Shown: positions 1 through 64,000 of the stretch, piece after piece
Layout of the letters: every line of letters begins with the position of its first letter
How positions within the stretch are numbered: the first letter of the stretch is position 1
Source of the DNA: Sandaracinus amylolyticus
GTDB taxonomy: Bacteria; Myxococcota_A; Polyangia; Polyangiales; Sandaracinaceae
Direction: 5' to 3'
Assembly (NCBI RefSeq): GCF_000737325.1
Contig: NZ_CP011125.1
Span: forward strand, 9,424,001 to 9,488,000
DNA: 64,000 nucleotides
Translations under genes and position numbers: made by a program
The notes under the pieces: model-generated
Told to the model about the DNA's origin: nothing
Database searches by the model: none
The model's input: the letters and a program-made list of their open reading frames with translations, nothing else

Positions 1-88
1 ACGGTCGTCGCGCGCGTGGATCGCGAGGATTTCTCGGCTCCGCGCGCTGGCGCGGGACGTGATGAGGGGCGAGGCCGAGGAGGTTCTC

Positions 89-1672
89 GTGATCCATCGC
101 GCGTCGATCGTTTCGTGGCTCGCACTCTGTCTCGCCATCGCAGGGTGTCTCGCCGTGGCAGGATGCCGTGCCGGCGCGGTTCCGCCCGCCACGACGGGCG
201 ATGCCGGCGTGGAGACCGACGGCGGCGCCGTCGATCTCGGCGACGCGGGCGAAGCGCCCTCGCCCGCCGTCCCGTTCCGCGTGAGCGCGGCGAGCCACGC
301 GGTCGTCGTGCGTCGCAACGAGACGGCCACGCTCGAGCTCGCGATCGATCGCGACGAGGGCCACGACACGACGCTCGCGATCACGATCGACGGGCTGCCC
401 GAGCGCGTCCTGGCGAGCGCGCCCGCGGGCGTGTCGGGCGAGAGCGCGACGATCACGTTCTCGGCCGAGGCGAGCGCCGAGCCGGGCGACGCGCCGATCA
501 CGGTGCGCGTCGCGGACGGCGACGACGTGGTCGCGCTCGAGCTCTACGTCGTGGTCCCCGGCGATGCGGGCGCGATCGACACGAGCTTCGGCGAGGGCGG
601 CATCGCGGTGAACGAGGAGGCCTCGTACTCGGTGGTCGGCGTCGCGAGCGACGCGCTCGGTCGCACCTACGCGATCTACGGCGCGGCCGAGGGCGATGCG
701 GCCGCGGTGTTCGTGCGGCGCCTCGATCGGCGCGGCCAGCCCGACGCGACGTGGAACGGCGGCGCCCCGTCGCGCGTGCCGCTCCCGGCCGCGAGCGGCC
801 TCTCGCTCGGCGGCATGATCGTCGGCGACGACGGGCGCGTGACGCTGCTGATCGGCGCGTCGATGGGCGGCACGCCGCACGCGTTCTTCGTCGCGCTCGA
901 CGCCTCGGGCGCGCCCGACGAGGCGCGCCTCGAGGGCGGGACGCGCGAGCTCGGCGCGTACGGCGTGACGGGCCTCGATCAGGCCGGTGATCGGATCGCC
1001 GCGCTCCTCTCGACGACCGGCGAGGCCGGCTCGACGGGCGTGCTGCAGGTCTACGAGGACGTCGCGGGCGAGCCGCTGTTCACGCGCGAGCTGCCGTCGA
1101 CGACGGCGAGCGACGTGCTGATCGACGCATCGGGACGCTTCGTCGTGATCGGGTCCGACCTCGTGCTCCACGGCGGCGTCGTGGTGCGCGTGAGCCCCGA
1201 CGGATCGATCGACCAGTCGTTCGCCGCGGGGCGTCGCGTGATCACGTCGGACGGCGCGGTGCTGCTCGCGGCGGGCGGGCTGATGCACGACGGATCGGTC
1301 CTGGTCGTCGGTCGCGAGAGCGCGCCCGGGAGCCTTCATCCGTTCGCGGCGCGGCTCGACGACGCCGGCGAGCTCGTCGAGGCGTTCGGCGACGCGGCGG
1401 GGCGCATGCGCTACGACGCGATCCCGGGCACGTTCCGCGCGCTCGAGGTGGACCGCGCGACCGGCGAGGCGATCGCGGTCGGCGAGCGCGACGAGAACGC
1501 GCTCCTGATCGCCGACATCACGGGCGGCGGCGCGCTCGATCCCACGTTCGTACCGCCCGCGGCGCTGACCGGTCTGCGAGCGTCGGTCGCGGTGGCGATG
1601 ACGAGCGATCGACGCGTGCTCGTCGGCACGTCCGACGGAGAGCGCGGGCACGTCGCGCGGCTCTGGCGCTGA
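89..1672 (+). CDS. Delta-60 repeat lipoprotein
   Basis: Predicted exported lipoprotein of 527 aa. The GTG start at 89 follows a strong Shine-Dalgarno GAGGAGG at 77-83, so upstream in-frame starts at 59 and 62 were not used. The N-terminus has a basic and hydrophobic signal ending in a lipobox (LAVAGC), then an Asp/Gly-rich linker. From about residue 170 there are several degenerate delta-60 units: an Asp-Thr-Ser-Phe-Gly or Asp-Gln-Ser-Phe core followed by beta-rich sequence. Such units build a propeller-like surface domain; no enzymatic residues are recognised. It stands alone, and a strong hairpin follows its stop. Function unknown; a surface or periplasmic binding role is inferred. Confidence 0.85.
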   Translation: MIHRASIVSWLALCLAIAGCLAVAGCRAGAVPPATTGDAGVETDGGAVDLGDAGEAPSPAVPFRVSAASHAVVVRRNETATLELAIDRDEGHDTTLAITIDGLPERVLASAPAGVSGESATITFSAEASAEPGDAPITVRVADGDDVVALELYVVVPGDAGAIDTSFGEGGIAVNEEASYSVVGVASDALGRTYAIYGAAEGDAAAVFVRRLDRRGQPDATWNGGAPSRVPLPAASGLSLGGMIVGDDGRVTLLIGASMGGTPHAFFVALDASGAPDEARLEGGTRELGAYGVTGLDQAGDRIAALLSTTGEAGSTGVLQVYEDVAGEPLFTRELPSTTASDVLIDASGRFVVIGSDLVLHGGVVVRVSPDGSIDQSFAAGRRVITSDGAVLLAAGGLMHDGSVLVVGRESAPGSLHPFAARLDDAGELVEAFGDAAGRMRYDAIPGTFRALEVDRATGEAIAVGERDENALLIADITGGGALDPTFVPPAALTGLRASVAVAMTSDRRVLVGTSDGERGHVARLWR

Positions 1673-1685
1673 TCGGCCGTGTTCA

Positions 1686-1727
1686 CGCGCGCGGCGCGCT
1701 CCTCGTCACGGGGGCGCGCCGCGCGCG
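1686..1727 (+). terminator. Strong GC hairpin after the delta-60 gene
   Basis: A perfect 14-bp inverted repeat (1686-1699 pairs with 1714-1727, loop 14 nt) begins 14 bases after the stop codon at 1672. There is no T-run after it, so it is a U-less hairpin. It may end the upstream transcript or protect its 3' end. Confidence 0.5.
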
Positions 1728-1760
1728 TTCGAGATCGACCCGGCGGCGCGCGTGATCGGC

Positions 1761-1766
1761 TAGGAT
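1761..1766 (+). promoter_or_regulatory. -10-like TAGGAT before gene at 1780
   Basis: TAGGAT fits the TAnnnT hexamer seen before many starts in this window. It lies 13 bases before the ATG at 1780, which predicts a leader of only about 6 nt. No clear -35 is visible. Confidence 0.4.
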
Positions 1767-1779
1767 CGCGCCGCTCCGG

Positions 1780-2580
1780 ATGGCTCGGATCGCGTCGTGG
1801 CTCCCTGCGCTCGTCGTCCTCGCGCTCGCCTCGCGTGCGCACGCGCATCCGCTCGTCGACGACGCGGAGCGACAGCTCGACGAGGCGCGCTTCGGCGCGG
1901 CGCTGACCCTCTTCGATCGCGCGGCGCAGGGCGACGATCTCGACGTCTCCGACGTGGCGCGCGTGCTCGAGGGCCGCGCGCTCGCGCTGCGCGCGTTGGG
2001 GCGCGAGGACGAGGTCGAGGTCGATCTGCTCAGGCTCGCCGCGCTGCGCCCGCAGCACACGTTCTCGGCGCGCGTGCCGCCCGAGATCGCGCATCGGTTC
2101 CGCGTGCTGCGCGAGCGCGGCGCCGATCGCCTCCGGGCGCGGGTGCAGGTGCGGCGCGACGGCGATCGGGTGCGGCTCGAGCTCGCGCTGGTGAACGATC
2201 CCGGCGGCCTGGTGCGCGACGCGACGCTGTTCGCGCGCGCGGGAGACGGGCCGTGGAGCGCGTCGACCGAGGGCGCGCTCTCGCTCGAGGCGCGCGACGG
2301 GGAGCGCGTCGACTACTACGCGCGCGTCATCGGGATCGGCGGCGCGCTGATCGTGGAGCACGGCGCCGAGGACGCCCCGCTGCCCGCGCTCGTCACGAGC
2401 CACGTCGAGATCGCGCCCGGCGTGACGCCGAGCGAGCCGAGCGATCCCTGGCCCTGGATCCTCGCGGGCAGCGGCGTGATCGCGGCCGCGGGGATCGTGA
2501 TCGCGATCGTGCTCGTGACCACCGCCCAGCCGGGCGACGACACGCGCCTGTCGCCGCCGCGCCCGGTCGAGATGCCGTGA
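1780..2580 (+). CDS. Exported single-pass protein coupled to a PEGA kinase
   Basis: A 266-aa protein with an N-terminal signal sequence (about residues 1-22, ending AHA) and one C-terminal transmembrane helix near residues 225-248. The N-terminal half is helical and resembles a tetratricopeptide-type accumulator: an amino-acid pattern of DEARFGAALTLFDRAAQ, then a step mentioning PxHxFxxRVPPEI. The middle is beta-rich. Its TGA overlaps the GTG of the next gene, a Ser/Thr kinase, so the two are translationally coupled and probably act together at the membrane. Myxobacterial genomes often pair such proteins with PEGA kinases. The exact role is unknown. The ATG at 1780 is preceded by a -10-like hexamer. 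Confidence 0.85.
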   Translation: MARIASWLPALVVLALASRAHAHPLVDDAERQLDEARFGAALTLFDRAAQGDDLDVSDVARVLEGRALALRALGREDEVEVDLLRLAALRPQHTFSARVPPEIAHRFRVLRERGADRLRARVQVRRDGDRVRLELALVNDPGGLVRDATLFARAGDGPWSASTEGALSLEARDGERVDYYARVIGIGGALIVEHGAEDAPLPALVTSHVEIAPGVTPSEPSDPWPWILAGSGVIAAAGIVIAIVLVTTAQPGDDTRLSPPRPVEMP

Positions 2581-4166
2581 CGTCGAGCTCGGGCAAGCGG
2601 CTCGGGCCCTACGTGCTCGGGCCCTCGATCGCGTCGGGCGGCATGGCGACGGTGCACGTCGCGCACGGCGGTCCTCCGCTCGATCGTGTGGTCGCGATCA
2701 AGCGCATCCACCCGCACCTCGCGCGCGAGAAGGCGTTCGTCGAGATGTTCCTCGACGAGGCGCGCATCGCGGCGCGCGTGCAGCACCCGAACGTGTGCCC
2801 GGTGCTCGACTACGGCGAGGAAGGCGGCGCGCCCTACCTCGTGATGGAGCTGGTGCGCGGCGAGACGGTCGAGGCGATCGTCGGTGCGATCGCGCGCGCG
2901 TATCCCGACGATCCGATCGCCCACGCGCGGCGCGTGCTGCGCGTCGCGGTCGACGCGTGCGAGGGGCTGCACGCCGCGCACGAGCTCGGCGTTGTGCACC
3001 GCGACGTGTCGGCGCGGAACCTCTTCGTCGGCGACGACGGGTGCGCGCGCGTGCTCGACTTCGGCGTCGCGCGCGCGCGGGAGAAGACGCACCGCACCGC
3101 GACCGGCGTGGTGAAGGGCACCTTCGCGACGATGTCGCCCGAGCACGTCGAGGGTCGCGAGATCGATCGGCGCGCCGACGTGTGGTCGATCGCGGTGCTC
3201 GCGTGGGAGCTGCTCACGGGAGAGCGCTTGTTCGCGCGCGATCGCGAGGTGGACACGCTGCGCGCGCTCTCCGCGGGCGTGGTCCGCCCGCCCTCGATGG
3301 CGCGACCGGGCGTGCCGCGCGCGGTCGACGCGCCGATCCTCGCCGCGCTCACCCGTGATCGCGAGAAGCGCACGCCGACGGCGCGCGCGCTCGGCCTCGC
3401 GCTGCACGACGCGGCGCGTGCGTTCGGAGGTCTCGCGCACGCGAGCGAGATCGCCGCGTGGATGGCGCAGACGTTCCCCGCACACGGCGAAGCGCGGCGC
3501 GCGATCGTCGGCGCGAGCACCTCGGCGCCGATCGAGCTCGAGCGCGTCACCGCGCCCGCCGCCGTCCCGGTGCCCGCAGCGCCCGTGATCGCGTCGGACG
3601 AGCGCGTCTCGCCGCCGGCGCCGCCTCCCGCGCTCCCGGATCACCTCTCCGTGCCGCCGCCGATCACCGCGCCCGCGGCGCATCGGGGCCCGCGTCCGCT
3701 GGTGTACGCGCTGTCCGTGGTCGTCACGATCGTGGTCGCCGCGACCGGCGGATGGCTCGCGGCGCGCGCCTCGTCGCCCGCACCGCTCGCATCGGTCGCC
3801 GAGCCGTCGACGCCGATCCCCGTCGACGCGCTCGAGCCCACGCCGATCCCTGCTGTCGAGCCCGAGCCCGACCTCGTCGCTCCGCCCGAGCCCGAGCCCG
3901 AGCCCGCCGCCGAGACCGCGCCCGCCGTCGAGCCCGATCCCGTCCGCCGCGAGCGCGGCCGCGGGTTCGCGAACGTCTCGGTGCGCGGCGGCTGGGCCGA
4001 CATCTACCATCGCGGCCGCTACCTCGGGCGCACTCCCACGCGCGTCGAGCTGCCCGCCGGGCGCCAGACGCTCGAGCTCGCGCCCTTCGGTCGCGCCCCT
4101 CGGCGTCGCGTCGCGCTTCGCGTGCCGGCGGGCGGCGATGCGACGGCGTCGATCGCGCTCGAGTGA
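2577..4166 (+). CDS. Hanks-type Ser/Thr protein kinase with PEGA domain
   Basis: A 529-aa membrane kinase. The GTG start at 2577 overlaps the upstream stop (GTGA). The kinase domain spans about residues 8-290: Gly loop GGMATVH near 21, Lys42 in VVAIKRI, Glu62 in the alphaC helix, HRDVSARN at 141-148, DFG at 161-163, and an SPE-type APE motif. The catalytic-loop Lys of HRDxK is Ser145, a substitution I know from many myxobacterial kinases (HRDVSPxN). A Pro/Ala-rich linker, one transmembrane helix at about 372-398, an acidic Pro-Glu repeat, and a C-terminal PEGA domain (about 462-529) follow. The kinase faces the cytoplasm and PEGA the periplasm. Activity is likely but the catalytic substitution makes it less certain. 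Confidence 0.93.
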   Translation: MTSSSGKRLGPYVLGPSIASGGMATVHVAHGGPPLDRVVAIKRIHPHLAREKAFVEMFLDEARIAARVQHPNVCPVLDYGEEGGAPYLVMELVRGETVEAIVGAIARAYPDDPIAHARRVLRVAVDACEGLHAAHELGVVHRDVSARNLFVGDDGCARVLDFGVARAREKTHRTATGVVKGTFATMSPEHVEGREIDRRADVWSIAVLAWELLTGERLFARDREVDTLRALSAGVVRPPSMARPGVPRAVDAPILAALTRDREKRTPTARALGLALHDAARAFGGLAHASEIAAWMAQTFPAHGEARRAIVGASTSAPIELERVTAPAAVPVPAAPVIASDERVSPPAPPPALPDHLSVPPPITAPAAHRGPRPLVYALSVVVTIVVAATGGWLAARASSPAPLASVAEPSTPIPVDALEPTPIPAVEPEPDLVAPPEPEPEPAAETAPAVEPDPVRRERGRGFANVSVRGGWADIYHRGRYLGRTPTRVELPAGRQTLELAPFGRAPRRRVALRVPAGGDATASIALE

Positions 4167-4169
4167 TCG

Positions 4170-4775
4170 TCACGCCGCGAGCATCGGCCGCGCGATCGCC
4201 GACGCGTCGCGCGCGCCGATCGCGTCCACCCGCGCGATCCACGCCGCGCGTCGCGCCGCGTCCATCTCGCGCACCGCGTACAGCGTCGTGAAGCGCACCG
4301 GCGCGAAGCCGCAGAACGTCAGCGTCGCGGTGCCCATCGTCGCGTGCAGCGCGCGATGGTGCGCGAGCGCGTACCACCACGACGGGCTGTCCATCGTCGT
4401 GATCACGCGCGACGAGCGCCCCGCGAGCAGCCCCTTCGGCAGCGCGCTGCCCTCGTAGCGGAACGCCCAGCCCGGCAGGAACAGCCGATCGATCACCCCG
4501 CGTACCACCGCCGGCGGCGACGCCCAGTACGTCGGGAACACCCACACGACGTGGCGCGCCCGCTCGATCGCGCGCTGCAGGCGCACGAGGTCGGGCTCGA
4601 GCGGTTGTTCCTCGCGGTGTCCCGCGCGCAGCACGAGGTCGAGCTCGAGCGAGGCGAGGTCGATGCGCTCGGTGCGCGCTCCCGCGCGCTCGGCGCCGCG
4701 CAGGTACGCATCGGCGAGCGCGCCGTTGAAGCTGTTCGGTTCGGCATGGCCCAGGAGCACGAGGACGTCGGTCAT
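4170..4775 (-). CDS. Flavodoxin-fold NAD(P)H oxidoreductase
   Basis: A 201-aa cytoplasmic protein of the Flavodoxin_2 family (MdaB/YwrO/NQO-like), which uses FMN or FAD to reduce quinones or similar acceptors with NAD(P)H. The sequence shows an N-terminal beta strand and flavin phosphate loop (VLVLLGHAEPNSFN), the conserved FPTYWASPPAVVRGVIDRLF segment, and a later SxPSWWYAL flavin-contact region. The start at 4775 (MTDVLV) was chosen because the conserved fold begins there; the longer upstream frame reads through the divergent regulatory region. It is divergent from a LysR regulator, a common arrangement in which the regulator controls the enzyme. Substrate unknown. Confidence 0.88.
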   Translation of the reverse strand: MTDVLVLLGHAEPNSFNGALADAYLRGAERAGARTERIDLASLELDLVLRAGHREEQPLEPDLVRLQRAIERARHVVWVFPTYWASPPAVVRGVIDRLFLPGWAFRYEGSALPKGLLAGRSSRVITTMDSPSWWYALAHHRALHATMGTATLTFCGFAPVRFTTLYAVREMDAARRAAWIARVDAIGARDASAIARPMLAA

Positions 4776-4798
4776 GAGCGCCACGATGCGCCATGCAG

Positions 4799-4845
4799 CG
4801 ATGCATCGGCAGCCGCATCGATGCATCGGTGGTATGCATGGGTGC
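4799..4845. promoter_or_regulatory. Repeated ATGCAT sites between divergent genes
   Basis: The 11-mer CGATGCATCGG occurs at 4799-4809 and again at 4819-4829, exactly 20 bp apart. A further ATGCAT lies at 4834-4839, and GTGCATG overlaps the LysR start. Palindromic cores on the same helix face in a LysR/target intergenic region are what a LysR operator looks like. The assignment to this regulator is inferred. Confidence 0.5.
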
Positions 4846-5730
4846 ATGACGCCCAGCAGCGATCTCTCGCGATGGGACGACGTGCGCGTGTTCCTCTCGG
4901 TCGCGCGCGAGGGCAGCTTCACGCTCGCGGCGCGCACGCTCGGGACCGATCAGTCGACCGTCAGCCGTCGCATCGCCGCGCTCGAGGACGAGCTCGGTGG
5001 GCCGCTGTTCGAGCGCACCCCGCGCGGTCCCGTCCCCACCGAGCTCGGCGCGCGGCTGCGCGAGGACGCGGAGCGCATCGAGGCCGAGGTGCATCGCTTC
5101 GCCGACGCGGCGCTCGGGCACGAGCGCGAGGTGCGCGGCCGCGTCCGCATCGCGACCACCGAGGGCGTCGCGCTGCACTTCGTGGTGCCGCGCGTCCTGC
5201 CCGCGCTGCGCGAGGCGTACCCGGAGCTCGAGCTCGAGCTGATCACCAGCGATCGCGCGGTCGATCTCGCGGCGCGCGAGGCCGACGTCGCGCTCCGCTT
5301 CTTCCGCACGACGCGCGGCGATCTCGTCGGCCGCAAGGTCGCGCGGCTGCGCACCGGCGTGCTCGCGACCAAGGCGCTCGCCAAGCGCGCACGCCGTCGC
5401 GATCCTTCGTCGCTCGCGTGGATCGCCACCGAGATCGACGGTGTCGCGACGCCCGAGGCGGCATGGCTCGCGCAGCACGTGCGCACGCCGCCGGTGCTGC
5501 GCTGCTCGAGCTACGAGGTGCAGGTCGCGGCGATCCGCGCCGGGCTCGGCGTGGGCCTCGCGCCGCTCGCGCTGCGCCACGCGTACCCCGAGCTCACGAC
5601 GATCGAGGGACTGCCCGCCGGCCCGACGCTCGAGCTGCACGTCGTGACGCGCCGCGCGATCCGCACGCTGCCGCGCATCGTGGCGGTGATCGACGCGCTC
5701 GTGCAGCACCTCGCGACGATCGATCGCTGA
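4846..5730 (+). CDS. LysR-family transcriptional regulator
   Basis: A 294-aa DNA-binding regulator. A winged helix-turn-helix occupies residues 10-70 (VRVFLSVAREGSFTLAARTL, then DQSTVSRRIAALE, then LFERTPRG). The C-terminal part is the periplasmic-binding-like effector domain, with the usual RVRIATTEG entry strand and AIRAGLGVGLAPL near the end. Another in-frame ATG lies at 4834 inside the repeated ATGCAT sites; 4846 is preferred because the family starts close to the HTH. It is transcribed away from the flavodoxin-fold oxidoreductase and likely regulates it and itself through the ATGCAT sites. Effector unknown. Confidence 0.92.
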   Translation: MTPSSDLSRWDDVRVFLSVAREGSFTLAARTLGTDQSTVSRRIAALEDELGGPLFERTPRGPVPTELGARLREDAERIEAEVHRFADAALGHEREVRGRVRIATTEGVALHFVVPRVLPALREAYPELELELITSDRAVDLAAREADVALRFFRTTRGDLVGRKVARLRTGVLATKALAKRARRRDPSSLAWIATEIDGVATPEAAWLAQHVRTPPVLRCSSYEVQVAAIRAGLGVGLAPLALRHAYPELTTIEGLPAGPTLELHVVTRRAIRTLPRIVAVIDALVQHLATIDR

Positions 5731-5782
5731 GCGCTCCCGACCGGGGACAGGCGTCTCGCGGAACAACGAGCCCGTGCGCTGA

Positions 5783-5788
5783 TACCCT
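5783..5788 (+). promoter_or_regulatory. -10-like TACCCT, leaderless start at 5796
   Basis: TACCCT ends 7 bases before the ATG at 5796, so transcription should begin at or next to the start codon. There is no Shine-Dalgarno. Confidence 0.55.
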
Positions 5789-5795
5789 CCGGCGC

Positions 5796-8700
5796 ATGCG
5801 TTCGCTGCGCCCGATCTTCGTCCTGCTCGTCCTCTGGCTCGCCGGCTGCGGCGACGATCCAGACGATCCCGCGGTCGACGGCGGCGGCACCGACGCGGCC
5901 GTCGTGTGCACGCAGGACGAGGACTGCGACGACGATCGCTTCTGCAACGGCGCCGAGGACTGCGCGCCCGCATCGCCCTCCGCCGATGCGCGCGGGTGCG
6001 CGCCCGCGACGGTTGCGCCGTGCGTGACCGGACAGGTCTGCGACGAGAGCGCACGCTCGTGCACGACCGAGTGCAGCGTGACCGAGGACGCCGACGGCGA
6101 CGGGGCCCGCGCGACGGAGTGCGGCGGCGACGACTGCGACGACGCCGACGCGACGCGCTTCCCCGAGGCGACCGAGGTCTGCGATCTGCTCGGCCACGAC
6201 GAGGACTGCGACCCGACGACCTACGGCGAGCGCGACGTCGACGGAGACGGCGAGACCGACGCGATCTGCTGCAACGGAGAGACCTGCGGTCGCGACTGCG
6301 ACGATCTCCGCCGCGGCACCTCGCCCGACGCGAGCGAGGTGTGCGACGGGCTCGACAACGACTGCGACGATCTCGTCGACGAGCGCGTGACCGTCGCGGT
6401 GTGGCCGGACCTCGACTTCGACCTCCACGGCGACTCGGGCGCGACCGCGGAGATGCGCTGCGCGGGCGCGTTCGGCTATGCGACCGTCGGCGACGACTGC
6501 GACGACGACGATCCCGCGGTGCATCCCGCGCAGGTCGAGATCTGCGACGGGAAGGACAACGACTGCGACGCGCTGCAGGACGAAGCGCCCGCGGCGGTCA
6601 CCTGGTACGCGGACGCCGACGGCGACGGGTTCGGCAGCTCGGACCCGACGCTCGCGCGCATCAGCTGCACGCCGCTGCCCGGCTACTCGCTCCGCGCGAC
6701 CGACTGCGACGACGCCCGCGCCGGCATGAGCCCGGCGACGCCCGAGCGCTGCGACGGGCTCGACAACGACTGCAACGGCCGCCCCGACTTCATCCTCGGC
6801 GCGCGCGACACCGAGGACGACGACGGAGACGGTCACGCCGACCTCGCATGCCCCGGCGGCGACGACTGCGACGATCGCGATCCCACGAGCGCGCCGGAGT
6901 CCGCGGAGATCTGCGACGGCCGCGACAACGACTGCAACGGCGCGATCGACGACGGCGCGGCGATGGGCTCGTGGTGGATCGATCGCGACGGCGACACGTA
7001 CGGCGACGACGACACCGCGCCCGTGATGTCGTGCGCGTTCGTGCGCGGGCGCATCCCGCGCGGCGGCGACTGCGACGACTCGAGCGCCGATCGCCGCCCC
7101 GGCGCGCGCGAGGTGTGCGACGGCTCGGACGACGACTGCGACGAGCTCGTCGACGAGGGCTCGGAGCGCGGCGCGTACTACGTCGATGCCGACGGCGACG
7201 GCCTCGGCGCGGGCACCGCGCTGCTCGCGTGCGTGGCCCCGAGCGATCGTGTCGACGACGCGAGCGACTGCGACGACACGAACCGCTCGATCGGCGCGGC
7301 GCGCGTGTTCTTCGTCGACGCCGACGGAGACACCTGGGGCGATCCGCTGCGCTCCGAGCTCTCGTGCGCGACGCTCTCGAACCGCGTCACGCGCGGCGGC
7401 GACTGCGCCGACGGCGACGCGGCGATCTACCCGATGGCCACCGAGCGCTGCGGCGGCGGCGACGAGGACTGCGACGGCGCGACCGACGAAGATCCCGCGG
7501 CGAGCGCGAGCTGCACGATCATGGGCGCGAGCGCGGTGTGCAGCGCGGGCGCGTGCACGATCGGCATGTGCGCGCCGGGCCTCGGCGACTGCAACACGAG
7601 CAGCGCCGACGGATGCGAGACGTCGCTGCGCACCGACGCGACGAGCTGCGGCGCGTGCGGCGTGGCGTGTGATCCCGGCGAGCGCTGCCGCGAGGGCGAG
7701 TGCGCGCGCGTCACGTCGATCACCGCGGGCGACTCGCACGTGTGCGCGCTGCTCGACACCGGACGCGTCGCGTGTTGGGGCTCGAACCTCTACGCGCAGC
7801 TCGGGCGCGGCACGACGGGCAGCTCGGGCGCTCCGCCGACCGACGCGTCGCAGCTCGTGCAGCTCTACACCGGCGCGGTGCTCGGCGACGTGGTCGACAT
7901 CGACAGCCATCCCGACGCGAACTTCACGTGCGCGGTGCGCGCGACCGGTCAGGTCGTGTGCTGGGGCCAGAACCACGAGCTGCAGATCGGCGACGACGCA
8001 CCCGCGAGCTACGCGTCGCGCGCGGTGCCGATCCCCAACGTCGGCGGCGCGACCCACGTCACCGTGGGCTCGCGGCACGCGTGCGCGATCGTCGGCAGCG
8101 GCGAGGTGCGGTGCTGGGGCTCGAACTCCGGCGGTCAGCTCGTCAGCGGCAGCACGACGCCGGTGCGCAGCGGCGCGGGCGTCGTCGCCGTCGAGAACGA
8201 AGGCGGGATGCAGCGCCCGATCCCCGACGCGATCGCGATCGCGGCCGCGAACGAGCTCACGTGCGTGCTGCACGCGGGCGGTCAGCGCGTCTCGTGCGCG
8301 GGGCGCAACGGGAGCGGCGGCGGCGCGGCGGGGCAGCTCGGTCGCGGGACGCTCGCGGCCGGCATCTATCCGATCGCCGACGACGCGATCATCCCGACGG
8401 GCACGGTGCTCAACGGGATCGAGGCCGGCGCCGGCTCCTACGACGGCTTCATGTGCGCCACGCGCGCGGTCGGCGCGCCGCTGTGCTGGGGGCTCAACAC
8501 GTACGAGGCGCTCGGGCCCGGCGGCGCGATCAACGCGCCGCGCCCGTTCCAGCCGCTGCTCTTCGCGCAGACGCAGGGCGTCTCGATCGGCCAGGACTTC
8601 CTCTGCGTGCGCTACACGAACGAGTCGTTCGGTCCGCGCGTCGCGTGCTCGGGGCTCAACGGCAGCGGTCAGCTCGGCAACGACTCGATGGCGAACACCG

Positions 8701-8921
8701 CGACGCCGGTCGACGTGATCAGCGCGCCGGCGGACGCACCGCGCGGTCACCTGCGCAGCGACGAGGTCGCGCAGATGACGACGGGTCGCTCGTTCGTGTG
8801 CGCGCTGCTGACGAACGGCGCGGTGACGTGCTGGGGCCAGCCCGCGATGATCTACGGAGACGGGACCACGAGCGCGCGGCGGGTGGCCATCCCGACGTCG
8901 GTGGTCGCGAACGTGCCCTGA
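5796..8921 (+). CDS. Lipoprotein with MopE-like repeats and RCC1 propeller
   Basis: A 1041-aa exported lipoprotein (lipobox LAGC at about residue 17). Residues about 95-570 carry six or seven copies of the MopE-type metal-binding motif, in which a CDGxDNDCDxxxDE core alternates with DADGDGxG and DCDDxxPxxxP segments. In this family Asp/Cys-rich motifs bind metal or calcium and have been found on myxobacterial surfaces. A Cys-rich linker (about 570-640) is followed by seven RCC1-like blades, each with a CAxxxxGxVxCWGxN core, to the end. Seven blades would close one propeller. The gene stands alone and its 3' end lies 7 bases from the convergent amidase gene. Ligand unknown. Confidence 0.92.
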   Translation: MRSLRPIFVLLVLWLAGCGDDPDDPAVDGGGTDAAVVCTQDEDCDDDRFCNGAEDCAPASPSADARGCAPATVAPCVTGQVCDESARSCTTECSVTEDADGDGARATECGGDDCDDADATRFPEATEVCDLLGHDEDCDPTTYGERDVDGDGETDAICCNGETCGRDCDDLRRGTSPDASEVCDGLDNDCDDLVDERVTVAVWPDLDFDLHGDSGATAEMRCAGAFGYATVGDDCDDDDPAVHPAQVEICDGKDNDCDALQDEAPAAVTWYADADGDGFGSSDPTLARISCTPLPGYSLRATDCDDARAGMSPATPERCDGLDNDCNGRPDFILGARDTEDDDGDGHADLACPGGDDCDDRDPTSAPESAEICDGRDNDCNGAIDDGAAMGSWWIDRDGDTYGDDDTAPVMSCAFVRGRIPRGGDCDDSSADRRPGAREVCDGSDDDCDELVDEGSERGAYYVDADGDGLGAGTALLACVAPSDRVDDASDCDDTNRSIGAARVFFVDADGDTWGDPLRSELSCATLSNRVTRGGDCADGDAAIYPMATERCGGGDEDCDGATDEDPAASASCTIMGASAVCSAGACTIGMCAPGLGDCNTSSADGCETSLRTDATSCGACGVACDPGERCREGECARVTSITAGDSHVCALLDTGRVACWGSNLYAQLGRGTTGSSGAPPTDASQLVQLYTGAVLGDVVDIDSHPDANFTCAVRATGQVVCWGQNHELQIGDDAPASYASRAVPIPNVGGATHVTVGSRHACAIVGSGEVRCWGSNSGGQLVSGSTTPVRSGAGVVAVENEGGMQRPIPDAIAIAAANELTCVLHAGGQRVSCAGRNGSGGGAAGQLGRGTLAAGIYPIADDAIIPTGTVLNGIEAGAGSYDGFMCATRAVGAPLCWGLNTYEALGPGGAINAPRPFQPLLFAQTQGVSIGQDFLCVRYTNESFGPRVACSGLNGSGQLGNDSMANTATPVDVISAPADAPRGHLRSDEVAQMTTGRSFVCALLTNGAVTCWGQPAMIYGDGTTSARRVAIPTSVVANVP

Positions 8922-8928
8922 CGACGAA

Positions 8929-10476
8929 TCAGGTCGTGCGACGACGGAGCAGCAGCGCGAGCGCGAGGAGGAGCGCGAGCGCTGCCGCGGGCGAGCGACG
9001 CGCGTGGTCGATCGTGCAGCCGCCTTCGATCGAGCCCGACGTGCCGGCATCGATGCCCGCATCGACCTCGCTCGGCGCGATCGAGGTCACGCGCACATGC
9101 ACCACGTCGTCCGCGGGCCCGCCCATGCCGGGATCCGAGAACCACGCGACGTCTTCCTGCACGAGCGTGAAGAACTGCGCGTGCTCGCCGAGCGAAACGG
9201 GCGCGCGCACCGAGAACACGAAGCGTCCGACCTCGCCCGGCGCGACCTCGCGATCGACCGTCGCCGGACGGTTCGGCGCGATCCACGTGGGCGTCGCGAG
9301 CGCGCTCTCGACGTCGCGCGGCTGCGTCGTGCCGAGGAACGTCGCGCCCGGCGTCCACGTCTCGGTGCCGACGTTCCGCATCTCGATCACGCCGTCGGCG
9401 ATCGCGCCTCGCGTGACCTCGGCCGGGAAGGTCTGCGAGACCCACTCCGCGCCGAAGCGCGGCGTCGTCACCGCGCCCGCGAGCGCGCGGATCTCGTCGA
9501 GCCGCGCGTGCAGGTGATCGCCGGGGCACGCGGTGCTCTGATCCGGATGGTCGCGATGGCCCTTCAGCGTGTCGGTCGTGATCGTGATCTCGTGGATGCG
9601 CGCGACCTCGCGCGCGACGCGCCCCGCGCTCTGGATCATCACGTCGGGCGGCATGAACGGCGTCCAGTCGTTGCAGCTGCTCGAGTGGAAGCACCCGATG
9701 AAGCAGATGCCGACGTTGCCCGTGTTGTTCGCCGCGGTGTGGGTGCCGAGCAGATCGTGATCGCGCCCTTCCCACACCGTGCCGTCGAGCGACACGAGGA
9801 AGTGGTACCCGATGTCGCACCAGCCGTTGGTGTCCATGTGGTACGCCTGGATCCCGCGCAGGCGCGCGCCGATGTCGCCGCCCGACGGCGTCGCGGTGTG
9901 GTGGATCGCGATGCGCGTCTTGTCGGGATCGGCGTCGGTGCAGCGCGTCGCGCGCGCGCCCCAGCTCGCGCGATCGCGCACCCCGAGCGCCGCGAATTCG
10001 CTGCGCAGCGGCGCGCTCACCACGCCGACGTCGCGCGCTTCGTCGGCGACCGGCACCGGCACCACCGCGGACCACGTGATCATCGCGATCCGATCGACGT
10101 CGGACGCTGCGATGCGCAGCTCCGCACGGTGCGCGACGAACGTCAGATCGACGCGCGCGACGCGCTGATCGGGCTCCTCGAACGTCGTCTCGAGCGGCGC
10201 CCACGCGCCGCCGGCGCCGCGCGCCTCGATGCGCGGCGCTGCTCCGGGCCCGTCGAGCACCACGAGGGCGCCGACGCGCGTCGCACCGGTCGGCGCGTCG
10301 AGCGCGTCGACGTGGAAGCCGTCTTCGACACGCCAGTCGCGCGCGATCTCGAGCCCGGTCGCGCGCGCCTCGGGGATCGCGTCGACGTCGGTCGGTGGCA
10401 GCGTCGCGCGTGGCGTCTCGCACGCGACGAGCAGCGCGAGCACGACCACGACCCTCGAGCACGGCAGGCGAGTCAC
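8929..10476 (-). CDS. PGRP-type N-acetylmuramoyl-L-alanine amidase, surface anchored
   Basis: A 515-aa exported amidase that would cleave the bond between muramic acid and L-alanine in peptidoglycan. The catalytic domain (about residues 175-350) has the zinc ligands: His in IAIHHTATP near 191, His in KGHRDHP, and Cys in ACPGD; the family Tyr is in DIGYHFLV. A beta-sandwich near 365-470 resembles the NBR1-type Ig domain. The N-terminus has a lipobox (LLVAC) and the C-terminus has a Cys, a hydrophobic helix and an Arg-rich end, like a MYXO-CTERM sorting signal. GTG at 10476 was chosen because it puts the signal peptide at the N-terminus; GTG codons at 10503 and 10512 are alternatives. Confidence 0.9.
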   Translation of the reverse strand: MTRLPCSRVVVVLALLVACETPRATLPPTDVDAIPEARATGLEIARDWRVEDGFHVDALDAPTGATRVGALVVLDGPGAAPRIEARGAGGAWAPLETTFEEPDQRVARVDLTFVAHRAELRIAASDVDRIAMITWSAVVPVPVADEARDVGVVSAPLRSEFAALGVRDRASWGARATRCTDADPDKTRIAIHHTATPSGGDIGARLRGIQAYHMDTNGWCDIGYHFLVSLDGTVWEGRDHDLLGTHTAANNTGNVGICFIGCFHSSSCNDWTPFMPPDVMIQSAGRVAREVARIHEITITTDTLKGHRDHPDQSTACPGDHLHARLDEIRALAGAVTTPRFGAEWVSQTFPAEVTRGAIADGVIEMRNVGTETWTPGATFLGTTQPRDVESALATPTWIAPNRPATVDREVAPGEVGRFVFSVRAPVSLGEHAQFFTLVQEDVAWFSDPGMGGPADDVVHVRVTSIAPSEVDAGIDAGTSGSIEGGCTIDHARRSPAAALALLLALALLLRRRTT

Positions 10477-10513
10477 GCGGCGATCATCGCATGCTCTCGC
10501 CACGGCGAGCACT

Positions 10514-10534
10514 CAGCCGATTCGTCTACGTCCC
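10514..10534 (+). repeat. 21-bp direct repeat, left copy, with promoter hexamer
   Basis: This 21-mer and the one at 11975-11995 match at 19 of 21 positions. They flank the orphan gene at 10633-11946. The left copy contains TACGTC (10527-10532), a -10-like hexamer, so it is a plausible promoter of that gene. Confidence 0.5.
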
Positions 10535-10632
10535 GGCGATGCAGGGGACGATTCGTCCACTGCGCGCGCGATGCGCAGCGGCTTCGTCCGTCGGCCCTTG
10601 CGCGATCGGGCGCGCGACGGGACCTTCCGCGC

Positions 10633-11946
10633 GTGGGGTACCGCGACGAACGCGAGGCGGAGCGCGCGCATCGGGAGCAGCTCGAGCGCGAGCTCGGAGA
10701 GGCGAAGCGAGCGCTCGAGGCGCACGAGCACAAGGACGCGCAGGACGCGCGTGAGCTCGCGCGGCTGCGCGCCGAGGTCGAGGCGCTGACGCGCAGCGCG
10801 GATGCACGCGAGCACGCGCCGCGGCGCCGCCCGCGGAGGCCCGTCGCGCTGGCGGCCGTCGCGGCGCTGCTGGTCCCGGTCGGGCTGAGCGTCTTCACGA
10901 TCGTCGTTCGGCGCGCGCGGCACACCGCGCCGATGCCCGTCGCGGCAGCGCCGGCGGCGGTTCCTCGGGCTCCGGCGTCGCGGGGCGTCGCACGCTTCGG
11001 CGCGATCGTGATCGCGTCGACGGGGCGCGCCGACGTGCCAGTCGGCGAGGGTTGCATCGTCGATGCGATGCTCGCGGGCCGCGGCGTCGTCGACGACGTC
11101 GTCGTGCGCTGCGGCGACGTGCTCGTGTACCAGCGCGGCATGGATGGGGGCGTCGGGGTGACGACGACCTCGGCAGAGGCGCGCGAAGAGCAGGTCGCGC
11201 CCGGTCACTTCGTGCATCGCGTCACGTGGAGCGAGTCCGGACAGCGCAGCGGACCTCGACCGCAGATCGTGCTCGACACCGAGCGGGGCGTCGCGCGGCT
11301 CTGGCGCGAAGGGCTCGAGGCCTTCGAGCTGCAGCTGGGGATCGACGATCGCAGCGCCGAGCGGGTCGGGGACGCGCTAGGCCCGACGCGCGTCGTGGCG
11401 GAGAGCACGCGGCTGCACCTGGCGGCGCGCGTCACCGAGCGTCGGGGCGAGCCGCCGATCGGCGCCGACGTCGAGCGCTGCGAGGTGATCGTGCGGCCGG
11501 GCGCCGGCGGCGATCTCGATCATCGCGTGCGCGTGACCTGCGGCGCCGCGGTGATCTACGGCGATGGCACCTACGGCTTCGCGCGCGCGATCCTGCGAGA
11601 CGGCCTGCCGGTCCGCGTGGACGACGTGAATCCGACCGGGCCCGACGGCGATCCGATGCTGCGCTTCGATCTCGACGAGCGCGTGATGGTCGTCGCGGAC
11701 GAGGGTTGGCAGGTGCGGTTCGCGCTCGAGGAGCACCCGCGCTGCGACCTCGACGGCACGTGGTCCGGCACCGTGGGCGACGCGCCGGTCGAGGTGCGGT
11801 TCACCGAGCCCGACGCCGACTGCGTGCGCGGTGTGGCCGCCGGCACGACGAGCGACGGAACGCGCCTCGTGGGCCGCTTCGGCCCGGGCTTCGCGACGCT
11901 GCTCGGCGACACGCGCACGGCGTTCGCGCTGGTGCGCCGCGAGTAG
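10633..11946 (+). CDS. Coiled-coil single-pass membrane protein, unknown function
   Basis: I do not recognise this 437-aa protein. Residues 1-55 form a charged, heptad-like coiled coil (many Glu, Arg and Ala). A basic patch then precedes one transmembrane helix (about 72-95), so the coiled coil is probably cytoplasmic and the rest periplasmic. The large C-terminal part is beta-rich, with two related segments containing CxVDAML and CEVIVRP strands followed by an RVTCG/VVRCG-YxxG pattern, which suggests an internal duplication. The GTG start at 10633 is the first plausible one in frame; a promoter-like hexamer about 100 bases upstream implies a leader. A near-identical 21-bp repeat lies on each side of the gene. 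Confidence 0.75.
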   Translation: MGYRDEREAERAHREQLERELGEAKRALEAHEHKDAQDARELARLRAEVEALTRSADAREHAPRRRPRRPVALAAVAALLVPVGLSVFTIVVRRARHTAPMPVAAAPAAVPRAPASRGVARFGAIVIASTGRADVPVGEGCIVDAMLAGRGVVDDVVVRCGDVLVYQRGMDGGVGVTTTSAEAREEQVAPGHFVHRVTWSESGQRSGPRPQIVLDTERGVARLWREGLEAFELQLGIDDRSAERVGDALGPTRVVAESTRLHLAARVTERRGEPPIGADVERCEVIVRPGAGGDLDHRVRVTCGAAVIYGDGTYGFARAILRDGLPVRVDDVNPTGPDGDPMLRFDLDERVMVVADEGWQVRFALEEHPRCDLDGTWSGTVGDAPVEVRFTEPDADCVRGVAAGTTSDGTRLVGRFGPGFATLLGDTRTAFALVRRE

Positions 11947-11974
11947 CCGCTTCGACCAAGAAGCCGCGACTCTG

Positions 11975-11995
11975 CAGCCGATTCGGCTACGTTCC
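11975..11995 (+). repeat. 21-bp direct repeat, right copy
   Basis: This matches the copy at 10514-10534 at 19 of 21 positions and has TACGTT in place of TACGTC. It lies between the convergent ends of the orphan membrane protein gene and the kinase gene, where no promoter for an annotated gene is expected. Confidence 0.5.
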
Positions 11996-12017
11996 GCGCG
12001 CCCGACAGCCGTTCCCG

Positions 12018-13667
12018 CTATCCGTCCAGCTCCGGCCCCGCATCGGCCCCGAGTCCCGACCCGGACCCCGTCCGAGCCAGTCTCTCGTCGACCGTCATCT
12101 CCTGGCTCACCACGCTGATGCGCGGCTCCGAGCTGCGCGGCGGCGGCACCGACTTCGGCGGGGTCCATCGGCCCGCGACGCTCGTCGCGGCGAGCGCCTT
12201 CGCGAGCGCGTCCGCGCAGCGATACCGGTGCGCGGGGTCCTTCTCGAGCGCGCGCAGCACGACCGCTTCGACGTCGTGCGGCACGTCGGCGCCCGCCTTC
12301 ACGCTCGGCGGGACCACGCGCTCGTGCAGGTGCGCGACGAGCTGGCTCGCGGGCTCGCCCTCGAACGGGAAGCGCCCCGCGAGCGCGAAGTAGAGCACCG
12401 CGCCGAGCGCGTACACGTCCGCGGGCGGCCCGATCTCGCTCGCGGTGATCGCCTCCGGGCTCATCGTCGCGGGCGTCCCCGTCACCACGCCGGTGCGCGT
12501 GAGGCCGTCCTCGCCGGGCGTCGCGCCGAGCACCTTCGCGATCCCGAAGTCGAGGATCTTCACGAAGTCGCGCTCGCCGCCCGCGTCGACCACGAACACG
12601 TTCTCGGGCTTCACGTCGCGGTGCACGATGCCCTTGCGATGCGCCTCCGCGAGCGCGCGCGCCGCTTGCGAGATCAGGTGCACCGCGCGCGCCGGAGGGA
12701 GCGGCCCTTCGCGCCGCACCAGCGTGCGCAGGTTCTCGCCCTCGAGGATCTCCATCGCGTAGTAGAGGATCCCGTCCTCGGTCGCGCCGTAGTCGAAGAC
12801 GCGCACCGTGTTCGGGTGCGAGAGCTCCGAGGTGGCGCGCACCTCGCGGCGGAAGCGCTCCACCGCGATCGGGTCCACCTCGTGGCCGTAGCGGAGCATC
12901 TTCACCGCGACCTCGCGGCCGAGCCCCTTGTGCCACGCGGCCCAGACCTCGCCCATGCCGCCGCGACCGAGCCGGCGACGCAGTCGATAGCGCCCGATGC
13001 TGCGGTACTGACCGAGCTCGCGACGCAGCACGTACACGAGGTGCGCCCCGCCGATGCCGAACACGCCCGACGCCGCGAAGAGCAGCGTGAGGACGAAGAA
13101 GCGATAGAGCCGCGCGTCGTCCGAGAGCTGCGGCCGCAGCTCGGGCACCAACGCGACGCCGCCGAGCACGATCGCGGGGAAGAGCAGCACGGCGAGCAAC
13201 ACCGCGGGCGCGGTGCGACGCCACGGACGCGGCACGTACCCCGCGCCGCCGAGCAGGATCAGGTTCGCGGTGCCGTAGTAGCTGTCGAGCCCTCCGGTGA
13301 AGAGCATCATCGCGGAGATGGTCCCGACGATCGCGTAGATCGATCCCATCACCCAGAACTCGAGCTCGCGCTCGGAGACCGGTGGCTTGCGACGCATGCG
13401 CACCATCGCGCTCGCGAGCCACGCGATCAGCATCGCGCGCAGCGACCAGATCCCGACGAGGTCGCCGCCGAGCACGATGACGTGCCCGATGTCGCAGACC
13501 GAGAACATCACGGTGCACGCGAGCGCGAGCTGGAACCCGACGCGCGCACGCGAGACGTCCGCGGTGTGCTGCCAGCGCGCGGAGGACGCGCCGAGATCGA
13601 CGTCGAGCGACGAGCGCGCCGGCTCGATCAGCTCCGAGCGTGTCTCCTGCTCGCTGTCCGTCCCCAT
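12018..13667 (-). CDS. Membrane Ser/Thr protein kinase with N-terminal transmembrane domain
   Basis: A 549-aa protein with the membrane part first. About residues 35-215 contain five or six hydrophobic helices with no recognised sensor motif. The Hanks kinase domain follows (about 222-500): Gly loop GRGGMGEVW, VAVKML lysine, catalytic HRDVKPEN, DFG, and SPE. All key residues are canonical, so it should be active. A short Pro/Ser-rich tail ends the protein. The ATG at 13667 was chosen over an upstream in-frame start because TACCCT lies 11 bases before it. It differs from the PEGA kinase in topology: here the sensor is a membrane bundle at the N-terminus. Confidence 0.92.
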   Translation of the reverse strand: MGTDSEQETRSELIEPARSSLDVDLGASSARWQHTADVSRARVGFQLALACTVMFSVCDIGHVIVLGGDLVGIWSLRAMLIAWLASAMVRMRRKPPVSERELEFWVMGSIYAIVGTISAMMLFTGGLDSYYGTANLILLGGAGYVPRPWRRTAPAVLLAVLLFPAIVLGGVALVPELRPQLSDDARLYRFFVLTLLFAASGVFGIGGAHLVYVLRRELGQYRSIGRYRLRRRLGRGGMGEVWAAWHKGLGREVAVKMLRYGHEVDPIAVERFRREVRATSELSHPNTVRVFDYGATEDGILYYAMEILEGENLRTLVRREGPLPPARAVHLISQAARALAEAHRKGIVHRDVKPENVFVVDAGGERDFVKILDFGIAKVLGATPGEDGLTRTGVVTGTPATMSPEAITASEIGPPADVYALGAVLYFALAGRFPFEGEPASQLVAHLHERVVPPSVKAGADVPHDVEAVVLRALEKDPAHRYRCADALAKALAATSVAGRWTPPKSVPPPRSSEPRISVVSQEMTVDERLARTGSGSGLGADAGPELDG

Positions 13668-13678
13668 GCGAGCCGAGC

Positions 13679-13684
13679 AGGGTA
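13679..13684 (-). promoter_or_regulatory. -10-like TACCCT for the membrane kinase
   Basis: Read on the minus strand, TACCCT ends 11 bases before the ATG at 13667. It predicts a leader of only a few bases. Confidence 0.4.
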
Positions 13685-13809
13685 CCAGGGCGCGCAAGCG
13701 CGAGCGGTGATCGAACTCGCGCGCGAGGCTCGACGCCGCGCGACGTTTCGCCCTCGTTGGACGCGTTCAGCGTGGGCCTAGACGCGATCCCGTGAAGGGA
13801 GCGTCGTCC

Positions 13810-13992
13810 ATGAGAACGTGGTTGATCGCAGCCGTCGCTGCGGGGTGCCTCTTCGGCTGCGGAGGCACCGACGAGGCGCTCGGCGACGAGCCGAGCGCGA
13901 AGCCCGACGAGAGCGAGGGCGGGGAGATGTACGTCATCGAGCCCGAAGATCGTGGCCTCGCGCCGCCCGACGATCCTGCGCTGCCCTTCTGA
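13810..13992 (+). CDS. Small lipoprotein, 60 aa
   Basis: A short exported lipoprotein. The ATG at 13810 has a good Shine-Dalgarno (GAAGGGAG, 13793-13800), so the in-frame GTG at 13792 is rejected. The signal ends at Cys17 (LFGC). The mature part is about 43 residues, very acidic (Asp/Glu/Pro/Gly) and without further Cys. It is monocistronic and ends in a convergent terminator hairpin. Function unknown; it resembles other small acidic myxobacterial lipoproteins only in composition. Confidence 0.7.
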   Translation: MRTWLIAAVAAGCLFGCGGTDEALGDEPSAKPDESEGGEMYVIEPEDRGLAPPDDPALPF

Positions 13993-14001
13993 GCCGGCGC
14001 G

Positions 14002-14030
14002 CCGAGGTGCCGCGCAGCGCCGCACCTCGG
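14002..14030. terminator. Bidirectional hairpin between convergent genes
   Basis: A perfect 9-bp stem (CCGAGGTGC at 14002-14010 with GCACCTCGG at 14022-14030) around an 11-nt loop lies between the small lipoprotein (ends 13992) and the GST gene (ends 14041). The position suits a shared terminator; there is no T-run. Confidence 0.55.
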
Positions 14031-14040
14031 TCGGCGAGCG

Positions 14041-14661
14041 TCAGCGGCGGTGCTCCGCGAGCGCGCGCGCGACGGCGGGACGCTCCCGTACGCGAGCGTG
14101 CCAGTCCGCGAGCCGCGGATGCGCGTCGAGCGCGTAGCCGAGGCTCACGGCGGAGTGGATCCATCCGAAGAACGCGATGTCGACGATCGAGTACGCGTCG
14201 AGGAAGTGCGCGCGATCGCCGAGCAGCGTCTCCGTCACGCGCTCGAGCCGCGCGCCTTCGCGGTGGTAGCGATCGATCGCGTACGCGATCGGCTCCGGCG
14301 CGTAGCGGTCGAACCAGACGCGCTGTCCGAACATCGGACCGATCGACGCGGCCTGGAAGAAGAGCAGCTGGATGCCTCGCGAGCGCTCGGCGCCATCGCG
14401 CGGGAAGAGACGCTGCGTGCGCTCGGCGAGGTGCAGCAGGATCGCGTTGGACTCGAAGATCGTCTGGTCGGTCTCGTGATCGTGGAGCACGGGGATCTTC
14501 CCGTTCGGGTTGAGCGCGAGGAATTCGGGGCGCTGCCCTTCTCCGCTCCACACGTCGACGATCTCGCGGCGATACGGGATCTCGAGCTCTTCGAGCAGGA
14601 TGGCGACCTTGAGCGGGTTCGGGCCCGAGTGCGTGTAGAGCGTGATCGACGGCTTCGTCAT
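14041..14661 (-). CDS. Glutathione S-transferase family protein
   Basis: A 206-aa cytoplasmic protein with the two-domain GST fold: a thioredoxin-like N-terminus (about 1-80) with the conserved NPNGKIPVL cis-proline loop and an ExxAI segment contacting glutathione, then an all-helical C-terminus. The N-terminal SGPNPLK pattern is of the beta-proteobacterial/Ure2-like type. The start at 14661 has a GGAGG ribosome site. It lies last in a run of four minus-strand genes (reductase, small membrane protein, AraC regulator, GST) with 50-90-bp gaps. Glutathione conjugation or reduction of electrophiles is likely; substrate unknown. Confidence 0.9.
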   Translation of the reverse strand: MTKPSITLYTHSGPNPLKVAILLEELEIPYRREIVDVWSGEGQRPEFLALNPNGKIPVLHDHETDQTIFESNAILLHLAERTQRLFPRDGAERSRGIQLLFFQAASIGPMFGQRVWFDRYAPEPIAYAIDRYHREGARLERVTETLLGDRAHFLDAYSIVDIAFFGWIHSAVSLGYALDAHPRLADWHARVRERPAVARALAEHRR

Positions 14662-14750
14662 TCTCGACCTCCGCCCGAGCACCTACGGCGCGCACGCGAC
14701 GGCGAGACGCACCGCGCGTTCGGAGATCCGCGCCGCGCGTTCGGCGTCGA

Positions 14751-15695
14751 TCACTCGCTCGCGAGCCGGCGGAAGCGCGCGGGCGCGGTGCTCGCCCAGC
14801 GCTTGAACGCGCGACGGAACGCGGGCTCGGAGCCGTAGCCGACCTGCGCCGCGACCTCCGCGATCGACGCGTGCTCGTCGTCGCGCAGCAGCATCGCGGC
14901 GTGCTGCAGCCGGAGCGCGCGCAGGTACTCGAGCGGCGCGCGCCCGACCTGCGCCGAGAACTGGGTCGCGAACGTCGTGCGCGACATGCCCGCGATGCGC
15001 GCGAGACGGTCGACCGACCACGCCTCGCCCGGCGCGCGGTGCATCGCCGCGATCGATCGCGCGAGACGCGGATCTCGGCTCGCGGAGAGCCAGCCGTGGA
15101 GCTCGCGCGTCGAGGTCCGCAGGTGCTCGCGCACCATCTCGATCACCAGCACGTCGGCGAGCCGCGCCGCGAGCGCGTGACCGCCGGGCCCGCGCGTCAC
15201 CGCGTCGCCGTCGAGCAGGCGCAGCACCGCGTCGAGCGCGGGGATCGCGCGGGCGCGGCGAGCGCGGACGACCAGCACGTCGGGCAGCGCGGACCACAGC
15301 GGCGCGGCGTGGCGCTCGTCGACGTGCAGACAGCCGGTGAGCAGCCGCGCGACCGGTCCTCCGCCGTCGAGCTCGACGACGCCCTTCGCGGGCCACCGCA
15401 CCTCGCGCGCCGCGGTGCTCGCGCCGCTCCATCCGTCGCGCAGCGCGTGGTCGGTGCCCGCCGCGACGAGCGCCACGTCGTGCGCGTCGAGCCGCGTCGG
15501 CTTCCGCCCGCTCGCGACGATGCGCGCCGATCCCTCGGTCACGACGTAGAAGTGCGCACGCGCGTCGCGGCCGAGATCGAACGACCACGCGCCCGCGAGC
15601 CGCAACGACGCCGAGATCGAGGCGCGCAGTCGGACGCGCGACAGCACGTCGTCGAGCACGCTCTCGGTCTCGTCGGTCGCACGTCGGCTCGCCAT
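14751..15695 (-). CDS. AraC-family transcriptional regulator (cupin_6 type)
   Basis: A 314-aa regulator. The N-terminal half is the AraC_binding_2/cupin-type sensor domain, with a typical WSFDLG and FYVVTEGSARI beta-barrel strands. The C-terminal ~100 residues are the AraC double HTH, with GMSRTTFATQFSAQVGRAPLE and a second helix pair ending in EPAFRRAFKRW. The ATG at 15695 was used; earlier in-frame starts add a nonconserved extension. Regulators of this subtype often control oxidoreductase or drug-response genes. It lies between a GST and an SPW-like membrane protein, which are plausible targets. Ligand unknown. Confidence 0.92.
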   Translation of the reverse strand: MASRRATDETESVLDDVLSRVRLRASISASLRLAGAWSFDLGRDARAHFYVVTEGSARIVASGRKPTRLDAHDVALVAAGTDHALRDGWSGASTAAREVRWPAKGVVELDGGGPVARLLTGCLHVDERHAAPLWSALPDVLVVRARRARAIPALDAVLRLLDGDAVTRGPGGHALAARLADVLVIEMVREHLRTSTRELHGWLSASRDPRLARSIAAMHRAPGEAWSVDRLARIAGMSRTTFATQFSAQVGRAPLEYLRALRLQHAAMLLRDDEHASIAEVAAQVGYGSEPAFRRAFKRWASTAPARFRRLASE

Positions 15696-15746
15696 CGGCG
15701 CGCATCGTACGATCACGACCACCGACGCGCGCGCGATCGCGGGCGA

Positions 15747-16136
15747 TCACGTCGTGCGCGGATGCGCGAAGCGCTGCTCGGGATGGCGCTCGATCACGCG
15801 ATAGTCGGTGGTGAGCCACAGCAACGCGACGGCGATCGCGAGCGCGAGGACCGCGTTGCGCGCGGCTTCGATCGTGTCGAACCCGAAGAGCCACGGCGAC
15901 GCCGCGACCAGCGGCACGAGCGCGAGCTCGAGGTAGCCGTGCACCGGGAACGGGACGAGCTTCGCCACACCGAGCGGGTACGCGGTGAGCAGCGACGTCG
16001 CGAGGTACACGATCGCGATCGTGGCGCAGAGCGTCGCCGCGGTGCCCGCGAAGCCGAAGAGCGTCGGCGCGAGCGCGAAGAGCGCGACGAGCACGTAGTC
16101 GATCACGGCGTGGACGAAGGGCGAGAGGAGCTTCAT
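15747..16136 (-). CDS. Small four-helix membrane protein (SPW-like)
   Basis: A 129-aa integral membrane protein with four hydrophobic helices (about 8-28, 33-52, 66-84, 90-108). It has the Ser-Pro-Trp motif in a helix turn ([11 protein letters not shown]), as in SPW-repeat proteins, and a short basic tail. The ATG at 16136 has an AGAGGAG ribosome site. It lies in the minus-strand run that includes the aldo/keto reductase upstream and the AraC regulator downstream. Function unknown; small SPW proteins are widespread and uncharacterised. Confidence 0.8.
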
Positions 16137-16194
16137 CGCGGAGGCTCCTCTGCAGCGCACGATCCAGCCTCGCGACGAGGCGCCTCGCCCCGCG

Positions 16195-17217
16195 CTACGC
16201 AGCCGGCCGCGGTCGCGCCGGTCCCTCGCCGGCGCCCGTCGACGCGATCGCGCGCGCGATCGCGTCGAGATCCGAGTCGTCGAGCGTGAGCCGCGCCGCG
16301 TCGATCCATCCGTCGATCTGCTCGGCGGTGCGCGCGCCGACGATCGCGCCGGTCACGCCCGGCCACGCGAGCGTCCACGCCACCGCGACGCTCGCGACCG
16401 TCGTGCGATGTCGCTCCGCGATCGGGCGCATCGCGTCGGCGAGCGCGAGGTTCTTGCGCAGCCCCTGGCCGGTGTGATCCGGCGAGCGCGAGCGCCAGTC
16501 GTCGGGCGGCAGCTTCGTCGCGCGCTCCGCGGTGAACGCGCCGGTGAGCAGGCCCGCCTGCATCGGGCTGTACACGATCGCGCCGGTGCCGTGCTGCGCG
16601 CACCACGGCAGCTCCTCGCGCGCGACCTCGCGACGGATCGCGGAGAACGGCGGCTGCAGCGTGTCGACGTGCGCGACGCGCTCCGCGCGCTCGAGCGCGT
16701 CGCGATCGTGGTTCGACAGACCGATCGCGCGCACCTTGCCTTCTCGTTTCATGCGCGCGAGCTCGGCCCAGTACGCCTCGATCGGCGTCCCGTCCTCGGG
16801 CGGCCAGTGCATCTGGTAGAGGTCGATGCGCTCCACGCCGAGCCGCCGGAGCGAGCCCTCGAGGTCGCGCCGCAGGCTGGCGGGATCGCCCACGTGCATC
16901 GGCTGCGCGCCGGGATCGCGCGGATCCCAGGTGAGCCCGCACTTCGTGAAGACGTACGGTCGCTCGCTCGCCGGGCGATCGCGCAGCGCGCGCGCGACGA
17001 GCTCCTCGGAGTGGCCGAGCCCGTAGATCGCCGCGGTGTCGATCCAGTTGATGCCGCGATCGAGCGCGCGATGGATCGCGGCGATCGAGTCCGCGTCGTC
17101 CTGCGCGCCCCACCCGTACGCCCAGCCGGCGCCTCCGATCGCCCACGCGCCGAAGCCGACGCGCGTGATCGCCATGTCCGTGGTGCCGAGCGGTCTCGTG
17201 GGCAGAGGCGTCTTCAT
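16195..17217 (-). CDS. Aldo/keto reductase
   Basis: A 340-aa cytoplasmic NADPH-dependent reductase of the TIM-barrel AKR superfamily. The catalytic tetrad is visible as Asp60, Tyr65, Lys92 and His137 in the expected order, followed by [11 protein letters not shown] and a C-terminal [10 protein letters not shown] that contacts the cofactor phosphate. It resembles the subfamily of bacterial aldo/keto reductases acting on diverse carbonyls. It is transcribed away from the yebC gene and begins the minus-strand run. Substrate cannot be told from sequence. Confidence 0.92.
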
Positions 17218-17261
17218 GAGCCCCGGGCATGCGGCCGGGCTCGACGGGTCGCAAGACGCGC

Positions 17262-17267
17262 TAATCT
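17262..17267 (+). promoter_or_regulatory. -10-like TAATCT before the YebC gene
   Basis: TAATCT ends 10 bases before the ATG at 17278, predicting a leader of about 3 nt and no Shine-Dalgarno. Confidence 0.45.
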
Positions 17268-17277
17268 CGGCGTCCTC

Positions 17278-18000
17278 ATGGGACGGATCTTCGAGAAGCG
17301 GAAGACCACGATCTTCGCCCGCAACGCGCGCATGGCGAAGGTGTTCACGCGCATCGCGCGCGACATCCACATCGCGGTCAAGTCGGGCACGCCGCACCCC
17401 GAGACGAACCCCGCGCTGCGTCGCGCGCTCTCGAACGCGCGCGGCGCGAACATGCCGCGCGAGAAGATCGAGGCCGCGATCAAGCGCGCGAGCGGACAGG
17501 ATCAGCGCGACTACGAGGTGCTGATCTACGAGGGCTACGCGCCGCACGGCATCGCGCTGATGATCGAGACCGCGACCGACAACCCGCAGCGCACCGTCGC
17601 GAACGTGCGCTCGATCTTCAAGGACTGGGGCGGCAGCTTCGGGCAGACCGGCAGCGTCTCGTTCCTCTTCCAGCACATGGGCGTGTTCCGCATCGCGCCG
17701 GGCTCGTTCGATCCCGAGGAGCTCGAGCTCGAGCTGATCGATCACGGCCTCGAGGAGATGGGCGAGAGCACCGGCGACGACGGAGAGAAGCAGTACGTGC
17801 TGCGCTCGCCATTCCACGAGTTCGGCCGGCTCCAGTCGGCGATCGAGGAGCGCAAGCTTCCGCTGATCTCCGCGGAGTCCGAGTACGTCGCGCAGACGCT
17901 CACGAACCTCGACGAGGCACAGGCCAAAGAGGTGCTCGAGCTCGTCGACGCGCTCGAGCAGGACGACGACGTGCAGCGCGTCTTCCACAACCTCGGATGA
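17278..18000 (+). CDS. yebC: YebC/PmpR-family regulator (TACO1 type)
   Basis: A 240-aa protein of the YebC/TACO1 family. The N-terminus has [21 protein letters not shown] followed by FTRIARDI, which matches the YebC subgroup that begins GRxFExRKxxI. Further family blocks include the NPALRRAL segment and [14 protein letters not shown]. YebC proteins are DNA-binding regulators in some species, and one subgroup helps ribosomes at proline runs. The start ATG at 17278 fits the -10 hexamer. The downstream thioesterase and GNAT genes are on the same strand. I do not know which of the two YebC roles applies. Confidence 0.93.
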
Positions 18001-18050
18001 CGCTGCGCCACGCGCCTGGAAGGAACTCACGTCGTGGAACAGGGTGACGG

Positions 18051-18527
18051 GTGAGTGAGGATCGGCCGCCCGCACAGGACTTCGCGTCCGAGCTGAATGC
18101 GACGCGTTCCGGGTGGAACGCCGCGATGGGGCTGCGCTTCGTGCGCGCGAGCCGCGACGAGGTGATCGCCGAGCTCGAGATCGGCGAAGTGCACCGCCAG
18201 CCCTATGGGCTCGTGCACGGCGGCGTGTACGCGGGGATCGTCGAGGCGGTGACGTCGGTCGGCGCCGCGCTCGACGCGCGCGCGCACGGGCGCGGTGCGG
18301 TCGGTCTCGAGAACCACACGACGTTCCTACGCGCCGCGCGCGACGGCGTGCTGCGCGTCGTGGCGCGACCGCTCGTGCGCGGTCGTCGCACCCAGGTGTG
18401 GGAAGCGACGGTGCGCGACGCCGAGGGCCGCGAGCTCGCGAGCGGACGCGTGCGGCTGCTCGTGATCGAGCCCGACGTGCCGATCGCGGGCGAGGCGATC
18501 TCCGTCGACGGGAAGGAGGGCGCGTGA
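18051..18527 (+). CDS. PaaI-like hotdog-fold thioesterase
   Basis: A 158-aa protein of the 4-hydroxybenzoyl-CoA/PaaI thioesterase family that would hydrolyse acyl-CoA thioesters. The hotdog core is clear: residues about 25-150, with the PYGLVHGGVYAGIVEAVTS helix carrying the HGG motif and the family's downstream strands. The GTG start at 18051 follows a GGGTGACGG stretch. The stop overlaps the GTG of a GNAT gene, so the two are coupled. The acyl-CoA substrate is unknown. Confidence 0.9.
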   Translation: MSEDRPPAQDFASELNATRSGWNAAMGLRFVRASRDEVIAELEIGEVHRQPYGLVHGGVYAGIVEAVTSVGAALDARAHGRGAVGLENHTTFLRAARDGVLRVVARPLVRGRRTQVWEATVRDAEGRELASGRVRLLVIEPDVPIAGEAISVDGKEGA

Positions 18528-18955
18528 CCGTCGGTCTCGTGCTGCGCCCGGCGCGTCTCGACGAGATCGCCGCGCTGAGCGCGCTGTGCGCGCGCGCCTG
18601 TGCGCCGGGCAACGGCGACCGCACGAAGACGACGATCGATCGCGACGCGGTCACCGCCCATCGCACCTTCGTCGTGGACCGCGGAGGCGAGGCGCTCGGC
18701 GTCGCGCAGCTGCGGCCCGCAGGCAAAGAAGCGGTGCTCGACCTGCTCGTGGTCGCACCGGAGTCCCTCGGTCGCGGCATCGGGCGCCTGCTCTACGCGT
18801 GGGCGCTCGGCGCGGCGCGCGCCCTCGGCGCGAGCGCGCTCCGCGTGACCGCCGACGAGCGGACGCTCGGGTTCTTCGAGCACATGGGCGCGCAGCTCGA
18901 ACGTCGCGGCAACGGCGCGGGCAAGGTGCTGCGCGCGTCGCTGATCACGTCGTGA
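18524..18955 (+). CDS. GNAT-family N-acetyltransferase
   Basis: A 143-aa acetyltransferase. The GTG start at 18524 overlaps the thioesterase stop (GTGA), with a strong ribosome site GGAAGGAGGG just before it. The GNAT core is seen: beta strands, then LLVVAPESLGRGIGRLLY, which is the acetyl-CoA pyrophosphate loop (Q/RxxGxG/A), then a C-terminal FFEHMGAQ helix. It would transfer acetyl from acetyl-CoA to an amine. Substrate unknown; coupling to a thioesterase suggests linked acyl-CoA metabolism. Confidence 0.9.
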   Translation: MTVGLVLRPARLDEIAALSALCARACAPGNGDRTKTTIDRDAVTAHRTFVVDRGGEALGVAQLRPAGKEAVLDLLVVAPESLGRGIGRLLYAWALGAARALGASALRVTADERTLGFFEHMGAQLERRGNGAGKVLRASLITS

Positions 18956-18995
18956 GCGAGACGGGAGCCACTGGATCTCGTGCGCGCGTTCCGGC

Positions 18996-19001
18996 GATGC
19001 T
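18996..19001 (+). promoter_or_regulatory. -10-like GATGCT, leaderless start at 19008
   Basis: GATGCT differs from the TAnnnT pattern only in its first base. It ends 6 bases before the ATG at 19008, so a leaderless transcript is likely. Confidence 0.4.
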
Positions 19002-19007
19002 CTCGCC

Positions 19008-19496
19008 ATGCTCCACCTCGTTCGCACGCGCGCGATCGTGTCGTCCATCGCGCTCCTCGGGCTCGCGTCGTGCGGCGGTGACGACGTGCCGCCAGGCACC
19101 GCGCTCGAGTGCGGCGGAGGCGAAGCGAGCGAGGTGTGCGAGGTGTTCCGCCTGGTGAACGCGGAGCGCGCGTCCGCAGGGCTCCCCGCGTACGAGTGGA
19201 ACGCGGAGCTCGCGATCGCCGCGCAGCGACACGCCGTCGACATGGTGGAGAACGACTACTTCTCCCACGAGTCGCAGGACGGTCGCAGCTTCTCGGATCG
19301 CGCCGACCAAGCGGGCTACGACGCGTTCGCGACCGGCGAGAACATCGCCGCGGGACAGCGCACGCCCGAGCAGGTGATGGACAGCTGGATGGGCTCGGAC
19401 GGACACCGCGCGAACATCCTCTCCGACGGCTCGAACGAGATCGGCGTCGGCCTGTCCGACTTCCACTGGGTGCAGGTCTTCGGGCACCGCGACTGA
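19008..19496 (+). CDS. CAP/SCP-domain lipoprotein
   Basis: A 162-aa lipoprotein (lipobox LASC near residue 22). The CAP domain (about 40-162) has the His/Glu-bearing signatures: HAVDMVENDYFSHES, then DRADQAGY, ENIAAGQRTPEQ, and a final SDGHRANIL. The likely metal-binding or active residues (two His, two Glu) are present. Bacterial CAP proteins are secreted and occur in envelope or interaction roles, but no enzyme activity is assured. The next gene starts 11 bases downstream, so the pair is likely co-transcribed. Confidence 0.9.
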   Translation: MLHLVRTRAIVSSIALLGLASCGGDDVPPGTALECGGGEASEVCEVFRLVNAERASAGLPAYEWNAELAIAAQRHAVDMVENDYFSHESQDGRSFSDRADQAGYDAFATGENIAAGQRTPEQVMDSWMGSDGHRANILSDGSNEIGVGLSDFHWVQVFGHRD

Positions 19497-19507
19497 TCGA
19501 GGTGGCG

Positions 19508-20590
19508 ATGCGACGACGGCTCTGGACGTGTGGTGTGCTCGCGCTCTCGCTCGCGTGCGGCAGCGATCCCGGCGTCGACCCGCCGACCGACTTCCGCGAC
19601 GGTCCACCGGCGGGAAATCCCGAGGGCACCTGCGCGATCCCCGACGAAGGTCGGCTCGCCGACACATCGAGCCCCGATCAGATCGTGGGCGACGGAACGC
19701 CCGAGAGCTGCACGTCGCAGGCGTTCGTCGCCGCCGTCGCGCAGGGCGGCGTCATCACGTTCGACTGCGGGCCCGACCCGGTCACCATCGTGCTCGACGA
19801 GACGGCGCGCGTGTTCAACGACACCGGGCCCGACATCGTGATCGACGGCGGAGGTCTGGTGACGCTGAGCGGCGGCGGACGACGCCGCATCCTCTACATG
19901 AACACCTGCGATCCCGCGCAGCGATGGACCACGTCGCACTGCGACGATCAGGATCACCCGCGGCTCACGGTCCAGAACCTCACGTTCGTCGACGGCGACG
20001 CGAGCGGCGAGATGGACGAAGGCGGCGGCGCGATCTTCGTGCGCGGCGGGCGATTCCGCGTGATCCGCTCGCGCTTCTTCCACAATCGATGCGACGAGGT
20101 CGGACAGGACGTCGGCGGCGGCGCGATTCGCGTGCTCGATCAATTCCAGGATCAGCCGGTGCACGTCGTCGAGAGCACGTTCGGTGGCGGCGAAGAGCTC
20201 GGCAACGAGTGCAGCAATGGCGGCGGACTGAGCAGCATCGGTGTCTCGTACACCGTCGTGAACAGCCTCTTCTCGCACAACCGCGCGCTGGGGAACGGTG
20301 CCAATCCGGCCCAGCCGGGCACGCCCGGCGGAGGCAGCGGCGGCGCGATCTACAACGACGGGAACACGTTCACGCTGCGCCTCTGCGGCGTCGCGATCCG
20401 CGACAACCACGCGAACGAGGGCGGCGGCGCGATCTTCTTCGTGAGCAACGATCGCAGCGGCTCGCTGGTGATCGAGCGCTCGACGCTGGAGCGCAATCCG
20501 AGCGACGGATTCGAGACCGACGGATATCCGGGGATCTTCGTGCTCGCCTCGGGCGACCCCGACGTGCGCGAGTCGACGATCACGCAGTAG
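19508..20590 (+). CDS. Parallel beta-helix lipoprotein
   Basis: A 360-aa lipoprotein (lipobox LSLAC). Residues about 60-355 form a right-handed parallel beta-helix of the pectate-lyase/polymorphic outer membrane protein type: recurring GGGAIFVRGGRFRVIRSRF, GGAIYNDGNTFTLRLCGV and ANEGGGAIFF-like rungs. I see no catalytic residues typical of lyases. An ATG at 19508 with a GAGGTGG ribosome site follows the CAP gene by 11 bases. Polysaccharide binding at the cell surface is an inference from the fold; no enzymatic claim is made. Confidence 0.85.
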   Translation: MRRRLWTCGVLALSLACGSDPGVDPPTDFRDGPPAGNPEGTCAIPDEGRLADTSSPDQIVGDGTPESCTSQAFVAAVAQGGVITFDCGPDPVTIVLDETARVFNDTGPDIVIDGGGLVTLSGGGRRRILYMNTCDPAQRWTTSHCDDQDHPRLTVQNLTFVDGDASGEMDEGGGAIFVRGGRFRVIRSRFFHNRCDEVGQDVGGGAIRVLDQFQDQPVHVVESTFGGGEELGNECSNGGGLSSIGVSYTVVNSLFSHNRALGNGANPAQPGTPGGGSGGAIYNDGNTFTLRLCGVAIRDNHANEGGGAIFFVSNDRSGSLVIERSTLERNPSDGFETDGYPGIFVLASGDPDVRESTITQ

Positions 20591-20609
20591 CCGGCCGGTC
20601 AGCAATCGG

Positions 20610-22550
20610 TCAGCGCTCGCGCAGCGCGCCCTGCGCCTCGAGCCGTCCTTCGGCGAGCGTGAACCGCGGCGACGTCCCGAGGCGGACGCCGGAGCCGATG
20701 CCGGTCTCGCGCACCACGCCGCCGACCTCGAGCGCGCTCGGCGCGAGCATCGTGGGCGCGGGCACCGCGGGCATCGCGTCGTTGATCATCACGCTCGCGA
20801 TGTGGTGCGCGAGCACCGCGGCATAGGCGCGCACCTGGTCGCGCGCTTCTCCGCTCAGCGCGGGCACCGTCGCGACCTGGAGCTCGACGAGCTCGAGCCC
20901 GCCGTAGCTCGGATCGTCGCCCTCCGAGATCGTGCTCGCGCGCCCCGCCACCGAGATGCGCATGCGGACGCCGCCCGCCCACGGGCCGGTGCCCGACGCG
21001 GTCGCGGTGATCCCGCCGACGCTCACCACCATCGCGCCGGCGCGTGCCTGCGCGACCGGCGGCATCGCGCCCTCGACGCGGATCATGTCGGGCGCGACCA
21101 CCATGTCCGGCGCCACGACCATGTCGGGCGCGACCACCATGTCGGGCGCGACCACCATGTCCGGCGCGACCACTCCGTCGAGCGCGCCCGCGCGCCAGAG
21201 CGCGTGCAGCGCCTGGTTCATCACGATCTCGGAGACCGCGCTGCGGCTCGCGCTCTCGAGCCCGCCCGCGTCGAGGTCGATCGGCATCATCGGCACGCCG
21301 CGTCCGCTCTCGCGGGTGGCCGCGCCCATCAGCGCCCACGACGTGCGGAGCCCGAGCGCGAGCCCCTCGCTCTCGCGCGCCTCGACGCGCGTCGGCGTCG
21401 TCAGGAGCTGCAGCGCGACCGGCGTGCCGTCGATCCCGCGCACCGAGATCGGCGCCGCGCCGAGCCCGCTCCCGATCCCCGACACGAGCCCGCCGATCAC
21501 GCGCGCGACCGCGTCGCCGTACGTCGCGCCGAAGTCTCCGCGCACCGTGCGCGTGATCTCGGCATCGGGAAGCCGCTCGCGCAGGCCCAGCTCCGCGGCC
21601 GAGCGCTTCTCGCCCTCGAGGTCGGGGAAGCTCACCTCGGCCTCGTCGAAGTCGACCGCCTCGATCTCGCGCACCCGCACGAGCGGCCTGCCGAGCTCGA
21701 GGCCCACGTCGAGCGTGAGCGTCACCGCGACGTCGACCTCCACGGTGCCGATCGTGTCGAACTCGGGCGTGGGCGTGACGCACCCGCCCTCGGGCGTGCA
21801 CATGCCGGGCAGCGGCACGAGCACCTCGCCGACCGCGTGGGTCGTGAGGCGCACGTCGTCGCCGTGCGCGACCACGCGCAGACCGCCGTCGATGATCGAG
21901 ACCTCGGTCGACTGAGGCCCGCCGAGCATGCTGGTGTCGAAGTCGAGCACGTCGAAGCTCGCGCTGTACGAGTCCATCCCGCACGGGCCCGGCGGGACGC
22001 AGGGCCGCGTATCGAACTCGAAGAAGCCGAGCCCCGCGCCGAGCACCGCCGCGAGCCACCCCGAGCGCGACGTGCGCGCGAGCACGTCGTCGACGCTGCC
22101 GAGCATCGTGTCGTCGTCCCCGTCGTCCACGCCCGACTGCGCGATCTGCAGCAGCGCGGTCGTGCCGAGCTCGGGATCGTCGCGCTCGTGCGCGTACTCG
22201 GGCGCCGCGAGGAACGAGCAGAGCTCGGTCGCGCCGTCCGCCTCGACGCGCACGTCGATCACGCCGAAGCGCAGCGGCACGTCGGTGGTCACCAGCCCGA
22301 ACGCGTCGACCGGCACCGCGACGTCGTTCACCCGCACCATCGTTCCCGGCGCGACGTCGCGCACCGCCGCGACGAAGCGCACCGAGCCCATCGTCGCGTC
22401 CTGGACCATCTCGCCGTGCGCCGGCGCGACGCACGTGATGGCCGGCGCAGCCGGCGCATCGAGCGGCACCGACGCATCGGGATCGGCCGCCGGCGCGTCG
22501 GAGCACGCGACGAGGAGCGCAGCGAGGACGAAGGTGCGAAGCGACGCCAT
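20610..22550 (-). CDS. Lipoprotein with VVAPDM tandem repeat, unknown function
   Basis: A 646-aa exported lipoprotein (LLVAC near residue 16). Residues about 38-110 resemble an Ig-like module. The long middle part is beta-rich, without a recognised domain; its amphipathic strands could suit a lipid-binding tubular fold, but this is a guess. A six-residue unit VVAPDM is repeated five times at about residues 460-490 and is encoded by an 18-bp tandem repeat. The ATG at 22550 has a -10-like TATCCT 8 bases upstream. It is divergent from a Cys-rich lipoprotein. I do not recognise the family. Confidence 0.82.
   Translation of the reverse strand: MASLRTFVLAALLVACSDAPAADPDASVPLDAPAAPAITCVAPAHGEMVQDATMGSVRFVAAVRDVAPGTMVRVNDVAVPVDAFGLVTTDVPLRFGVIDVRVEADGATELCSFLAAPEYAHERDDPELGTTALLQIAQSGVDDGDDDTMLGSVDDVLARTSRSGWLAAVLGAGLGFFEFDTRPCVPPGPCGMDSYSASFDVLDFDTSMLGGPQSTEVSIIDGGLRVVAHGDDVRLTTHAVGEVLVPLPGMCTPEGGCVTPTPEFDTIGTVEVDVAVTLTLDVGLELGRPLVRVREIEAVDFDEAEVSFPDLEGEKRSAAELGLRERLPDAEITRTVRGDFGATYGDAVARVIGGLVSGIGSGLGAAPISVRGIDGTPVALQLLTTPTRVEARESEGLALGLRTSWALMGAATRESGRGVPMMPIDLDAGGLESASRSAVSEIVMNQALHALWRAGALDGVVAPDMVVAPDMVVAPDMVVAPDMVVAPDMIRVEGAMPPVAQARAGAMVVSVGGITATASGTGPWAGGVRMRISVAGRASTISEGDDPSYGGLELVELQVATVPALSGEARDQVRAYAAVLAHHIASVMINDAMPAVPAPTMLAPSALEVGGVVRETGIGSGVRLGTSPRFTLAEGRLEAQGALRER
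21084..21173 (-). repeat. 18-bp tandem repeat encoding VVAPDM x5
   Basis: Five head-to-tail 18-bp units (21084-21101, 21102-21119, 21120-21137, 21138-21155, 21156-21173). They differ only at synonymous positions, so the encoded peptide is kept as VVAPDM in all five. Confidence 0.9.
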
Positions 22551-22558
22551 CGCGACCG

Positions 22559-22564
22559 AGGATA
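22559..22564 (-). promoter_or_regulatory. -10-like TATCCT, leaderless start at 22550
   Basis: Read on the minus strand, TATCCT ends 8 bases before the ATG at 22550. Confidence 0.5.
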
Positions 22565-22580
22565 CGAGGGAACGACGCGT

Positions 22581-22621
22581 GGCAGGGCAGCTCCCCTCGG
22601 GGAGCGCCGTAATCCCCTGCC
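22581..22621. promoter_or_regulatory. Nested inverted repeats in a divergent promoter
   Basis: GGCAGGG (22581-22587) pairs with CCCTGCC (22615-22621), and inside it GCTCCCC (22590-22596) pairs with GGGGAGC (22599-22605). The region separates the two divergent lipoprotein genes and overlaps the plus-strand -10-like hexamer, so it could be an operator. No regulator is identified. Confidence 0.4.
22610..22615 (+). promoter_or_regulatory. -10-like TAATCC, leaderless start at 22622
   Basis: TAATCC ends 6 bases before the ATG at 22622; there is no ribosome site. Confidence 0.45.
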
Positions 22622-23926
22622 ATGCTCCGCACCGCTCTCGCTCGCGACGCCGCGCTCCTGCTCCTGCTCTCGCTCCCGCTGACCGCATGCGGGGACGACG
22701 ACGGTCCCGCCACCGACCCCGACGGCGGCATCGCGCAGCGCGACGCGGCGCTCCCGATGAACGAGCCGTGCGACGCGCCGGGCGCGCTCGAGACCGTCGC
22801 GTGCGGGCTCTGCGGCACGGTCCAGCGCTTCTGCACCGCGGCCGGCATCTGGGAGTACGCGACGTGCGAGGGCGAGTCGGGGGCGTGCGAGCCCGGCGCG
22901 TCGCGCACCGCCGCGTGCGGCGCATGCGGATCGCGCCGCGAGGTGTGCACCGCGTCGTGCGTGTGGGAGGCGGCGTCGGAGTGCGAGTCCGAGGGCACGT
23001 GCGAGCCCGGCGAGATCGTGCGCACCCGCGACGGATGCAGCGCCGGTCAGCGCGACCTCCGGTGCACCGACGAGTGCACGTTCGAGCCGATCTCGGAGTG
23101 CGAGGTCGAGACCTGCGAGACGCCGGGCGCGACCGAGCCCGTCGGCTGCGGGATGTGCGGCACGCGCGAGCGCTTCTGCACCGCGGCGCGCGAGTGGGAG
23201 TACGGCCCGTGCGAAGGCCAGGGCGGGTGCATGCCCGGCACGTCGCAGACCGAAGCGTGCGGCTTCTGCGGCGAGCAGACGGTGCGCTGCAACGCGACCT
23301 GCGAGTGGATCCCGTCGGGCGAGTGCACCGGCGCGGGCGAGTGCGCGCCCGGCACGACGACCACGCGCGCGTGCGGAGGCGGGGAGACGCAGCCGTTCAC
23401 GTGCAACGACGCGTGCACGTTCGAGCCCTCGGGCGAGTGCAGCGCGCCGACCGGCGGTGGCGCGCTCGGCGAGTCGTGCGTCGCGGGGACCTGCGACGTC
23501 GGGCTCACCTGCGACGAGGTCACGGGCGTCGACGTGTGCCGCGCGCCCTGCACCACCGACGAGCAGTGCGTCGCGAGCGCGTACTGCCTGGGCGAGGAGG
23601 GCCTCTGCTCCGACGCGTGCACCGCGTTCACCGACGCAGGCTGCCCCGCCGGCGCGAAGTGCGACTACCTCGGCGAGGCCGACACCACGACGCCGAGCCC
23701 GGTCATGGTGTGCAGCGCGGTCGGCTCCGGTCGCGCCAACGCGGTGTGCACGACGAACGCGCAGTGCGCGCGCGGCTTCAGCTGCGTGATCGAGACCGGG
23801 AGCTCGGGGCGCTGCACCCAGGTCTGCGACGGGTCGCATCCGTGCCCGAGCGGGCAGACGTGCAGCGGCGGCGGCACGCCGTTCCCCTTCCCGCTGCCGG
23901 GCTTCGGGCTCGGGTTCTGCGGCTGA
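22622..23926 (+). CDS. Cys-rich repeat lipoprotein
   Basis: A 434-aa lipoprotein (LTAC near residue 21). Residues about 45-280 hold six related units of about 38 aa, with a CxPGxxxxxxCGxCGxxxRxC core followed by a W-rich or E-rich strand and EC. The rest (about 280-434) has a different Cys pattern, of the type GxxCxxDxxCxxxxxC. All Cys are probably in disulfides outside the cytoplasm. There is no enzymatic motif. The ATG at 22622 is preceded by a -10-like TAATCC. Function unknown; such proteins are typical surface lipoproteins in this phylum. Confidence 0.85.
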   Translation: MLRTALARDAALLLLLSLPLTACGDDDGPATDPDGGIAQRDAALPMNEPCDAPGALETVACGLCGTVQRFCTAAGIWEYATCEGESGACEPGASRTAACGACGSRREVCTASCVWEAASECESEGTCEPGEIVRTRDGCSAGQRDLRCTDECTFEPISECEVETCETPGATEPVGCGMCGTRERFCTAAREWEYGPCEGQGGCMPGTSQTEACGFCGEQTVRCNATCEWIPSGECTGAGECAPGTTTTRACGGGETQPFTCNDACTFEPSGECSAPTGGGALGESCVAGTCDVGLTCDEVTGVDVCRAPCTTDEQCVASAYCLGEEGLCSDACTAFTDAGCPAGAKCDYLGEADTTTPSPVMVCSAVGSGRANAVCTTNAQCARGFSCVIETGSSGRCTQVCDGSHPCPSGQTCSGGGTPFPFPLPGFGLGFCG

Positions 23927-23929
23927 CGT

Positions 23930-24358
23930 TCAGCGCGGTCGCGGCGGCGTGACGTGCACCGGCGCGCGCACGCCGCCACCGCCGTATCCGCCCGGGGCGA
24001 CATGCACCGCGGGCGGCGGCGAGACGTGAACCGGGGGCGCCACCTGCCCCGGCCGGTAGGCCTCGACCGGCGCGCGATAGACCGGGCTCGGCGCGTACGA
24101 CCGATAGCCGTAGTTGCCGTAGTACGGGTACCCGTAGCGCCCGCCGTAGTGGTAGCCCGCGGGATAAGCCGGATACCCGTAGCGGTATCCGCCGTAGTAC
24201 GGCCCGACGCCCACCGCGGCGCCGTAATAGACCGAGCGCGCGTACGGATAGCCGTAGCCGTACGAGCCGTAATAGCCGTAGGTGGCCGGCACGCAGCTCG
24301 CGCTCGCAGTGCCGATCGCGAGCGCGCCCGCGGCTGCCAGCAGCAGACGACGAGACAT
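23930..24358 (-). CDS. Secreted Tyr/Gly-rich protein
   Basis: A 142-aa protein with a signal peptide of about 21 residues (ending SAS) and a mature part dominated by Tyr, Gly and Pro, with recurring YGYP, YYGGY and YHYGG patches. A Pro/Val/His-rich tail follows (PPVHV repeats). It looks like a structural, low-complexity envelope or matrix protein. The ATG at 24358 has a GGAGG site. Its stop lies 3 bases from the stop of the convergent Cys-rich lipoprotein. No family recognised. Confidence 0.75.
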   Translation of the reverse strand: MSRRLLLAAAGALAIGTASASCVPATYGYYGSYGYGYPYARSVYYGAAVGVGPYYGGYRYGYPAYPAGYHYGGRYGYPYYGNYGYRSYAPSPVYRAPVEAYRPGQVAPPVHVSPPPAVHVAPGGYGGGGVRAPVHVTPPRPR

Positions 24359-24449
24359 GGTGACCTCCGTCGTCGAGGCGACGCATCACGCATGCCACAT
24401 CCCGCGCCTCGCCAGTGACACCGCGCGTCGCCCGCGGCGCGTTCGCGCG

Positions 24450-24455
24450 TATGCT
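24450..24455 (+). promoter_or_regulatory. -10-like TATGCT, leaderless GTG at 24463
   Basis: TATGCT ends 7 bases before the GTG at 24463. This spacing decides the start between the ATG at 24451, which overlaps the hexamer, and the GTG. Confidence 0.6.
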
Positions 24456-24462
24456 GCGCGCG

Positions 24463-25545
24463 GTGACGATCAAGCTGGCGAGCCCGGAGCTCGGCGCGGA
24501 GGAGAGCGCGGCGATCGCGCGCGTGCTCTCGAGCGGGATGCTGGTCCAGGGCCGCGAGGTCGAGGCGTTCGAGCGCGCCCTCGCGGAGCGCTGCGCGCGG
24601 GCGCACGCCGTCGTGGTCTCGTCGGGCACCGCCGCGCTCGAGCTCGCGCTGCGCGCGCTCGGTGTCGCGGGCGGCGAGGTGATCGTGCCCGACCTGACCT
24701 GGCCCTCCCCCGCGCACGCGACGCTGCTCGCGGGCGCGACGCCGGTGCTGGTCGACGTCGATCCCGACGAGTGGAACGTGCGCGGGGACGCGATCACCCG
24801 CGCGCGCTCGAGCTCGACGCGCGCGGTGATCGCGATCGATCAGTTCGGCGCGCCCGCGCGCCACGACGAGATCGCGCGCGCCGCCGGCGACGCGCCGATC
24901 GTCGAGGACGCGGCGTGCGCGATCGGGAGCACGATCGAAGGGCGTCCCTGCGGCGCGTTCGGCGTCGTCGCGTGCCTCTCGTTCCATCCGCGCAAGGTCA
25001 TCACGACCGGCGAGGGCGGCGCGTGCCTCACCGACGACGCGTCGCTCGCGAGCGAGCTGCGCACGCTGCGCAACCACGGCCAGCGCACGCCCGGCGTGTT
25101 CGCGTACGCGGGCCCCAACCAGCGGCTCACCGAGATGCAGGCCGCGATGGGCCGCGTGCAGCTCGATCGCCTCGACCTGATCGTCGCCCACCGCCGCGCG
25201 CTCGCCGATCGCTACCGCGCCACGCTCCCGCGCGAGGTCTCGCCGCAGCGCCTCGCGCCGCGCGCCACGCGCAACGAGCAGACCTTCGGCGTGGTGCTGC
25301 CCCCGCGCTTCGACGCGGAGGCGCGCGATCGTGTGATCGAGTCGCTGAAGCGCGAGGGCATCGAGTCGGGACGTCTCTCGTACGCGCTGCATCGCCTGCC
25401 GAGCCTCGACGCCGCGCGCCGTTCGGGCGAGATGCCGCACGCCGATGCGATCGTGGCGCGCGGCCTCGCGCTGCCCCTCCACGGCGCGATGTCCGAGGCC
25501 GACGTCGATCGCATCGTCGCCACGCTCGCGCGCGCGCTCGACTGA
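24463..25545 (+). CDS. DegT/DnrJ/EryC1-family PLP aminotransferase
   Basis: A 360-aa cytoplasmic aminotransferase that would make amino sugars from keto-sugars bound to a nucleotide, using PLP. Lys178 in SFHPRKVITTGEGG carries the PLP; the SGTAALELAL helix (near 55), PDLTWPSPAHA and EDAACAIGS are the family's cofactor and fold blocks. The start at GTG 24463 is favoured by a -10-like TATGCT 7 bases upstream. It has no neighbouring sugar operon here, so the product is unknown; lipopolysaccharide or exopolysaccharide amino sugars are likely. Confidence 0.93.
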   Translation: MTIKLASPELGAEESAAIARVLSSGMLVQGREVEAFERALAERCARAHAVVVSSGTAALELALRALGVAGGEVIVPDLTWPSPAHATLLAGATPVLVDVDPDEWNVRGDAITRARSSSTRAVIAIDQFGAPARHDEIARAAGDAPIVEDAACAIGSTIEGRPCGAFGVVACLSFHPRKVITTGEGGACLTDDASLASELRTLRNHGQRTPGVFAYAGPNQRLTEMQAAMGRVQLDRLDLIVAHRRALADRYRATLPREVSPQRLAPRATRNEQTFGVVLPPRFDAEARDRVIESLKREGIESGRLSYALHRLPSLDAARRSGEMPHADAIVARGLALPLHGAMSEADVDRIVATLARALD

Positions 25546-25576
25546 GAGCGCGCGGGCGATCACGGCGCGCCGGCCC

Positions 25577-25582
25577 TACGTC
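25577..25582 (+). promoter_or_regulatory. -10-like TACGTC, leaderless start at 25590
   Basis: TACGTC ends 7 bases before the ATG at 25590. Confidence 0.5.
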
Positions 25583-25589
25583 CAGCAGC

Positions 25590-26570
25590 ATGCGTCGTGA
25601 ACGTCTCCTCGCGCTCTCGGGCGCGCTCGCGTGTTGTGTCGTCGGGTGCGGAGGGTCGGGAGGGCCGGCGAGCGCGACCGCGGCGCAGGGCACGCTCGGC
25701 GTCCAGTCGAACACCGGCGGCTCCGAGGTGACGCTCCGCATGGCGCCGTCGGGCCCGATGACGTTCGCGACCCAGCTGCGCGTGACCGTGCGCTCCGAGA
25801 TGCTCGGTCAGCCGATCAACGCCGACATGGACACCCGCGGCGTGCGCCGCGTCGTCGAGCGTCGCCCCGACGGCTCGCTCGCGATCGAGGAGATGGACAC
25901 CGCGAGCACCTTCGCGTTCTCGATGATGGGCCGCAGCCGCAGCGGCCCCGAGCACGCGGGACCGGCCGAGCCGCGCCGCTACGTGCTCGGCGATCGCGGG
26001 CGGCGCCTCGACGAGCCCGCGACGCTCGCCGTCGCGCCCGCCACGCCGGGCGGAGGCTTCGAGCGCGTCATGGATCCGCTGGTGCGCGCGCTCGAGTTCC
26101 CGGTCGAGGCGATCTCGCCCGGCGCGACGTGGAGCGCGCAGGGCCGCATCCCGCTCGACGGAGTCGATGCCGGGCTCGCGGGCGAAGCGCGCTATCAGCT
26201 CGTGCAGCGCCTCGAGCGGCTCGAGGGCAGCGGCGACGAGCGCGTCGCCGTCATCGCGTTCGAGGGCTCGCTCGAGGGCGAGGGCGAGAGCGTCGCGCCG
26301 CCCGCGCCCGCGATGCCGGGCGAGCCGGAGCTGCCCGCCGAGGCGATGCGCGGCGCGCTGCGCTTCCGCGGGTTCTACGTCGTCGCGCTCTCCGATGGAT
26401 TCGCGCGCAGCGCGCGCGCCGAGTTCGAGGGCGAGGCGCAGCTCGGGCCCGGCGGGCTCATGACGTTCCCGCTCGAAGGCGAGCTCGAGTGGCTCGCGTC
26501 GCCGATCGACGCGACGCTCGAGATCCGCGAGCAGGAGGCCGCGAGCGCCGCGCCCGTCGCGATCGAGTGA
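25590..26570 (+). CDS. Lipoprotein, beta-rich, unknown function
   Basis: A 326-aa lipoprotein (CVVGC lipobox near residue 20). The mature part is beta-rich, with many Arg/Glu-containing strands and no Cys after the lipobox. It has a repeated pattern of hydrophobic strands ending in an acidic tail. I cannot assign it to a family. A leaderless-type promoter precedes it, and the ABC ATPase gene follows 19 bases downstream with its own promoter-like hexamer, so co-transcription is possible but not shown. Confidence 0.75.
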   Translation: MRRERLLALSGALACCVVGCGGSGGPASATAAQGTLGVQSNTGGSEVTLRMAPSGPMTFATQLRVTVRSEMLGQPINADMDTRGVRRVVERRPDGSLAIEEMDTASTFAFSMMGRSRSGPEHAGPAEPRRYVLGDRGRRLDEPATLAVAPATPGGGFERVMDPLVRALEFPVEAISPGATWSAQGRIPLDGVDAGLAGEARYQLVQRLERLEGSGDERVAVIAFEGSLEGEGESVAPPAPAMPGEPELPAEAMRGALRFRGFYVVALSDGFARSARAEFEGEAQLGPGGLMTFPLEGELEWLASPIDATLEIREQEAASAAPVAIE

Positions 26571-26575
26571 TCGTG

Positions 26576-26581
26576 TATCTT
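26576..26581 (+). promoter_or_regulatory. -10-like TATCTT, leaderless start at 26590
   Basis: TATCTT ends 8 bases before the ATG at 26590, inside the 19-bp gap after the lipoprotein gene. Confidence 0.5.
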
Positions 26582-26589
26582 CGCGCGCG

Positions 26590-27546
26590 ATGGCGAGCGA
26601 AGCGCCGGTCGTCGAGGTGCGCGGCCTCCACAAGACGTTCCGCGTCGGGTTCTTCCGCAAGAAGGTCGAGGCGGTGCGCGGCATCGACTTCGAGGTGCGG
26701 CGCGGCGAGATCTTCGGGCTCCTCGGCCCCAACGGCGCGGGCAAGACGACGTCGATCAAGTCGATCCTCCGCCTGATCTTCCCGACCGCGGGCACCATCA
26801 AGCTGTTCGGATCGCTCTCGCCCTCGCCCGAGGCGCTGCGCCGGCTCGGCTACCTGCCCGAGAGCCCGTACGTCTACCAGTACCTGCGCGCCCACGAGTT
26901 CCTCGATCTCTGCGGGCGCCTCTGCGGGCTCGACGCGCGCACCCGCGCCGAGCGCGCCGACGAGATGATCGCGCGCGTCGGCCTCGGTCACGCGGTCGAT
27001 CGCCCGATCGGCCGCTTCTCGAAGGGCATGCTGCAGCGCATCGGCCTCGCGCAGGCGCTGCTCCACGATCCCGAGCTCCTCATCCTCGACGAGCCGATGA
27101 GCGGCCTCGACCCGATCGGCCGCAAGGAAGTGCGCGACCTGATCGTCGAGGAGCGCCAGCGCGGCAAGACGATCCTCTTCACGAGCCACATCCTCAGCGA
27201 CGTCGAGCGCCTCTGTGATCGCGTCGCGATCGTGCACCGCGGCAAGGTCACCGCGTACGGCGCGCTCTCGCAGCTGCTCAAGCCCGAGGTGCAGCGCACC
27301 GAGATCGAGCTCGAGGGGTGCGACGAGACGCTCCGCGCGCGCCTCGACGAGCTGGGCGTGAAGACGAGCGTCGTCGAGAAGCGCGTGGTCGCGATCGTCG
27401 AGGGCGAGACCGGCGCGCGCGACGTGCTCGAGGTCGCGCTCGCGGGCGGCGCGCGCGTGGTCGGCGTGCAGGAGCAGCGCGAGACGCTCGAGGACCTCTT
27501 CGTGCGCGACGCGCTCCGGAGCGGCGGCGCACCGCTCGATCGATGA
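26590..27546 (+). CDS. ABC transporter ATP-binding protein
   Basis: A 318-aa ATPase of the ABC-2/DrrA-like type that would power export of a lipid, drug or polysaccharide. It has Walker A GPNGAGKTT (about 47-55), Q-loop, ABC signature FSKGM (variant of LSGGQ) near 145, Walker B LLILDEPMSGLDP and switch His in TSHI. The C-terminal ~85 residues form the regulatory extension seen in this subfamily. No permease gene is next to it; instead a HEAT protein overlaps its stop (ATGA). Its transmembrane partner must be elsewhere, or the ATPase acts otherwise. Confidence 0.93.
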   Translation: MASEAPVVEVRGLHKTFRVGFFRKKVEAVRGIDFEVRRGEIFGLLGPNGAGKTTSIKSILRLIFPTAGTIKLFGSLSPSPEALRRLGYLPESPYVYQYLRAHEFLDLCGRLCGLDARTRAERADEMIARVGLGHAVDRPIGRFSKGMLQRIGLAQALLHDPELLILDEPMSGLDPIGRKEVRDLIVEERQRGKTILFTSHILSDVERLCDRVAIVHRGKVTAYGALSQLLKPEVQRTEIELEGCDETLRARLDELGVKTSVVEKRVVAIVEGETGARDVLEVALAGGARVVGVQEQRETLEDLFVRDALRSGGAPLDR

Positions 27547-29285
27547 GCTCGCCGCTCGAGATCGAGCGCGACCTGGCAGAGCTCGAACGCGTCATCGCCG
27601 ACGCCGACCGGACCGGCGACCATCACGCGATCACCCGCTTCCTGTGGCGCCGGCTCCGGCTCACCAACGCCGAGCCGCTGCTCGCACGGTCGCCCGTTCC
27701 ACTCGACAGGATCGCGACCTCGCCCACGCCGGTCGCGGAGTGGCTGCGCATCGAGAACGGCGCACGGTTCACGCTGCTCGAGCGCGACCCCGCCGAGCGC
27801 CGCGCCGAGCAGTGGAGCGACCGCCACCTCGCGCAGACCGTGGCGACGCTGGAGAGCGGCATTCGCGCGCCGCGCGGATGGACGCCGCTCCCGCTCGAGC
27901 GAGCCCTCGCCAGCGCCGATGCTTGGGACCGCATCGTCGCGTGCGCGGAGATCCTCGAGCGGCAGAGCGATGCGCCGGAGCACCGCGCCGCGATCGCGAG
28001 CGTGCTGGACGATCCCTCGGTCGAGGTGCGTCGTTGGGCGTGGCTCGCCGTCGTGCGCTGGTCCGAGCGCGACGACGACGACTCGCTGCGCGACGCCGTT
28101 CGCGGTGGGCTGACGCGCGACGACCCCGAGGTGATGCCGCGCATCGCGTGGGCCGCGTGGCACCTCGGTCTCGCTGACGACGCGATCCGTCGCATCGCGC
28201 CGAGCCTCGCGGCGTCGGAGCTCGCCCAACGCGAAGCGCTGCAGGTCGTGCGGTGGCTCGGCCGTCGTGACGAGGCCCTGCGCGATCGCATCGAGCCGCT
28301 CGTCGAGAGCCCATCGCGCGACGTGTCGCTCGACGCGATCTCCACGCTCGGGATCGTCGCGCCCGAGCGATGGACGCGGCTCTGGTCGTTCGCCCGCGAG
28401 ACCACGATCGCGCCCGCGCGGACCACGCGTCGCGGCGTCGAGGTGCCCGCGCGCGAGATGCGGACCGACCGAGCCTTCGTCGCGATCGAGTCACTGAGGA
28501 ATGCCGCGCCCGAGCTCGACGACGAGGCGGTGGCCGTGCTCGTCGCGCACGCGGCGGACCCGGCGCTCACCGAGCTGCTCGCAGCGCTCGGTCCGCGGGC
28601 CCGCGCCGCGGTGCCGGCGCTCGTCGCGCGCATCGACGCAGCACACGACCCCGAGAGCTGGGCGCACGATCGCACGTACCAGGCGCTCGGTCGCATCGGC
28701 GGGCTCGAGGCGCGCATCGCGTTGATGCGCGCCTCGCGCACCGGACGCGGCGTGTTCGGTCATCACCTCGCGCAGCTCGGCGCGGACGCGGTCCCGGCGA
28801 TCGCGGAGCTCCTGGGCGAGTCGTTGCCCGAGCCCAATCGCCGCGTCGTGCTCGAGGTCGCCGCGGCGCTGGGGCGCGGGGCCGAGCCGCTTCGCGAGCT
28901 GCTCTCGATCGAGCTCGATGCCCCGAGCGCGCCGCTGCGCGCGACGGCGTGCGCCGCGCTCGGCGCGCTCACCGTCGACGACGCGCTCGCGGTGCGCCTC
29001 GCCTCCGTGTTCCTCGCGTGCACCGAGACGCTGCCACCCTTCCATCGCACCTACCATCTCGCGGCGCGGGCGCTCGCGCCGATCTGGGCAGCGCGCTGCG
29101 GTCACTCCAGCGACCTGGTCGCGCTGCGCTGCATCGAGGCGCTCGGCACCACACGCGAGTACGGTCGCGCGCACCTCGATGCGCTGCGCGCGCTCGCCGC
29201 CAGCCAGAGCGTCCGCGGTCGGGCCGCTCGATCTGCGGCCTCGCGCATCGAGAGCCCCGAGCCGATGTTCCGTCCGAACCAGTGA
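27543..29285 (+). CDS. HEAT-repeat protein coupled to the ABC ATPase
   Basis: A 580-aa soluble protein without signal or transmembrane helix. Residues about 115-560 form a solenoid of HEAT-like helix pairs, with units such as DDPSVEVRRWAWLAVV, SRDVSLDAISTLG and EARIALMRAS; the N-terminal 110 residues contain helices of another kind. The ATG overlaps the ABC ATPase stop (ATGA), so the two are made together. HEAT solenoids bind proteins; an adaptor for the ATPase is the simplest inference, without direct evidence. Confidence 0.85.
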   Translation: MSSPLEIERDLAELERVIADADRTGDHHAITRFLWRRLRLTNAEPLLARSPVPLDRIATSPTPVAEWLRIENGARFTLLERDPAERRAEQWSDRHLAQTVATLESGIRAPRGWTPLPLERALASADAWDRIVACAEILERQSDAPEHRAAIASVLDDPSVEVRRWAWLAVVRWSERDDDDSLRDAVRGGLTRDDPEVMPRIAWAAWHLGLADDAIRRIAPSLAASELAQREALQVVRWLGRRDEALRDRIEPLVESPSRDVSLDAISTLGIVAPERWTRLWSFARETTIAPARTTRRGVEVPAREMRTDRAFVAIESLRNAAPELDDEAVAVLVAHAADPALTELLAALGPRARAAVPALVARIDAAHDPESWAHDRTYQALGRIGGLEARIALMRASRTGRGVFGHHLAQLGADAVPAIAELLGESLPEPNRRVVLEVAAALGRGAEPLRELLSIELDAPSAPLRATACAALGALTVDDALAVRLASVFLACTETLPPFHRTYHLAARALAPIWAARCGHSSDLVALRCIEALGTTREYGRAHLDALRALAASQSVRGRAARSAASRIESPEPMFRPNQ

Positions 29286-29384
29286 GCGCGCCGCTCGATC
29301 GCTGATCGACGCGGCTCGCGCGCCCATCACGACCGCTCGCGGGATCGCCGGAACGACGGTCCACGCTCGGCGCGTCGTTCTCGC

Positions 29385-30089
29385 ATGCACGCGTCGACCG
29401 AAGAGTGGCTCCGCTACTTCCGAGACAACCGCGACCGCCCTGCGCTCCCCGTCCCCGCGCCGATCACCGGGCTCGAGCCCGCGCTGCACCGCGCGCTCGT
29501 CCGCGCGCTCCAGTGTTTGCATCTCGGCGAGGCCGGTGAAGGTCGGCTCGCCGTCGAGATCCTCCGGGTGCGCGATCCCGCGCTCGACGCCGCGCTGCGC
29601 GAGACCGTCGTGCTCTACGTGGCCGAGGAAGGGCGACACGCGCGCGAGGTCGCGCAGCTCCTCGGCGCGCTCGGCGCGCGCACGCTCACCGGGCATCACT
29701 CCGAGCTCGGCTTCCGCGCGCTGCGCCGCAGCGCGGGGCACCGCACCAAGATGCTCACGCTCGCCGCGGCCGAGGTCGTCGGCCTCGCGTTCTACGAGGT
29801 GCTCGCGTCGCACTTCCCGCACGCTCCCGCGGTCGCGCACCTGGGCCGCGTGATCGCGCGCGAGGAGACCGCGCACCTCGCGATGCAGCGCTTCTACTTC
29901 GAGCGCGTCGCCGCGGGCAGCCGCGCCAAGCGGCGCGTGATCCACGCTGCGTTCCGCACGATCGTGGGCGCCGGGGTCGCGACGCTCACGTTCGATCAGC
30001 GCGCGCTGCTGCGTGCGCTCGCCGTCACCCCGCGCGACTTCGCGCTGCGCTGCGCCGAGATCACCCGGACCTTCACCCGCGCGGCGTGA
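29385..30089 (+). CDS. Ferritin-like diiron protein
   Basis: A 234-aa all-helical protein. Two ExxH motifs are seen, VAEEGRHAREV near residue 80 and REETAHLAMQ near 163, with further Glu residues in the helices between, which suits a four-helix bundle binding two irons. The family is not one I can name; oxygenase or desaturase-like activity is an inference. It stands alone, has no clear ribosome site or -10 hexamer, and its last 17 bases overlap the end of the convergent zinc-finger gene. Confidence 0.75.
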   Translation: MHASTEEWLRYFRDNRDRPALPVPAPITGLEPALHRALVRALQCLHLGEAGEGRLAVEILRVRDPALDAALRETVVLYVAEEGRHAREVAQLLGALGARTLTGHHSELGFRALRRSAGHRTKMLTLAAAEVVGLAFYEVLASHFPHAPAVAHLGRVIAREETAHLAMQRFYFERVAAGSRAKRRVIHAAFRTIVGAGVATLTFDQRALLRALAVTPRDFALRCAEITRTFTRAA

Positions 30090-30759
30090 GCGCGCCGCGG
30101 CTCGCGAGGTGGTACTCGAGCGCGATCGTCGCGAGCCGATCGATCGTGATGTCGCACCGACTGCGCGCGCTGCCCTGGCGCCACCGCGTCCAGTGGCTCC
30201 GCGTCCCCGTTCCTTTCGGCGCGCCGATGGTCAGCGCGTCGCCGAGCCGCAGGTACGAGCCCACCCGCACTTCCTCGCCGGGCGTGGGGGACGAGTCCCC
30301 GAGCGTCATGACGCGGGCGCCGACCTCGACGGTCGCGGGCAGCCTCACCCGCCGCACCAGGAGACCGAGCGCGTAGCGCAGCCGGACCTCGTCGCCGTCG
30401 AGCTCGAGCCGGGCCCGCAGCACGCCGAGCCAGGCGAGCCCGACCACCGCGAGATACCCGATGACCAGGCCCGCCAGCGTCCCGCCCGCCACGTCCTCGC
30501 GCACGTCCGCGAGCACGACCGCCGCGCCCAGGAGCAGCGCGGCGAGCGCGAACGGGATCGCGGCCACCACGACCACGCGCCCGTCGGCGCCGCCGAGCGC
30601 CGGCGGTCCGCCGACCATCGCCAGGCCCCGGTGCACCGTCGCGAGGTGCGGCGCGAGGTTCTTCCCGTGCACGCTCGCGCCGCACGCCGGGCACGGCAGC
30701 GCGCTCTCGGGGTGCGCCGTCGCGAGCTGCGTCGCGATCGCGAGCGTGGACTCGTTCAC
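30073..30759 (-). CDS. Zinc-finger-bearing membrane protein
   Basis: A 228-aa protein with a short zinc-ribbon-like N-terminus: Cys23, Cys26, His38 and His43 (CPACG then HLATVH), a C-X2-C-X11-H-X4-H spacing near that of a C2H2 finger. Two transmembrane helices (about 58-78 and 86-106) follow, then a C-terminal beta-rich cytoplasmic domain with a PH-like look. The GTG start at 30759 fits the -10-like TACGCT 7 bases away. It is divergent from the rhodanese gene. I do not know a function; short two-helix proteins with metal-binding N-termini occur in many bacteria. Confidence 0.75.
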   Translation of the reverse strand: MNESTLAIATQLATAHPESALPCPACGASVHGKNLAPHLATVHRGLAMVGGPPALGGADGRVVVVAAIPFALAALLLGAAVVLADVREDVAGGTLAGLVIGYLAVVGLAWLGVLRARLELDGDEVRLRYALGLLVRRVRLPATVEVGARVMTLGDSSPTPGEEVRVGSYLRLGDALTIGAPKGTGTRSHWTRWRQGSARSRCDITIDRLATIALEYHLASRGALTPRG

Positions 30760-30766
30760 GCGCGCG

Positions 30767-30772
30767 AGCGTA
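30767..30772 (-). promoter_or_regulatory. -10-like TACGCT, leaderless GTG at 30759
   Basis: Read on the minus strand, TACGCT ends 7 bases before the GTG at 30759. Confidence 0.55.
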
Positions 30773-30790
30773 CCTCGCGTGCCGGCGTGG

Positions 30791-30796
30791 TAGGAC
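30791..30796 (+). promoter_or_regulatory. -10-like TAGGAC, leaderless start at 30804
   Basis: TAGGAC ends 7 bases before the ATG at 30804 and lies 19 bases from the divergent hexamer. Confidence 0.5.
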
Positions 30797-30803
30797 TGCG
30801 CGC

Positions 30804-31187
30804 ATGCCGAAGCGCGTGAGCCCGCAGGAAGCCAAGGGCCTGATCGATCAGGGCTGGGTCTACGTCGACGTCCGCACGCCCGAGGAGTACGCCGCGGGCC
30901 ATCCCGAGGGCGCGTACAACGTGCCGATCGGGCCCGAGCTGGTCGGCGCGATCGAGTCGCTCTTCCCGGCGCGCGACGCGAAGATCGTCGTCGGGTGCCA
31001 GGCCGGTGGGCGCTCGCTCCGCGCGCTCGGTCTGCTCGAGGCCGCCGGCTACACCAACGTCGTCGATCAGCGCGCGGGCTGGGGCGGCAACGGGAGCGAG
31101 GCGGGCTGGGGCGCGTCGGGCCTCCCGAGCGAGACCACCGCGCAGCCCGGCCGCAGCTGGCGCGAGATCGCGGCGAAGCGCGGATGA
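30804..31187 (+). CDS. Rhodanese-like sulfurtransferase
   Basis: A 127-aa single-domain rhodanese. The active-site loop VVGCQAGGRS has the catalytic Cys65, and the family signatures DVRTPEEYAAGHPEGAYNVP and YTNVVDQRAGWGGN are present. It would carry sulfur as a persulfide. The active-site loop begins CQAGGRS, as in the GlpE/PspE-like single-domain type. The next gene starts inside its stop (ATGA), encoding a degenerate metallo-beta-lactamase fold protein; rhodanese is often linked to persulfide dioxygenase of that fold, so the pairing is suggestive. Confidence 0.92.
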   Translation: MPKRVSPQEAKGLIDQGWVYVDVRTPEEYAAGHPEGAYNVPIGPELVGAIESLFPARDAKIVVGCQAGGRSLRALGLLEAAGYTNVVDQRAGWGGNGSEAGWGASGLPSETTAQPGRSWREIAAKRG

Positions 31188-32194
31188 TCGAGGCGCTCTC
31201 CGAGCTCGACGCGGCGCGCGCGAGCACGCCCGCGGGCACACGCCTGCGCGCGCTGCGCCTCGCGGGAGAAGCGCTCGCCGAGCGGCTGCGCGACGCCGCG
31301 CCGGTGCGCCGCGTCGAGGTGCTCGCGCTCGATCGTGTGCCGGTGCGCGCCGAGCTCGCGCTCGACGGTGCGCTGCGCGCGCCGGTGCGGTGGATGGAGC
31401 TCGAGCGCCGCATGCTCTTCCTCGAGCTCGAGAGCGGCGCGCGCGTGGTCGTCGATCCCGTCGAGCCCGGCTCGTGGTCGCGCACCCCGTGGGGCACCTG
31501 GCTCGCCGAGGCGCACCCGCGCCGCGCCCGTCGCGCGCTCCAGCAGGGCCGCAGCGCCGGCGCCGCGCTCGCGTCGATCGGGGTCGAGGCCGACACCATC
31601 GACGTCGCGATCCTCACCCACCTGCGCGGCCAGGATCTGCGCGCGCTGATCGGCACCGCGCACGGCGACGGCGTCGAGGGACCGCGCGAGAGCATGCTGC
31701 CGCGCGCCCGCTGGATCGTGAGCGCGACCGAGCTCGCGAGCGCCGCGGTGCCCGACGACCTCGAGCGCGCGCACCTCGTCCGCGACGTGCGCGCGCGGGT
31801 CGCCGAGGATCGCATCGAGGCGATCACCCGCGACGTGTCGCTCCGCGGCAGCGTCGCGGTGATGCACGCGCCGGGGCTCACCGAGGGCCAGCTCGGCGTC
31901 GCGGTGCACGACGCGCGCGGCGTCTTCGTGTGGAGCGCGCAGGGCGTCGCGGTCGACTGCTGGTCGCCGTACCACGCGCGGCTGCCCGGGCTGCGGGAGC
32001 GGGTGCGCGAGCTCGACGTCGAGGCGATCCCGCGCGGCGACGCCTGGTCGCGCGGCGAGGCGCTGATCTCGATGGCGCTCGAGCGCGCGGTCGCCGATCG
32101 CCGGCAGGACGCGCCCGCGATGCACCGGGTGGTGCCGTCGGCGGCGCTCTGCGGGCACCCGCTGGCGCGTCCGTGGGGCGACGAGCGCGGGTGA
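31184..32194 (+). CDS. Degenerate metallo-beta-lactamase-fold protein
   Basis: A 336-aa cytoplasmic protein. The core (about 65-260) follows the metallo-beta-lactamase fold: AILTH at 141-145 is where HxHxDH should be, and VMHAPGLTEGQLGVAVH matches the later TPGHTPGH block. The metal ligands are mostly lost: His145 remains, but the second His is Arg147, the Asp is Gln149, and the next His is Asp150. The TPGH histidines are also missing. It is coupled to the rhodanese by an ATGA overlap. A non-catalytic or altered-metal role is inferred, possibly binding persulfide or acyl-thiol compounds. Confidence 0.7.
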   Translation: MIEALSELDAARASTPAGTRLRALRLAGEALAERLRDAAPVRRVEVLALDRVPVRAELALDGALRAPVRWMELERRMLFLELESGARVVVDPVEPGSWSRTPWGTWLAEAHPRRARRALQQGRSAGAALASIGVEADTIDVAILTHLRGQDLRALIGTAHGDGVEGPRESMLPRARWIVSATELASAAVPDDLERAHLVRDVRARVAEDRIEAITRDVSLRGSVAVMHAPGLTEGQLGVAVHDARGVFVWSAQGVAVDCWSPYHARLPGLRERVRELDVEAIPRGDAWSRGEALISMALERAVADRRQDAPAMHRVVPSAALCGHPLARPWGDERG

Positions 32195-32257
32195 GGGCGG
32201 CCGGCGAGCTCGTCCGAGAGCCGGTCACGACCGCTGGGTGACCCACGATCGATACGC

Positions 32258-32558
32258 CGGGAGCCGGAATCTTCCCCCAGAGCGTCCTGGCGCGCGATTC
32301 CGGAGCACGTCCGTGACCCTCCGAGCGCTCGGGGAGGTCTGTCCGGAGGCCGGAATCTTCCCCCAGAGCGCTCCGGCGGACGTGTCCGGGATCCCGACAC
32401 GTCCCCCAGAGCGCTCGGGGACACGTGTCCGGCACCACGAACGCTCCCCGAGAACGCTCGGGGTGCCGTGTCCGAGACCACGAATGCTCCCTCGGAGCGC
32501 TCGAGGGGCCTCGACCGAGATCCGGACTGCCCCCGGTGGGCGTTCGAGGGAGCGTGTC
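32258..32558. repeat. Seven tandem 43-bp units with internal palindromes
   Basis: Seven head-to-tail units of exactly 43 bp: 32258-32300, 32301-32343, 32344-32386, 32387-32429, 32430-32472, 32473-32515 and 32516-32558. They share a start of CGGGA or CGAGA, a central CCCCCAGAGCGCTCGGGG-like dyad and an ending ACGTGTC. Weak further units may exist on each side. The period is not a multiple of three, so it is not coding. The array fills the gap between two convergent genes (32195-32743). It has no spacers, so it is not CRISPR. Confidence 0.85.
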
Positions 32559-32743
32559 AGGGTCCCGGAACGCCCCGCGGGTCGCTCACCGGCGACGACG
32601 ACACCTCCCGCACCGGGTCGCCCGAGCGCCATCCCGGACCGCTCGCGAATCCGGGCGAATGCGACAGCAGAGCCCGACCGCGAGCGCCCGAGCCGCGCGC
32701 GTTCCGCCCGTCGGACCCACCCGCTCGCGCCTCTCGGCGGGAC

Positions 32744-34099
32744 CTACTCGGCGCATCGCGCGAACTGCACCATCACCGCGCCGCCGCCGCGGTACGCGAC
32801 CGCGATCAGGCCGTCTTGGCCGCGCGCCAGCGCGGGGTCGGTCGCGGGGCCCGGGATCACCATCGGGTCCCCGGCGCCGCGATCGTCGACGACCCGCATC
32901 CGGATCTCGTGGGGCGCCTCGCGCGCCGCCGCGGTCGGGGCCTCGGCCGCGAACACCACCGTGCGTCCGCTCGAGGTCGCGGCGATCGTCAGCGGGTCGC
33001 CGTATCCGACCCCCGGCACCAGCGGCGACGGCATCTCGGTCCCCGCGGCGTCGACCAGGCCCACCGCGCGCGTCGCGAGGTTGCCCACCGCGGCGTACGC
33101 GAGCCACGTGCGCCCCGTGACGTTCGAGCGCGCCGCGGCGATCGCGGGCGGCTCGGCCGCGAGGTTGAGCGGGCGCGCGACCTCGGTCGGGCTCGGCGCG
33201 CCGTCGGGCCCCAGCACCACGCGGTGGGCGACCGAGATCCCCACCCGCGGATCGAGGAAGAGCAACATCACGTCGCCCACTCCGTCGACGAACGCCGGCG
33301 CCGCGCCGCCGCCCGCCACCGGCGTGACGTCGTGGGTCGCGACCACCCGTCCCGCCTCGAGCAGCGCGAGCTTGAGGTGCATCGGCGTGCTCGATCCGTC
33401 GGTCCACGCGACCGCGCGGCGCGTGCCCACCGCGCGCACCGCGGGCGGGAAGCGGGGGTCGGCGCCGGCGTCGGCGAGCGCGTTCGCGCGCGGCGCGCTC
33501 GCGGGCAGCGTCGGGTCGAGCGTCGCGCTGAGCACGCGCCCGTGCCCGTCGACGAACGCGAGCGTGATCTCCTGGGGCGCGGTGCGCGCCATGCCGGGCG
33601 CGGCCTCGCGCGGAGGCGCGCCGTCGATCGGGATCGACGCGATCGGCTCGGGCAGCGCGCCCGGGCGCGCGCGCACCACCACGAGGGCGCTCTGATCGTA
33701 CGCCGCGACGAGGAACGCTCCGTCGTCGAGCGCGACGATCGCGGGCGGCCCGCCGGCCGTGAGCAGGCGCATCGGCGCCGGCGACTGCAGCGCGCACCCG
33801 CGTGCCGGCGCGGCGCGCGGCGCGAGCGGTCCCGGCATCGCCTCGGCGGCCGCTTCCTCCTCGGGCGTCGGCGCCTCGCCGAGCTCGTCGAGCAGCGGCT
33901 CGGAGGCCTCGGGATCGACCCGGCCGACGTCGGGATCACGCCGCTCGGGCGGAGTCGACGCGGTGGGCGGGCGATCGGCGGTGGGCAGCGCCGCGGCCTC
34001 TTCGTCGCGCCCGCCGCACCCGAGAGCGAGCGCGATCACGAGCACGGCGGCAGTGCGCAGAGAGGCGGTGCGGGGAGAGCGGTGACGAGAGAAGGACAC
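32744..34099 (-). CDS. Lipoprotein, beta-propeller-like, unknown function
   Basis: A 451-aa lipoprotein. The signal ends at Cys28 (ALGC) and an acidic Pro-rich linker (about 35-95) follows. The rest is a series of beta strands with periodic Val/Ala-rich repeats such as PPAIVALDDGAFLVAAYD and GGRTVVFAAEA, suggesting a propeller or similar all-beta fold, without Cys apart from a few. The GTG start at 34099 is 5 bases from a -10-like TAGGGA. It is divergent from the quinone oxidoreductase. Function unknown. Confidence 0.8.
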   Translation of the reverse strand: MSFSRHRSPRTASLRTAAVLVIALALGCGGRDEEAAALPTADRPPTASTPPERRDPDVGRVDPEASEPLLDELGEAPTPEEEAAAEAMPGPLAPRAAPARGCALQSPAPMRLLTAGGPPAIVALDDGAFLVAAYDQSALVVVRARPGALPEPIASIPIDGAPPREAAPGMARTAPQEITLAFVDGHGRVLSATLDPTLPASAPRANALADAGADPRFPPAVRAVGTRRAVAWTDGSSTPMHLKLALLEAGRVVATHDVTPVAGGGAAPAFVDGVGDVMLLFLDPRVGISVAHRVVLGPDGAPSPTEVARPLNLAAEPPAIAAARSNVTGRTWLAYAAVGNLATRAVGLVDAAGTEMPSPLVPGVGYGDPLTIAATSSGRTVVFAAEAPTAAAREAPHEIRMRVVDDRGAGDPMVIPGPATDPALARGQDGLIAVAYRGGGAVMVQFARCAE

Positions 34100-34148
34100 T
34101 CGGATCCCTATGCGCGCCGCAGCGCGGGTTGCCAGCGAGGCGATCCTC

Positions 34149-34154
34149 TACCAT
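34149..34154 (+). promoter_or_regulatory. -10-like TACCAT before the oxidoreductase gene
   Basis: TACCAT ends 9 bases before the ATG at 34164, predicting a leader of about 2 nt. Confidence 0.45.
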
Positions 34155-34163
34155 TCCGCCGCG

Positions 34164-35144
34164 ATGCAGAGCCGCACGATCCGAATCCACACCCACGGCG
34201 GGCCCGAGGTGCTGCGTCTCGAGACGATCGACGTCGGCGATCCCGGCCCCGGTCAGGCGCGCGTCCGCCACACCGCGATCGGCGTCAATTTCATCGACAC
34301 CTATCATCGCAGCGGGCTGTACCCGCTGACGCTGCCCGCCACGATCGGGAGCGAGGCGGCGGGCGTCGTCGAGGCGATCGGGCCCGGCGTGACCGACGTG
34401 CGGGTGGGCGATCGCGTGGGCTTCGCCGCGGGGCCGGTGGGCACGTACGCCGAGCGTCGGCTGGTGCCCGCGGATCGCCTGATCCCGCTGCCCGACGCGA
34501 TCTCCGACGAAGTCGCGGCGGCCTCGATGCTCAAGGGGATGACCGTCGAGTACCTGGTGCAGCGCACGTTCGCGGTGCAGCGCGGCCAGACGGTGCTGTG
34601 GCACGCGGCGGCGGGCGGCGTGGGGACGATCGCGTCGCAGTGGCTCGCGGATCTCGGTGCGATCGTGATCGGCACCGTCGGCAGCGACGAGAAGGCGGAG
34701 CAGGCGCGCGCGAACGGGTGCGCCCACACGATCGTCTACACCCGCGAGGACTTCGTCGCGCGCACCCGCGAGATCACCGGCGGGGCCGGCGTGCCGGTGG
34801 TCTACGACTCGGTGGGGCGCACCACGCTGATGCGCTCGCTCGACTGCCTCGCGCCGCGCGGGCTGCTCGTCACGTTCGGCAACGCGTCGGGCAAGCCCGA
34901 CCCGCTCGATCTGCTGGTGCTGAGCGCGAAGGGCTCGCTCTACGTGACGCGGCCCACGCTGCACGCCTACGTCGCGTCGCGCGCCGAGCTGCTCGCGAGC
35001 GCGAAGGCGCTCTTCGATCGCATCGCGCGCGGGGTGATCCGCGCCGCGCCGACCGCGACCTTCGCGCTCGAGGACGCGGCGGAGGCGCATCGCGCGCTCG
35101 AGTCGCGCGCCACCACCGGCAGCGTGGTGCTCACGGTCTCGTGA
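34164..35144 (+). CDS. NADPH:quinone oxidoreductase, zinc-free MDR family
   Basis: A 326-aa cytoplasmic enzyme of the medium-chain dehydrogenase/reductase superfamily, quinone-oxidoreductase branch (QOR1-like), reducing quinones or enones with NADPH. Visible features: N-terminal GroES-like domain with GVNFIDTYHRSGLYPL, GSEAAGVVEAIG, and a Rossmann domain with AAGGVGTIASQWL. The Cys/His zinc ligands of alcohol dehydrogenases are absent. The start at 34164 is favoured by a hexamer and by the family's usual N-terminus. Its TGA overlaps the GTG of the SNF2 gene (GTGA), so the two unrelated genes are translationally linked. Confidence 0.93.
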   Translation: MQSRTIRIHTHGGPEVLRLETIDVGDPGPGQARVRHTAIGVNFIDTYHRSGLYPLTLPATIGSEAAGVVEAIGPGVTDVRVGDRVGFAAGPVGTYAERRLVPADRLIPLPDAISDEVAAASMLKGMTVEYLVQRTFAVQRGQTVLWHAAAGGVGTIASQWLADLGAIVIGTVGSDEKAEQARANGCAHTIVYTREDFVARTREITGGAGVPVVYDSVGRTTLMRSLDCLAPRGLLVTFGNASGKPDPLDLLVLSAKGSLYVTRPTLHAYVASRAELLASAKALFDRIARGVIRAAPTATFALEDAAEAHRALESRATTGSVVLTVS

Positions 35145-38100
35145 GCTCGTCGCTGGCCGAGCTCGCGTCGCAGCTCCTCGCGTGCGCGGATGCTGCGCTG
35201 CTCGACGCGCCGCTCGACGGATTGCGCGCGCGGGTGGACGACGACGACGCGCACGATCTGCTGCGCGCGATCCACGAGTCGGGCGAGGCGAGCTCGCTGC
35301 GCGATCTGCTCGACGAGGCGCGGCTCGAGCGCTGGGTCGCGGAGAGCGCGACGTCGCGCGAGGAGGATCTGCTGCGCGCGCAGATCCGCCGCTGGCTCGG
35401 CGCGGGACCGCGAGGCGCCGACGATCCCGAGCGCCTCGCGCAGGTGCGCCCGCTGCCGCGCGACGTCGACGACATCCTGGTGTGGGCGCGCGAGCACGAG
35501 CTGCTCGGGGAGCTGAGCCGACCGGCGCGCGAGGTGCTGGTCGACGAGGACGACGTGATCCCGCGGCGCGCGTCGCTGCTCGCGTGCGCGATCGGACAGG
35601 TGAAGAGCGAGCGCGAGAGCCTGCTCGCCGCGCACCGGGTGCAGGACGCGGCGCGCGGGCACCTGATGCGCGAGGCGGCGGCGCACGCGGCGTTCGCGGC
35701 GCGCGCGGCGTTGTGGGCGCGCGTGCTCCCGGAGGGACCGCTGCGCACGCTCGCGGAGCGGCTGCGGGGGTGCGTCGCGGGGACCGAGCTCGTCGCGCTG
35801 CACGCGGTGCGCTTCCTGCCGGCGAGCCCGGTGCGGGTCGACGACGAGCGCGGGGTCGCGCGGGGATCGATCGTGGGCGCGGCGGCGCCGTTCGGGGTGA
35901 AGCTGCGGCTCGCGGGGCACGAGCAGCGCGCGATCGAGGGCGAGTGCGAGCAGTGCACGCGCGGCGGGTGCATCCACGTGCGCGCGCTCGCGGCGCGGCT
36001 GCTCGATGCGTGCCTCGACGAGCAGGATCGGCTGCACGCGACGATGCGCGATCTGGTGGCGGTGCCGTCGTGGCGGCGCTTCCTCGACGCGGTCGCGGAG
36101 CCCGCCGCGAGCCCGAGCACGTCGAGCGCGAGCGAGCGGCTCGCGTTCCGGGTGCACGTCGAGGGCGAGCGGGTGCTGGTCGGGGTGGTCGCGCAGCGCG
36201 CCCAGCCCGACGGCGGGTGGACCGCGGGGCGTCTGCTCTCGCCGCTCGAGGCGACGCGCAGCGCGGCGTGCACCGATCGCGATCGACGGGTGCTCGACGT
36301 GATGACGCTCGCGACGCGCACGATGCGCGCCCAGCTGGTGGGCGCGGACCTCGCGCTGCTGCGGACGCTCGCCGAGCATCCTCACGTGTCGCGCGACGGG
36401 CGCGAAGGCGCGCTGCGGCTCGTCGAGCACCAGGTCGAGGTCGTGCTCGACGAGCTGCCGGGCGGCGTGGTGCCGAGGGTGCGGCTCGCGGGCGCGGTGG
36501 TCGCGCCGGGCGAGCGGCATCGCGACACCACGCTGCTCTTCCACGAGGAGCGCGCGAGCGGGACGCTCACGTACGCCGCGCTCACCGCGCCGCTGCGGCG
36601 CCTGCTCGCAGCGCTCGCGACGTTCCGCGGGGTGCTGCCGCCCGAGAGTTATCCCGCGCTCGCGCCGTGGGTCGCGTCGATCGAGCAGGTCGCGCGGGTG
36701 TCGGCGCCCGACGTGGTGCGAGGCAGCGCGCGCGAGGCGCCGCGCACGCTCTTGCTGCGCGTGGTCCCGGGGTTCGACGAGGGCATCGACGTCACGCTCG
36801 CGGCGCGCGCGCTGCCGATGGCGCCGCCGTGGCCGCCCGGTCAGGGCCCGGCGATCGTGCACGGGCTCGAGGACGCGGTGCACGTGCACGCGCGTCGCGA
36901 TCTCGCGTGGGAGCGCGAGGTCGCCGACCGGATGATCGAGGCGCTCGGGCTCGCGGAGCACATGCGGCTCGAGCCGTTCGCGTGGCGCATCCCGAAGACC
37001 CAGGACGCGCTCGAGCTGCTCTCGCGCGCGGCGCGGCTCGGCGGGGTGCTGGAGATCGAGTGGGCCGAGCGGGGGCGCATCCCGCAGCCGAGCGCGAGCG
37101 TGCGCGCGAGCGATCTCGATCTGCAGCTGCGCAAGAAGGGCTCGTGGCTGACGGTCGAGGGCCGGGTGCGGGTGGTGGTGCTCGGCACCGAGCTCGCGGT
37201 GTCGCGGGTGCTCGACGCGGCGCGGCGCGGCGAGCGCTTCGTGAAGGTGAGCGGCAACGACTACGTGGAGCTCGAGCGCGATCTCTTCGAGCGGCTCGAG
37301 CGCGCGCAGCTGTGTCTGCTCGAGGGCGTGAAGATCCCGAGCGCCGCGATCGGCGCGTGGGAGCGCGAGGTGGGCGCGTGGACCAAGCCCGCGGACGAGA
37401 CGACGCGCGCGTGGATGGAGCGCGCGCGAACGCGCGAAGCGGACGTCGAGCTCGATCCCGCGTGGCGGGTGCGGCTGCGCAGCTACCAGCGGGACGGCGT
37501 GGCGTGGATGATCGCGCGCAGCGCGTGGGCGCCCGGCGTGTGCCTCGCCGACGACATGGGGCTCGGCAAGACGGTGCAGGCGATCGCGCTGCTCGAGGCG
37601 CGGGCGTCGCTGGGCCCGGCGCTGGTGATCGCGCCGACGTCGGTGGTCGACAACTGGGCGCGCGAGCTCGCGCGGTTCGCGCCCGGGCTCCGGGTGCGGA
37701 GGGAGCGCGACGACGCGCCGCTCGGGCCGGGCGACGTGGTGCTCACGTCGTACGATCTGCTGCTGCGCAACCCGACGTCGTCGCCGTTCGCGACGCAGAT
37801 CGTCGACGAAGCGCAGATGATCAAGAACGCGCGCACCCAGCGGGCGCGCGCGGTGGCGAGCGTCGACGCGGCGTTCCGCGTCGCGCTCTCGGGCACGCCG
37901 ATCGAGAACCAGCTCGGCGATCTGTGGAGCCTGTTCTCGCTGATCGCGCCCGGGATGCTCGGCACGTGGGCGCGGTTCCGCGCGCGCTTCGTGGTGCCGA
38001 TCCAGCGTTATGGCAACGAGGAGCGCGCGGCGCTGCTGCGCCAGCTGATCGCGCCGTTCGTGCTCCGGCGCACCAAGGGCGAGGTCGCGAAGGAGCTGCC

Positions 38101-38812
38101 CTCGCGCACCGAGGTGCTGCACATGATCGAGCTCTCGCCCGCGGAGCGCGCGCTCTACGACGGCGCGGTGCACCAGGCGCGTCGTGCGCTCGCCGGGCGC
38201 GGTCGCGACGAGCGCACGGTGCGGGTGCTCGCGGAGATCACGCGGCTGCGCCAGCTCGCGTGCCATCCCCAGCTCGTCGTCGAGGACGAGCGGCTCGAGT
38301 CGAGCAAGCTGCACGCGCTGGTGGAGCTGCTGCGCGACATCGTGCCGCGCGGGCATCGCGTGCTGGTGTTCAGCCAGTTCACGCGGCACCTCGCGCTGGT
38401 GCAGCGCGCGCTCGACGCGGCGAAGATCTCGACGCTCTATCTCGACGGCGCGACGCCGACCGGAGAGCGCACGCGGCGCGTCGATCGCTTCCAGAAGGGC
38501 GAGGCGAGCGTGTTCCTGATCTCGCTCAAGGCGGGCGGCACCGGGCTCAACCTCACCGCGGCCGACTACGTCGTGCACCTCGATCCGTGGTGGAACCCCG
38601 CGGCCGAAGATCAGGCGAGCGATCGCGCGCACCGCATCGGTCAGGAGCGACCGATCACGATCGTGCGGCTCGTCGCGCAGGGCACGATCGAGGAGCGCGT
38701 GCTCGCGATGCACGACGACAAGCGCAAGCTCGCGGGCGCGGTGATCACCGAGGGCGCGCCGCTCGGCGCGCTCGACGTCGACGCGCTCGAGTCACTGATC
38801 GCGCTGACGTGA
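35141..38812 (+). CDS. SNF2-family helicase-like ATPase
   Basis: A 1223-aa cytoplasmic DNA-dependent ATPase of the bacterial SNF2/HepA-like type. The C-terminal half carries the motor: Walker A DDMGLGKT near residue 803, DEAQ (Walker B) near 888, SGTPIENQLGDLWSL near 917, motif V/VI with LKAGGTGLNLTAADYV and DQASDRAHRIGQ near 1160. The N-terminal half (1-770) has a Cys-rich CEQCTRGGCIH near 269 that resembles a SWIM zinc finger, and long alpha/beta stretches of unknown fold. The GTG start overlaps the upstream stop. Its last 21 bases overlap the 3' end of the convergent methyltransferase. It probably remodels or translocates on DNA; partners unknown. Confidence 0.9.
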   Translation: MSSSLAELASQLLACADAALLDAPLDGLRARVDDDDAHDLLRAIHESGEASSLRDLLDEARLERWVAESATSREEDLLRAQIRRWLGAGPRGADDPERLAQVRPLPRDVDDILVWAREHELLGELSRPAREVLVDEDDVIPRRASLLACAIGQVKSERESLLAAHRVQDAARGHLMREAAAHAAFAARAALWARVLPEGPLRTLAERLRGCVAGTELVALHAVRFLPASPVRVDDERGVARGSIVGAAAPFGVKLRLAGHEQRAIEGECEQCTRGGCIHVRALAARLLDACLDEQDRLHATMRDLVAVPSWRRFLDAVAEPAASPSTSSASERLAFRVHVEGERVLVGVVAQRAQPDGGWTAGRLLSPLEATRSAACTDRDRRVLDVMTLATRTMRAQLVGADLALLRTLAEHPHVSRDGREGALRLVEHQVEVVLDELPGGVVPRVRLAGAVVAPGERHRDTTLLFHEERASGTLTYAALTAPLRRLLAALATFRGVLPPESYPALAPWVASIEQVARVSAPDVVRGSAREAPRTLLLRVVPGFDEGIDVTLAARALPMAPPWPPGQGPAIVHGLEDAVHVHARRDLAWEREVADRMIEALGLAEHMRLEPFAWRIPKTQDALELLSRAARLGGVLEIEWAERGRIPQPSASVRASDLDLQLRKKGSWLTVEGRVRVVVLGTELAVSRVLDAARRGERFVKVSGNDYVELERDLFERLERAQLCLLEGVKIPSAAIGAWEREVGAWTKPADETTRAWMERARTREADVELDPAWRVRLRSYQRDGVAWMIARSAWAPGVCLADDMGLGKTVQAIALLEARASLGPALVIAPTSVVDNWARELARFAPGLRVRRERDDAPLGPGDVVLTSYDLLLRNPTSSPFATQIVDEAQMIKNARTQRARAVASVDAAFRVALSGTPIENQLGDLWSLFSLIAPGMLGTWARFRARFVVPIQRYGNEERAALLRQLIAPFVLRRTKGEVAKELPSRTEVLHMIELSPAERALYDGAVHQARRALAGRGRDERTVRVLAEITRLRQLACHPQLVVEDERLESSKLHALVELLRDIVPRGHRVLVFSQFTRHLALVQRALDAAKISTLYLDGATPTGERTRRVDRFQKGEASVFLISLKAGGTGLNLTAADYVVHLDPWWNPAAEDQASDRAHRIGQERPITIVRLVAQGTIEERVLAMHDDKRKLAGAVITEGAPLGALDVDALESLIALT

Positions 38813-39574
38813 GCGCGACACGACGAGCCGCAGCGAGCCGTCGAACGTCGGCGCGGTGCGCAGCGCGCCGTGCTCCGCGTCCCAGATGCCGTGCTCGAGG
38901 TCGTGCGCGAGGGTGCGCACCGCGCGGTCGATCGCGTCGGGCTCGACGAAGCTCCACGCGGACTGGGCGCGCCGCACGTCGGGATCGAGCAGGCGCTCGG
39001 GGCGCCCGTAGAACGCCTCGCCGAAGCCATCGGTGCAGTCGAGCGGGATCGGCACCGAGATGACGTCGCACGCGCCGAGCATCTGCACGAGGGTGTCGAT
39101 CGCGGGGTAGCGGCGCGCCTCGGTGGCGATCACCTCGGGCGCGTAGCGCGCGAGCCAGAAGCGATCGAGGGCGCTCGGATCGCAGCTGAGCACGAGCACG
39201 GGGCCGCGCGTCACGCGTCGCATCTCGGCGAGGCCGGCGCGCAGATCGGACCACTGGTGCACGGTGAAGGTCGCCATGCTGGCGTCGAACGTATCGTCGT
39301 CGAACGGGAGCGACTCCGCGGTGGCGTCGATCGCGGCGGGGAGATCGGCGGCGCGCTGGGCGCGCATCGACGCCGAGGGCTCGACCGCGGTGACCTCGCG
39401 ATCGCGCGGCTCGTACGAGCCCGCGCCGGCGCCGACGTTGAGCACCGTGCGCGCGTCGCCGAGCGCATCGAGGATGCACGCGGCGATGCGTGGATCGGGG
39501 CGTCGATGGGCCGCGTATCCGATGCCGATGCGCCCGTAGTCCGCGTCGCCCGCGCTGCCGTCTCGATGTCGCAT
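38792..39574 (-). CDS. Class I SAM-dependent methyltransferase
   Basis: A 260-aa methyltransferase of the ubiE/type-11 fold. Motif I VLNVGAGAGSYE, Asp/Glu of motif II near VTAVEPSASM, and the ESLPFDDDTFD (motif III) strand bind S-adenosylmethionine. A long C-terminal insertion is typical of this type-11 group. The ATG at 39574 overlaps the TGA of the upstream ATPase gene (TGATG), so the two are made together. Its last 21 bases overlap the end of the convergent SNF2 gene. The substrate is unknown. Confidence 0.92.
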   Translation of the reverse strand: MRHRDGSAGDADYGRIGIGYAAHRRPDPRIAACILDALGDARTVLNVGAGAGSYEPRDREVTAVEPSASMRAQRAADLPAAIDATAESLPFDDDTFDASMATFTVHQWSDLRAGLAEMRRVTRGPVLVLSCDPSALDRFWLARYAPEVIATEARRYPAIDTLVQMLGACDVISVPIPLDCTDGFGEAFYGRPERLLDPDVRRAQSAWSFVEPDAIDRAVRTLAHDLEHGIWDAEHGALRTAPTFDGSLRLVVSRSRQRDQ

Positions 39575-40299
39575 CAGTCCTCGTCCTCGATGTCGCGGAA
39601 CAAGCGCGCGAGGCTCGCGGCGGGATCCTGGAGGAAGTGCCGCGTGACCGCGTAGTGCTCGGTCTCTTCGTAGCGCACCGTGTCGATGCCGTCGGGCCCG
39701 AGCTGCACGATGCGCGCGCCGGGATACGCGAGGAGGATCGGCGAGTGCGTGGAGATCACGAATTGCGATCCCGCGCGCACGAGCTGGTGCATGCGCGCCA
39801 AGAAGCTGAGCTGCCGTGTCGGAGAGAGCGCGGACTCGGGCTCGTCGAGCAGATAGAGGCCGCGACGTCCGAAGCGGTTCATCGCGACCCAGAGGAACGA
39901 CTCGCCGTGCGACATCTCGTGCAGCGCAGCCCAGCCTCCGTAGCCGCCGGTCTCGGCCTCGGTCGCGACGTTGAACATGGTCTCGGCGCGCAGGAAGAAG
40001 CCGCGCTCTTCGCGACGTGCGCCGCGCGCGAGACGCAGGTGAGTGTGGAGCTCGGACTCGCTGGGACGGAACGAGCCGGTGAAGCTCTTGGTGCCGCCCT
40101 CGGGGTTGAAGCCGGCCTTGATCGCGATCGCCTCGAGCAGCGTGGACTTGCCCGAGCCGTTCTCACCGACGAAGAACGTGACCTCGGGGTGCAGCTCGAG
40201 CCGCTCGAGCTTCGCGATCGCGGGGATCGCGAAGGGGTACGCGCGTCGATCGGGGACCGTGTCCCAGAGCATCTCGACGTGACGCAGGAACTGCAGCAC
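39574..40299 (-). CDS. Predicted AAA ATPase (SMC-like, COG3910 type)
   Basis: A 241-aa nucleotide-binding protein with Walker A FFVGENGSGKST, ABC-like signature and Walker B GLYLLDEPESALSP, switch His in ISTHSP. This is the small single-domain SMC/RecF-like group that lacks a coiled coil. The GTG at 40299 gives MLQFLRHVEML and has TAGCGT 7 bases before it; the later ATG at 40272 is less favoured. The stop overlaps the methyltransferase start (TGATG). Function unknown; small AAA-15/21 ATPases often act with a partner enzyme in defence or repair. Confidence 0.88.
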   Translation of the reverse strand: MLQFLRHVEMLWDTVPDRRAYPFAIPAIAKLERLELHPEVTFFVGENGSGKSTLLEAIAIKAGFNPEGGTKSFTGSFRPSESELHTHLRLARGARREERGFFLRAETMFNVATEAETGGYGGWAALHEMSHGESFLWVAMNRFGRRGLYLLDEPESALSPTRQLSFLARMHQLVRAGSQFVISTHSPILLAYPGARIVQLGPDGIDTVRYEETEHYAVTRHFLQDPAASLARLFRDIEDED

Positions 40300-40306
40300 G
40301 CGATCG

Positions 40307-40312
40307 ACGCTA
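40307..40312 (-). promoter_or_regulatory. -10-like TAGCGT, leaderless GTG at 40299
   Basis: Read on the minus strand, TAGCGT ends 7 bases before the GTG at 40299. Confidence 0.55.
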
Positions 40313-40389
40313 TCACGCAGGTGCTGGCCGAGGCCCGCAGCACGCGAACGCGACCTGGGATGTCCTCGCGGCGCGTGGTAACGCCACGC

Positions 40390-41640
40390 GTGACCCGCGC
40401 GGCGAAGGTGGTCGGCGAGCGCTCCGACGTCGTGGAGCCCGTCGATGTCGGCGGCGTCGAGATCGAGCGCGAGTGCCACGGGGAATCGAGCGCGGCGTAC
40501 CGCCGCTCGCTGGTCGGCGGTGCGATCACGCTCGCGAGCACGCTCGTCGCGATCGGCGGCGCGATGGCCGGCGTCATCGGCGTCACGGGGATCGCGGGGC
40601 TCGTCACCGCGCTGGCCGGGTTCGTCACCGCATCGCTCGCTGCGGGCTCGGTGACGGTGCGCCGACCGCGCGCGCGGGGTCGGGTCACGGTCGAGCGATC
40701 CGGCGTGTTGCTCGACGGGCGGCGCTGGATCGCGGGCCGCGACATCGAGGGCGGCGTCGCGAGCCGCGGCGAGCTCGTGCTCGCGCTGCGCGACGGCGAC
40801 ATCGTCGTGATGCGCGCGACCGGCGGGCGCCCGTTCGACGAGGCGCTCGACGTGCTCGGCCTCGGGCCCGACGCGAGGCGAGCGACGGTGCGCTGGAACG
40901 TCGGCCTGGTGCGCCCCGCGGCCTACTCGCTCGCGGTCGCGACGATGTTCGCGATCCTCCAGGTCCTCGCGCGCATCGCGCCCGACGGAGTCGACGCGCT
41001 GCTCGGCGTCGCGAGCTTCCTCGTGCCGTTCGTGCTCGCGATGCCGCTCACCGCGAACGTCGGCGCGCGCGAGGCGATCGTCGGCTCGGACGAGGTGCGC
41101 ATCCGCCGCGGCCGCACGTGGACGTCGATCGCGCTCGCCGACCTCGTCTCGGTGCGCATCGAGGGTCGCGCGATCGTCCTCGAGCGCAGCAGCGGCCCCG
41201 CGCTCCGGGTGCGGGTGGCGCGCGACGAGACGAGACGCGCGCTGCTCGGACGGATCGAAGGCGCGCTCGAGCGTGCACGCGCGGGCGCATCGCGGCGCGC
41301 CCTCGAGCGCGTCCTCGCGCGCAACGGGCGTGACGTCGCGACCTGGAAGGCCGCGCTCGCGCGGGCCCTCGACGGAGGCACGACCCACCGCGAGGCTGCG
41401 CTCACGCGCGACGCGCTCGAAGCCGCGATCGACGATCCCGCGCTCGACACGGAGCAGCGCGTCGGCGCGATCCTCGCGCTCTCCGCGGTGGACGCAGCGC
41501 GCGCGACGGAGCGCGCGAAGCGCGCGAGCGAGACCAGCGCGTCGCCGCAGGTGCGTGTCGTGCTCGAGCACGCGGCGACCGGCGAGCTCGACGAGCACGA
41601 GCTCGAGGCCGCCGCGGCGAGCCAGCGCGCCAGAAGGTGA
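40390..41640 (+). CDS. Multi-pass membrane protein, unknown function
   Basis: A protein of about 416 aa with two hydrophobic helix pairs, near residues 38-85 and 180-230, and soluble segments between and after. The soluble parts have PH-like beta strands (VTVERSGVLLDGRRW and EVRIRRGRTWTSIAL), and the tail (about 300-416) is helical and charged. I do not recognise a family. GTG at 40390 is preferred (TAACGC just upstream); ATG at 40360 and GTG at 40375 are in-frame alternatives. It is divergent from the ATPase gene. Its end is 17 bases from the convergent repeat protein. Confidence 0.7.
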   Translation: MTRAAKVVGERSDVVEPVDVGGVEIERECHGESSAAYRRSLVGGAITLASTLVAIGGAMAGVIGVTGIAGLVTALAGFVTASLAAGSVTVRRPRARGRVTVERSGVLLDGRRWIAGRDIEGGVASRGELVLALRDGDIVVMRATGGRPFDEALDVLGLGPDARRATVRWNVGLVRPAAYSLAVATMFAILQVLARIAPDGVDALLGVASFLVPFVLAMPLTANVGAREAIVGSDEVRIRRGRTWTSIALADLVSVRIEGRAIVLERSSGPALRVRVARDETRRALLGRIEGALERARAGASRRALERVLARNGRDVATWKAALARALDGGTTHREAALTRDALEAAIDDPALDTEQRVGAILALSAVDAARATERAKRASETSASPQVRVVLEHAATGELDEHELEAAAASQRARR

Positions 41641-41657
41641 GCGGCCTTCTCTCGCGC

Positions 41658-42086
41658 TCAGAATCCGCTCGAGAACATCAGCAGCACCGCCGCCACACGC
41701 TGGTACGCGCTCGCGCTGATGCAGCAGCTCTGCGCCTGTCCCCACCGCGATCCGTTGCGGTAGATGTCGCCGTCGTTCTCGATCTGCCCGACGCGCGAGC
41801 CGTTCACGTAGAGATCGCCGTCGCTCTCGATCTGCCCGATGCGCGAGCCGTCGCGGTAGATGTCGCCGTCGGGCTCCACCTGGCCGGCGCGCGAGCCGTT
41901 CACGTACACGTCGCCGTCGTCCTCGATCTGCCCGGCGCGCGAGCCGTTCACGTACACGTCGCCGTCGTCCTCGATCACCGCCCAGCGCGAGCCGTCGCGG
42001 TAGATCGTGATGTCGGCGCGCGCGACGCCCGTGAACGCCGAGAGCGAGACGACGAGCGCGAGCGCGGAGAGCAGGTGGCGAGTCAT
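41658..42086 (-). CDS. Secreted 16-residue repeat protein
   Basis: A 142-aa protein with a signal peptide (about 1-24, ending ARA) followed by five full copies of a 16-residue unit (residues 38-117), consensus IExDGDxYVNGSRxGQ, plus a partial one before. Each unit suits a beta-hairpin, so a stacked beta-solenoid or beta-flower shape is likely. The last 25 residues contain a CC pair and a hydrophobic end. The ATG at 42086 follows TATGCG by 7 bases. Function unknown; it may be a surface repeat protein. Confidence 0.8.
   Translation of the reverse strand: MTRHLLSALALVVSLSAFTGVARADITIYRDGSRWAVIEDDGDVYVNGSRAGQIEDDGDVYVNGSRAGQVEPDGDIYRDGSRIGQIESDGDLYVNGSRVGQIENDGDIYRNGSRWGQAQSCCISASAYQRVAAVLLMFSSGF
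41736..42014 (-). repeat. 48-bp coding repeats for the 16-aa unit
   Basis: Five 48-bp in-frame units plus a partial first unit encode the DGD-YVNGSR repeat. Two neighbouring units are identical in protein sequence, suggesting recent duplication or strong selection. Confidence 0.85.
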
Positions 42087-42093
42087 CGTCGTC

Positions 42094-42099
42094 CGCATA
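42094..42099 (-). promoter_or_regulatory. -10-like TATGCG, leaderless start at 42086
   Basis: Read on the minus strand, TATGCG ends 7 bases before the ATG at 42086. The upstream in-frame ATG lies inside the hexamer and is rejected. Confidence 0.5.
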
Positions 42100-42124
42100 C
42101 GCGATCCCACGACGCGCCCTCCCC

Positions 42125-45100
42125 TCACACCACGAGCAGCGCCGCGCGCACCGTGCGCTTGGTCGTGCCTCGCAGCGCGTCGGCGAGGATCGTCGCTTCG
42201 GCGCGCTGGGCCTCGCTGGGCTCGCCCTCGCTCATCACGATGCGCACCACCATCAGCGCGCCCGCGTCCTCGCGCACGAGATCGATCGTGCCCTCGACGA
42301 CGACGCCACGCTCGTCGGGCGCGACGATCGGCACGGCACGCGCGGCGGGCCGCGCGCTCGCGATCCACGGGTGACGAACCAGCGCGCGCAGCGCTTCGCT
42401 CACCGCGCGCTCCTCGTCGGCGTCGGCGCCGATCACCCGCGCTCGTGCCCGCACCATCGCCGCGATCACGTCGTCGCCGTCGCCCGGCTGCAGGAGCGCG
42501 AGCGCGCCCCGGAAGAGCGCCTCGATGCGGCGGCCCGTCGGTCGTGTGCTCACAGCACACATCATGCGCTCGACGTGCGGAGGCTCGCTCTCGTCGCGCG
42601 GCGTGCGCGCGAGCTGGTGCACGGTCGACGCGAGGATCGTCGGGATCGCGCCGTCCTCGATCGCCGTGGCGCGCGCATCGAGCCACGCGCGGTGCGCGCG
42701 CATTCCGTCGTCGACGCCGCTCGTCGCGCGCAGCACGTCGTCGCTGCGCAGCCCGTCGGCGGGCTCCTCGTCGAGCGGCAGCGTGCGCGGATCCCACCAC
42801 ACGACGCCGACCGATCGATGCAGGCCCGGCTTCACCGACTGCGTGCCCGCGCTCTCGGCGTCGAACGAGCGCGACACCACCGACTCGTCGCCGAACGTCG
42901 GGCACCCCGGCGCGCGTCCGTCGCCCTGCCGCCACTCGCTCTGCGGCGGGTAGATCGCGCGGTTCATCACCGCGAGCCAGCCCTCTTCGAAGGGCGCGTC
43001 GCCGCACGCCGGGATGACCAGGAGATCACGAGCGCGCGTCGCCGCGACGTACGCGACGCGGACGATCTCCGCTTCGTTCGCTGCGACCACCGCGGCGTCG
43101 CGCTCGCGCAGCTCGATCGGCGTGACGCCCGCGAGCTTGAAGAACGCCTCGCCCTTGCTCGGGTCGATCCAGCGATCCGCGTAGCTGCCCGTCGACGCGG
43201 TGGGATCGCACAGCACGACGACGGGGAACTCGAGGCCCTTCGCCTTGTGCACGGTCATCACGCGCACGCCCTCTTGGCCTTCCTCGCCGCTCGGGCTGTC
43301 GCCGCCGCCCGCGCCCTCGCCGCGCTCGGCCTGATCTTCGAGCAGCTCGACGAACCCGCGGAACGAGAGCGCGCCGCGCGCATCGAAGCGCCGCGCGAGA
43401 TCGAGGATGCGGCTCGCGCTCGCGAGCACCTGCTCGCCGCCGTGCGCGAGGGCGAGCGCCGCGTGCGCGCGCGTCGCGTCGAAGAAGCGCGCGAACGTGT
43501 CGGCGATCGGGTGGCGATTGCGACCGAGGTGCAGCTCGCGCAGCAGGTGCAGCGCCTCGGCGACGGGTCGCAGCGCGGTCTCGACCGAGTCGAGCGCGAC
43601 CTTCGACATCGGATGCAGCGGCCCGACCCGATCACGATAGAGCAGCAGCTCCGCGTCGGTCAGCGCGAGGAACGGGCCGCGGAGCGCGGCGTACACCGCG
43701 AGCGCGTCGTCGGGGTACTCGATCGCCGACGCGATCGCGCGCAGGCCGATGATCTCCTCGCGCTCGTGGAACGATCGACCGCCGACCCACACGTGCGGCA
43801 CGCGTCGCGCCTCGAGGCCGCGCAGATACGGGCGCACCACGTCGCTGTCGTTCCATCCGACCTGACGCCGGAAGAGCAAGCACACGTGGCGCGGCGCGAC
43901 GCGCGTGGGCTCGTTCGTGACCGGATCGATCACGGTCCAGCCGCTCTCGCGCACGAGCCACGCGACGAACGCGGCGACCGCGTCGGGCGTCGACGCTTCG
44001 ATCGCGCCCTTGGTGATCTTCTCGGTCTTGTCGTAGGGGCGCGGGATGCCGAGCGCGATCACGCTCGGTCGCTTCTCTTCGGCCGCGCGCCACTCGGTCA
44101 GCGCGACGTGCTCGGCCTGCACGCCGGCGGGCGCGCTCGACATCGCGGGCTCGAACGCGGCGTTGATCACACGCTGGATGCCGGGGAGCGAGCGGAAGCT
44201 GGTCGAGAGGTGCAGCACCGGCACGGAGGCGCGCTCGAGCTGCTCGCGGAGCAGGCGATAGCTCGCGATGTCGGCGCGGCGGAACCGATAGATGCTCTGC
44301 TTCGGATCGCCGACCAGGAAGAGCTTCCCCGGCACCGGGCGCACCTTCGTGGGATCGGCGATCGACGGATCGTCCGACGCGAGGAGGAGCACCACGTCGA
44401 CCTGCACCGGGTCGCTGTCCTGCAGCTCGTCGACGAAGACGTGGGTGAAGCGCGTCTGCAGCTCGCGCCGCACCTCCGCGTGCTCGACGAGCAGACGCCG
44501 CACCCCCAGCAGGAGGTCGAGGAAGTCGAGCGCGCCCGCGCGCTCCTTCAGCACCTCGTAGCGCAGCACGATCGGCCGCAGATCGCGCCACAGACACGCG
44601 GCCAGATCGGCGTCGGCCGCGACCAGGAACGCGTCGAGCTTCGCCTTCAGCGCGTCGCGCTTCGCGAGCACGTCGGCGCGCAGCAGACCGGGCGCGAAGA
44701 ACTTCCCGGCGCCCTTCCAGCCCCACTCCTTCTTGCGCGCGATGTCGGCCAGCGCGGCCTCGAGCCCGTCGTGATCGCGCGGCAGCGTTCGCTCGCGCAC
44801 CTCGACGTCGGCCATGACGCGCTGGAAGAGCAGCAGGCTCTTCGCGCACCAGTCGCTCGGCGTCGTCGCCTTCGGCGCGAGCGCGGCGAGCTCGGTGACG
44901 TCGGTCAGGATCGTGTCGATCGCAGCGTCGCGATCGAACGGATCGCGGCGCCACGGCGTCGCGTGATCGCGATGCTCGATCAGCGTGCGCACCGCGTCGC
45001 GCAGGCGCTCGCGCGCGGTCTCCTGATCGCGGCTGGTGCGGCGGAGCAGGCGACGGATTCCCTCGCCCGGCGTCGCGAGCGCGGCGCCGAGCTCGTCGCC

Positions 45101-45529
45101 GATCGCGCGCTGCACGAGCGCGTCGGCCTCGTCGTCGGCGAGCACCGAGAAGCTGGGATCGACCCCCGCCTCGACCGGCCGCTCCCGCAGCAGATCGGCG
45201 CAGAAGCCGTGGATCGTGCCGACGCGCGCGGTCTCGAGCTGCTCGAGGGCGCGCTCGGCGCGAGCACGCTCGGTCTCGTCACTCGACGCGGCGCGCGCCT
45301 CTTCGAGCGCGGCGCGCAGGCGCAGCGTCATCTCGCCCGCGGCCTTGTCGGTGAACGTCATCGCGACGACGCCGCGCAGCTCGCACGCGCCGCTCTTCAG
45401 CATCGAGACCAGGCGCGTCACCAGCGCGGTCGTCTTGCCGGTGCCGGCGGCGGCCTCGACCAGCAGCGAGGTCGCGTGGTCGTTCGCGATGCGGACGCGC
45501 GCCTCGTGATCGGCAGGGAGCTTGGTCAC
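42125..45529 (-). CDS. addA: AddA-type UvrD/Rep-family helicase
   Basis: A 1134-aa helicase subunit for double-strand-break resection. Walker A AAGTGKT at 28-34, FTDKAAGEM, DELQDSDPVQ (Walker B), FRSLPGIQ, and MTVHKAKGLEFPVVVL mark a complete UvrD motor. The C-terminus follows the RecB-nuclease order with GTIDLV, but the strand that should read D-x-K is VVRIVM: Arg1096 and Val1098 replace the catalytic Asp and Lys. The nuclease is therefore probably inactive. The GTG start overlaps the addB stop (GTGA), so the complex is co-expressed. Family members act as 3'-5' motors. Confidence 0.9.
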   Translation of the reverse strand: MTKLPADHEARVRIANDHATSLLVEAAAGTGKTTALVTRLVSMLKSGACELRGVVAMTFTDKAAGEMTLRLRAALEEARAASSDETERARAERALEQLETARVGTIHGFCADLLRERPVEAGVDPSFSVLADDEADALVQRAIGDELGAALATPGEGIRRLLRRTSRDQETARERLRDAVRTLIEHRDHATPWRRDPFDRDAAIDTILTDVTELAALAPKATTPSDWCAKSLLLFQRVMADVEVRERTLPRDHDGLEAALADIARKKEWGWKGAGKFFAPGLLRADVLAKRDALKAKLDAFLVAADADLAACLWRDLRPIVLRYEVLKERAGALDFLDLLLGVRRLLVEHAEVRRELQTRFTHVFVDELQDSDPVQVDVVLLLASDDPSIADPTKVRPVPGKLFLVGDPKQSIYRFRRADIASYRLLREQLERASVPVLHLSTSFRSLPGIQRVINAAFEPAMSSAPAGVQAEHVALTEWRAAEEKRPSVIALGIPRPYDKTEKITKGAIEASTPDAVAAFVAWLVRESGWTVIDPVTNEPTRVAPRHVCLLFRRQVGWNDSDVVRPYLRGLEARRVPHVWVGGRSFHEREEIIGLRAIASAIEYPDDALAVYAALRGPFLALTDAELLLYRDRVGPLHPMSKVALDSVETALRPVAEALHLLRELHLGRNRHPIADTFARFFDATRAHAALALAHGGEQVLASASRILDLARRFDARGALSFRGFVELLEDQAERGEGAGGGDSPSGEEGQEGVRVMTVHKAKGLEFPVVVLCDPTASTGSYADRWIDPSKGEAFFKLAGVTPIELRERDAAVVAANEAEIVRVAYVAATRARDLLVIPACGDAPFEEGWLAVMNRAIYPPQSEWRQGDGRAPGCPTFGDESVVSRSFDAESAGTQSVKPGLHRSVGVVWWDPRTLPLDEEPADGLRSDDVLRATSGVDDGMRAHRAWLDARATAIEDGAIPTILASTVHQLARTPRDESEPPHVERMMCAVSTRPTGRRIEALFRGALALLQPGDGDDVIAAMVRARARVIGADADEERAVSEALRALVRHPWIASARPAARAVPIVAPDERGVVVEGTIDLVREDAGALMVVRIVMSEGEPSEAQRAEATILADALRGTTKRTVRAALLVV

Positions 45530-48500
45530 GGCATCCTCCGCAGCGAGTCGATGCCGACGAGGCGATCACCTTCCTTGCGCATCGTGCGACGTCGCTCGTG
45601 TGGGCCGCAGATCACCGCGTAGTCGCAGAAGCTGCACGCCTTCTCGCTCGGCGCAGGCGGCAGGAACCCGTCGCGCACGTGCTGATCGATCGTGGTCGTC
45701 ACCTTCGTGATCGCAGCGCGCGAGTCGTCGTCGAGCGGGACCTCGACCTCGGTGTAGCGGCCCTTGTCGGTGCAGTAGTAGAGACGTCCGCCCCACACCG
45801 TGCGGTCGGGGAAGATCGACTCGAGCGCGAGCGCGTAGAGGATCGGCTGGAGCTTCTCGCCACCCATCACGCGCTGGCCGGGCTTGGTCCACGCGCTGCC
45901 CGTCTTGTGATCGGTCGCGCGCAGCGTGCCCTCGCGCTCCTCGACGAGATCGATCGCGCCGCGCAGGCGCATGCCGATCGACAGCGGCACCGGCTCGTGG
46001 AGGCTCGCCGCGTCGCGCTCGTCGCCCGCGGGGATGCCGAACGCGAGCTCGAAGCGCGACGGGACCCAGCTCGGATCTTCGCTCGTGCGGTGGAGCCACT
46101 CGCGCAGGTCCTGGCGCACCGCCGCGAGCGTGTCCTCCCAGACCTTCGGGATCGCGGGCGCGAGCTCCTCCGCGGTGGTGCGCGCGACACGATCGAGCTC
46201 TTCGTCGAGCACCTCGAGCGCGCGCGCCCGCGTCTCGGGCGTGACCGGCAGCGCACCCTCGTCGCGCAGACGCACCAGCAAGCGGAACTGCGCCGCGTGC
46301 ACCAGCGTCCCGCGCTGCGCGGGGTCGAGCATCTCGAGCGGCTCGGGGACCTCGCGCGGCTCGAGCCGGATGATCGTGCGCAGATAGAACTTGTACGGGC
46401 ACATCGCGAAGCTCTCGAGCGCGGTCGCGGAGTACGCGCGGCGATCGAGGCGATGCTCGGCGAGGATCGCGCGCACGCCCTCGTCGGGCTCGACCATTCC
46501 GTCCTGCGAGCGCCAGCGCTTCTTGTCCCAGCGCGCCCATCGAGCGCGCAGGGCGCGCGCGACGATCGGGCTCGCCGCGACGAGGTACGCCGCGCGCCCG
46601 ATCCGCGCCTTCGGCGGTAGATCGACGAGCCCACCGAGCACCGAGAGGTCGTGCTCCGCCGCGTCGATCGCGAGCTCGGGGTGATCGGGCGCGGGCCATC
46701 CGAGGCGTGCTGCGCCCGCGATCTCGGCGCGACGTCCGAGCTCTTCGTACGAAGGCAGGCGCCCCTCGATCGCGCGCGCGATCTCGAGCGCGTAGAACGA
46801 AGGCACGCGCGGTCGCGCGCGCTCCACGTCGATGCGCGGGATCGACGCGACCACGCGCTTGCTCGCGGCGCCGAGCGCGATGCGCAGCGCGAGGCGCTCC
46901 TCCGCGCCCCGCTCGCGCCTCGTGGCCAGTGCCTCGGAGATCGCCTCACGGGTCGCGTCGAGCAGCAGCGGATCTTCGATGACCTTCGCGGGAAAGAGCT
47001 TCTCCGCGAGGCCGGGCACGAACACGACGTCGAGCTCGCGTCCGCGCGCTTCCTCGATCGTGCACACGAGCACCTGACCGACGCTCTCGTCGCCCGGCGC
47101 GCGCGCCGGCTCTTCGCGCAGCCGCGGCGTGAGCACGGTGCGCACCTCCGCGAGGTCGACCGGGCCGACGTCGCCCATCGGCGCGAGCGATGCGAGCACC
47201 GCGAGCACGCGCCGAGGATCACGCAGCGCGCGGGTCGCGAGCGCGGAGAGCGCGTCGATCCACGCGGACCACGTCGCACGCCCGGGCAGCGCGGCGAGCG
47301 CGTCGACCAGCGGCAGCGCGAAGTCGCGCAGCGCCTCGAGGTCCGCGATGCGCCGGGCGTGACGGCGACCCTCGACGTCGTCGGGGTCCTCGAGATCTTC
47401 ACGGGCGCGACGCGCCGCCGCGATCGCGCCCTCGATGCGACGCGCCCAGCGATCGCGCCCGCCGATCACCGCGGCCTCGACGATCAGCTGCTCCCAGCGC
47501 CGCGGCGCGCGCAGCGTGCCCGCGCGCACCGGCGCAGTCTCGTCGTACGCGTCCTCGTCGATCGGCGCGAGCCCGCTCTCGTCGTCCGCATCGTCGTCGC
47601 TCGCCGCGAGCTCTTCGTCGGCGGGCACGAACCGCGCGCGCGCCCCCTTCGCGTCGGGCGGCGCGCCGCCTTCGGCGTCGGGCACCACGCCGAGCGAGAG
47701 GTACTCGCCGAACGCGCGCGCCGAGATCCCCTCCGCGGCGCACGCGAGCAGCGCGAGCAGCGCACGCCCCGTGGGATCGGGCCGACGCGCGCCGCGGCTG
47801 AACGACGCAGGAATCCCCGCGCGGCGGAACGCCTCCGCGAGGTGCACGCCGTAGCGCTCGGGCGCGCGCAGCAGCACCGCCATGCGATCGAAGCGCGTGC
47901 CCTCGCGCGCCGCGACGAGCACTCGCCGCGCGATCTCCACGCACTCGCGGCTCTCGCCGGGCGCCGAGAGGATCTCGACCGCCTCGTCGCTCGCGACCGC
48001 GTCGCGCGCGTCCTCGAAGATGCGCGCCTGGAGCGCGCGCAGCGCAGGCGCGACCTCCACGGCGTGCGTCGCGGGCTCGATCGCGAGGTCGACGCGCTCG
48101 CACAGCAGCGCGCGCGTGCGGTCGTCGCCGCGCGGGATCGTCACCAGCGCGCTCGGCGCGCGCGCGATCAGCGCCGCGACGAGGTCGGCCTCGAGGCGCG
48201 ATCGCACCCGCACGTCGAGCAGCAGCACCGCGCGCTCGACGTCGACCGCGCGCCCTTCGCGCAGCGTCGCGGTCGCGTGCTCGAGCACGGTCGCGCGATC
48301 CGCGAGCCCGAGCGCCGGCAGCTCGTCGCGGTACGCCGCGTAGAGCGCCGCGAGATCGGGCGCGTGCGCGCGCACCACCTCGGGCGCGAGATCGGCGTGC
48401 GCGAGCTCCTCGAGCGTCGACGCGAGCGCGCGCGGCAGGCCCGGTCGATCCGCGATGGCGGCATAACGTCCGAGCCGCGCGACGTCGCGCGCCCGCATGC

Positions 48501-48789
48501 GATGCAGCAGCCGCGCGCAGAGCGCCTCGACCGCGGTGCCCGCGACCGGTGTGAGCCCACGACGCGCCAGCGCGCGCGCCGCGACCCGCCCCGCGAGCGC
48601 GTCGAGCGTCGTGCGCTCCCACCCGAGCGCCGCGCCCTGCTCGGACGCGACCCGACGCACCAGCGCGTCGACCGGCTCGCGACGCGCACCGACGATCCAC
48701 ACCGCCGACGCACGACGCGCCCCGAGCCACGCGGCAGCGCTCGCCACGCGCGCGGCCGCGCTCTCGCTCTCGATCAGCCTGCGATCCAT
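45526..48789 (-). CDS. addB: AddB-type nuclease with iron-sulfur cluster
   Basis: A 1087-aa partner of AddA. The N-terminal motor-like region lacks a usable Walker A (VGARREPVDAL where GxxGxGKS is expected). The C-terminal PD-(D/E)XK nuclease looks active: Asp960 and Lys962 in TDHKTG. Four Cys (797 in FAMCPYKFY; 1052, 1055 and 1061 in ACSFCDYAVIC) match the 4Fe-4S staple of AddB. The ATG at 48789 was used; the upstream frame adds an unconserved extension. With AddA it would unwind and cut DNA ends for recombination. It lies upstream of addA. Confidence 0.88.
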   Translation of the reverse strand: MDRRLIESESAAARVASAAAWLGARRASAVWIVGARREPVDALVRRVASEQGAALGWERTTLDALAGRVAARALARRGLTPVAGTAVEALCARLLHRMRARDVARLGRYAAIADRPGLPRALASTLEELAHADLAPEVVRAHAPDLAALYAAYRDELPALGLADRATVLEHATATLREGRAVDVERAVLLLDVRVRSRLEADLVAALIARAPSALVTIPRGDDRTRALLCERVDLAIEPATHAVEVAPALRALQARIFEDARDAVASDEAVEILSAPGESRECVEIARRVLVAAREGTRFDRMAVLLRAPERYGVHLAEAFRRAGIPASFSRGARRPDPTGRALLALLACAAEGISARAFGEYLSLGVVPDAEGGAPPDAKGARARFVPADEELAASDDDADDESGLAPIDEDAYDETAPVRAGTLRAPRRWEQLIVEAAVIGGRDRWARRIEGAIAAARRAREDLEDPDDVEGRRHARRIADLEALRDFALPLVDALAALPGRATWSAWIDALSALATRALRDPRRVLAVLASLAPMGDVGPVDLAEVRTVLTPRLREEPARAPGDESVGQVLVCTIEEARGRELDVVFVPGLAEKLFPAKVIEDPLLLDATREAISEALATRRERGAEERLALRIALGAASKRVVASIPRIDVERARPRVPSFYALEIARAIEGRLPSYEELGRRAEIAGAARLGWPAPDHPELAIDAAEHDLSVLGGLVDLPPKARIGRAAYLVAASPIVARALRARWARWDKKRWRSQDGMVEPDEGVRAILAEHRLDRRAYSATALESFAMCPYKFYLRTIIRLEPREVPEPLEMLDPAQRGTLVHAAQFRLLVRLRDEGALPVTPETRARALEVLDEELDRVARTTAEELAPAIPKVWEDTLAAVRQDLREWLHRTSEDPSWVPSRFELAFGIPAGDERDAASLHEPVPLSIGMRLRGAIDLVEEREGTLRATDHKTGSAWTKPGQRVMGGEKLQPILYALALESIFPDRTVWGGRLYYCTDKGRYTEVEVPLDDDSRAAITKVTTTIDQHVRDGFLPPAPSEKACSFCDYAVICGPHERRRTMRKEGDRLVGIDSLRRMP

Positions 48790-48841
48790 GAAGGGCCCGC
48801 AGTCTCGCACGTCGACGGCGCACGCGCGCCCGCCGGAACGC

Positions 48842-50365
48842 TCAGCGCGAGGCCGCGGCGCGCACCGCGCGCGCGATCGGTCCGAGCCTGCGCTTCGGCT
48901 CGTCGCGACGTGCGCGCGTGCCGCTCAGCTCCATCGTGCCGTCGTCGATGTCGCCGTAGCGGAGGAAGAGGATGTCGAGCGCGTAGTTCTGGTAGAGCTT
49001 CCACGGCCTGCGCGATCCCTGCTTCGGCAGGTGCGCGAGCGCGCGCTGCACGTAGCCCGACGTGAGATCGAGGAACGGCTCCGCGCCGACGTCCGCGTCG
49101 CGCAGCCGCGGCGTGCACACGCTCGCGCCGGTCTCGCGCATGCGCCGCAGCAGGCGACAGACGTACTCCGACGTGAGGTCCGCCTTGAGCGTCCACGACG
49201 CGTTCGTGTAGCCGAACGTGCACGCGAGGTTCGGCACGTCGCTCAGCATCACGCCCTTGTAGTTCGTCGTCTTCGTGGGCTCGAGCGGCTGTCCGTCGAT
49301 CTCGACCTGCATGCCGCCGAGGAACTGCAGCTTGAGGCCGGTCGCGGTGACGATCAGATCGGCGTCGAGCTCCTGTCCCGAGCGCAGACGGATGCCCTTC
49401 TCGGTGAACGTCTCGATGTGATCGGTGACGACCGACGCGCGTCCCTCGCGCAGCGCGACGAACAGATCGCCGTCGGGCACGAGGCACAACCGCTGGTCCC
49501 ACGGCTTGTATTTCGGCGTGAAGTGCGTCGCGACGTCGTACTCGGCGCCGAGCTCCTTCCGGATGAGCGAGACGAGCCGCTTCGTCGCGCGCTCCGGAGC
49601 ACGCCGCGCGAACTGGTAGAACGCCATGCTCAACAGCACGTTCTTCCAGCGCGTGATGTCGTACGCGACGTGCTCGGGCAGGTGCTCGCGCAGGAAGTTC
49701 GCGACGGCGTCCTCGGCGGGCAGCGACACGACGTACGTCGGCGAGCGCTGCAGCATCGTGACGTGCGCCGCCTTCTTCGCGAGCTCGGGGACCAGCGTCA
49801 TCGCGGTCGCGCCGCTGCCGATCACGACGACGCGCTTGCCCGCGTAGTCGACGTCGTCGCTCCAGCGCTGCGGGTGCACGATCTTGCCGCGGAAGCGCTC
49901 GGTGCCCGCGAATTCCGGGGTGTAGCCCTCGGCGTAGTCGTAGTAGCCCGAGCACATCCACAAGAAGTTGCACGTGAATCGCGCGGTCTCGCCGTCGTCG
50001 CGCGCGGCCTCGACGGTCCACCGCGCGTCCTCGCTCGACCACGATGCGCGCGTCACGCGATGGCGGAAGCGGATGTGCCGATCGATGCCGCTCTCGCGCG
50101 CAGTGTTGCGAACGTACGACAGGATCGAGGGGCCGTCGGCGATCGCCTTCTGCTCGCGCCACGGCCGGAAGGCGTAGCCGAGCGTGAACATGTCGGAGTC
50201 GGATCGGATCCCCGGATAGCGGAAGAGATCCCAGGTGCCGCCGATCGCGTCGCGCGCCTCGAGGATCACGAAGCCGTGATCGGGACAACGCTCGCGCAGA
50301 TGCCAGGCCGCGCCGATCCCCGACAGCCCGGCGCCCACGATCATCACGTCGACGTGCTCGGTCAT
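48842..50365 (-). CDS. Flavin-containing (Baeyer-Villiger type) monooxygenase
   Basis: A 507-aa FAD/NADPH monooxygenase. N-terminal FAD-binding GAGLSG (11-16), GGTWDLFRYPGIRSDSDMF, NADPH-binding VVIGSGATAMT, and the fingerprint FRGKIVHPQRWSD, close to the BVMO FxGxxxHxxxW pattern, identify it. It would insert oxygen into ketones or oxidise sulfur/nitrogen groups. The ATG at 50365 has a GGAG site 8 bases upstream; the longer frame into 50590 reads through a divergent region. It is 52 bases from addB but is probably separate. Substrate unknown. Confidence 0.92.
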   Translation of the reverse strand: MTEHVDVMIVGAGLSGIGAAWHLRERCPDHGFVILEARDAIGGTWDLFRYPGIRSDSDMFTLGYAFRPWREQKAIADGPSILSYVRNTARESGIDRHIRFRHRVTRASWSSEDARWTVEAARDDGETARFTCNFLWMCSGYYDYAEGYTPEFAGTERFRGKIVHPQRWSDDVDYAGKRVVVIGSGATAMTLVPELAKKAAHVTMLQRSPTYVVSLPAEDAVANFLREHLPEHVAYDITRWKNVLLSMAFYQFARRAPERATKRLVSLIRKELGAEYDVATHFTPKYKPWDQRLCLVPDGDLFVALREGRASVVTDHIETFTEKGIRLRSGQELDADLIVTATGLKLQFLGGMQVEIDGQPLEPTKTTNYKGVMLSDVPNLACTFGYTNASWTLKADLTSEYVCRLLRRMRETGASVCTPRLRDADVGAEPFLDLTSGYVQRALAHLPKQGSRRPWKLYQNYALDILFLRYGDIDDGTMELSGTRARRDEPKRRLGPIARAVRAAASR

Positions 50366-50476
50366 TCGCGCGCTCCTCGCTCGTGCGTCACGTCGTAGCC
50401 CGCGCGGAGGCGGAGCGTCCAGTGGGGATCGCGTGCGGACGTCCTCGCGGCACGCGCGATGCTCTGGAGGCGCGGC

Positions 50477-51067
50477 ATGGACACCACGATCGTTCGCCTC
50501 GTGATCGCGCTCGCGATCGGTCTCTCGCTCTCCACCGCGCCGGCGCGCGCCGACGACCGCACGCTCGCCGAGCTCGAGCTGCCCGAGCACCGCGTCGACG
50601 TCGTGCTCCCATCGGCGGGCTTGGGATGGTTCACGTCACCGAGCACCGGCTACGACCGCATCGTCTTCACGCTGTCCGTCGACGTCCGCTACGCGCATCG
50701 CACCGGCCACGGCGCGATGGTGCGCGGCGCGTACGGCACGAACGTGTGGGGCGAGGCGATGGCGATCGAGCTCGACTATCTCTACCGCGCGCACCTCGTC
50801 GGCGATCAGCACCTGAGCCTCGCGCTCGACGCGATGATCGGCGCCACCGTCGCGAGCTTCGATCACGACGAGGAGCGGCTCGCCGTCGGCGCGCACCTCG
50901 GCGGCAACGCCGGGCTCTCGCTCGACCTCCGCGTGCGGAACTTCATCGTCGCGCTCGGCGTGCAGTACCGCCTGCTCGTGCCCACCGAGCGCACGCTCGG
51001 CGGCAACGAGGCCGGCGTCGAGCACGCGATCACCGGCACGCTGGGTCTCGGCTTCACGTTCTACTGA
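50477..51067 (+). CDS. Outer-membrane beta-barrel-like protein
   Basis: A 196-aa exported protein with a signal peptide (about 1-26, ending ARA) and alternating beta strands with a final aromatic residue (FTFY) typical of outer-membrane barrels. There are about eight amphipathic strands. It is not a recognised porin family. The ATG at 50477 has a GGAGG site; ATG at 50459 is less favoured. It is divergent from the monooxygenase. A function cannot be given. Confidence 0.72.
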   Translation: MDTTIVRLVIALAIGLSLSTAPARADDRTLAELELPEHRVDVVLPSAGLGWFTSPSTGYDRIVFTLSVDVRYAHRTGHGAMVRGAYGTNVWGEAMAIELDYLYRAHLVGDQHLSLALDAMIGATVASFDHDEERLAVGAHLGGNAGLSLDLRVRNFIVALGVQYRLLVPTERTLGGNEAGVEHAITGTLGLGFTFY

Positions 51068-51192
51068 ACACGTGCAGCGTGAGGCTGGGACGCGGCGCAC
51101 GTAGGCAACGCGGCGATCGCGCGGCACACGGCCGCCGATCGTCGCGGCTGTGCGGTGGAAACCTCCGCAGCGGGTTGCGCAAGCTCGGCGCC

Positions 51193-52110
51193 ATGACGAC
51201 TGCACCCAGGCCCATCGAGCCCATGCGTCCTCGCGCGCCGCAGCCCGCGCATCGTCCGCCGACCGGTCAGGCGCCAACGCGCGAGTCGCACGCCGACGCG
51301 CACGACAGCCCGCCGACGATCGAGCTGGAGACGAAGCGCGGCAACGGCGAGCGCAACTTCCGCTGGGCGCTGATCCTCGTGCTCGTCGCGCTGTTGTGCG
51401 GAGGCGCGGTGTTCGTGTCGCAGATCCACCAGCCGCTCTCGGCGGAGCGCGGGCGCCTCGCGACCGAGCTCGAAGGCGCGACGCGGGCGCGCGACGAAGC
51501 CACGGCCGCGCTCGCGGCGCTCACCACCGAGCGCGATGCGCTCCGCACCGAGCGCGACGCGATCACGAGCGAGCGCGACGCGCTGCGGGCGCGCGAGCAA
51601 GAGCTCGCGGGCGCGGTGGCGGAACGCGACGCGCGCATCGGTGCGCTGCAGGCGATGCACGATCAGCTCACGGAGCAGCTGCGCAGCGAGATCGCGGCCG
51701 GCGACGTGACGGTCTCGCAGGGCGACGGTCGCGTCGCGGTGCGGCTCGCGGACCAGATCCTCTTCGCGCCCGGTCGCGCGGAGCTGAGCGAGCGCGGTCA
51801 GGCGCTCCTGCGCCGCGTCGCCACGTCGCTCGCGCGCATGGAGGACCGCCTGATCCAGGTCGAGGGCCACACCGACTCGACCCCGCTCACCGGCGACGCG
51901 CTGGAGCGCTTCGCGACGAACTGGGAGCTCTCGACCGCGCGCGCGACGAACGTCGTGCGCTTCCTGGCGGACCAGTGCTCGATCCCCGGCGAGCGCCTCG
52001 CCGCGGCGGGCTACTCGGAGTTCCGCCCGGTCGGCGACAACGGGACGGTGCGCGGCCGCCGCATGAACCGCCGCATCGAGCTGACGCTGATCGCGCGTCC
52101 GCGCGCCTGA
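51193..52110 (+). CDS. OmpA-family peptidoglycan-binding membrane protein
   Basis: A 305-aa inner-membrane protein. A Pro-rich cytoplasmic N-terminus, one helix (about 58-78), a long coiled coil (85-155, with ERDALRTERDAITSERDAL) and a C-terminal OmpA/MotB domain (about 170-303) are seen. The domain has the peptidoglycan-binding pattern EGHTDSTPL, then NWELSTARATNVVRFL and AAGYSEFRP, and RxxNRRIE. It likely anchors the envelope to the wall, or serves as a stator-like or gliding component. Confidence 0.88.
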   Translation: MTTAPRPIEPMRPRAPQPAHRPPTGQAPTRESHADAHDSPPTIELETKRGNGERNFRWALILVLVALLCGGAVFVSQIHQPLSAERGRLATELEGATRARDEATAALAALTTERDALRTERDAITSERDALRAREQELAGAVAERDARIGALQAMHDQLTEQLRSEIAAGDVTVSQGDGRVAVRLADQILFAPGRAELSERGQALLRRVATSLARMEDRLIQVEGHTDSTPLTGDALERFATNWELSTARATNVVRFLADQCSIPGERLAAAGYSEFRPVGDNGTVRGRRMNRRIELTLIARPRA

Positions 52111-52120
52111 CACGCCCGAA

Positions 52121-52160
52121 GAGACGTCTCGGCGCGGGGAGACGAGAACGCAGTCTCGGT
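52121..52160. promoter_or_regulatory. Cluster of GAGAC/GTCTC inverted repeats
   Basis: GAGACGTCTC (52121-52130) is a 10-bp palindrome. A second GAGAC...GTCTC pair follows at about 52139-52156. They lie between the OmpA-like gene and the glycosyltransferase promoter and could be a terminator or operator. Confidence 0.3.
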
Positions 52161-52177
52161 ATCACGCGAGACGCGGC

Positions 52178-52183
52178 TACGTC
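52178..52183 (+). promoter_or_regulatory. -10-like TACGTC before the glycosyltransferase gene
   Basis: TACGTC ends 6 bases before a GTG at 52190 that is out of frame with the glycosyltransferase. The likely start is a TTG at 52242 with its own ribosome site, so this transcript would have a leader of about 50 nt. Confidence 0.4.
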
Positions 52184-52241
52184 CCTCTCGTGGTCCGCAC
52201 TCGCATCACGCGTGCTGCGGGCCGCGGGAAGGAGCCCCGGT

Positions 52242-53195
52242 TTGCAGCACGTCGATCTCTCGATCGTCATCGTGTCGTGGAACACCTGCGACATGACCGC
52301 CGCGTGCCTGCGGGCGCTGCGCGCCGATCGCAGCTCGCTACGCCGGCAGATCATCGTCGTGGACAACGCGAGCGAGGACGGGACCGCCGATCGTGTCGCG
52401 CGTGAGCACCCCGAGGTGGAGCTCGTGCGCAACCGCCGGAACCTCCTCTATGCGTACGCGAACAACCAGGGCGCGGCGCGCGCTCGCGGGCGCTACATCG
52501 CGCTCTTGAACTCGGACGCGCTGGTGCGCCCCGGCGCGCTCGATCGCCTCGTCCGATTCCTCGAAGCGAACCTCGCGTACGCCGCCGCGAGCCCCAAGCT
52601 CGTGGGCTCGCGCGGCGAGGTGCGCCGCACCTGCGCGCGTTTCCCGACGCTCGCGAGCGCGCTCGCGCACTCGACCGCGCTGGGGCGTGTGCCTCCGGGG
52701 CGCTGGATCGTCGCGCGCAGCCGGATGGAGGACTTCGATCACGAGCAGAGCCGCGACGTCGATCAGCCGCCGACCTCGTGTTTCGTGGTGCGTCGCCGCG
52801 ACTGGGAGGAGATCGGCGGGTTCGATGCGCGGATGAGCCTCTACTTCAACGACGTGGACCTCTGCTTCCGCCTCTGGCAGAGCGGACGGCGCATCCGCTA
52901 CGTCGCGGACGCGGAGGTCGTGCACGAGGAGGGCGGCTCGACGCGGCGCGCGCGACGTCGCGAGCGCAACATCGTGTGGAACCGCGATCGCGAGGCGTAC
53001 TACGAGAAGCGCTACGGCGCGCTCGGCAGGGTCTGGGCGCGCGCGGTGCTCGGCGCCGCGACCGCGGAGATCGCGGCGCGCATCGTCGCGAGCCGAGGTC
53101 GCGAGGCGGGCGAGCAGCTCGCCGCGCTGAGCGAGCAGCTCCGCGACACGCTCGGTCCCGACGCGCCGTCGATCACGCTCGATCAGGCGGCGTGA
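52242..53195 (+). CDS. Family 2 glycosyltransferase
   Basis: A 317-aa GT-A fold glycosyltransferase (rhamnosyl-type GT2). Visible motifs: LSIVIVSWNTCDMT entry strand, VVDNASEDGT, LLNSDALVRPG (the DxD-like site), and PPTSCFVVRRRDWEEIGGFD, with YFNDVDLCFRLWQSG near the acceptor site. The TTG at 52242 is chosen because AAGGAG (52229-52234) lies 7 bases upstream; GTG at 52212 is an alternative. It adds sugars to a cell-surface polysaccharide or lipid. The convergent neighbour is a flippase-type protein, which supports a surface-polysaccharide role. Confidence 0.9.
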   Translation: MQHVDLSIVIVSWNTCDMTAACLRALRADRSSLRRQIIVVDNASEDGTADRVAREHPEVELVRNRRNLLYAYANNQGAARARGRYIALLNSDALVRPGALDRLVRFLEANLAYAAASPKLVGSRGEVRRTCARFPTLASALAHSTALGRVPPGRWIVARSRMEDFDHEQSRDVDQPPTSCFVVRRRDWEEIGGFDARMSLYFNDVDLCFRLWQSGRRIRYVADAEVVHEEGGSTRRARRRERNIVWNRDREAYYEKRYGALGRVWARAVLGAATAEIAARIVASRGREAGEQLAALSEQLRDTLGPDAPSITLDQAA

Positions 53196-53204
53196 TCGAG
53201 CGCG

Positions 53205-54689
53205 TCACGCGCGCGCCGGCGCCATCGCCGTGCGCGCGCGTCGCTCGCGCAGCATCGAGATCACGGCGGGCATCGCGAGCGGTGCCCACGCGAGCGTGAC
53301 CACCACCGCGACGAGCGCCGCTTCGGCGATCACCGGCACGCCCCACGCGCGCGCGAGCTCGGCGATCTGCCATCCGCCGATGCCGGTGGCGGCGATCATG
53401 AGCGTGCCCGCGAGGTCTTCGCGCAGCCCGCCCTGCAGGCCGATGCGCGACACCGCCCAGACCGAGACCGCGTACCGCACGACCTCGGTCGACGCGTACG
53501 CCACGAGCGCGCCGAGGAAGCCGCCCATCGCGTACCCGATCGGGATCGCGACGCACATCGCGATCAGCTTCGCGAGCGAGCCCGCCGCGAGCCAGCGCGG
53601 CTCGCCGCGCGCGAGCAGGGCCGCGCCGTTCGTCGTCTCGCAGAGTCGGAACCACGACGCGAAGACGAGGATCTGGATCATCCATCCCGAGCCCCACCAG
53701 TCCTCGTCCCAGAGGAGACGCATCGCGGTGGGCGCGCCCGCGACGAGCCCCGCGATCGCCCAGCCGCCGATCACGAGCAGCGGACGACGCGCGCGCTGGA
53801 ACACGGGCGCGAGCTCGCCGCCGCTCTGCAGCACGCGCGCGTAGAGCGGGAACACCACGCGCGACGCGAGCTGGCCGACGACCTCGACGGGCAGCGCGGC
53901 GATCACCGCGGCGTTGCCGAAGAGACCGAGCATGCCGAGCGGGATGAGCGCGCCGAAGATCCAGCGATCGGCGTGGCCGGTGAGGAACGTGAGCAGCGTG
54001 CTCGCGAGCACCCATCGACCGAAGCGCGCGAGCTCGCGCGCGATCGCGGGATCCCACCGCGGACGATCGAGCGCACCGGGCAGCAGCGCGTGGCTCAGCA
54101 CGAGCTTGGTGAAGATGATCGCGAGGCCGCCGCCGACGAGCGACCACGCGGTCGGGCTGTAGTACGCCCACACCATCTTCACGACGAACCCGACGATCTG
54201 CGCGCCGAGCTCGACCGCGGTGAGGCGACCGATCGCGAGCTCGCGGCTGGTCGTGAAGATCTTCGTCGAGAGCAAGCCGCTGCCGAGCGCGGCGAGCCCG
54301 GCGATCGGCAGGATGTGCGCGAGCTCGGGGTGTCCGGTGAGCTCCGCGTAGGGCCACGCGAGCGCGCACACGACGAGCGAGAGGATCGCGCCGCGCACCG
54401 CCTGGATCGTCCACGCGACGCCGAGGAACGTGCGATCGGAACCGAGCTGGCTCTGGATGATCGCGGGACCGATCCCGAGATCGCTCACGAGCTCGATGCC
54501 GATCACCACCGGGTTCACGAGCTCGACGAGCCCGCGCACGTCGGGCGCGATCAGGTACGAGAGCAGAGGGCTCGAGATGAAGACGAGGACCTTGCTCGCC
54601 GCGTATCCACCGAGCGCGATCACGGCGGCGCGCCGCGCGCGGCGCTCGTCGTGGGACACGCTTCCGGGGTCGTGAGGTGTCGCGCTCAT
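53205..54689 (-). CDS. Polysaccharide flippase-like membrane protein
   Basis: A 494-aa integral membrane protein with about 12-14 helices and the usual MATE/PST-type pattern (GLVELVNPVVIGIELVSDLG, then regular hydrophobic blocks), fitting the polysaccharide-biosynthesis (Wzx-like) family. It would move a lipid-linked sugar across the inner membrane. The ATG at 54689 was chosen over a GTG at 54704. It is downstream of murI on the same strand (51-bp gap), and convergent with a glycosyltransferase with a 9-bp gap. Substrate unknown. Confidence 0.9.
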   Translation of the reverse strand: MSATPHDPGSVSHDERRARRAAVIALGGYAASKVLVFISSPLLSYLIAPDVRGLVELVNPVVIGIELVSDLGIGPAIIQSQLGSDRTFLGVAWTIQAVRGAILSLVVCALAWPYAELTGHPELAHILPIAGLAALGSGLLSTKIFTTSRELAIGRLTAVELGAQIVGFVVKMVWAYYSPTAWSLVGGGLAIIFTKLVLSHALLPGALDRPRWDPAIARELARFGRWVLASTLLTFLTGHADRWIFGALIPLGMLGLFGNAAVIAALPVEVVGQLASRVVFPLYARVLQSGGELAPVFQRARRPLLVIGGWAIAGLVAGAPTAMRLLWDEDWWGSGWMIQILVFASWFRLCETTNGAALLARGEPRWLAAGSLAKLIAMCVAIPIGYAMGGFLGALVAYASTEVVRYAVSVWAVSRIGLQGGLREDLAGTLMIAATGIGGWQIAELARAWGVPVIAEAALVAVVVTLAWAPLAMPAVISMLRERRARTAMAPARA

Positions 54690-54740
54690 GTCGCTCGGGG
54701 CCACATGAGCACGCGTCGCGCGCTGGAATCCCGCGTCGAG

Positions 54741-55568
54741 CTACAGGTCGACCTGCTCGACCTCGAGGCCGTCGAGATCGCGCCCGAGGAAGCGCGCGGC
54801 GACCTCCGCGAAGCGGCCCGGGCGATCGGTGACCATCAGCTTCAGACCGCCGCTCGCGCCCTCGCGCAAGAGGCCGCGCGCGCGCAGCGTCTCGTCGAGC
54901 TCACCCGCCGCGGCGACACCGCTGTCGACGACCGCGATCTCGCGACCCGCGACGCGCGCCGCCTCTTCGCGGATGACGCCGCTCAGCAGCGGATAGTGCG
55001 TGCACCCGAGGACGAGCGCGTCGATCTGCAGATCGCCGCGCATGAGGTCCTCGAGGTAGCGGCGCACCACGAGCGTCGGCACCTCTCCGTCGAGCCATCC
55101 TTCTTCCGCGAGCGGCACGAGCAGCGGCGCCGGGAGCTGCTTCACCTCGGCGCGCGTCTCGAAGCTCGCGACCGCGCGCGGATACGCGCCGCTGCCGACG
55201 GTGCCCGCGGTCGCGATCACGCCGATGCGCCCGCTCTTCGATGCGCGCACCGCGGCGCGCGCGCCGGGCTCGATCACGCCGAGCACCGGCATGTCGAGCT
55301 CGACGCGCAGGTGGTCGAGCGCGACCGCGCTCACCGTGTTGCACGCGACGACGAGCATCTTGATCCCGTGCTTCGCGAGCAGCGTGCCGCAGCCCCGCGC
55401 GTAGCGGATCACGGTGTGCGCGCTGCGCGTCCCGTAGGGCACGCGCGCGGTGTCCCCGAGGTAGACGAGCTCTTCGCCCGGCAGCGCCTCCGCGATCGCG
55501 CGGACCACCGTGAGACCTCCGAGCCCCGAGTCGAACACGCCGATCGGCGCTGCGCTCCGCTTCTCCAT
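54741..55568 (-). CDS. murI: Glutamate racemase
   Basis: A 275-aa enzyme that interconverts L- and D-glutamate for peptidoglycan synthesis. It has both catalytic Cys: Cys76 in VVACNTVSA and Cys189 in VLGCTHYPLL, plus the N-terminal GVFDSGLGGLTV and YLGDTARVPYG blocks. ATG at 55568 has GAGG at 9 bases, while an ATG at 55577 is in frame and gives three more residues. It lies between the Cys-rich lipoprotein and the flippase on the minus strand with gaps near 50 bp, so all may share a transcript. Confidence 0.95.
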   Translation of the reverse strand: MEKRSAAPIGVFDSGLGGLTVVRAIAEALPGEELVYLGDTARVPYGTRSAHTVIRYARGCGTLLAKHGIKMLVVACNTVSAVALDHLRVELDMPVLGVIEPGARAAVRASKSGRIGVIATAGTVGSGAYPRAVASFETRAEVKQLPAPLLVPLAEEGWLDGEVPTLVVRRYLEDLMRGDLQIDALVLGCTHYPLLSGVIREEAARVAGREIAVVDSGVAAAGELDETLRARGLLREGASGGLKLMVTDRPGRFAEVAARFLGRDLDGLEVEQVDL

Positions 55569-55614
55569 GCCGCTCATCCTCGCCCAACCGATCGACGCGT
55601 GGCGAAGCTTCCGA

Positions 55615-56751
55615 TCACGGCGCGACGCACACGTTCTCCCGACAGATCAGCCCGAGACGACACTGCTCCGCCCGCTCGCATCCTCCGCCCTCGAAGCTGC
55701 GCGGGAGACAGCTGCCTCCTCCCGCGCTCGGCTCGCAGTACGCGGTGAGCGGCGCGCGCGCGTCGTTGCACTCGGCGTCGCTCGCGCAGTCGCGCGAGCA
55801 GAAGCGCACGATGCTGCCGCCCGCGAGGAAGCGCCGGCACTCGAGCCCTTCCGCGCAGCGCATGTCGTCGTTGCACGGCGCGCCGGTCGTGCCGAGCGGC
55901 GCGCACACATCGCGCCCCTCGGCCTCGAGGCAGCGCACCTCGAGCGCATCGAGCCGCAGCCCGCGCGACGCCTCTTCCAGGGCCTCGCAGCCGTCGCCCT
56001 CGAACACGCGATCGGCCTCGCCGCACCCGTAGGTGCACGCGCGACGTCCTTCTCCGATCGCGAGACAACGGCCGAGCAGACACTGCGCGTCGTCGTCGCA
56101 GGGCACGCCCCACGACCCCGGGTAACACGCGCTCGCGCCCGGCTGCGCGAAGAGATACCCGAGCTCGCGCAGGCACGTCAGACCGGGCGGACACCGCGAT
56201 CCCGCGCTGTCGCAGCGAGGCAGGCACGTCGCGGGGGAGTCGCCCGCGGCCGGCGCGACGAGATAGCCGGTCGGACAGCGCATCATCTCGTCGGGCACCG
56301 CGACGCAATAGAGCTGATCCGACGCGTACGACACGCCGGGCAGCACCGGCGGCAGATCGAACACGTCGTTGAAGCAGAGCGTCCCCTGCGCGCACTCGTC
56401 GGAGCGCGAGCACGTCTCGACGGGATAACAGACACCCTCTCCCGAGAGCAGATCGGTGCGAACACACGAGTGCCCGTCGGGGCACTCCGTCGCTCCGTCT
56501 CCGAGCAGCGTGCACCGCGACAGGCACTCTCCATTGCGCGTGCAGTATCCGTCGCACGACGACGCGTCGGCGGGATCACAGGCGGGACGACAGAAGTCCT
56601 CGCCGAGCACGCTGCGATCGGCGCAGCGCCATCCGTCGAGACAGTCCTCCTGGACCTCGCAGGTCCAGAGGCGCGTCAGCAGATCGTCGGGCCGCTCCAC
56701 GCTGCACCCCGCGGCACAGAGCGCGAGCACGACGATCCACAGACGGCGCAC
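55615..56751 (-). CDS. Cys-rich lipoprotein
   Basis: A 378-aa lipoprotein (lipobox CAAGC near residue 16). The mature part has a dense, evenly spaced Cys pattern (about 40 Cys) in short units of the type CxxDxxCxxGxxCxxxxxxxxC, likely forming disulfide-linked knots. No catalytic motif is seen. The GTG at 56751 comes one base after the stop of the upstream PEGA protein (TGACGTG), so it is coupled to it. It resembles other myxobacterial surface lipoproteins in Cys spacing. Confidence 0.82.
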   Translation of the reverse strand: MRRLWIVVLALCAAGCSVERPDDLLTRLWTCEVQEDCLDGWRCADRSVLGEDFCRPACDPADASSCDGYCTRNGECLSRCTLLGDGATECPDGHSCVRTDLLSGEGVCYPVETCSRSDECAQGTLCFNDVFDLPPVLPGVSYASDQLYCVAVPDEMMRCPTGYLVAPAAGDSPATCLPRCDSAGSRCPPGLTCLRELGYLFAQPGASACYPGSWGVPCDDDAQCLLGRCLAIGEGRRACTYGCGEADRVFEGDGCEALEEASRGLRLDALEVRCLEAEGRDVCAPLGTTGAPCNDDMRCAEGLECRRFLAGGSIVRFCSRDCASDAECNDARAPLTAYCEPSAGGGSCLPRSFEGGGCERAEQCRLGLICRENVCVAP

Positions 56752-56752
56752 G

Positions 56753-57868
56753 TCAGAACCGTCCCGCGACGCCCGCGGCGGCACCGCCCTCGACCGGCGC
56801 GACCCACGCGCTCGCGCGCTCGCGCGGCGCGTCGTCGATCCCCGACATCGCGAGCCCGACCGCGACCGCGACCGCGCCTGCGCCCGCGATCCCGAAGAGC
56901 ACGTTCGCCGCGATCGCCTCGGCGTCGCGCGCCGGATAGAACTGCTCGACCACGTCGCGCATCGACACGTCGTCGCTCGGCTCCGCCTGCGACGCGACGC
57001 CGAACGCGATGCCCGCGGTCGCCGACGCGAGCGCGATCGCGCCGCCGACCCAGACCAGCGGCGAGGGCGTCCAGCTTCCGGCGCGCTCGAGCACGGCGTC
57101 GATCATCAGCGTCGCGCCTTCTTCGACCTCGACCGAGCGCTCGAACGCCCGGAAGCCCGCGGCCTCGACGCGCAAGAGGTGCGTGCCCGGCTCGACGGTC
57201 TCGCGCCGCAGCGGCGCGCCGTCGAACACGCCGATGGCCGCGCCGTCGAGCGTCACCGCGGCACCCTGCACCGTCGCGCGCACCACGAGCCGTCCTGGCT
57301 GCACGCGCCGCGCGTAGAGCTCGGGGATCGACTCCTCGAGCGCACGGAGGAGCGCGTCGAGATCGCCGCTCACCTCGCGGAACACGCGCCCGAGCTGCTC
57401 TCCGTCGCGCACGTCGATGCGGTGGAGATCGAACGCCCACGCCGGCGCGCCGCTCGCGTCGGCGCGGAGCGCGAGCGTGCCCGCGATGATCTCGCGCACG
57501 TCGAGCAGCGCGCCCACGCGCCCGAGGCACGCGGCGCTCTCGATGCAGCGCGCCGTCTCGGCGTCGTCGCGCTCGAGCTGCGCCTGGAGCTCTTCCTTGC
57601 CGACGATCTGGAACCCCTCGCCGCGCGCCGCGACCCCGGCGATCAGGAGCTCGGTGAGCGCGTCGGTCATCGCGGGATCGACGTCGGGCCCGCCGGGCAG
57701 CAGCACGACCGCGACGCGCGGCGCGATCGGCGGCGCGAGCCGCGCCGGCCCCTCGTCGTCGAGGCCGGCTTCCTCCGAGGGCAGGAGCACGTCGTCCTGT
57801 GCACGCGCGGTCGTCGCGATCGCCAGCAGGGCGAGGATCGACGACGCGACGCGCACGGCCCGGAACAT
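56753..57868 (-). CDS. PEGA-domain exported protein
   Basis: A 371-aa protein. A signal peptide (about 1-23, ending ARA), then a domain of the type seen in myxobacterial CsgG-like/PEGA proteins (RVAVVLLPGG...DALTELLIAGVAARGEGFQIVGKEEL), then a PEGA domain (about 190-265, with GTHLLRVEAAGFRAFERSV), and two hydrophobic helices near 270-340. It probably sits in the envelope. The ATG at 57868 has TACCAT 7 bases upstream. It starts a minus-strand run with the Cys-rich lipoprotein, murI and a flippase. Function unknown. Confidence 0.82.
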   Translation of the reverse strand: MFRAVRVASSILALLAIATTARAQDDVLLPSEEAGLDDEGPARLAPPIAPRVAVVLLPGGPDVDPAMTDALTELLIAGVAARGEGFQIVGKEELQAQLERDDAETARCIESAACLGRVGALLDVREIIAGTLALRADASGAPAWAFDLHRIDVRDGEQLGRVFREVSGDLDALLRALEESIPELYARRVQPGRLVVRATVQGAAVTLDGAAIGVFDGAPLRRETVEPGTHLLRVEAAGFRAFERSVEVEEGATLMIDAVLERAGSWTPSPLVWVGGAIALASATAGIAFGVASQAEPSDDVSMRDVVEQFYPARDAEAIAANVLFGIAGAGAVAVAVGLAMSGIDDAPRERASAWVAPVEGGAAAGVAGRF

Positions 57869-57875
57869 CGCCGCG

Positions 57876-57881
57876 ATGGTA
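57876..57881 (-). promoter_or_regulatory. -10-like TACCAT, leaderless start at 57868
   Basis: Read on the minus strand, TACCAT ends 7 bases before the ATG at 57868. Confidence 0.55.
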
Positions 57882-58004
57882 CGTCGCAGGTCCAGAAGGG
57901 ACCAGGAACGGAGTGGCGAGGAGACCAGGGAACCGTGGAGCCGCGGTGCACGGGTCGTTCGGCCTCCCTCACGCCCCCAAGAAGCGGGATTCCCGTATCC
58001 CTGG

Positions 58005-58010
58005 TACCAT
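58005..58010 (+). promoter_or_regulatory. -10-like TACCAT before the sensor-pair operon
   Basis: TACCAT ends 10 bases before the GTG at 58021, predicting a leader of about 3 nt for the two-gene sensor operon. Confidence 0.45.
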
Positions 58011-58020
58011 TCCGCCCGAC

Positions 58021-60039
58021 GTGTCCGACGCGCGTACGCTCGAAGTGCTCCTGGGCGATCCCGACGCTGCGCGTCGTGCCGTCATCGCGGCGTGCGCGCG
58101 CGAGCTCGGACTGCGGGTCCGCACGTTCGAGACGCTCGAGCAGATGCGCAGCGAGGTCGCCGCGCCCGACGTCGCGGTCGTGATCGTCGGCGCGCCCGAG
58201 GGCGAGACGCGGGTGCGCGCGGTGCGCGCGACCCAGGCGGGCAACGATCTCCCGATCCTCGCCGTCACGTCCGACGGTGTGCGCGCCGACTCGCTGCTCG
58301 AGTCGGGCGCCGACGACGTGCTGCGATGGCCCTCGCAGCAGCCCGAGCTCGCGTGGCGGATCCGCGCGCAGCTGCGCATCTACGAGACGATCACCGCGCT
58401 CGCGCACAAGGAGCGCGACGCCAAGGCGATGCTCGAGCTCACGCAGACGCTCGCGTCCGCGCTCGACTTCAGCGACATCCTCTACACGGTCGTGCGGCGC
58501 ATCGCCGAGGTCGTGAACGTCGATCGCGTCTCGATCGTGCTCGCGCCCGAAGCCGAGAGCCGCCACGTCGGCTACGTCGTCGCGGCGAGCGACGATCAGG
58601 GCATCCAGAACCTGCGCATCGACCTCGAGAAATACCCCGAGATCCTCGAGGTCCTGCGCACGCGACAGGCGCTCACGATCCGCGACGCGTCGACGCACCC
58701 GGTGCTCGAGGGCGTGCGCGGCAGCGTGCCCGAGGGCGCGCTCGGCGCGCTCACGCTGCTCCCGATCGTCTGGCAGGAAGAGGCGATGGGCGTGCTCTTC
58801 CTGCGCGCCGCCCAGCGCCGCGGCACGCTCGAGCCGCGCGAGGTCGACTTCTGTCAGATCGTCGCCAACGCGACCGCGGTCGCGCTGCGCAACGCGCGCA
58901 TCATGCAGACGCTGCGCGATCAGACGCAGCAGGTGAACTTCGCGCGGTTCGAGGCGGAGCGACGCCTGCGCGCGCTCAAGCGCTACGCGAACCTCTTCAC
59001 GAGCGCGGCGGACGGTCTCGCCGCGGTCGATCCCGACGGCCAGCTCCTCTTCGCGAACCCGCGCGCCTACGAGATCGCGGGGGTGACCGAGGACGACGTG
59101 CGCGGTCGCTCGCTGCTCTCGATCATCCATCCCGGAGATCGCAAGGCGATGGTCGAGATCTGGGCGGGCGTGCGCGAGGGGCACTATCCGCAGGGCGTCG
59201 ATCTCCGCCTCGATCGCAAGGGCGAGGTGCGCGTCGTCTCGTGCGCGTTCGCGTCGCTGCTCGAGGGCGAAGGCGCGGTGCTCTTCTCGTTCCGCGACGT
59301 GACCGAGGAGCGCGAGACCGCGGCGGAGCTCGCCAAGACGAAGGACTTCCTCGAGTCGCTGATCGACGCGAGCGTCGACGCGATCATCGCCAGCGATCTG
59401 AAGGGCAACATCCTGCTCTTCAACAGCGGCGCCGAGCGCATCTACGGCTGGACCGCGGACGAGGTGATCGGCAAGCGCCACGTCACCGAGCTCTATCCGC
59501 CGGGCGGCGCGCAGGAGGTCATGCGCATGATCCGCTCGCCGCAGCACGGAGGGCCGGGTCGCCTCGAGAGCGTGCGCTTCGACGCCGCGGATCGTCACGG
59601 CCGTCGCATCCCGATCAACCTCAGCGCGGCGATGATCTACGACGGGCGCGGGAAGCCCTTCGCCTCGGTCGGGATCTTCACGGACCTGCGCGAGAAGCTG
59701 CGTGTCGAAGAACGCCTGATGCAGGCGCAGCAGAAGCTCGCGGTCACCGAGAAGCAGGCGCTGATCGCGGAGCTCGCGGGCACGACGGCGCACGAGCTCA
59801 ACCAGCCCCTCACGAGCGTGATCAACTACGCACAGCTCCTCGCGAGGAAGCTCGATCCGGCGGCGCCGGAGCACCACTACGCGAGCGTGATCGTCCGCGA
59901 GGGCGAGCGCATGGCCGAGATCGTCCGGAAGATCGGCAAGATCACGCGCTACGAGACGAAGTCGTACGTGGGGGCGCAGAAGATCCTCGACCTCGACGCC
60001 GCGACCGGCGACGAGGCGAAGGAAGGCACGGGGCGGTGA
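58021..60039 (+). CDS. REC-GAF-PAS-PAS-HisKA sensor without ATPase domain
   Basis: A 672-aa cytoplasmic sensor. Order: receiver-like domain (about 1-118), GAF (about 135-310), PAS (about 325-435), PAS (about 440-560) and a HisKA dimerisation helix pair with the phospho-His motif TAHELNQPLT (His591). The protein ends about 80 residues after that His, so no HATPase domain exists. In the receiver the phospho-acceptor Asp is replaced (Gly57 in VVIVGAPE). It cannot autophosphorylate alone, so its partner is probably the next gene, whose ATG overlaps its stop (TGATG). The GTG at 58021 fits the promoter. Confidence 0.88.
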   Translation: MSDARTLEVLLGDPDAARRAVIAACARELGLRVRTFETLEQMRSEVAAPDVAVVIVGAPEGETRVRAVRATQAGNDLPILAVTSDGVRADSLLESGADDVLRWPSQQPELAWRIRAQLRIYETITALAHKERDAKAMLELTQTLASALDFSDILYTVVRRIAEVVNVDRVSIVLAPEAESRHVGYVVAASDDQGIQNLRIDLEKYPEILEVLRTRQALTIRDASTHPVLEGVRGSVPEGALGALTLLPIVWQEEAMGVLFLRAAQRRGTLEPREVDFCQIVANATAVALRNARIMQTLRDQTQQVNFARFEAERRLRALKRYANLFTSAADGLAAVDPDGQLLFANPRAYEIAGVTEDDVRGRSLLSIIHPGDRKAMVEIWAGVREGHYPQGVDLRLDRKGEVRVVSCAFASLLEGEGAVLFSFRDVTEERETAAELAKTKDFLESLIDASVDAIIASDLKGNILLFNSGAERIYGWTADEVIGKRHVTELYPPGGAQEVMRMIRSPQHGGPGRLESVRFDAADRHGRRIPINLSAAMIYDGRGKPFASVGIFTDLREKLRVEERLMQAQQKLAVTEKQALIAELAGTTAHELNQPLTSVINYAQLLARKLDPAAPEHHYASVIVREGERMAEIVRKIGKITRYETKSYVGAQKILDLDAATGDEAKEGTGR

Positions 60040-61844
60040 TGTCGAGACGAGCGGATCCGCATCTCGATCCCGATGCCGAGCCCGGCAGCACCACGCGCTC
60101 GGTCACGAAGGGCAGCGAGCCGATCACGGCCGAGGTCCCGATCGATCGCATCAGCGGCATCGAGCAGCGCGTGATCGAGGCGGGCGCGTGGACGCTCGAG
60201 GAGGGCTCGGGCGAGCACCGCGCGCTGCCCACGGAGGGACGCCGCACGCTCGACCCACCGGCGCCCGAGCGCGTGCCCTCGATGATGCTGCGCCTGTCGC
60301 GCGAGATCGGCATCGATCGGCAGGACGACGAGATCGTGCACGCGTTCGTGGAAGCGATGCGCGATCTCTTCCCCGAGCGGCGCTTCGTGCTGCGCCTCGT
60401 CGGGGCCGAGGGCGACGGCGTCTCGCTCTTCTACGCGTCGGGTCGGCTCTCGCACGCGGGTCGTGATCCGCTGCTGCTCGAGCGCGGCGCGGCCTCGCGG
60501 CACGCGCTCGGCGACAGCGCGCTCGCGCGCGTCGGCGTGACGCTGTCCGATCGCTACGTGCCGTTCTTCGAGGCGGGCGCGACCGGGTTCGACGTGCCGC
60601 TCGCGGACGGCGAGCGCGTGCTCGGGATCTTGTCGGTGGAGTACCCCGCGGGCATCTCGGTGCCGGCTTGGGACGCGCCGATCCTCGTGCCGCTCGCGCT
60701 CGAGCTCGGGAGCAAGCTGCGCAGCGCGCGCCTGCTGCGCGAGTCGAGCTATCTGCGCGACTATCTCGCGCAGGTGATCGAGCACGCGAACGCGCCGATC
60801 GTCGTGCTGCGGCGTGATCGCGGCATCGAGAACGTGAACCTCGCGACGCTGCGCGTCACCGGCGGCGCGCGCGAGGGCTGGATGGGGCGCGACTTCCTCG
60901 ACTTCCTGCCGCCGAGCGAGCACGGGCGCGCGACGACCGCGCTCGAGGCCGCGCTGCGCGGCCGTCCTTCGACCGACGTGGAGCTCCGGCTGCCGCGCGC
61001 GTCCGGCGGGTTCGCGCGCGTCGCGTTCAACACCGCGTCGATCACCGCGCCCGACGGAGAGATCGCGGGCGTGGTCGCGATCGGTCGCGACCTCACCGAG
61101 GTGCGTGACCTCGAGGAGCAGATCATCCAGGCCGAGAAGCTCGCGACGCTCGGTCAGCTCGCAGCGGGCGTGGTGCACGAGCTGAACAACCCGCTGACGA
61201 GCATCTCGGTGTACGCCGAGTACCTGCTCACGAAGGGTCGTCGCGGCGGCGCCGAGGCGGGCGATCTCGAGAAGCTCTCGCGCATCACCGAGGCCGCGGC
61301 GCGCATGCTGCGCTTCACGCGCGACCTCGTGACGTACGCGCGCCCGTCGAGCGAAGAGCCCGCGAGCGTGTCGATGGTCGACGAGATCGATCAAGCGCTC
61401 GTGTTCTGCGAGCACGTGATCACCGAAGGAAACGTCGAGATCCAGCGCGACTACGCGGCGGAGCTGCCGACGCTGTGGGCGGTGCGCGGGCAGCTCCACC
61501 AGGTGTTCATCAACCTGGTCACGAACGCGTGCCACGCGATCGCGGAGCACCGCGGCGCAGCGGGTGGGCGCATCGTGGTGCGCGTCGCGGCGGAAGAGGA
61601 CGAGACGCTGCGCGTCGAGGTCGAGGACGACGGACCGGGCATCGCCCACGAGCACGTGGAGCACGTGTTCGAGCCGTTCTTCTCGACGAAGGGCGAGGGC
61701 AAGGGCACGGGCCTCGGCCTCTCGATCGTGCGCAACATCGTGCAGCAGCACGGCGGAACCATCGAAGTGTCGAGCCGCCATCGCGAGGAGCGCTCGGGCA
61801 CGACGTTCCGCCTGCGCTTCCCCCGCCGCGCGACGTCGCGCTGA
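60039..61844 (+). CDS. GAF-PAS histidine kinase
   Basis: A 601-aa histidine kinase with an N-terminal disordered region, a GAF-like domain (about 85-235), a PAS domain (about 245-355) and a complete kinase core: H-box VVHELNNPLTSI (His380), N-box NLVTNACHAI, G1 DDGPGIAHEH and G2 GKGTGLGLS. It should autophosphorylate. It has no transmembrane helix. It is translationally coupled to the upstream REC-GAF-PAS-HisKA protein (TGATG). No response regulator is adjacent. It may phosphorylate, or heterodimerise with, the partner. Confidence 0.92.
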   Translation: MSRRADPHLDPDAEPGSTTRSVTKGSEPITAEVPIDRISGIEQRVIEAGAWTLEEGSGEHRALPTEGRRTLDPPAPERVPSMMLRLSREIGIDRQDDEIVHAFVEAMRDLFPERRFVLRLVGAEGDGVSLFYASGRLSHAGRDPLLLERGAASRHALGDSALARVGVTLSDRYVPFFEAGATGFDVPLADGERVLGILSVEYPAGISVPAWDAPILVPLALELGSKLRSARLLRESSYLRDYLAQVIEHANAPIVVLRRDRGIENVNLATLRVTGGAREGWMGRDFLDFLPPSEHGRATTALEAALRGRPSTDVELRLPRASGGFARVAFNTASITAPDGEIAGVVAIGRDLTEVRDLEEQIIQAEKLATLGQLAAGVVHELNNPLTSISVYAEYLLTKGRRGGAEAGDLEKLSRITEAAARMLRFTRDLVTYARPSSEEPASVSMVDEIDQALVFCEHVITEGNVEIQRDYAAELPTLWAVRGQLHQVFINLVTNACHAIAEHRGAAGGRIVVRVAAEEDETLRVEVEDDGPGIAHEHVEHVFEPFFSTKGEGKGTGLGLSIVRNIVQQHGGTIEVSSRHREERSGTTFRLRFPRRATSR

Positions 61845-61856
61845 GCCGACGAGGAG

Positions 61857-61941
61857 AACACCGCAGAGGGCCACGGAGGGCCGCAGAGGTCGGAGGAGAG
61901 AAACTTCTCTCTGCCGGTCTTCTTGGGCGCTCTGTGGTTGC
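61857..61941. terminator. Imperfect palindrome between convergent genes
   Basis: A region richer in A and T than its surroundings, with ACCGCAGAGGGCC and CCGCAGAGG on the left and GGCGCTCTGTGGTTG (an approximate inverse) on the right, around a central GAGAGAAACTTCTCTC at 61896-61911. It lies between a histidine-kinase gene and the convergent transporter gene, so it can act as a bidirectional terminator. Similar CRCAGAG-type palindromes recur in other genomes. Confidence 0.5.
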
Positions 61942-61949
61942 TCTCTCGA

Positions 61950-63380
61950 TCACCCGCGCGCGAGCGCGACGCGGGCGCGGTGCTCTCGGCCCAGCGCCGC
62001 GACGACGAGCAACCACGTCACGCCGAGCACGCCGACGAGCGCGATCACCGCGCTGGTCCCCGCGTCGCACCACGCGAGCGTCGCGACGGCGATCGCGCCG
62101 AGCACGTCCCCGGCGCGCCACGTCACCGTGTCGATGAACGCCTTGCCGCTCCAGCGTCCGTCGCGCGTCGCGACCAAGAAGAGCGTCTGTCGCGCCGTGC
62201 TCTGCACCGAGTGCATCAGGCCGTTCTCGACGACGCGCGTGGTCGCGAGCACCACGAGCATCGGGAGCACCATCGACGCGCCGAGCGTGACGATCGCGCC
62301 GAGCACCACGAACACCGGCATGATCGCGAGCGCCGCCCGCTCGCCGTACGCCGTCAGCACCCGCGACACCGCGAACAGCTGCAGCACGAGCACGACCGCG
62401 TTGATCGCCGAGTAGTAGTCCGCCTTGAACGCGCCGACGTACTGCTCGACGCTCGGCGACTCGTGGTGCGCGACCGCGACCGCGGCGGCGTCGAGCAGCG
62501 AGCGATCGAGCGCGTACTCGCCGAGCGTCGCGATCGCGTTGAGCAGCACCGTGAACAGCGCGACGAGGCGCAGATACGGATCACCGAGCACCCGCGCGAC
62601 CACGCCGCGATCGACCGGCTCGGGCACCGCGACGAGCGCAGGCGCCGCAGCATCGCGGGCACGGCGCGCGGGCGCGTGACGGCGATGCGCGATCGACGTC
62701 AGCACCGGCACTGCGAGCAAGAGCGCGGCGGCCGCGAGCAAGAGCGTCGACGGCGTGTCCACGACGCGCATCACCACGCGCGCGATCTGCGCGCCGCACA
62801 CCGAGCCGATCGCCGCGCCCGCCCCCAGCACCGCGAAGAGCCGGCGACCCTGCTCGGGCGTGTAGAGATCGCTCGCGAACGACCAGAACTGCGCGATCAG
62901 CAGCAGCTGGAACGCGCCGAGCCAGAGATAGAACGCGAGCCCCACGTCGAGCCCCGCCCGCGACGCGGCGTGGAACGACACGAGGCACACGATCGCGATC
63001 GTCGTCGCGATCGCGACCAGCCGATCGCGACGCACCCGGCGCGCGAGCACGTCGTAGCCCTTCGCGACCCCGACGAGCGCGATCGCCTGCACCGCCGCGG
63101 CGTACGTCTTGAGCTCGGCGCCGCCGGGGAGGATCCACGACTCGCGCACCGGCTTCAGCAGGTAGTAGACGGTGAGCAGGACGAACGCCTGCGCCGCCAT
63201 CAGGAGCACCGTGGGCGCTTCGTCGGCGCGCACCGACGCGAACGGCGCGAGCAGACGCGCCGAGAGGCTGCTTCCTCGGCGTTCGCTCGCGCGCGTGGAG
63301 TCGGTGTCGCGGTGCAAGGCCCTCTCGGACGTACGGAACGGGCGCGCGATCTCTCGCTCTTCCCGTGACCACGTGGCCAC
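61950..63380 (-). CDS. ADP/ATP-translocase-like (TLC-type) transporter
   Basis: A 476-aa integral membrane protein of the TLC/NTP-NDP exchange family, known from intracellular parasites but also found in free-living bacteria. The signature TVYYLLKPVRESWILPGG is in the first helix region; about 11-12 helices follow, with a basic linker in the middle. Homologs in free-living bacteria have no proven nucleotide exchange. The start is uncertain: GTG 63380 is used, but TTG at 63317 has a TACGTC hexamer 10 bases upstream, and the frame is open to 63491. Confidence 0.8.
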   Translation of the reverse strand: MATWSREEREIARPFRTSERALHRDTDSTRASERRGSSLSARLLAPFASVRADEAPTVLLMAAQAFVLLTVYYLLKPVRESWILPGGAELKTYAAAVQAIALVGVAKGYDVLARRVRRDRLVAIATTIAIVCLVSFHAASRAGLDVGLAFYLWLGAFQLLLIAQFWSFASDLYTPEQGRRLFAVLGAGAAIGSVCGAQIARVVMRVVDTPSTLLLAAAALLLAVPVLTSIAHRRHAPARRARDAAAPALVAVPEPVDRGVVARVLGDPYLRLVALFTVLLNAIATLGEYALDRSLLDAAAVAVAHHESPSVEQYVGAFKADYYSAINAVVLVLQLFAVSRVLTAYGERAALAIMPVFVVLGAIVTLGASMVLPMLVVLATTRVVENGLMHSVQSTARQTLFLVATRDGRWSGKAFIDTVTWRAGDVLGAIAVATLAWCDAGTSAVIALVGVLGVTWLLVVAALGREHRARVALARG

Positions 63381-63503
63381 GAGGCGGCGGAACGTGACGG
63401 GCTCGGAGACTGTCGAAACATCGGCTCGCCCGCCGGCCCCTACCGTACGCGCGCTTCGCGCGCTCTCGTCCGGGACCGGCGGGACGAGCACTCCGGCAAG
63501 GGC

Positions 63504-64000
63504 TCAGCGGCCGAACGTGACCTCGAGCGCGCTGCCGTTCGCGACGACGCGGTAGGGCGGAGTGCGCCCGGTGACGAAGCGGATCGTCAGCACGCAGTGG
63601 TCGCCGCGGTTGATGATCGACGCGCGCTCGATCGCGGAGTTCGCCGCCGCGAGCGGCGCGGCGCGATCGAGCGACAGCGCGCCGTGCACCGTCACCGTGA
63701 ACCCGCCCGCGTCGGCGAGCCCTTCGATCGACTGCACCGGCGCGCTCATGCGCAGCGCCGTCGTGCGGCCACGCTCCACGCTCGGCGCCCCGAACTCCAT
63801 GCTGCGCGTCCCGGTCGTCGTCGTGGTCGCGGTCGCGGGCTCGTCCTCGGCGGGCACCACGACCTCGCGGCGATCGTCGATCGACGGATAGCTCGGCGCG
63901 GCGATCGGACCCGCCGCGGTCGCGGGCTCGGGCATCGCACGATCCCAGCCCGGCGTCGGCGCCGCCGCGGCCGGCTCGGGCGGCGCGATCGGCTCGTACG
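63504..64000 (-). CDS. Partial gene, Pro/Ala-rich protein with C-terminal beta domain
   Basis: The frame is open to the window end, so the 5' part is missing. About 165 codons remain. The visible N-part is Pro/Ala/Glu-rich, followed by a ~100-residue beta-rich C-terminal domain (from about MEFGAPS) that could be AMIN-like, but without the conserved core. An internal ATG at 63935 is probably not the real start because the upstream frame keeps the same composition. Function unknown. Confidence 0.6.
   Translation of the reverse strand, partial: YEPIAPPEPAAAAPTPGWDRAMPEPATAAGPIAAPSYPSIDDRREVVVPAEDEPATATTTTTGTRSMEFGAPSVERGRTTALRMSAPVQSIEGLADAGGFTVTVHGALSLDRAAPLAAANSAIERASIINRGDHCVLTIRFVTGRTPPYRVVANGSALEVTFGR

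Follow-up and report, generated by a model that had tools for sequence, protein, structure and literature searches.

Start-adjacent hexamers in a 64-kb window

The genome of the soil myxobacterium Sandaracinus amylolyticus consists of a single contig of 10,327,335 bases with a GC content of about 73%. The window analyzed here is its 64,000-base stretch from position 9,424,001 to 9,488,000, in which a sequence-only reading had listed 12 gene starts preceded, 6 to 8 bases upstream, by a hexamer resembling a -10 promoter element. All 12 starts do have such a hexamer, yet it conforms strictly to TAnnnT at 7 of the 12 and deviates by one mismatch at the remaining 5 (Table 1). The deviating base is the last T in four of these five and the first T in the other (19008). 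One-mismatch forms are only about twofold enriched at spacers of 6 to 8 bases (TAnnnG, 18 vs 8.3; TAnnnC, 16 vs 8.1); therefore, each of these five sites is roughly a coin toss. Strict boxes that were absent from the earlier list, including some at longer spacings, are marked in the table.

Table 1. TAnnnT hexamers and one-mismatch candidates upstream of gene starts in the window. Spacer, bases between hexamer and start codon; posterior, per-site value from the two-motif mixture model; G194, same-genus genome.
Hexamer	Position	Strand	Start codon	Spacer	Match	Posterior	Remarks
TACCCT	5783..5788	+	ATG 5796	7	strict	0.99	
TACCCT	13679..13684	-	ATG 13667	11	strict	0.97	short-leader type; not in earlier list
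TACGAT	15704..15709	-	ATG 15695	8	strict		not in earlier list; G194, TACGCT, spacer 7
TAATCT	17262..17267	+	ATG 17278	10	strict	0.85	short-leader type; not in earlier list; G194, TACCCT
GATGCT	18996..19001	+	ATG 19008	6	no TA (first T deviates)	0.48	weak candidate
TATCCT	22559..22564	-	ATG 22550	8	strict		kept in G194
TAATCC	22610..22615	+	ATG 22622	6	one mismatch	0.60	weak candidate
TATGCT	24450..24455	+	GTG 24463	7	strict		identical in G194
TACGTC	25577..25582	+	ATG 25590	7	one mismatch	0.64	candidate; identical in G194
TATCTT	26576..26581	+	ATG 26590	8	strict		ABC transporter ATPase gene
TACGCT	30767..30772	-	GTG 30759	7	strict		
TAGGAC	30791..30796	+	ATG 30804	7	one mismatch	0.79	candidate; G194, TACGAC
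TACCAT	34149..34154	+	ATG 34164	9	strict	0.99	short-leader type; not in earlier list; kept in G194
TAGCGT	40307..40312	-	GTG 40299	7	strict		kept in G194, spacer 8
TATGCG	42094..42099	-	ATG 42086	7	one mismatch		candidate; G194, TATCGA
TACCAT	57876..57881	-	ATG 57868	7	strict		kept before orthologues in several genera

Most of the listed starts lack a Shine-Dalgarno (SD) sequence, a lack that had been claimed for all of them. The start at 30759 departs from this, with a duplex score of -7.2, though its GAGG lies at least 13 bases upstream. The genes at 89 and 13810, which had been named as SD-led, do carry the motif (AGGAGG at 89; a score of -8.5 at 13810).

Two divergent gaps, 22550-22622 (71 bases) and 30759-30804 (44 bases), have a -10-like box on both sides; given these lengths, the two promoters in each must overlap physically. 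The TATGCT box at 24450 holds an in-frame ATG (24451), which the automatic caller preferred to the GTG at 24463. Such TATGnT boxes, when they precede leaderless genes, systematically lead to wrong start calls.

Position, operon context and promoter architecture

Genes were called in 1.664 Mb of the S. amylolyticus genome (the window together with 80 stretches of 20 kb spread over the contig) with a caller of our own that is based on codon statistics and ignores upstream motifs, and chance levels for operon-first genes were taken from 100 dinucleotide shuffles. TAnnnT occurs at spacers of 6 to 8 bases before 60 of the 890 operon-first genes, compared with 4.3 ± 2.2 in the shuffles (maximum, 10 in 100 shuffles), and ranks first among the 64 XYnnnZ classes at these spacers. 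The enrichment over shuffled controls that the earlier reading had asked for is thus strong, and it also holds without gene calling. A scan of raw DNA for TAnnnT-N(k)-ATG returned 22, 32, 37, 35 and 32 matches for k = 6 to 10, with about 10 per spacing elsewhere. When all 64 XYnnnZ hexamers were scanned before ATG, TA...T was the sole outlier (3.15-fold; next, 1.22-fold). Likewise, across 14 test codons at spacers of 6 to 10, ATG showed a 3.16-fold excess (p = 4e-34) and GTG a 1.42-fold excess, and TTG, CTG and others showed none; the 2.11-fold value for CAT arises because CATG contains a shifted ATG. The stricter pattern TATAATN6ATG has no match in the whole genome.

The signal depends on operon context. 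Among operon-internal genes, TAnnnT lies at spacers of 6 to 8 in 5 of 255, so that the peak is nearly absent. Extending the range to spacers of 6 to 11 gives 94 operon-first genes where about 11 are expected, an excess of about 83 in 890. By this strict count, the putative leaderless or near-leaderless class comprises at least about 9% of operon-first genes, and perhaps up to about 28%. The upper figure comes from a two-motif mixture model, whose -10 share of 26 to 28% is an upper guess and whose SD component took up background, making its SD share unusable. The class is more common in divergent gaps shorter than 80 bases (22/86 vs 42/368; p = 0.0016). The suggestion that many of these genes encode envelope proteins or lipoproteins was not borne out, a lipobox being present in 14 of 94 (14.9%) compared with 94 of 796 (11.8%; p = 0.40); enrichments in signal peptides and in Ser/Thr kinases among these genes were not significant either.

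Aligning the 94 genes on the hexamer revealed a weak -35 signal, namely, a TTG 20 to 21 bases upstream, corresponding to a -35 element with a spacer of 17 to 18 bases (11 observed vs 1.1 expected). SD sequences precede 4.3% of the TAnnnT-class genes, a share that rises to 29.5% for the remaining first genes and 49.4% for operon-internal ones, with about 11% in a control window. Part of this depletion is geometric, since the box fills the space where an SD would lie. The anti-SD sequence of 16S rRNA is intact in two copies, which indicates that leaderless-type and SD modes coexist in the genome.

For comparison, we used about 0.8 Mb of the same-genus genome G194 and 0.4 Mb of a signal-free member of the phylum (G007, family f11). 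When 20 upstream regions were compared with their orthologous counterparts in G194, 115 of 120 positions were conserved in the -35 block and likewise in the -10 block, versus 427 of 540 in the flanks (p = 2e-6). Whole-hexamer conservation is not discriminating in this test: TAnnnT boxes farther upstream were kept almost as often as start-adjacent ones (19/22 vs 20/20) because G194 is close (about 92% identical). Upstream of the gene at 26590, the 16 bases before the ATG are identical in G194, and the DNA beyond them has diverged. The gene at 57868 allows a more distant comparison, as its orthologues in other genera (43 to 48% protein identity) carry TACCAT or TATCAT just upstream of the start. 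The spacer is 7 in S. amylolyticus, G194 and G190, 6 in G189, 11 in G150 and G193, and 15 in G188, and the G192 orthologue has TATGAT at a spacer of 18. That the box is kept while the start drifts, with spacers from 6 to 18, suggests exchange between leaderless and short-leader states.

Interpretation of the boxes

The TAnnnT hexamers are very probably the -10 elements of promoters set directly against the coding sequence, with transcripts that start at the start codon or 1 to 5 bases before it and are translated in the leaderless manner. Five independent lines support the promoter reading: enrichment at a single position, the distance to the -35 signal, restriction to operon-first genes, SD depletion and conservation in relatives. 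The sequence-only reading had placed transcription initiation at the start codon on the basis of the spacing; the position, architecture, operon context, SD depletion and conservation observed here back that placement, and from them we infer precisely where transcription begins and how the ribosome binds. The promoters would be of the ordinary sigma70 type, with a weak TTG -35, a spacer of 17 to 18 bases and a GC-rich discriminator. At spacers of 6 to 7, RNA polymerase would initiate on the first base of the start codon (A or G); at spacers of 8 to 11, it would initiate 1 to 5 bases earlier. The resulting mRNA would have no SD leader, and the ribosome would bind the 5'-terminal start codon through the leaderless route, with SD leaders in the same genome serving operon-internal genes and many first genes.

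The boxes might instead reflect how starts are called. AT-rich hexamers make poor codons, and a caller that relies on codon statistics, as ours does, could place starts just behind them; indeed, it shifted one start (24451 for 24463) into the hexamer. Such an artefact is refuted by the annotation-free scan, where the peak persists, and before ATG and GTG only. In addition, the same caller yields no peak in the 0.4 Mb of G007 that were read directly, and almost none among operon-internal genes. We therefore give this explanation hardly any credence. An equally implausible alternative is that the hexamer is a translational element, an AU-rich site of ribosome recruitment rather than a promoter. 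Non-SD, AT-rich upstream signals are found in other phyla, for example, in Bacteroidetes (mentioned in PMC9581028), but the hexamer is nearly absent before operon-internal genes and is paired with a -35 signal, and the way in which T1, A2 and T6 are fixed around a freely varying middle likewise argues against this reading.

A more serious alternative, though still one that we consider improbable, is that these mRNAs have short 5' leaders of 1 to 10 nt and are not truly leaderless, the tight spacing being a consequence of compact intergenic regions. It would accommodate the ATG genes, which peak at a spacer of 8 and extend to 10 to 11, the drift of orthologous promoters to spacers of 11 to 18 in other genera and the abundance of the class in short divergent gaps. 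In contrast, spacers of 3 to 5 are empty and GTG genes lie sharply at 6 to 7, a pattern consistent with transcription beginning precisely at the codon in at least a part of the class. Since the spacers of ATG genes reach 10 to 11, another part would have leaders of about 1 to 5 nt rather than none. Promoters placed against the coding sequence, with leaders of none to a few bases, remain the reading that we favor.

Distribution in the phylum and relation to known systems

We surveyed 188 genomes of the phylum by counting TAnnnTSSSSSNNATG (k = 7) against the same pattern at k = 17. The whole S. amylolyticus genome gave 114 vs 18, the same-family genome G150 gave 148 vs 22 and G084 gave 180 vs 12; excesses were also found in families f21 (569 vs 127) and f2 (1,099 vs 383). 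Families f11 (645 vs 678), f13 (181 vs 171) and f38 (289 vs 267) showed none, and in these negative families it is the excess counts that vanish, not the ratios alone. Overall, the signature is strong in f1, f21, f24, f28 and f32 and absent in f11, f13 and f38. Family f13 is negative despite a low background count, which suggests high GC; thus, differences in base composition are probably not enough to account for this patchiness. In G007, TAnnnT is rarer than background before starts (0 to 1 per position at spacers of 6 to 10 vs 3.2), as if avoided.

Start codons differ in their spacing. In called genes of S. amylolyticus, ATG genes peak at a spacer of 8 and reach 10, and GTG genes are confined to 6 to 7 (16:46 vs 21:11; p = 0.0003), a difference spotted post hoc, after inspecting the data, and also seen in the raw scan (p = 7e-5). 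In whole-genome counts for 26 positive genomes, GTG matches at k = 7 outnumber those at k = 9 in 25 of the 26 (1,383 vs 947). The share of the ATG excess at k = 9 depends on lineage, from about 0.5 in several genomes of the same order to near zero in some of f21. It is conceivable, and we put it forward only tentatively, that the phylum gained or lost leaderless initiation repeatedly, with GTG requiring an exactly 5'-terminal codon (spacers of 6 to 7) and ATG tolerating a leader of 1 to 4 bases (spacers up to 10). The phylum would then be a natural experiment on what ribosomes need in order to accept leaderless mRNA. The patchiness itself, ranging from strong to no excess over 188 genomes, provides a comparative set for what permits leaderless translation. 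The class also extends an unevenly documented expression mode to a large-genome, multicellular Gram-negative lineage, and it bears on annotation (start calls and SD-based models) and on heterologous expression of myxobacterial gene clusters.

In 2011, before the phylum was split, myxobacteria were classed as Deltaproteobacteria. Zheng et al. (2011, PMC3160421) defined the same TAnnnT signal as leaderless (TA-led) and, among 33 deltaproteobacterial genomes, predicted such genes in 8 (mean, 15.8%; range, 5.7 to 20.6); their text names no myxobacterium. Given that classification, their entry and the Sandaracinus boxes are probably the same phenomenon. Their survey of this class included no analysis of -35 elements, orthologues or distribution within the phylum (PMC3160421). 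The earlier statement that no systematic description was known thus holds in part: our literature search on leaderless mRNA in Sandaracinus, Sorangium and Myxococcus found no relevant description and no detailed account for this group, but the class-level prediction exists (PMC3160421).

The class is a real and well-supported instance of a known mode of starting genes; what is new is its patchiness across the phylum and the difference in spacing between GTG and ATG. It resembles the TA-led genes of Actinobacteria and Deinococcus-Thermus (PMC3160421) in that TAnnnT lies about 12 bp upstream of the start, its middle bases carry no information, an SD is absent and SD-led genes occur alongside. 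It differs from them in phylum and in extent: the strict excess corresponds to at least 9% of operon-first genes, whereas TA-led genes make up about 20% of genes in Actinobacteria and about 40% in Deinococcus-Thermus (PMC3160421). As in mycobacteria (Shell et al. 2015, PMC4633059), leaderless mRNAs would form a common class in a GC-rich genome, alongside leadered genes of the SD type. Mycobacterial transcripts were mapped experimentally (PMC4633059), whereas the Sandaracinus class is deduced from sequence; in it, ATG genes tolerate longer spacers than GTG genes do.

Follow-up and report, generated by a model that had tools for sequence, protein, structure and literature searches.

Intergenic tandem arrays with a 41-43 bp step form an apparently undescribed set in Sandaracinus

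Bacterial minisatellites, or VNTRs (mycobacterial MIRU, for example), are intergenic tandem repeats whose units are gained or lost whole; the units within one array are usually near-identical. Iterons and other phased protein-binding arrays are made up of sites repeated in tandem at a helical spacing, in which the core is conserved and the linker varies. REPs are palindromic units of 20-40 bp that lie between genes, mostly in convergent or tandem gaps (PMC3733652), and DNA gyrase, Pol I and IHF are known to bind REP/BIME elements (PMC1525189; PMC3733652). Our literature searches for the array pattern described below found nothing, and no such repeats are described for Myxococcota in the papers searched. 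The main text of a 2025 REP survey does not mention the phylum (PMC12306157). In the available portion of the S. amylolyticus genome paper, CRISPR and insertion elements are the only repeats searched for (PMC5010890).

The array analysed here lies in a 64,000-nucleotide stretch of Sandaracinus amylolyticus DNA (the window; positions 9,424,001-9,488,000 of a single-contig genome of 10,327,335 bp, chromosome GC 72%). A preliminary description made from the sequence alone reported seven palindromic units of exactly 43 bp, argued that a constant length in diverged units means that the spacing is selected, and offered a binding array for a nucleoid or partition protein, a structured RNA or a recombination-prone site as possible roles. 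That interpretation is partly supported: the spacing argument holds, and function is a proposal. The array appears to belong to a genus-wide set of intergenic arrays, apparently undescribed, whose sequences differ and whose unit is almost always 41-43 bases long.

The window array and its F1 relatives

Seven tandem units of 43 bp lie at 32262-32562 (Table 1), where a position-specific scan with a 57-column profile finds all six spacings to be 43 bp. Self-similarity of the surrounding intergenic gap peaks at 43, 86 and 129 only, and TRF also returns a period of 43; the array first reported is thus confirmed. Degenerate half-units extend the array to about 32577. It is continuous, the whole 43-bp unit repeating without spacers. 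As had been stated, the array is flanked by convergent genes and its period is not a multiple of three; the latter fact, together with its position in a gap of the codon-usage gene call, led us to reject a coding origin.

Table 1. Units of the window array and the features around it (window coordinates)
Feature	Position	Strand	Remarks
Upstream convergent gene	31184..32194	+	Codon-usage gene call; weak metallo-beta-lactamase-fold lactonase match, below curated cut-offs
Intergenic region, 549 bp, between convergent genes	32195..32743	.	Gene calls
Unit 1	32262..32304	+	Central AGCGTC; 91% identity with the orthologous unit in G002
Unit 2	32305..32347	+	Central AGCGCT; degenerate left half-site GCACGTCC
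Unit 3	32348..32390	+	Central AGCGCT
Unit 4	32391..32433	+	GTCCCCCAGAGCGCTCGGGGAC; long GACGTGTCCGGGATCCCGACACGTC palindrome at left junction
Unit 5	32434..32476	+	CTCCCCGAGAACGCTCGGGG; G002 lacks one whole 43-bp unit here
Unit 6	32477..32519	+	CCCTCGGAGCGCTCGAGGG
Unit 7	32520..32562	+	Central GGCGTT; 86% identity with the orthologous unit in G002
Degenerate right edge of array	32563..32577	+	
Downstream convergent gene, 433 aa	32744..34045	-	Codon-usage gene call; no family match

The central AGCGCT dyad is perfect in four of the seven units, the other three carrying AGCGTC, AACGCT and GGCGTT. A junction palindrome had been reported at several junctions; a good copy, GACGTGTCCGGGATCCCGACACGTC, is present at one only (about 32379-32403), with TCCGG...CCGGA-like remnants at the rest. 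The consensus of 22 units of the family to which the array belongs, F1, is ACCCGGAATCGTCCCCCCGAGCGCTCGGGGGGGCGTGTCCGGG. Of its two dyads, one falls in GAGCGCTC and the other lies around the junction TCCGGG/ACCCGGA. Because tandem repetition of a dyad-symmetric unit automatically creates a second dyad half a period away, the latter is not independent evidence.

Near the array, the product of the upstream gene shows a weak, sub-cut-off match to metallo-beta-lactamase-type N-acyl homoserine lactonases, and a rhodanese-domain gene (30804-31187) adjoins that gene. Elsewhere in the window, at 41746-41995, five copies of a 48-bp unit form a tandem repeat of the in-frame type that is probably coding.

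Similar units do occur elsewhere. The same genome contains two further F1 arrays, A (9,659,045-9,659,358) and B (3,912,398-3,912,703), both of which also lie between convergent genes. Among 56 relatives, clear matches were found only in the congener G002, with a single marginal match in G030 (E 0.0098); a profile HMM search of a draw of 282 Myxococcota genomes gave no match at 1e-5 beyond the genome itself. The two F1 arrays of G002 are orthologues of the window array and of B, with flanking DNA ~89% and ~91% identical, and the difference in length between the window array and its orthologue is precisely one 43-bp unit. G002 has no array A; a predicted small gene occupies that junction instead. 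In the distant congener G001 the orthologues of the window's flanking genes (L268, 399-1475 and 1492-2487; proteins 55% and 48% identical) stand 16 bp apart without an array. The arrays thus come and go as wholes. Next to array B, the adjoining gene of S. amylolyticus is missing in G002 (L009:6621-7301 compared with L056); convergent junctions that carry arrays resemble insertion points. Among the paralogues, the opening three units of the window array have their best matches, in unchanged order, in the opening three of B; a permutation test of shared unit order on the whole arrays (window, A and B) was not significant.

The step is conserved more strictly than the sequence. Every F1 spacing is 43 bp (28 of 28, in five arrays), and when all arrays described below are pooled, 146 of 156 spacings equal the modal value, the remainder differing by a single base. 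Orthologous units of the window array are 65-91% identical, against within-array means of 54-63%. Orthologous units are therefore more alike than neighbours, which means that the units were already different when the species separated and have stayed so without homogenisation. The step has nonetheless remained the same, and recent homogenisation is not what keeps it. Array A departs from this in part, having two adjacent units that are identical. Relative to substitutions, indels other than whole units are fewer in arrays than in adjoining intergenic DNA (3 per 139 against 18 per 143, p=0.002). Between species, core columns mismatch at 18.6% and variable columns at 34.2% (p=0.001), the core having been chosen on array A, an independent array with no orthologue in the comparison. 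Conservation is thus not random-like, core positions changing about half as often as variable ones. Substitutions overall are not clearly less frequent in arrays than in neighbouring intergenic DNA in the two cases compared (identity of 80% against 74% for the window array, 74% against 79% for B). Taken together, constant unit length, patterned conservation and similar units elsewhere support the argument that spacing is selected, and the pattern suggests that the spacing as such is of use to the cell.

Arrays of 41-43 bp in the genus

The argument turns out to be broader than was claimed, as families between which no similarity could be detected share a period of 41-43 bp. We sampled 80 evenly spread 20-kb pieces of the genome plus the window, 1.66 Mb in all, from which genome-wide counts are extrapolated. 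This sample contains 25 tandem arrays with a non-triplet period, of which 17 have a period of 41 (five), 43 (ten) or 86 (two; binomial p~1e-15). A scan restricted to gaps finds 42 arrays in the 1.66 Mb and 0-1 in shuffled intergenic DNA, which excludes chance as their source. In 400 kb of G002, period 43 occurs twice beside scattered other periods. Diverse bacteria (80 loci, 1.47 Mb) yielded four arrays, with periods of 29, 32, 49 and 86; this control set came from a search of GTDB contigs for the orthologous locus, made with the SNF2 helicase encoded nearby, in which all matches were to distant relatives. Two other genera, in samples of ~190 kb each that are too small to exclude such arrays, gave none of 41-43 bp and one of 40 bp. 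True non-coding arrays of 42 bp exist too (L084, for example); period-42 arrays of 21-mers (L098, the second array of L107, L139) looked coding and were left out.

Members of the class mostly consist of 3-9 tandem units of 41-43 bp, or four turns of B-DNA. They are scattered around the whole chromosome, and some 24 non-coding arrays in 1.66 Mb would correspond to the order of 150 per genome. By consensus they fall into families of about three or four arrays each: F1, L109/L114 (F2), L081/L086, L107/L126 and L131/L138/L149/L150. The best identity between families (at most 0.56) does not exceed the maximum for shuffled sequences (0.58); L057 and L150, at 0.67, are an orthologous pair. The period is kept in this pair (43) and in L084/L151 (42), and the orthologue of L126 is a short 43-bp array. 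Family F2 is nearly absent from G002.

Some arrays differ in kind. Three 41-bp arrays (L124:8072-8308, L132:11371-11624 and L112:975-1257) have very homogeneous units and no purine/pyrimidine rhythm, and the L124 array folds with a z of about -16; they may be a type separate from the 43-bp arrays. At L057:5190-5680 (genome positions ~3,430,190-3,430,680) a more homogeneous tandem array, with a unit of roughly 100 bp judged from its repeating translations, adjoins the 43-bp array. Tandem arrays of 88-91 bp lie in convergent or tandem gaps at L120:12481-12792, L141:2219-2475 and L077 (around 8918-9443); two are nearly perfect, and all are unlike the 41-43 bp class in character.

Do families without detectable similarity share anything besides their step? 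The unit consensus is more self-reverse-complementary than its shuffles (p<=0.05) in 18 of 33 arrays, leaving about half without significant symmetry. Purine/pyrimidine (R/Y) power at four cycles per unit, or ~10.7 bp, is 0.124 against 0.048 (z=8.8), and autocorrelation of array DNA peaks near 10-13, 21, 30-34 and 42, with troughs between. No such peaks were found in other gaps, array flanks or coding DNA; coding tandem arrays show triplet periodicity only, and arrays have no helical rhythm in A/T. The earlier remark that 43 bp is about four helical turns is borne out by the R/Y rhythm in about 8 of 19 families (~40%) and finds no echo in the other 11 or so.

The arrays also prefer certain gaps. 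They avoid divergent ones (3 of 23 arrays, against 97 of 206 gaps; p=0.002) and occur in convergent ones more often than expected (7 of 23; p=0.01, rising to 0.06 when the comparison is with gaps of 300 bp or more). In tandem gaps they sit at a median of 162 bp from the upstream stop codon and 191 bp from the next start, so the stop codon is not favoured.

Readings of the fixed step

We tentatively favour, at a little short of an even call, the reading that these are helically phased arrays of DNA dyads at gene 3' ends with a BIME-like function. On this view the window array would work at the DNA level, offering a series of dyad-symmetric sites in helical phase at the 3' ends of genes and where genes converge. 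The dyads, in F1 GAGCGCTC and TCCGG.CCGGA, would be recognised by DNA gyrase or a nucleoid-associated protein, which would meet them on the same side of the helix at intervals of two or four turns and would bend or wrap the ~300 bp. By analogy with BIMEs, the array might handle the positive supercoiling that piles up at the ends of transcription units. As arrays arise and vanish as wholes, an array would be of benefit to its locus without being indispensable to it. Among the functions proposed earlier, a binding array of the nucleoid type is the likeliest. Partition (parS-like) sites are few and lie near the origin, with parAB close by, so that the scatter of the arrays over the whole chromosome makes this role look unlikely. 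A bolder version strikes us as rather unlikely: that geometry and not sequence defines the class, four-turn units (41-43 bp) of many families unrelated in sequence being selected for phase and read by a dedicated DNA-wrapping factor through their periodic shape (purine/pyrimidine blocks plus dyads).

The main rival to a phased DNA array is a neutral or selfish minisatellite, and it is a serious possibility. A few ancestral palindromic repeats of ~43 bp would have been spread by recombination or an unknown mobile process, would tolerate only whole-unit slippage, and would drift in sequence at 3' intergenic sites where they do little harm. Such elements account well for dispersal and for the presence or absence of whole arrays at orthologous gene pairs. 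The exact whole-unit deletion between species, the three or four arrays per family and the turnover of families such as F2 also fit, as does the matching order of the three leading units in the window array and B, a pattern not significant over whole arrays. Moreover, because transitions preserve R/Y, the rhythm and the period could both come from one ancient repeat. Drift would not, however, be expected to give dissimilar families a common step of 41-43 bp that survives decay of the units to ~60% identity. This cross-family period and the low indel count relative to neighbouring, neutral-like DNA are poorly explained by minisatellites; the R/Y rhythm and a core more conserved than its linker also speak against them. 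The related suggestion of a recombination-prone site is matched by the exact gain or loss of whole units, but by nothing beyond whole units.

The arrays might instead work as RNA, as chains of hairpins, transcribed at the 3' ends of mRNAs, that end transcription or block exonucleases, a reading we consider improbable. When both strands are folded, as had been suggested, the window array exceeds dinucleotide shuffles (z -5.7 and -6.4), and arrays in general have a median folding z of -2.6 where other gaps have -0.85; their location at 3' ends also agrees with this reading. Yet several arrays have no folding excess, those in tandem gaps are not close to the upstream stop codon, and a hairpin chain needs neither a fixed DNA step nor an R/Y rhythm. 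No Rho-independent terminator (stem-loop plus T run) was found in 32000-33000, and no Rfam family scored above gathering, the only hits being sub-threshold eukaryotic or viral miRNA families. The stems covary little or no more than shuffled ones: across 31 distinct aligned units, 63.4% of positions are paired against 61.6% (reached by 49 of 500 shuffles; 28 of 500 for the covariation score). Covariation therefore lends a structured RNA no support, and the symmetry comes from two half-sites that are each conserved alone, as expected of a DNA reader that is dimeric or symmetric. Very improbable is descent from the REP/BIME family proper, spread by a RAYT transposase. The arrays resemble REPs in being intergenic, palindromic, clustered and placed between convergent or same-direction genes (PMC3733652). 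A search of the genome for Y1_Tnp (PF01797) proteins, however, gave 0 matches while the positive controls, E. coli included, matched, which refutes the RAYT-spread form for this genome. Nor does the 22-unit consensus carry a conserved GTAG or CGTC tag by the palindrome, and gap-free units at a constant step are unlike BIMEs. As far as tested, the arrays do not seem to be REP/BIME elements by descent.

If spacing is the selected trait, the arrays would be a natural catalogue of sequences that share only helical geometry, and the requirements of shape-reading chromosome proteins would become testable. In addition, the phylum, for which the searched literature describes no such repeats, would have its own GC-rich equivalent of BIMEs.

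Comparison with known systems

CRISPR arrays likewise consist of regular repeats with dyads, but the Sandaracinus array lacks unique spacers and does not alternate constant with variable blocks; what repeats is the 43-bp unit in full, and this identity was rejected. The likeness to iterons is closer, with tandem units at helical spacing, a conserved core and a variable linker, although the Sandaracinus arrays occur at gene 3' ends in many parts of the chromosome and are not gathered at one origin. As in minisatellites and VNTRs, copies come and go as complete units (one exact 43-bp gap separates the two species); the Sandaracinus units differ in being old and only ~55-65% alike, not homogenised, with the step unchanged. 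The REP/BIME elements of E. coli, Pseudomonas and others are alike in their short clustered palindromes, found in convergent or unidirectional gaps and at 3' ends. Unlike them, the Sandaracinus units come without a RAYT in the genome and without a GTAG/CGTC tag, and they run contiguously, head to tail, at a constant 41-43 bp step common to several dissimilar families.
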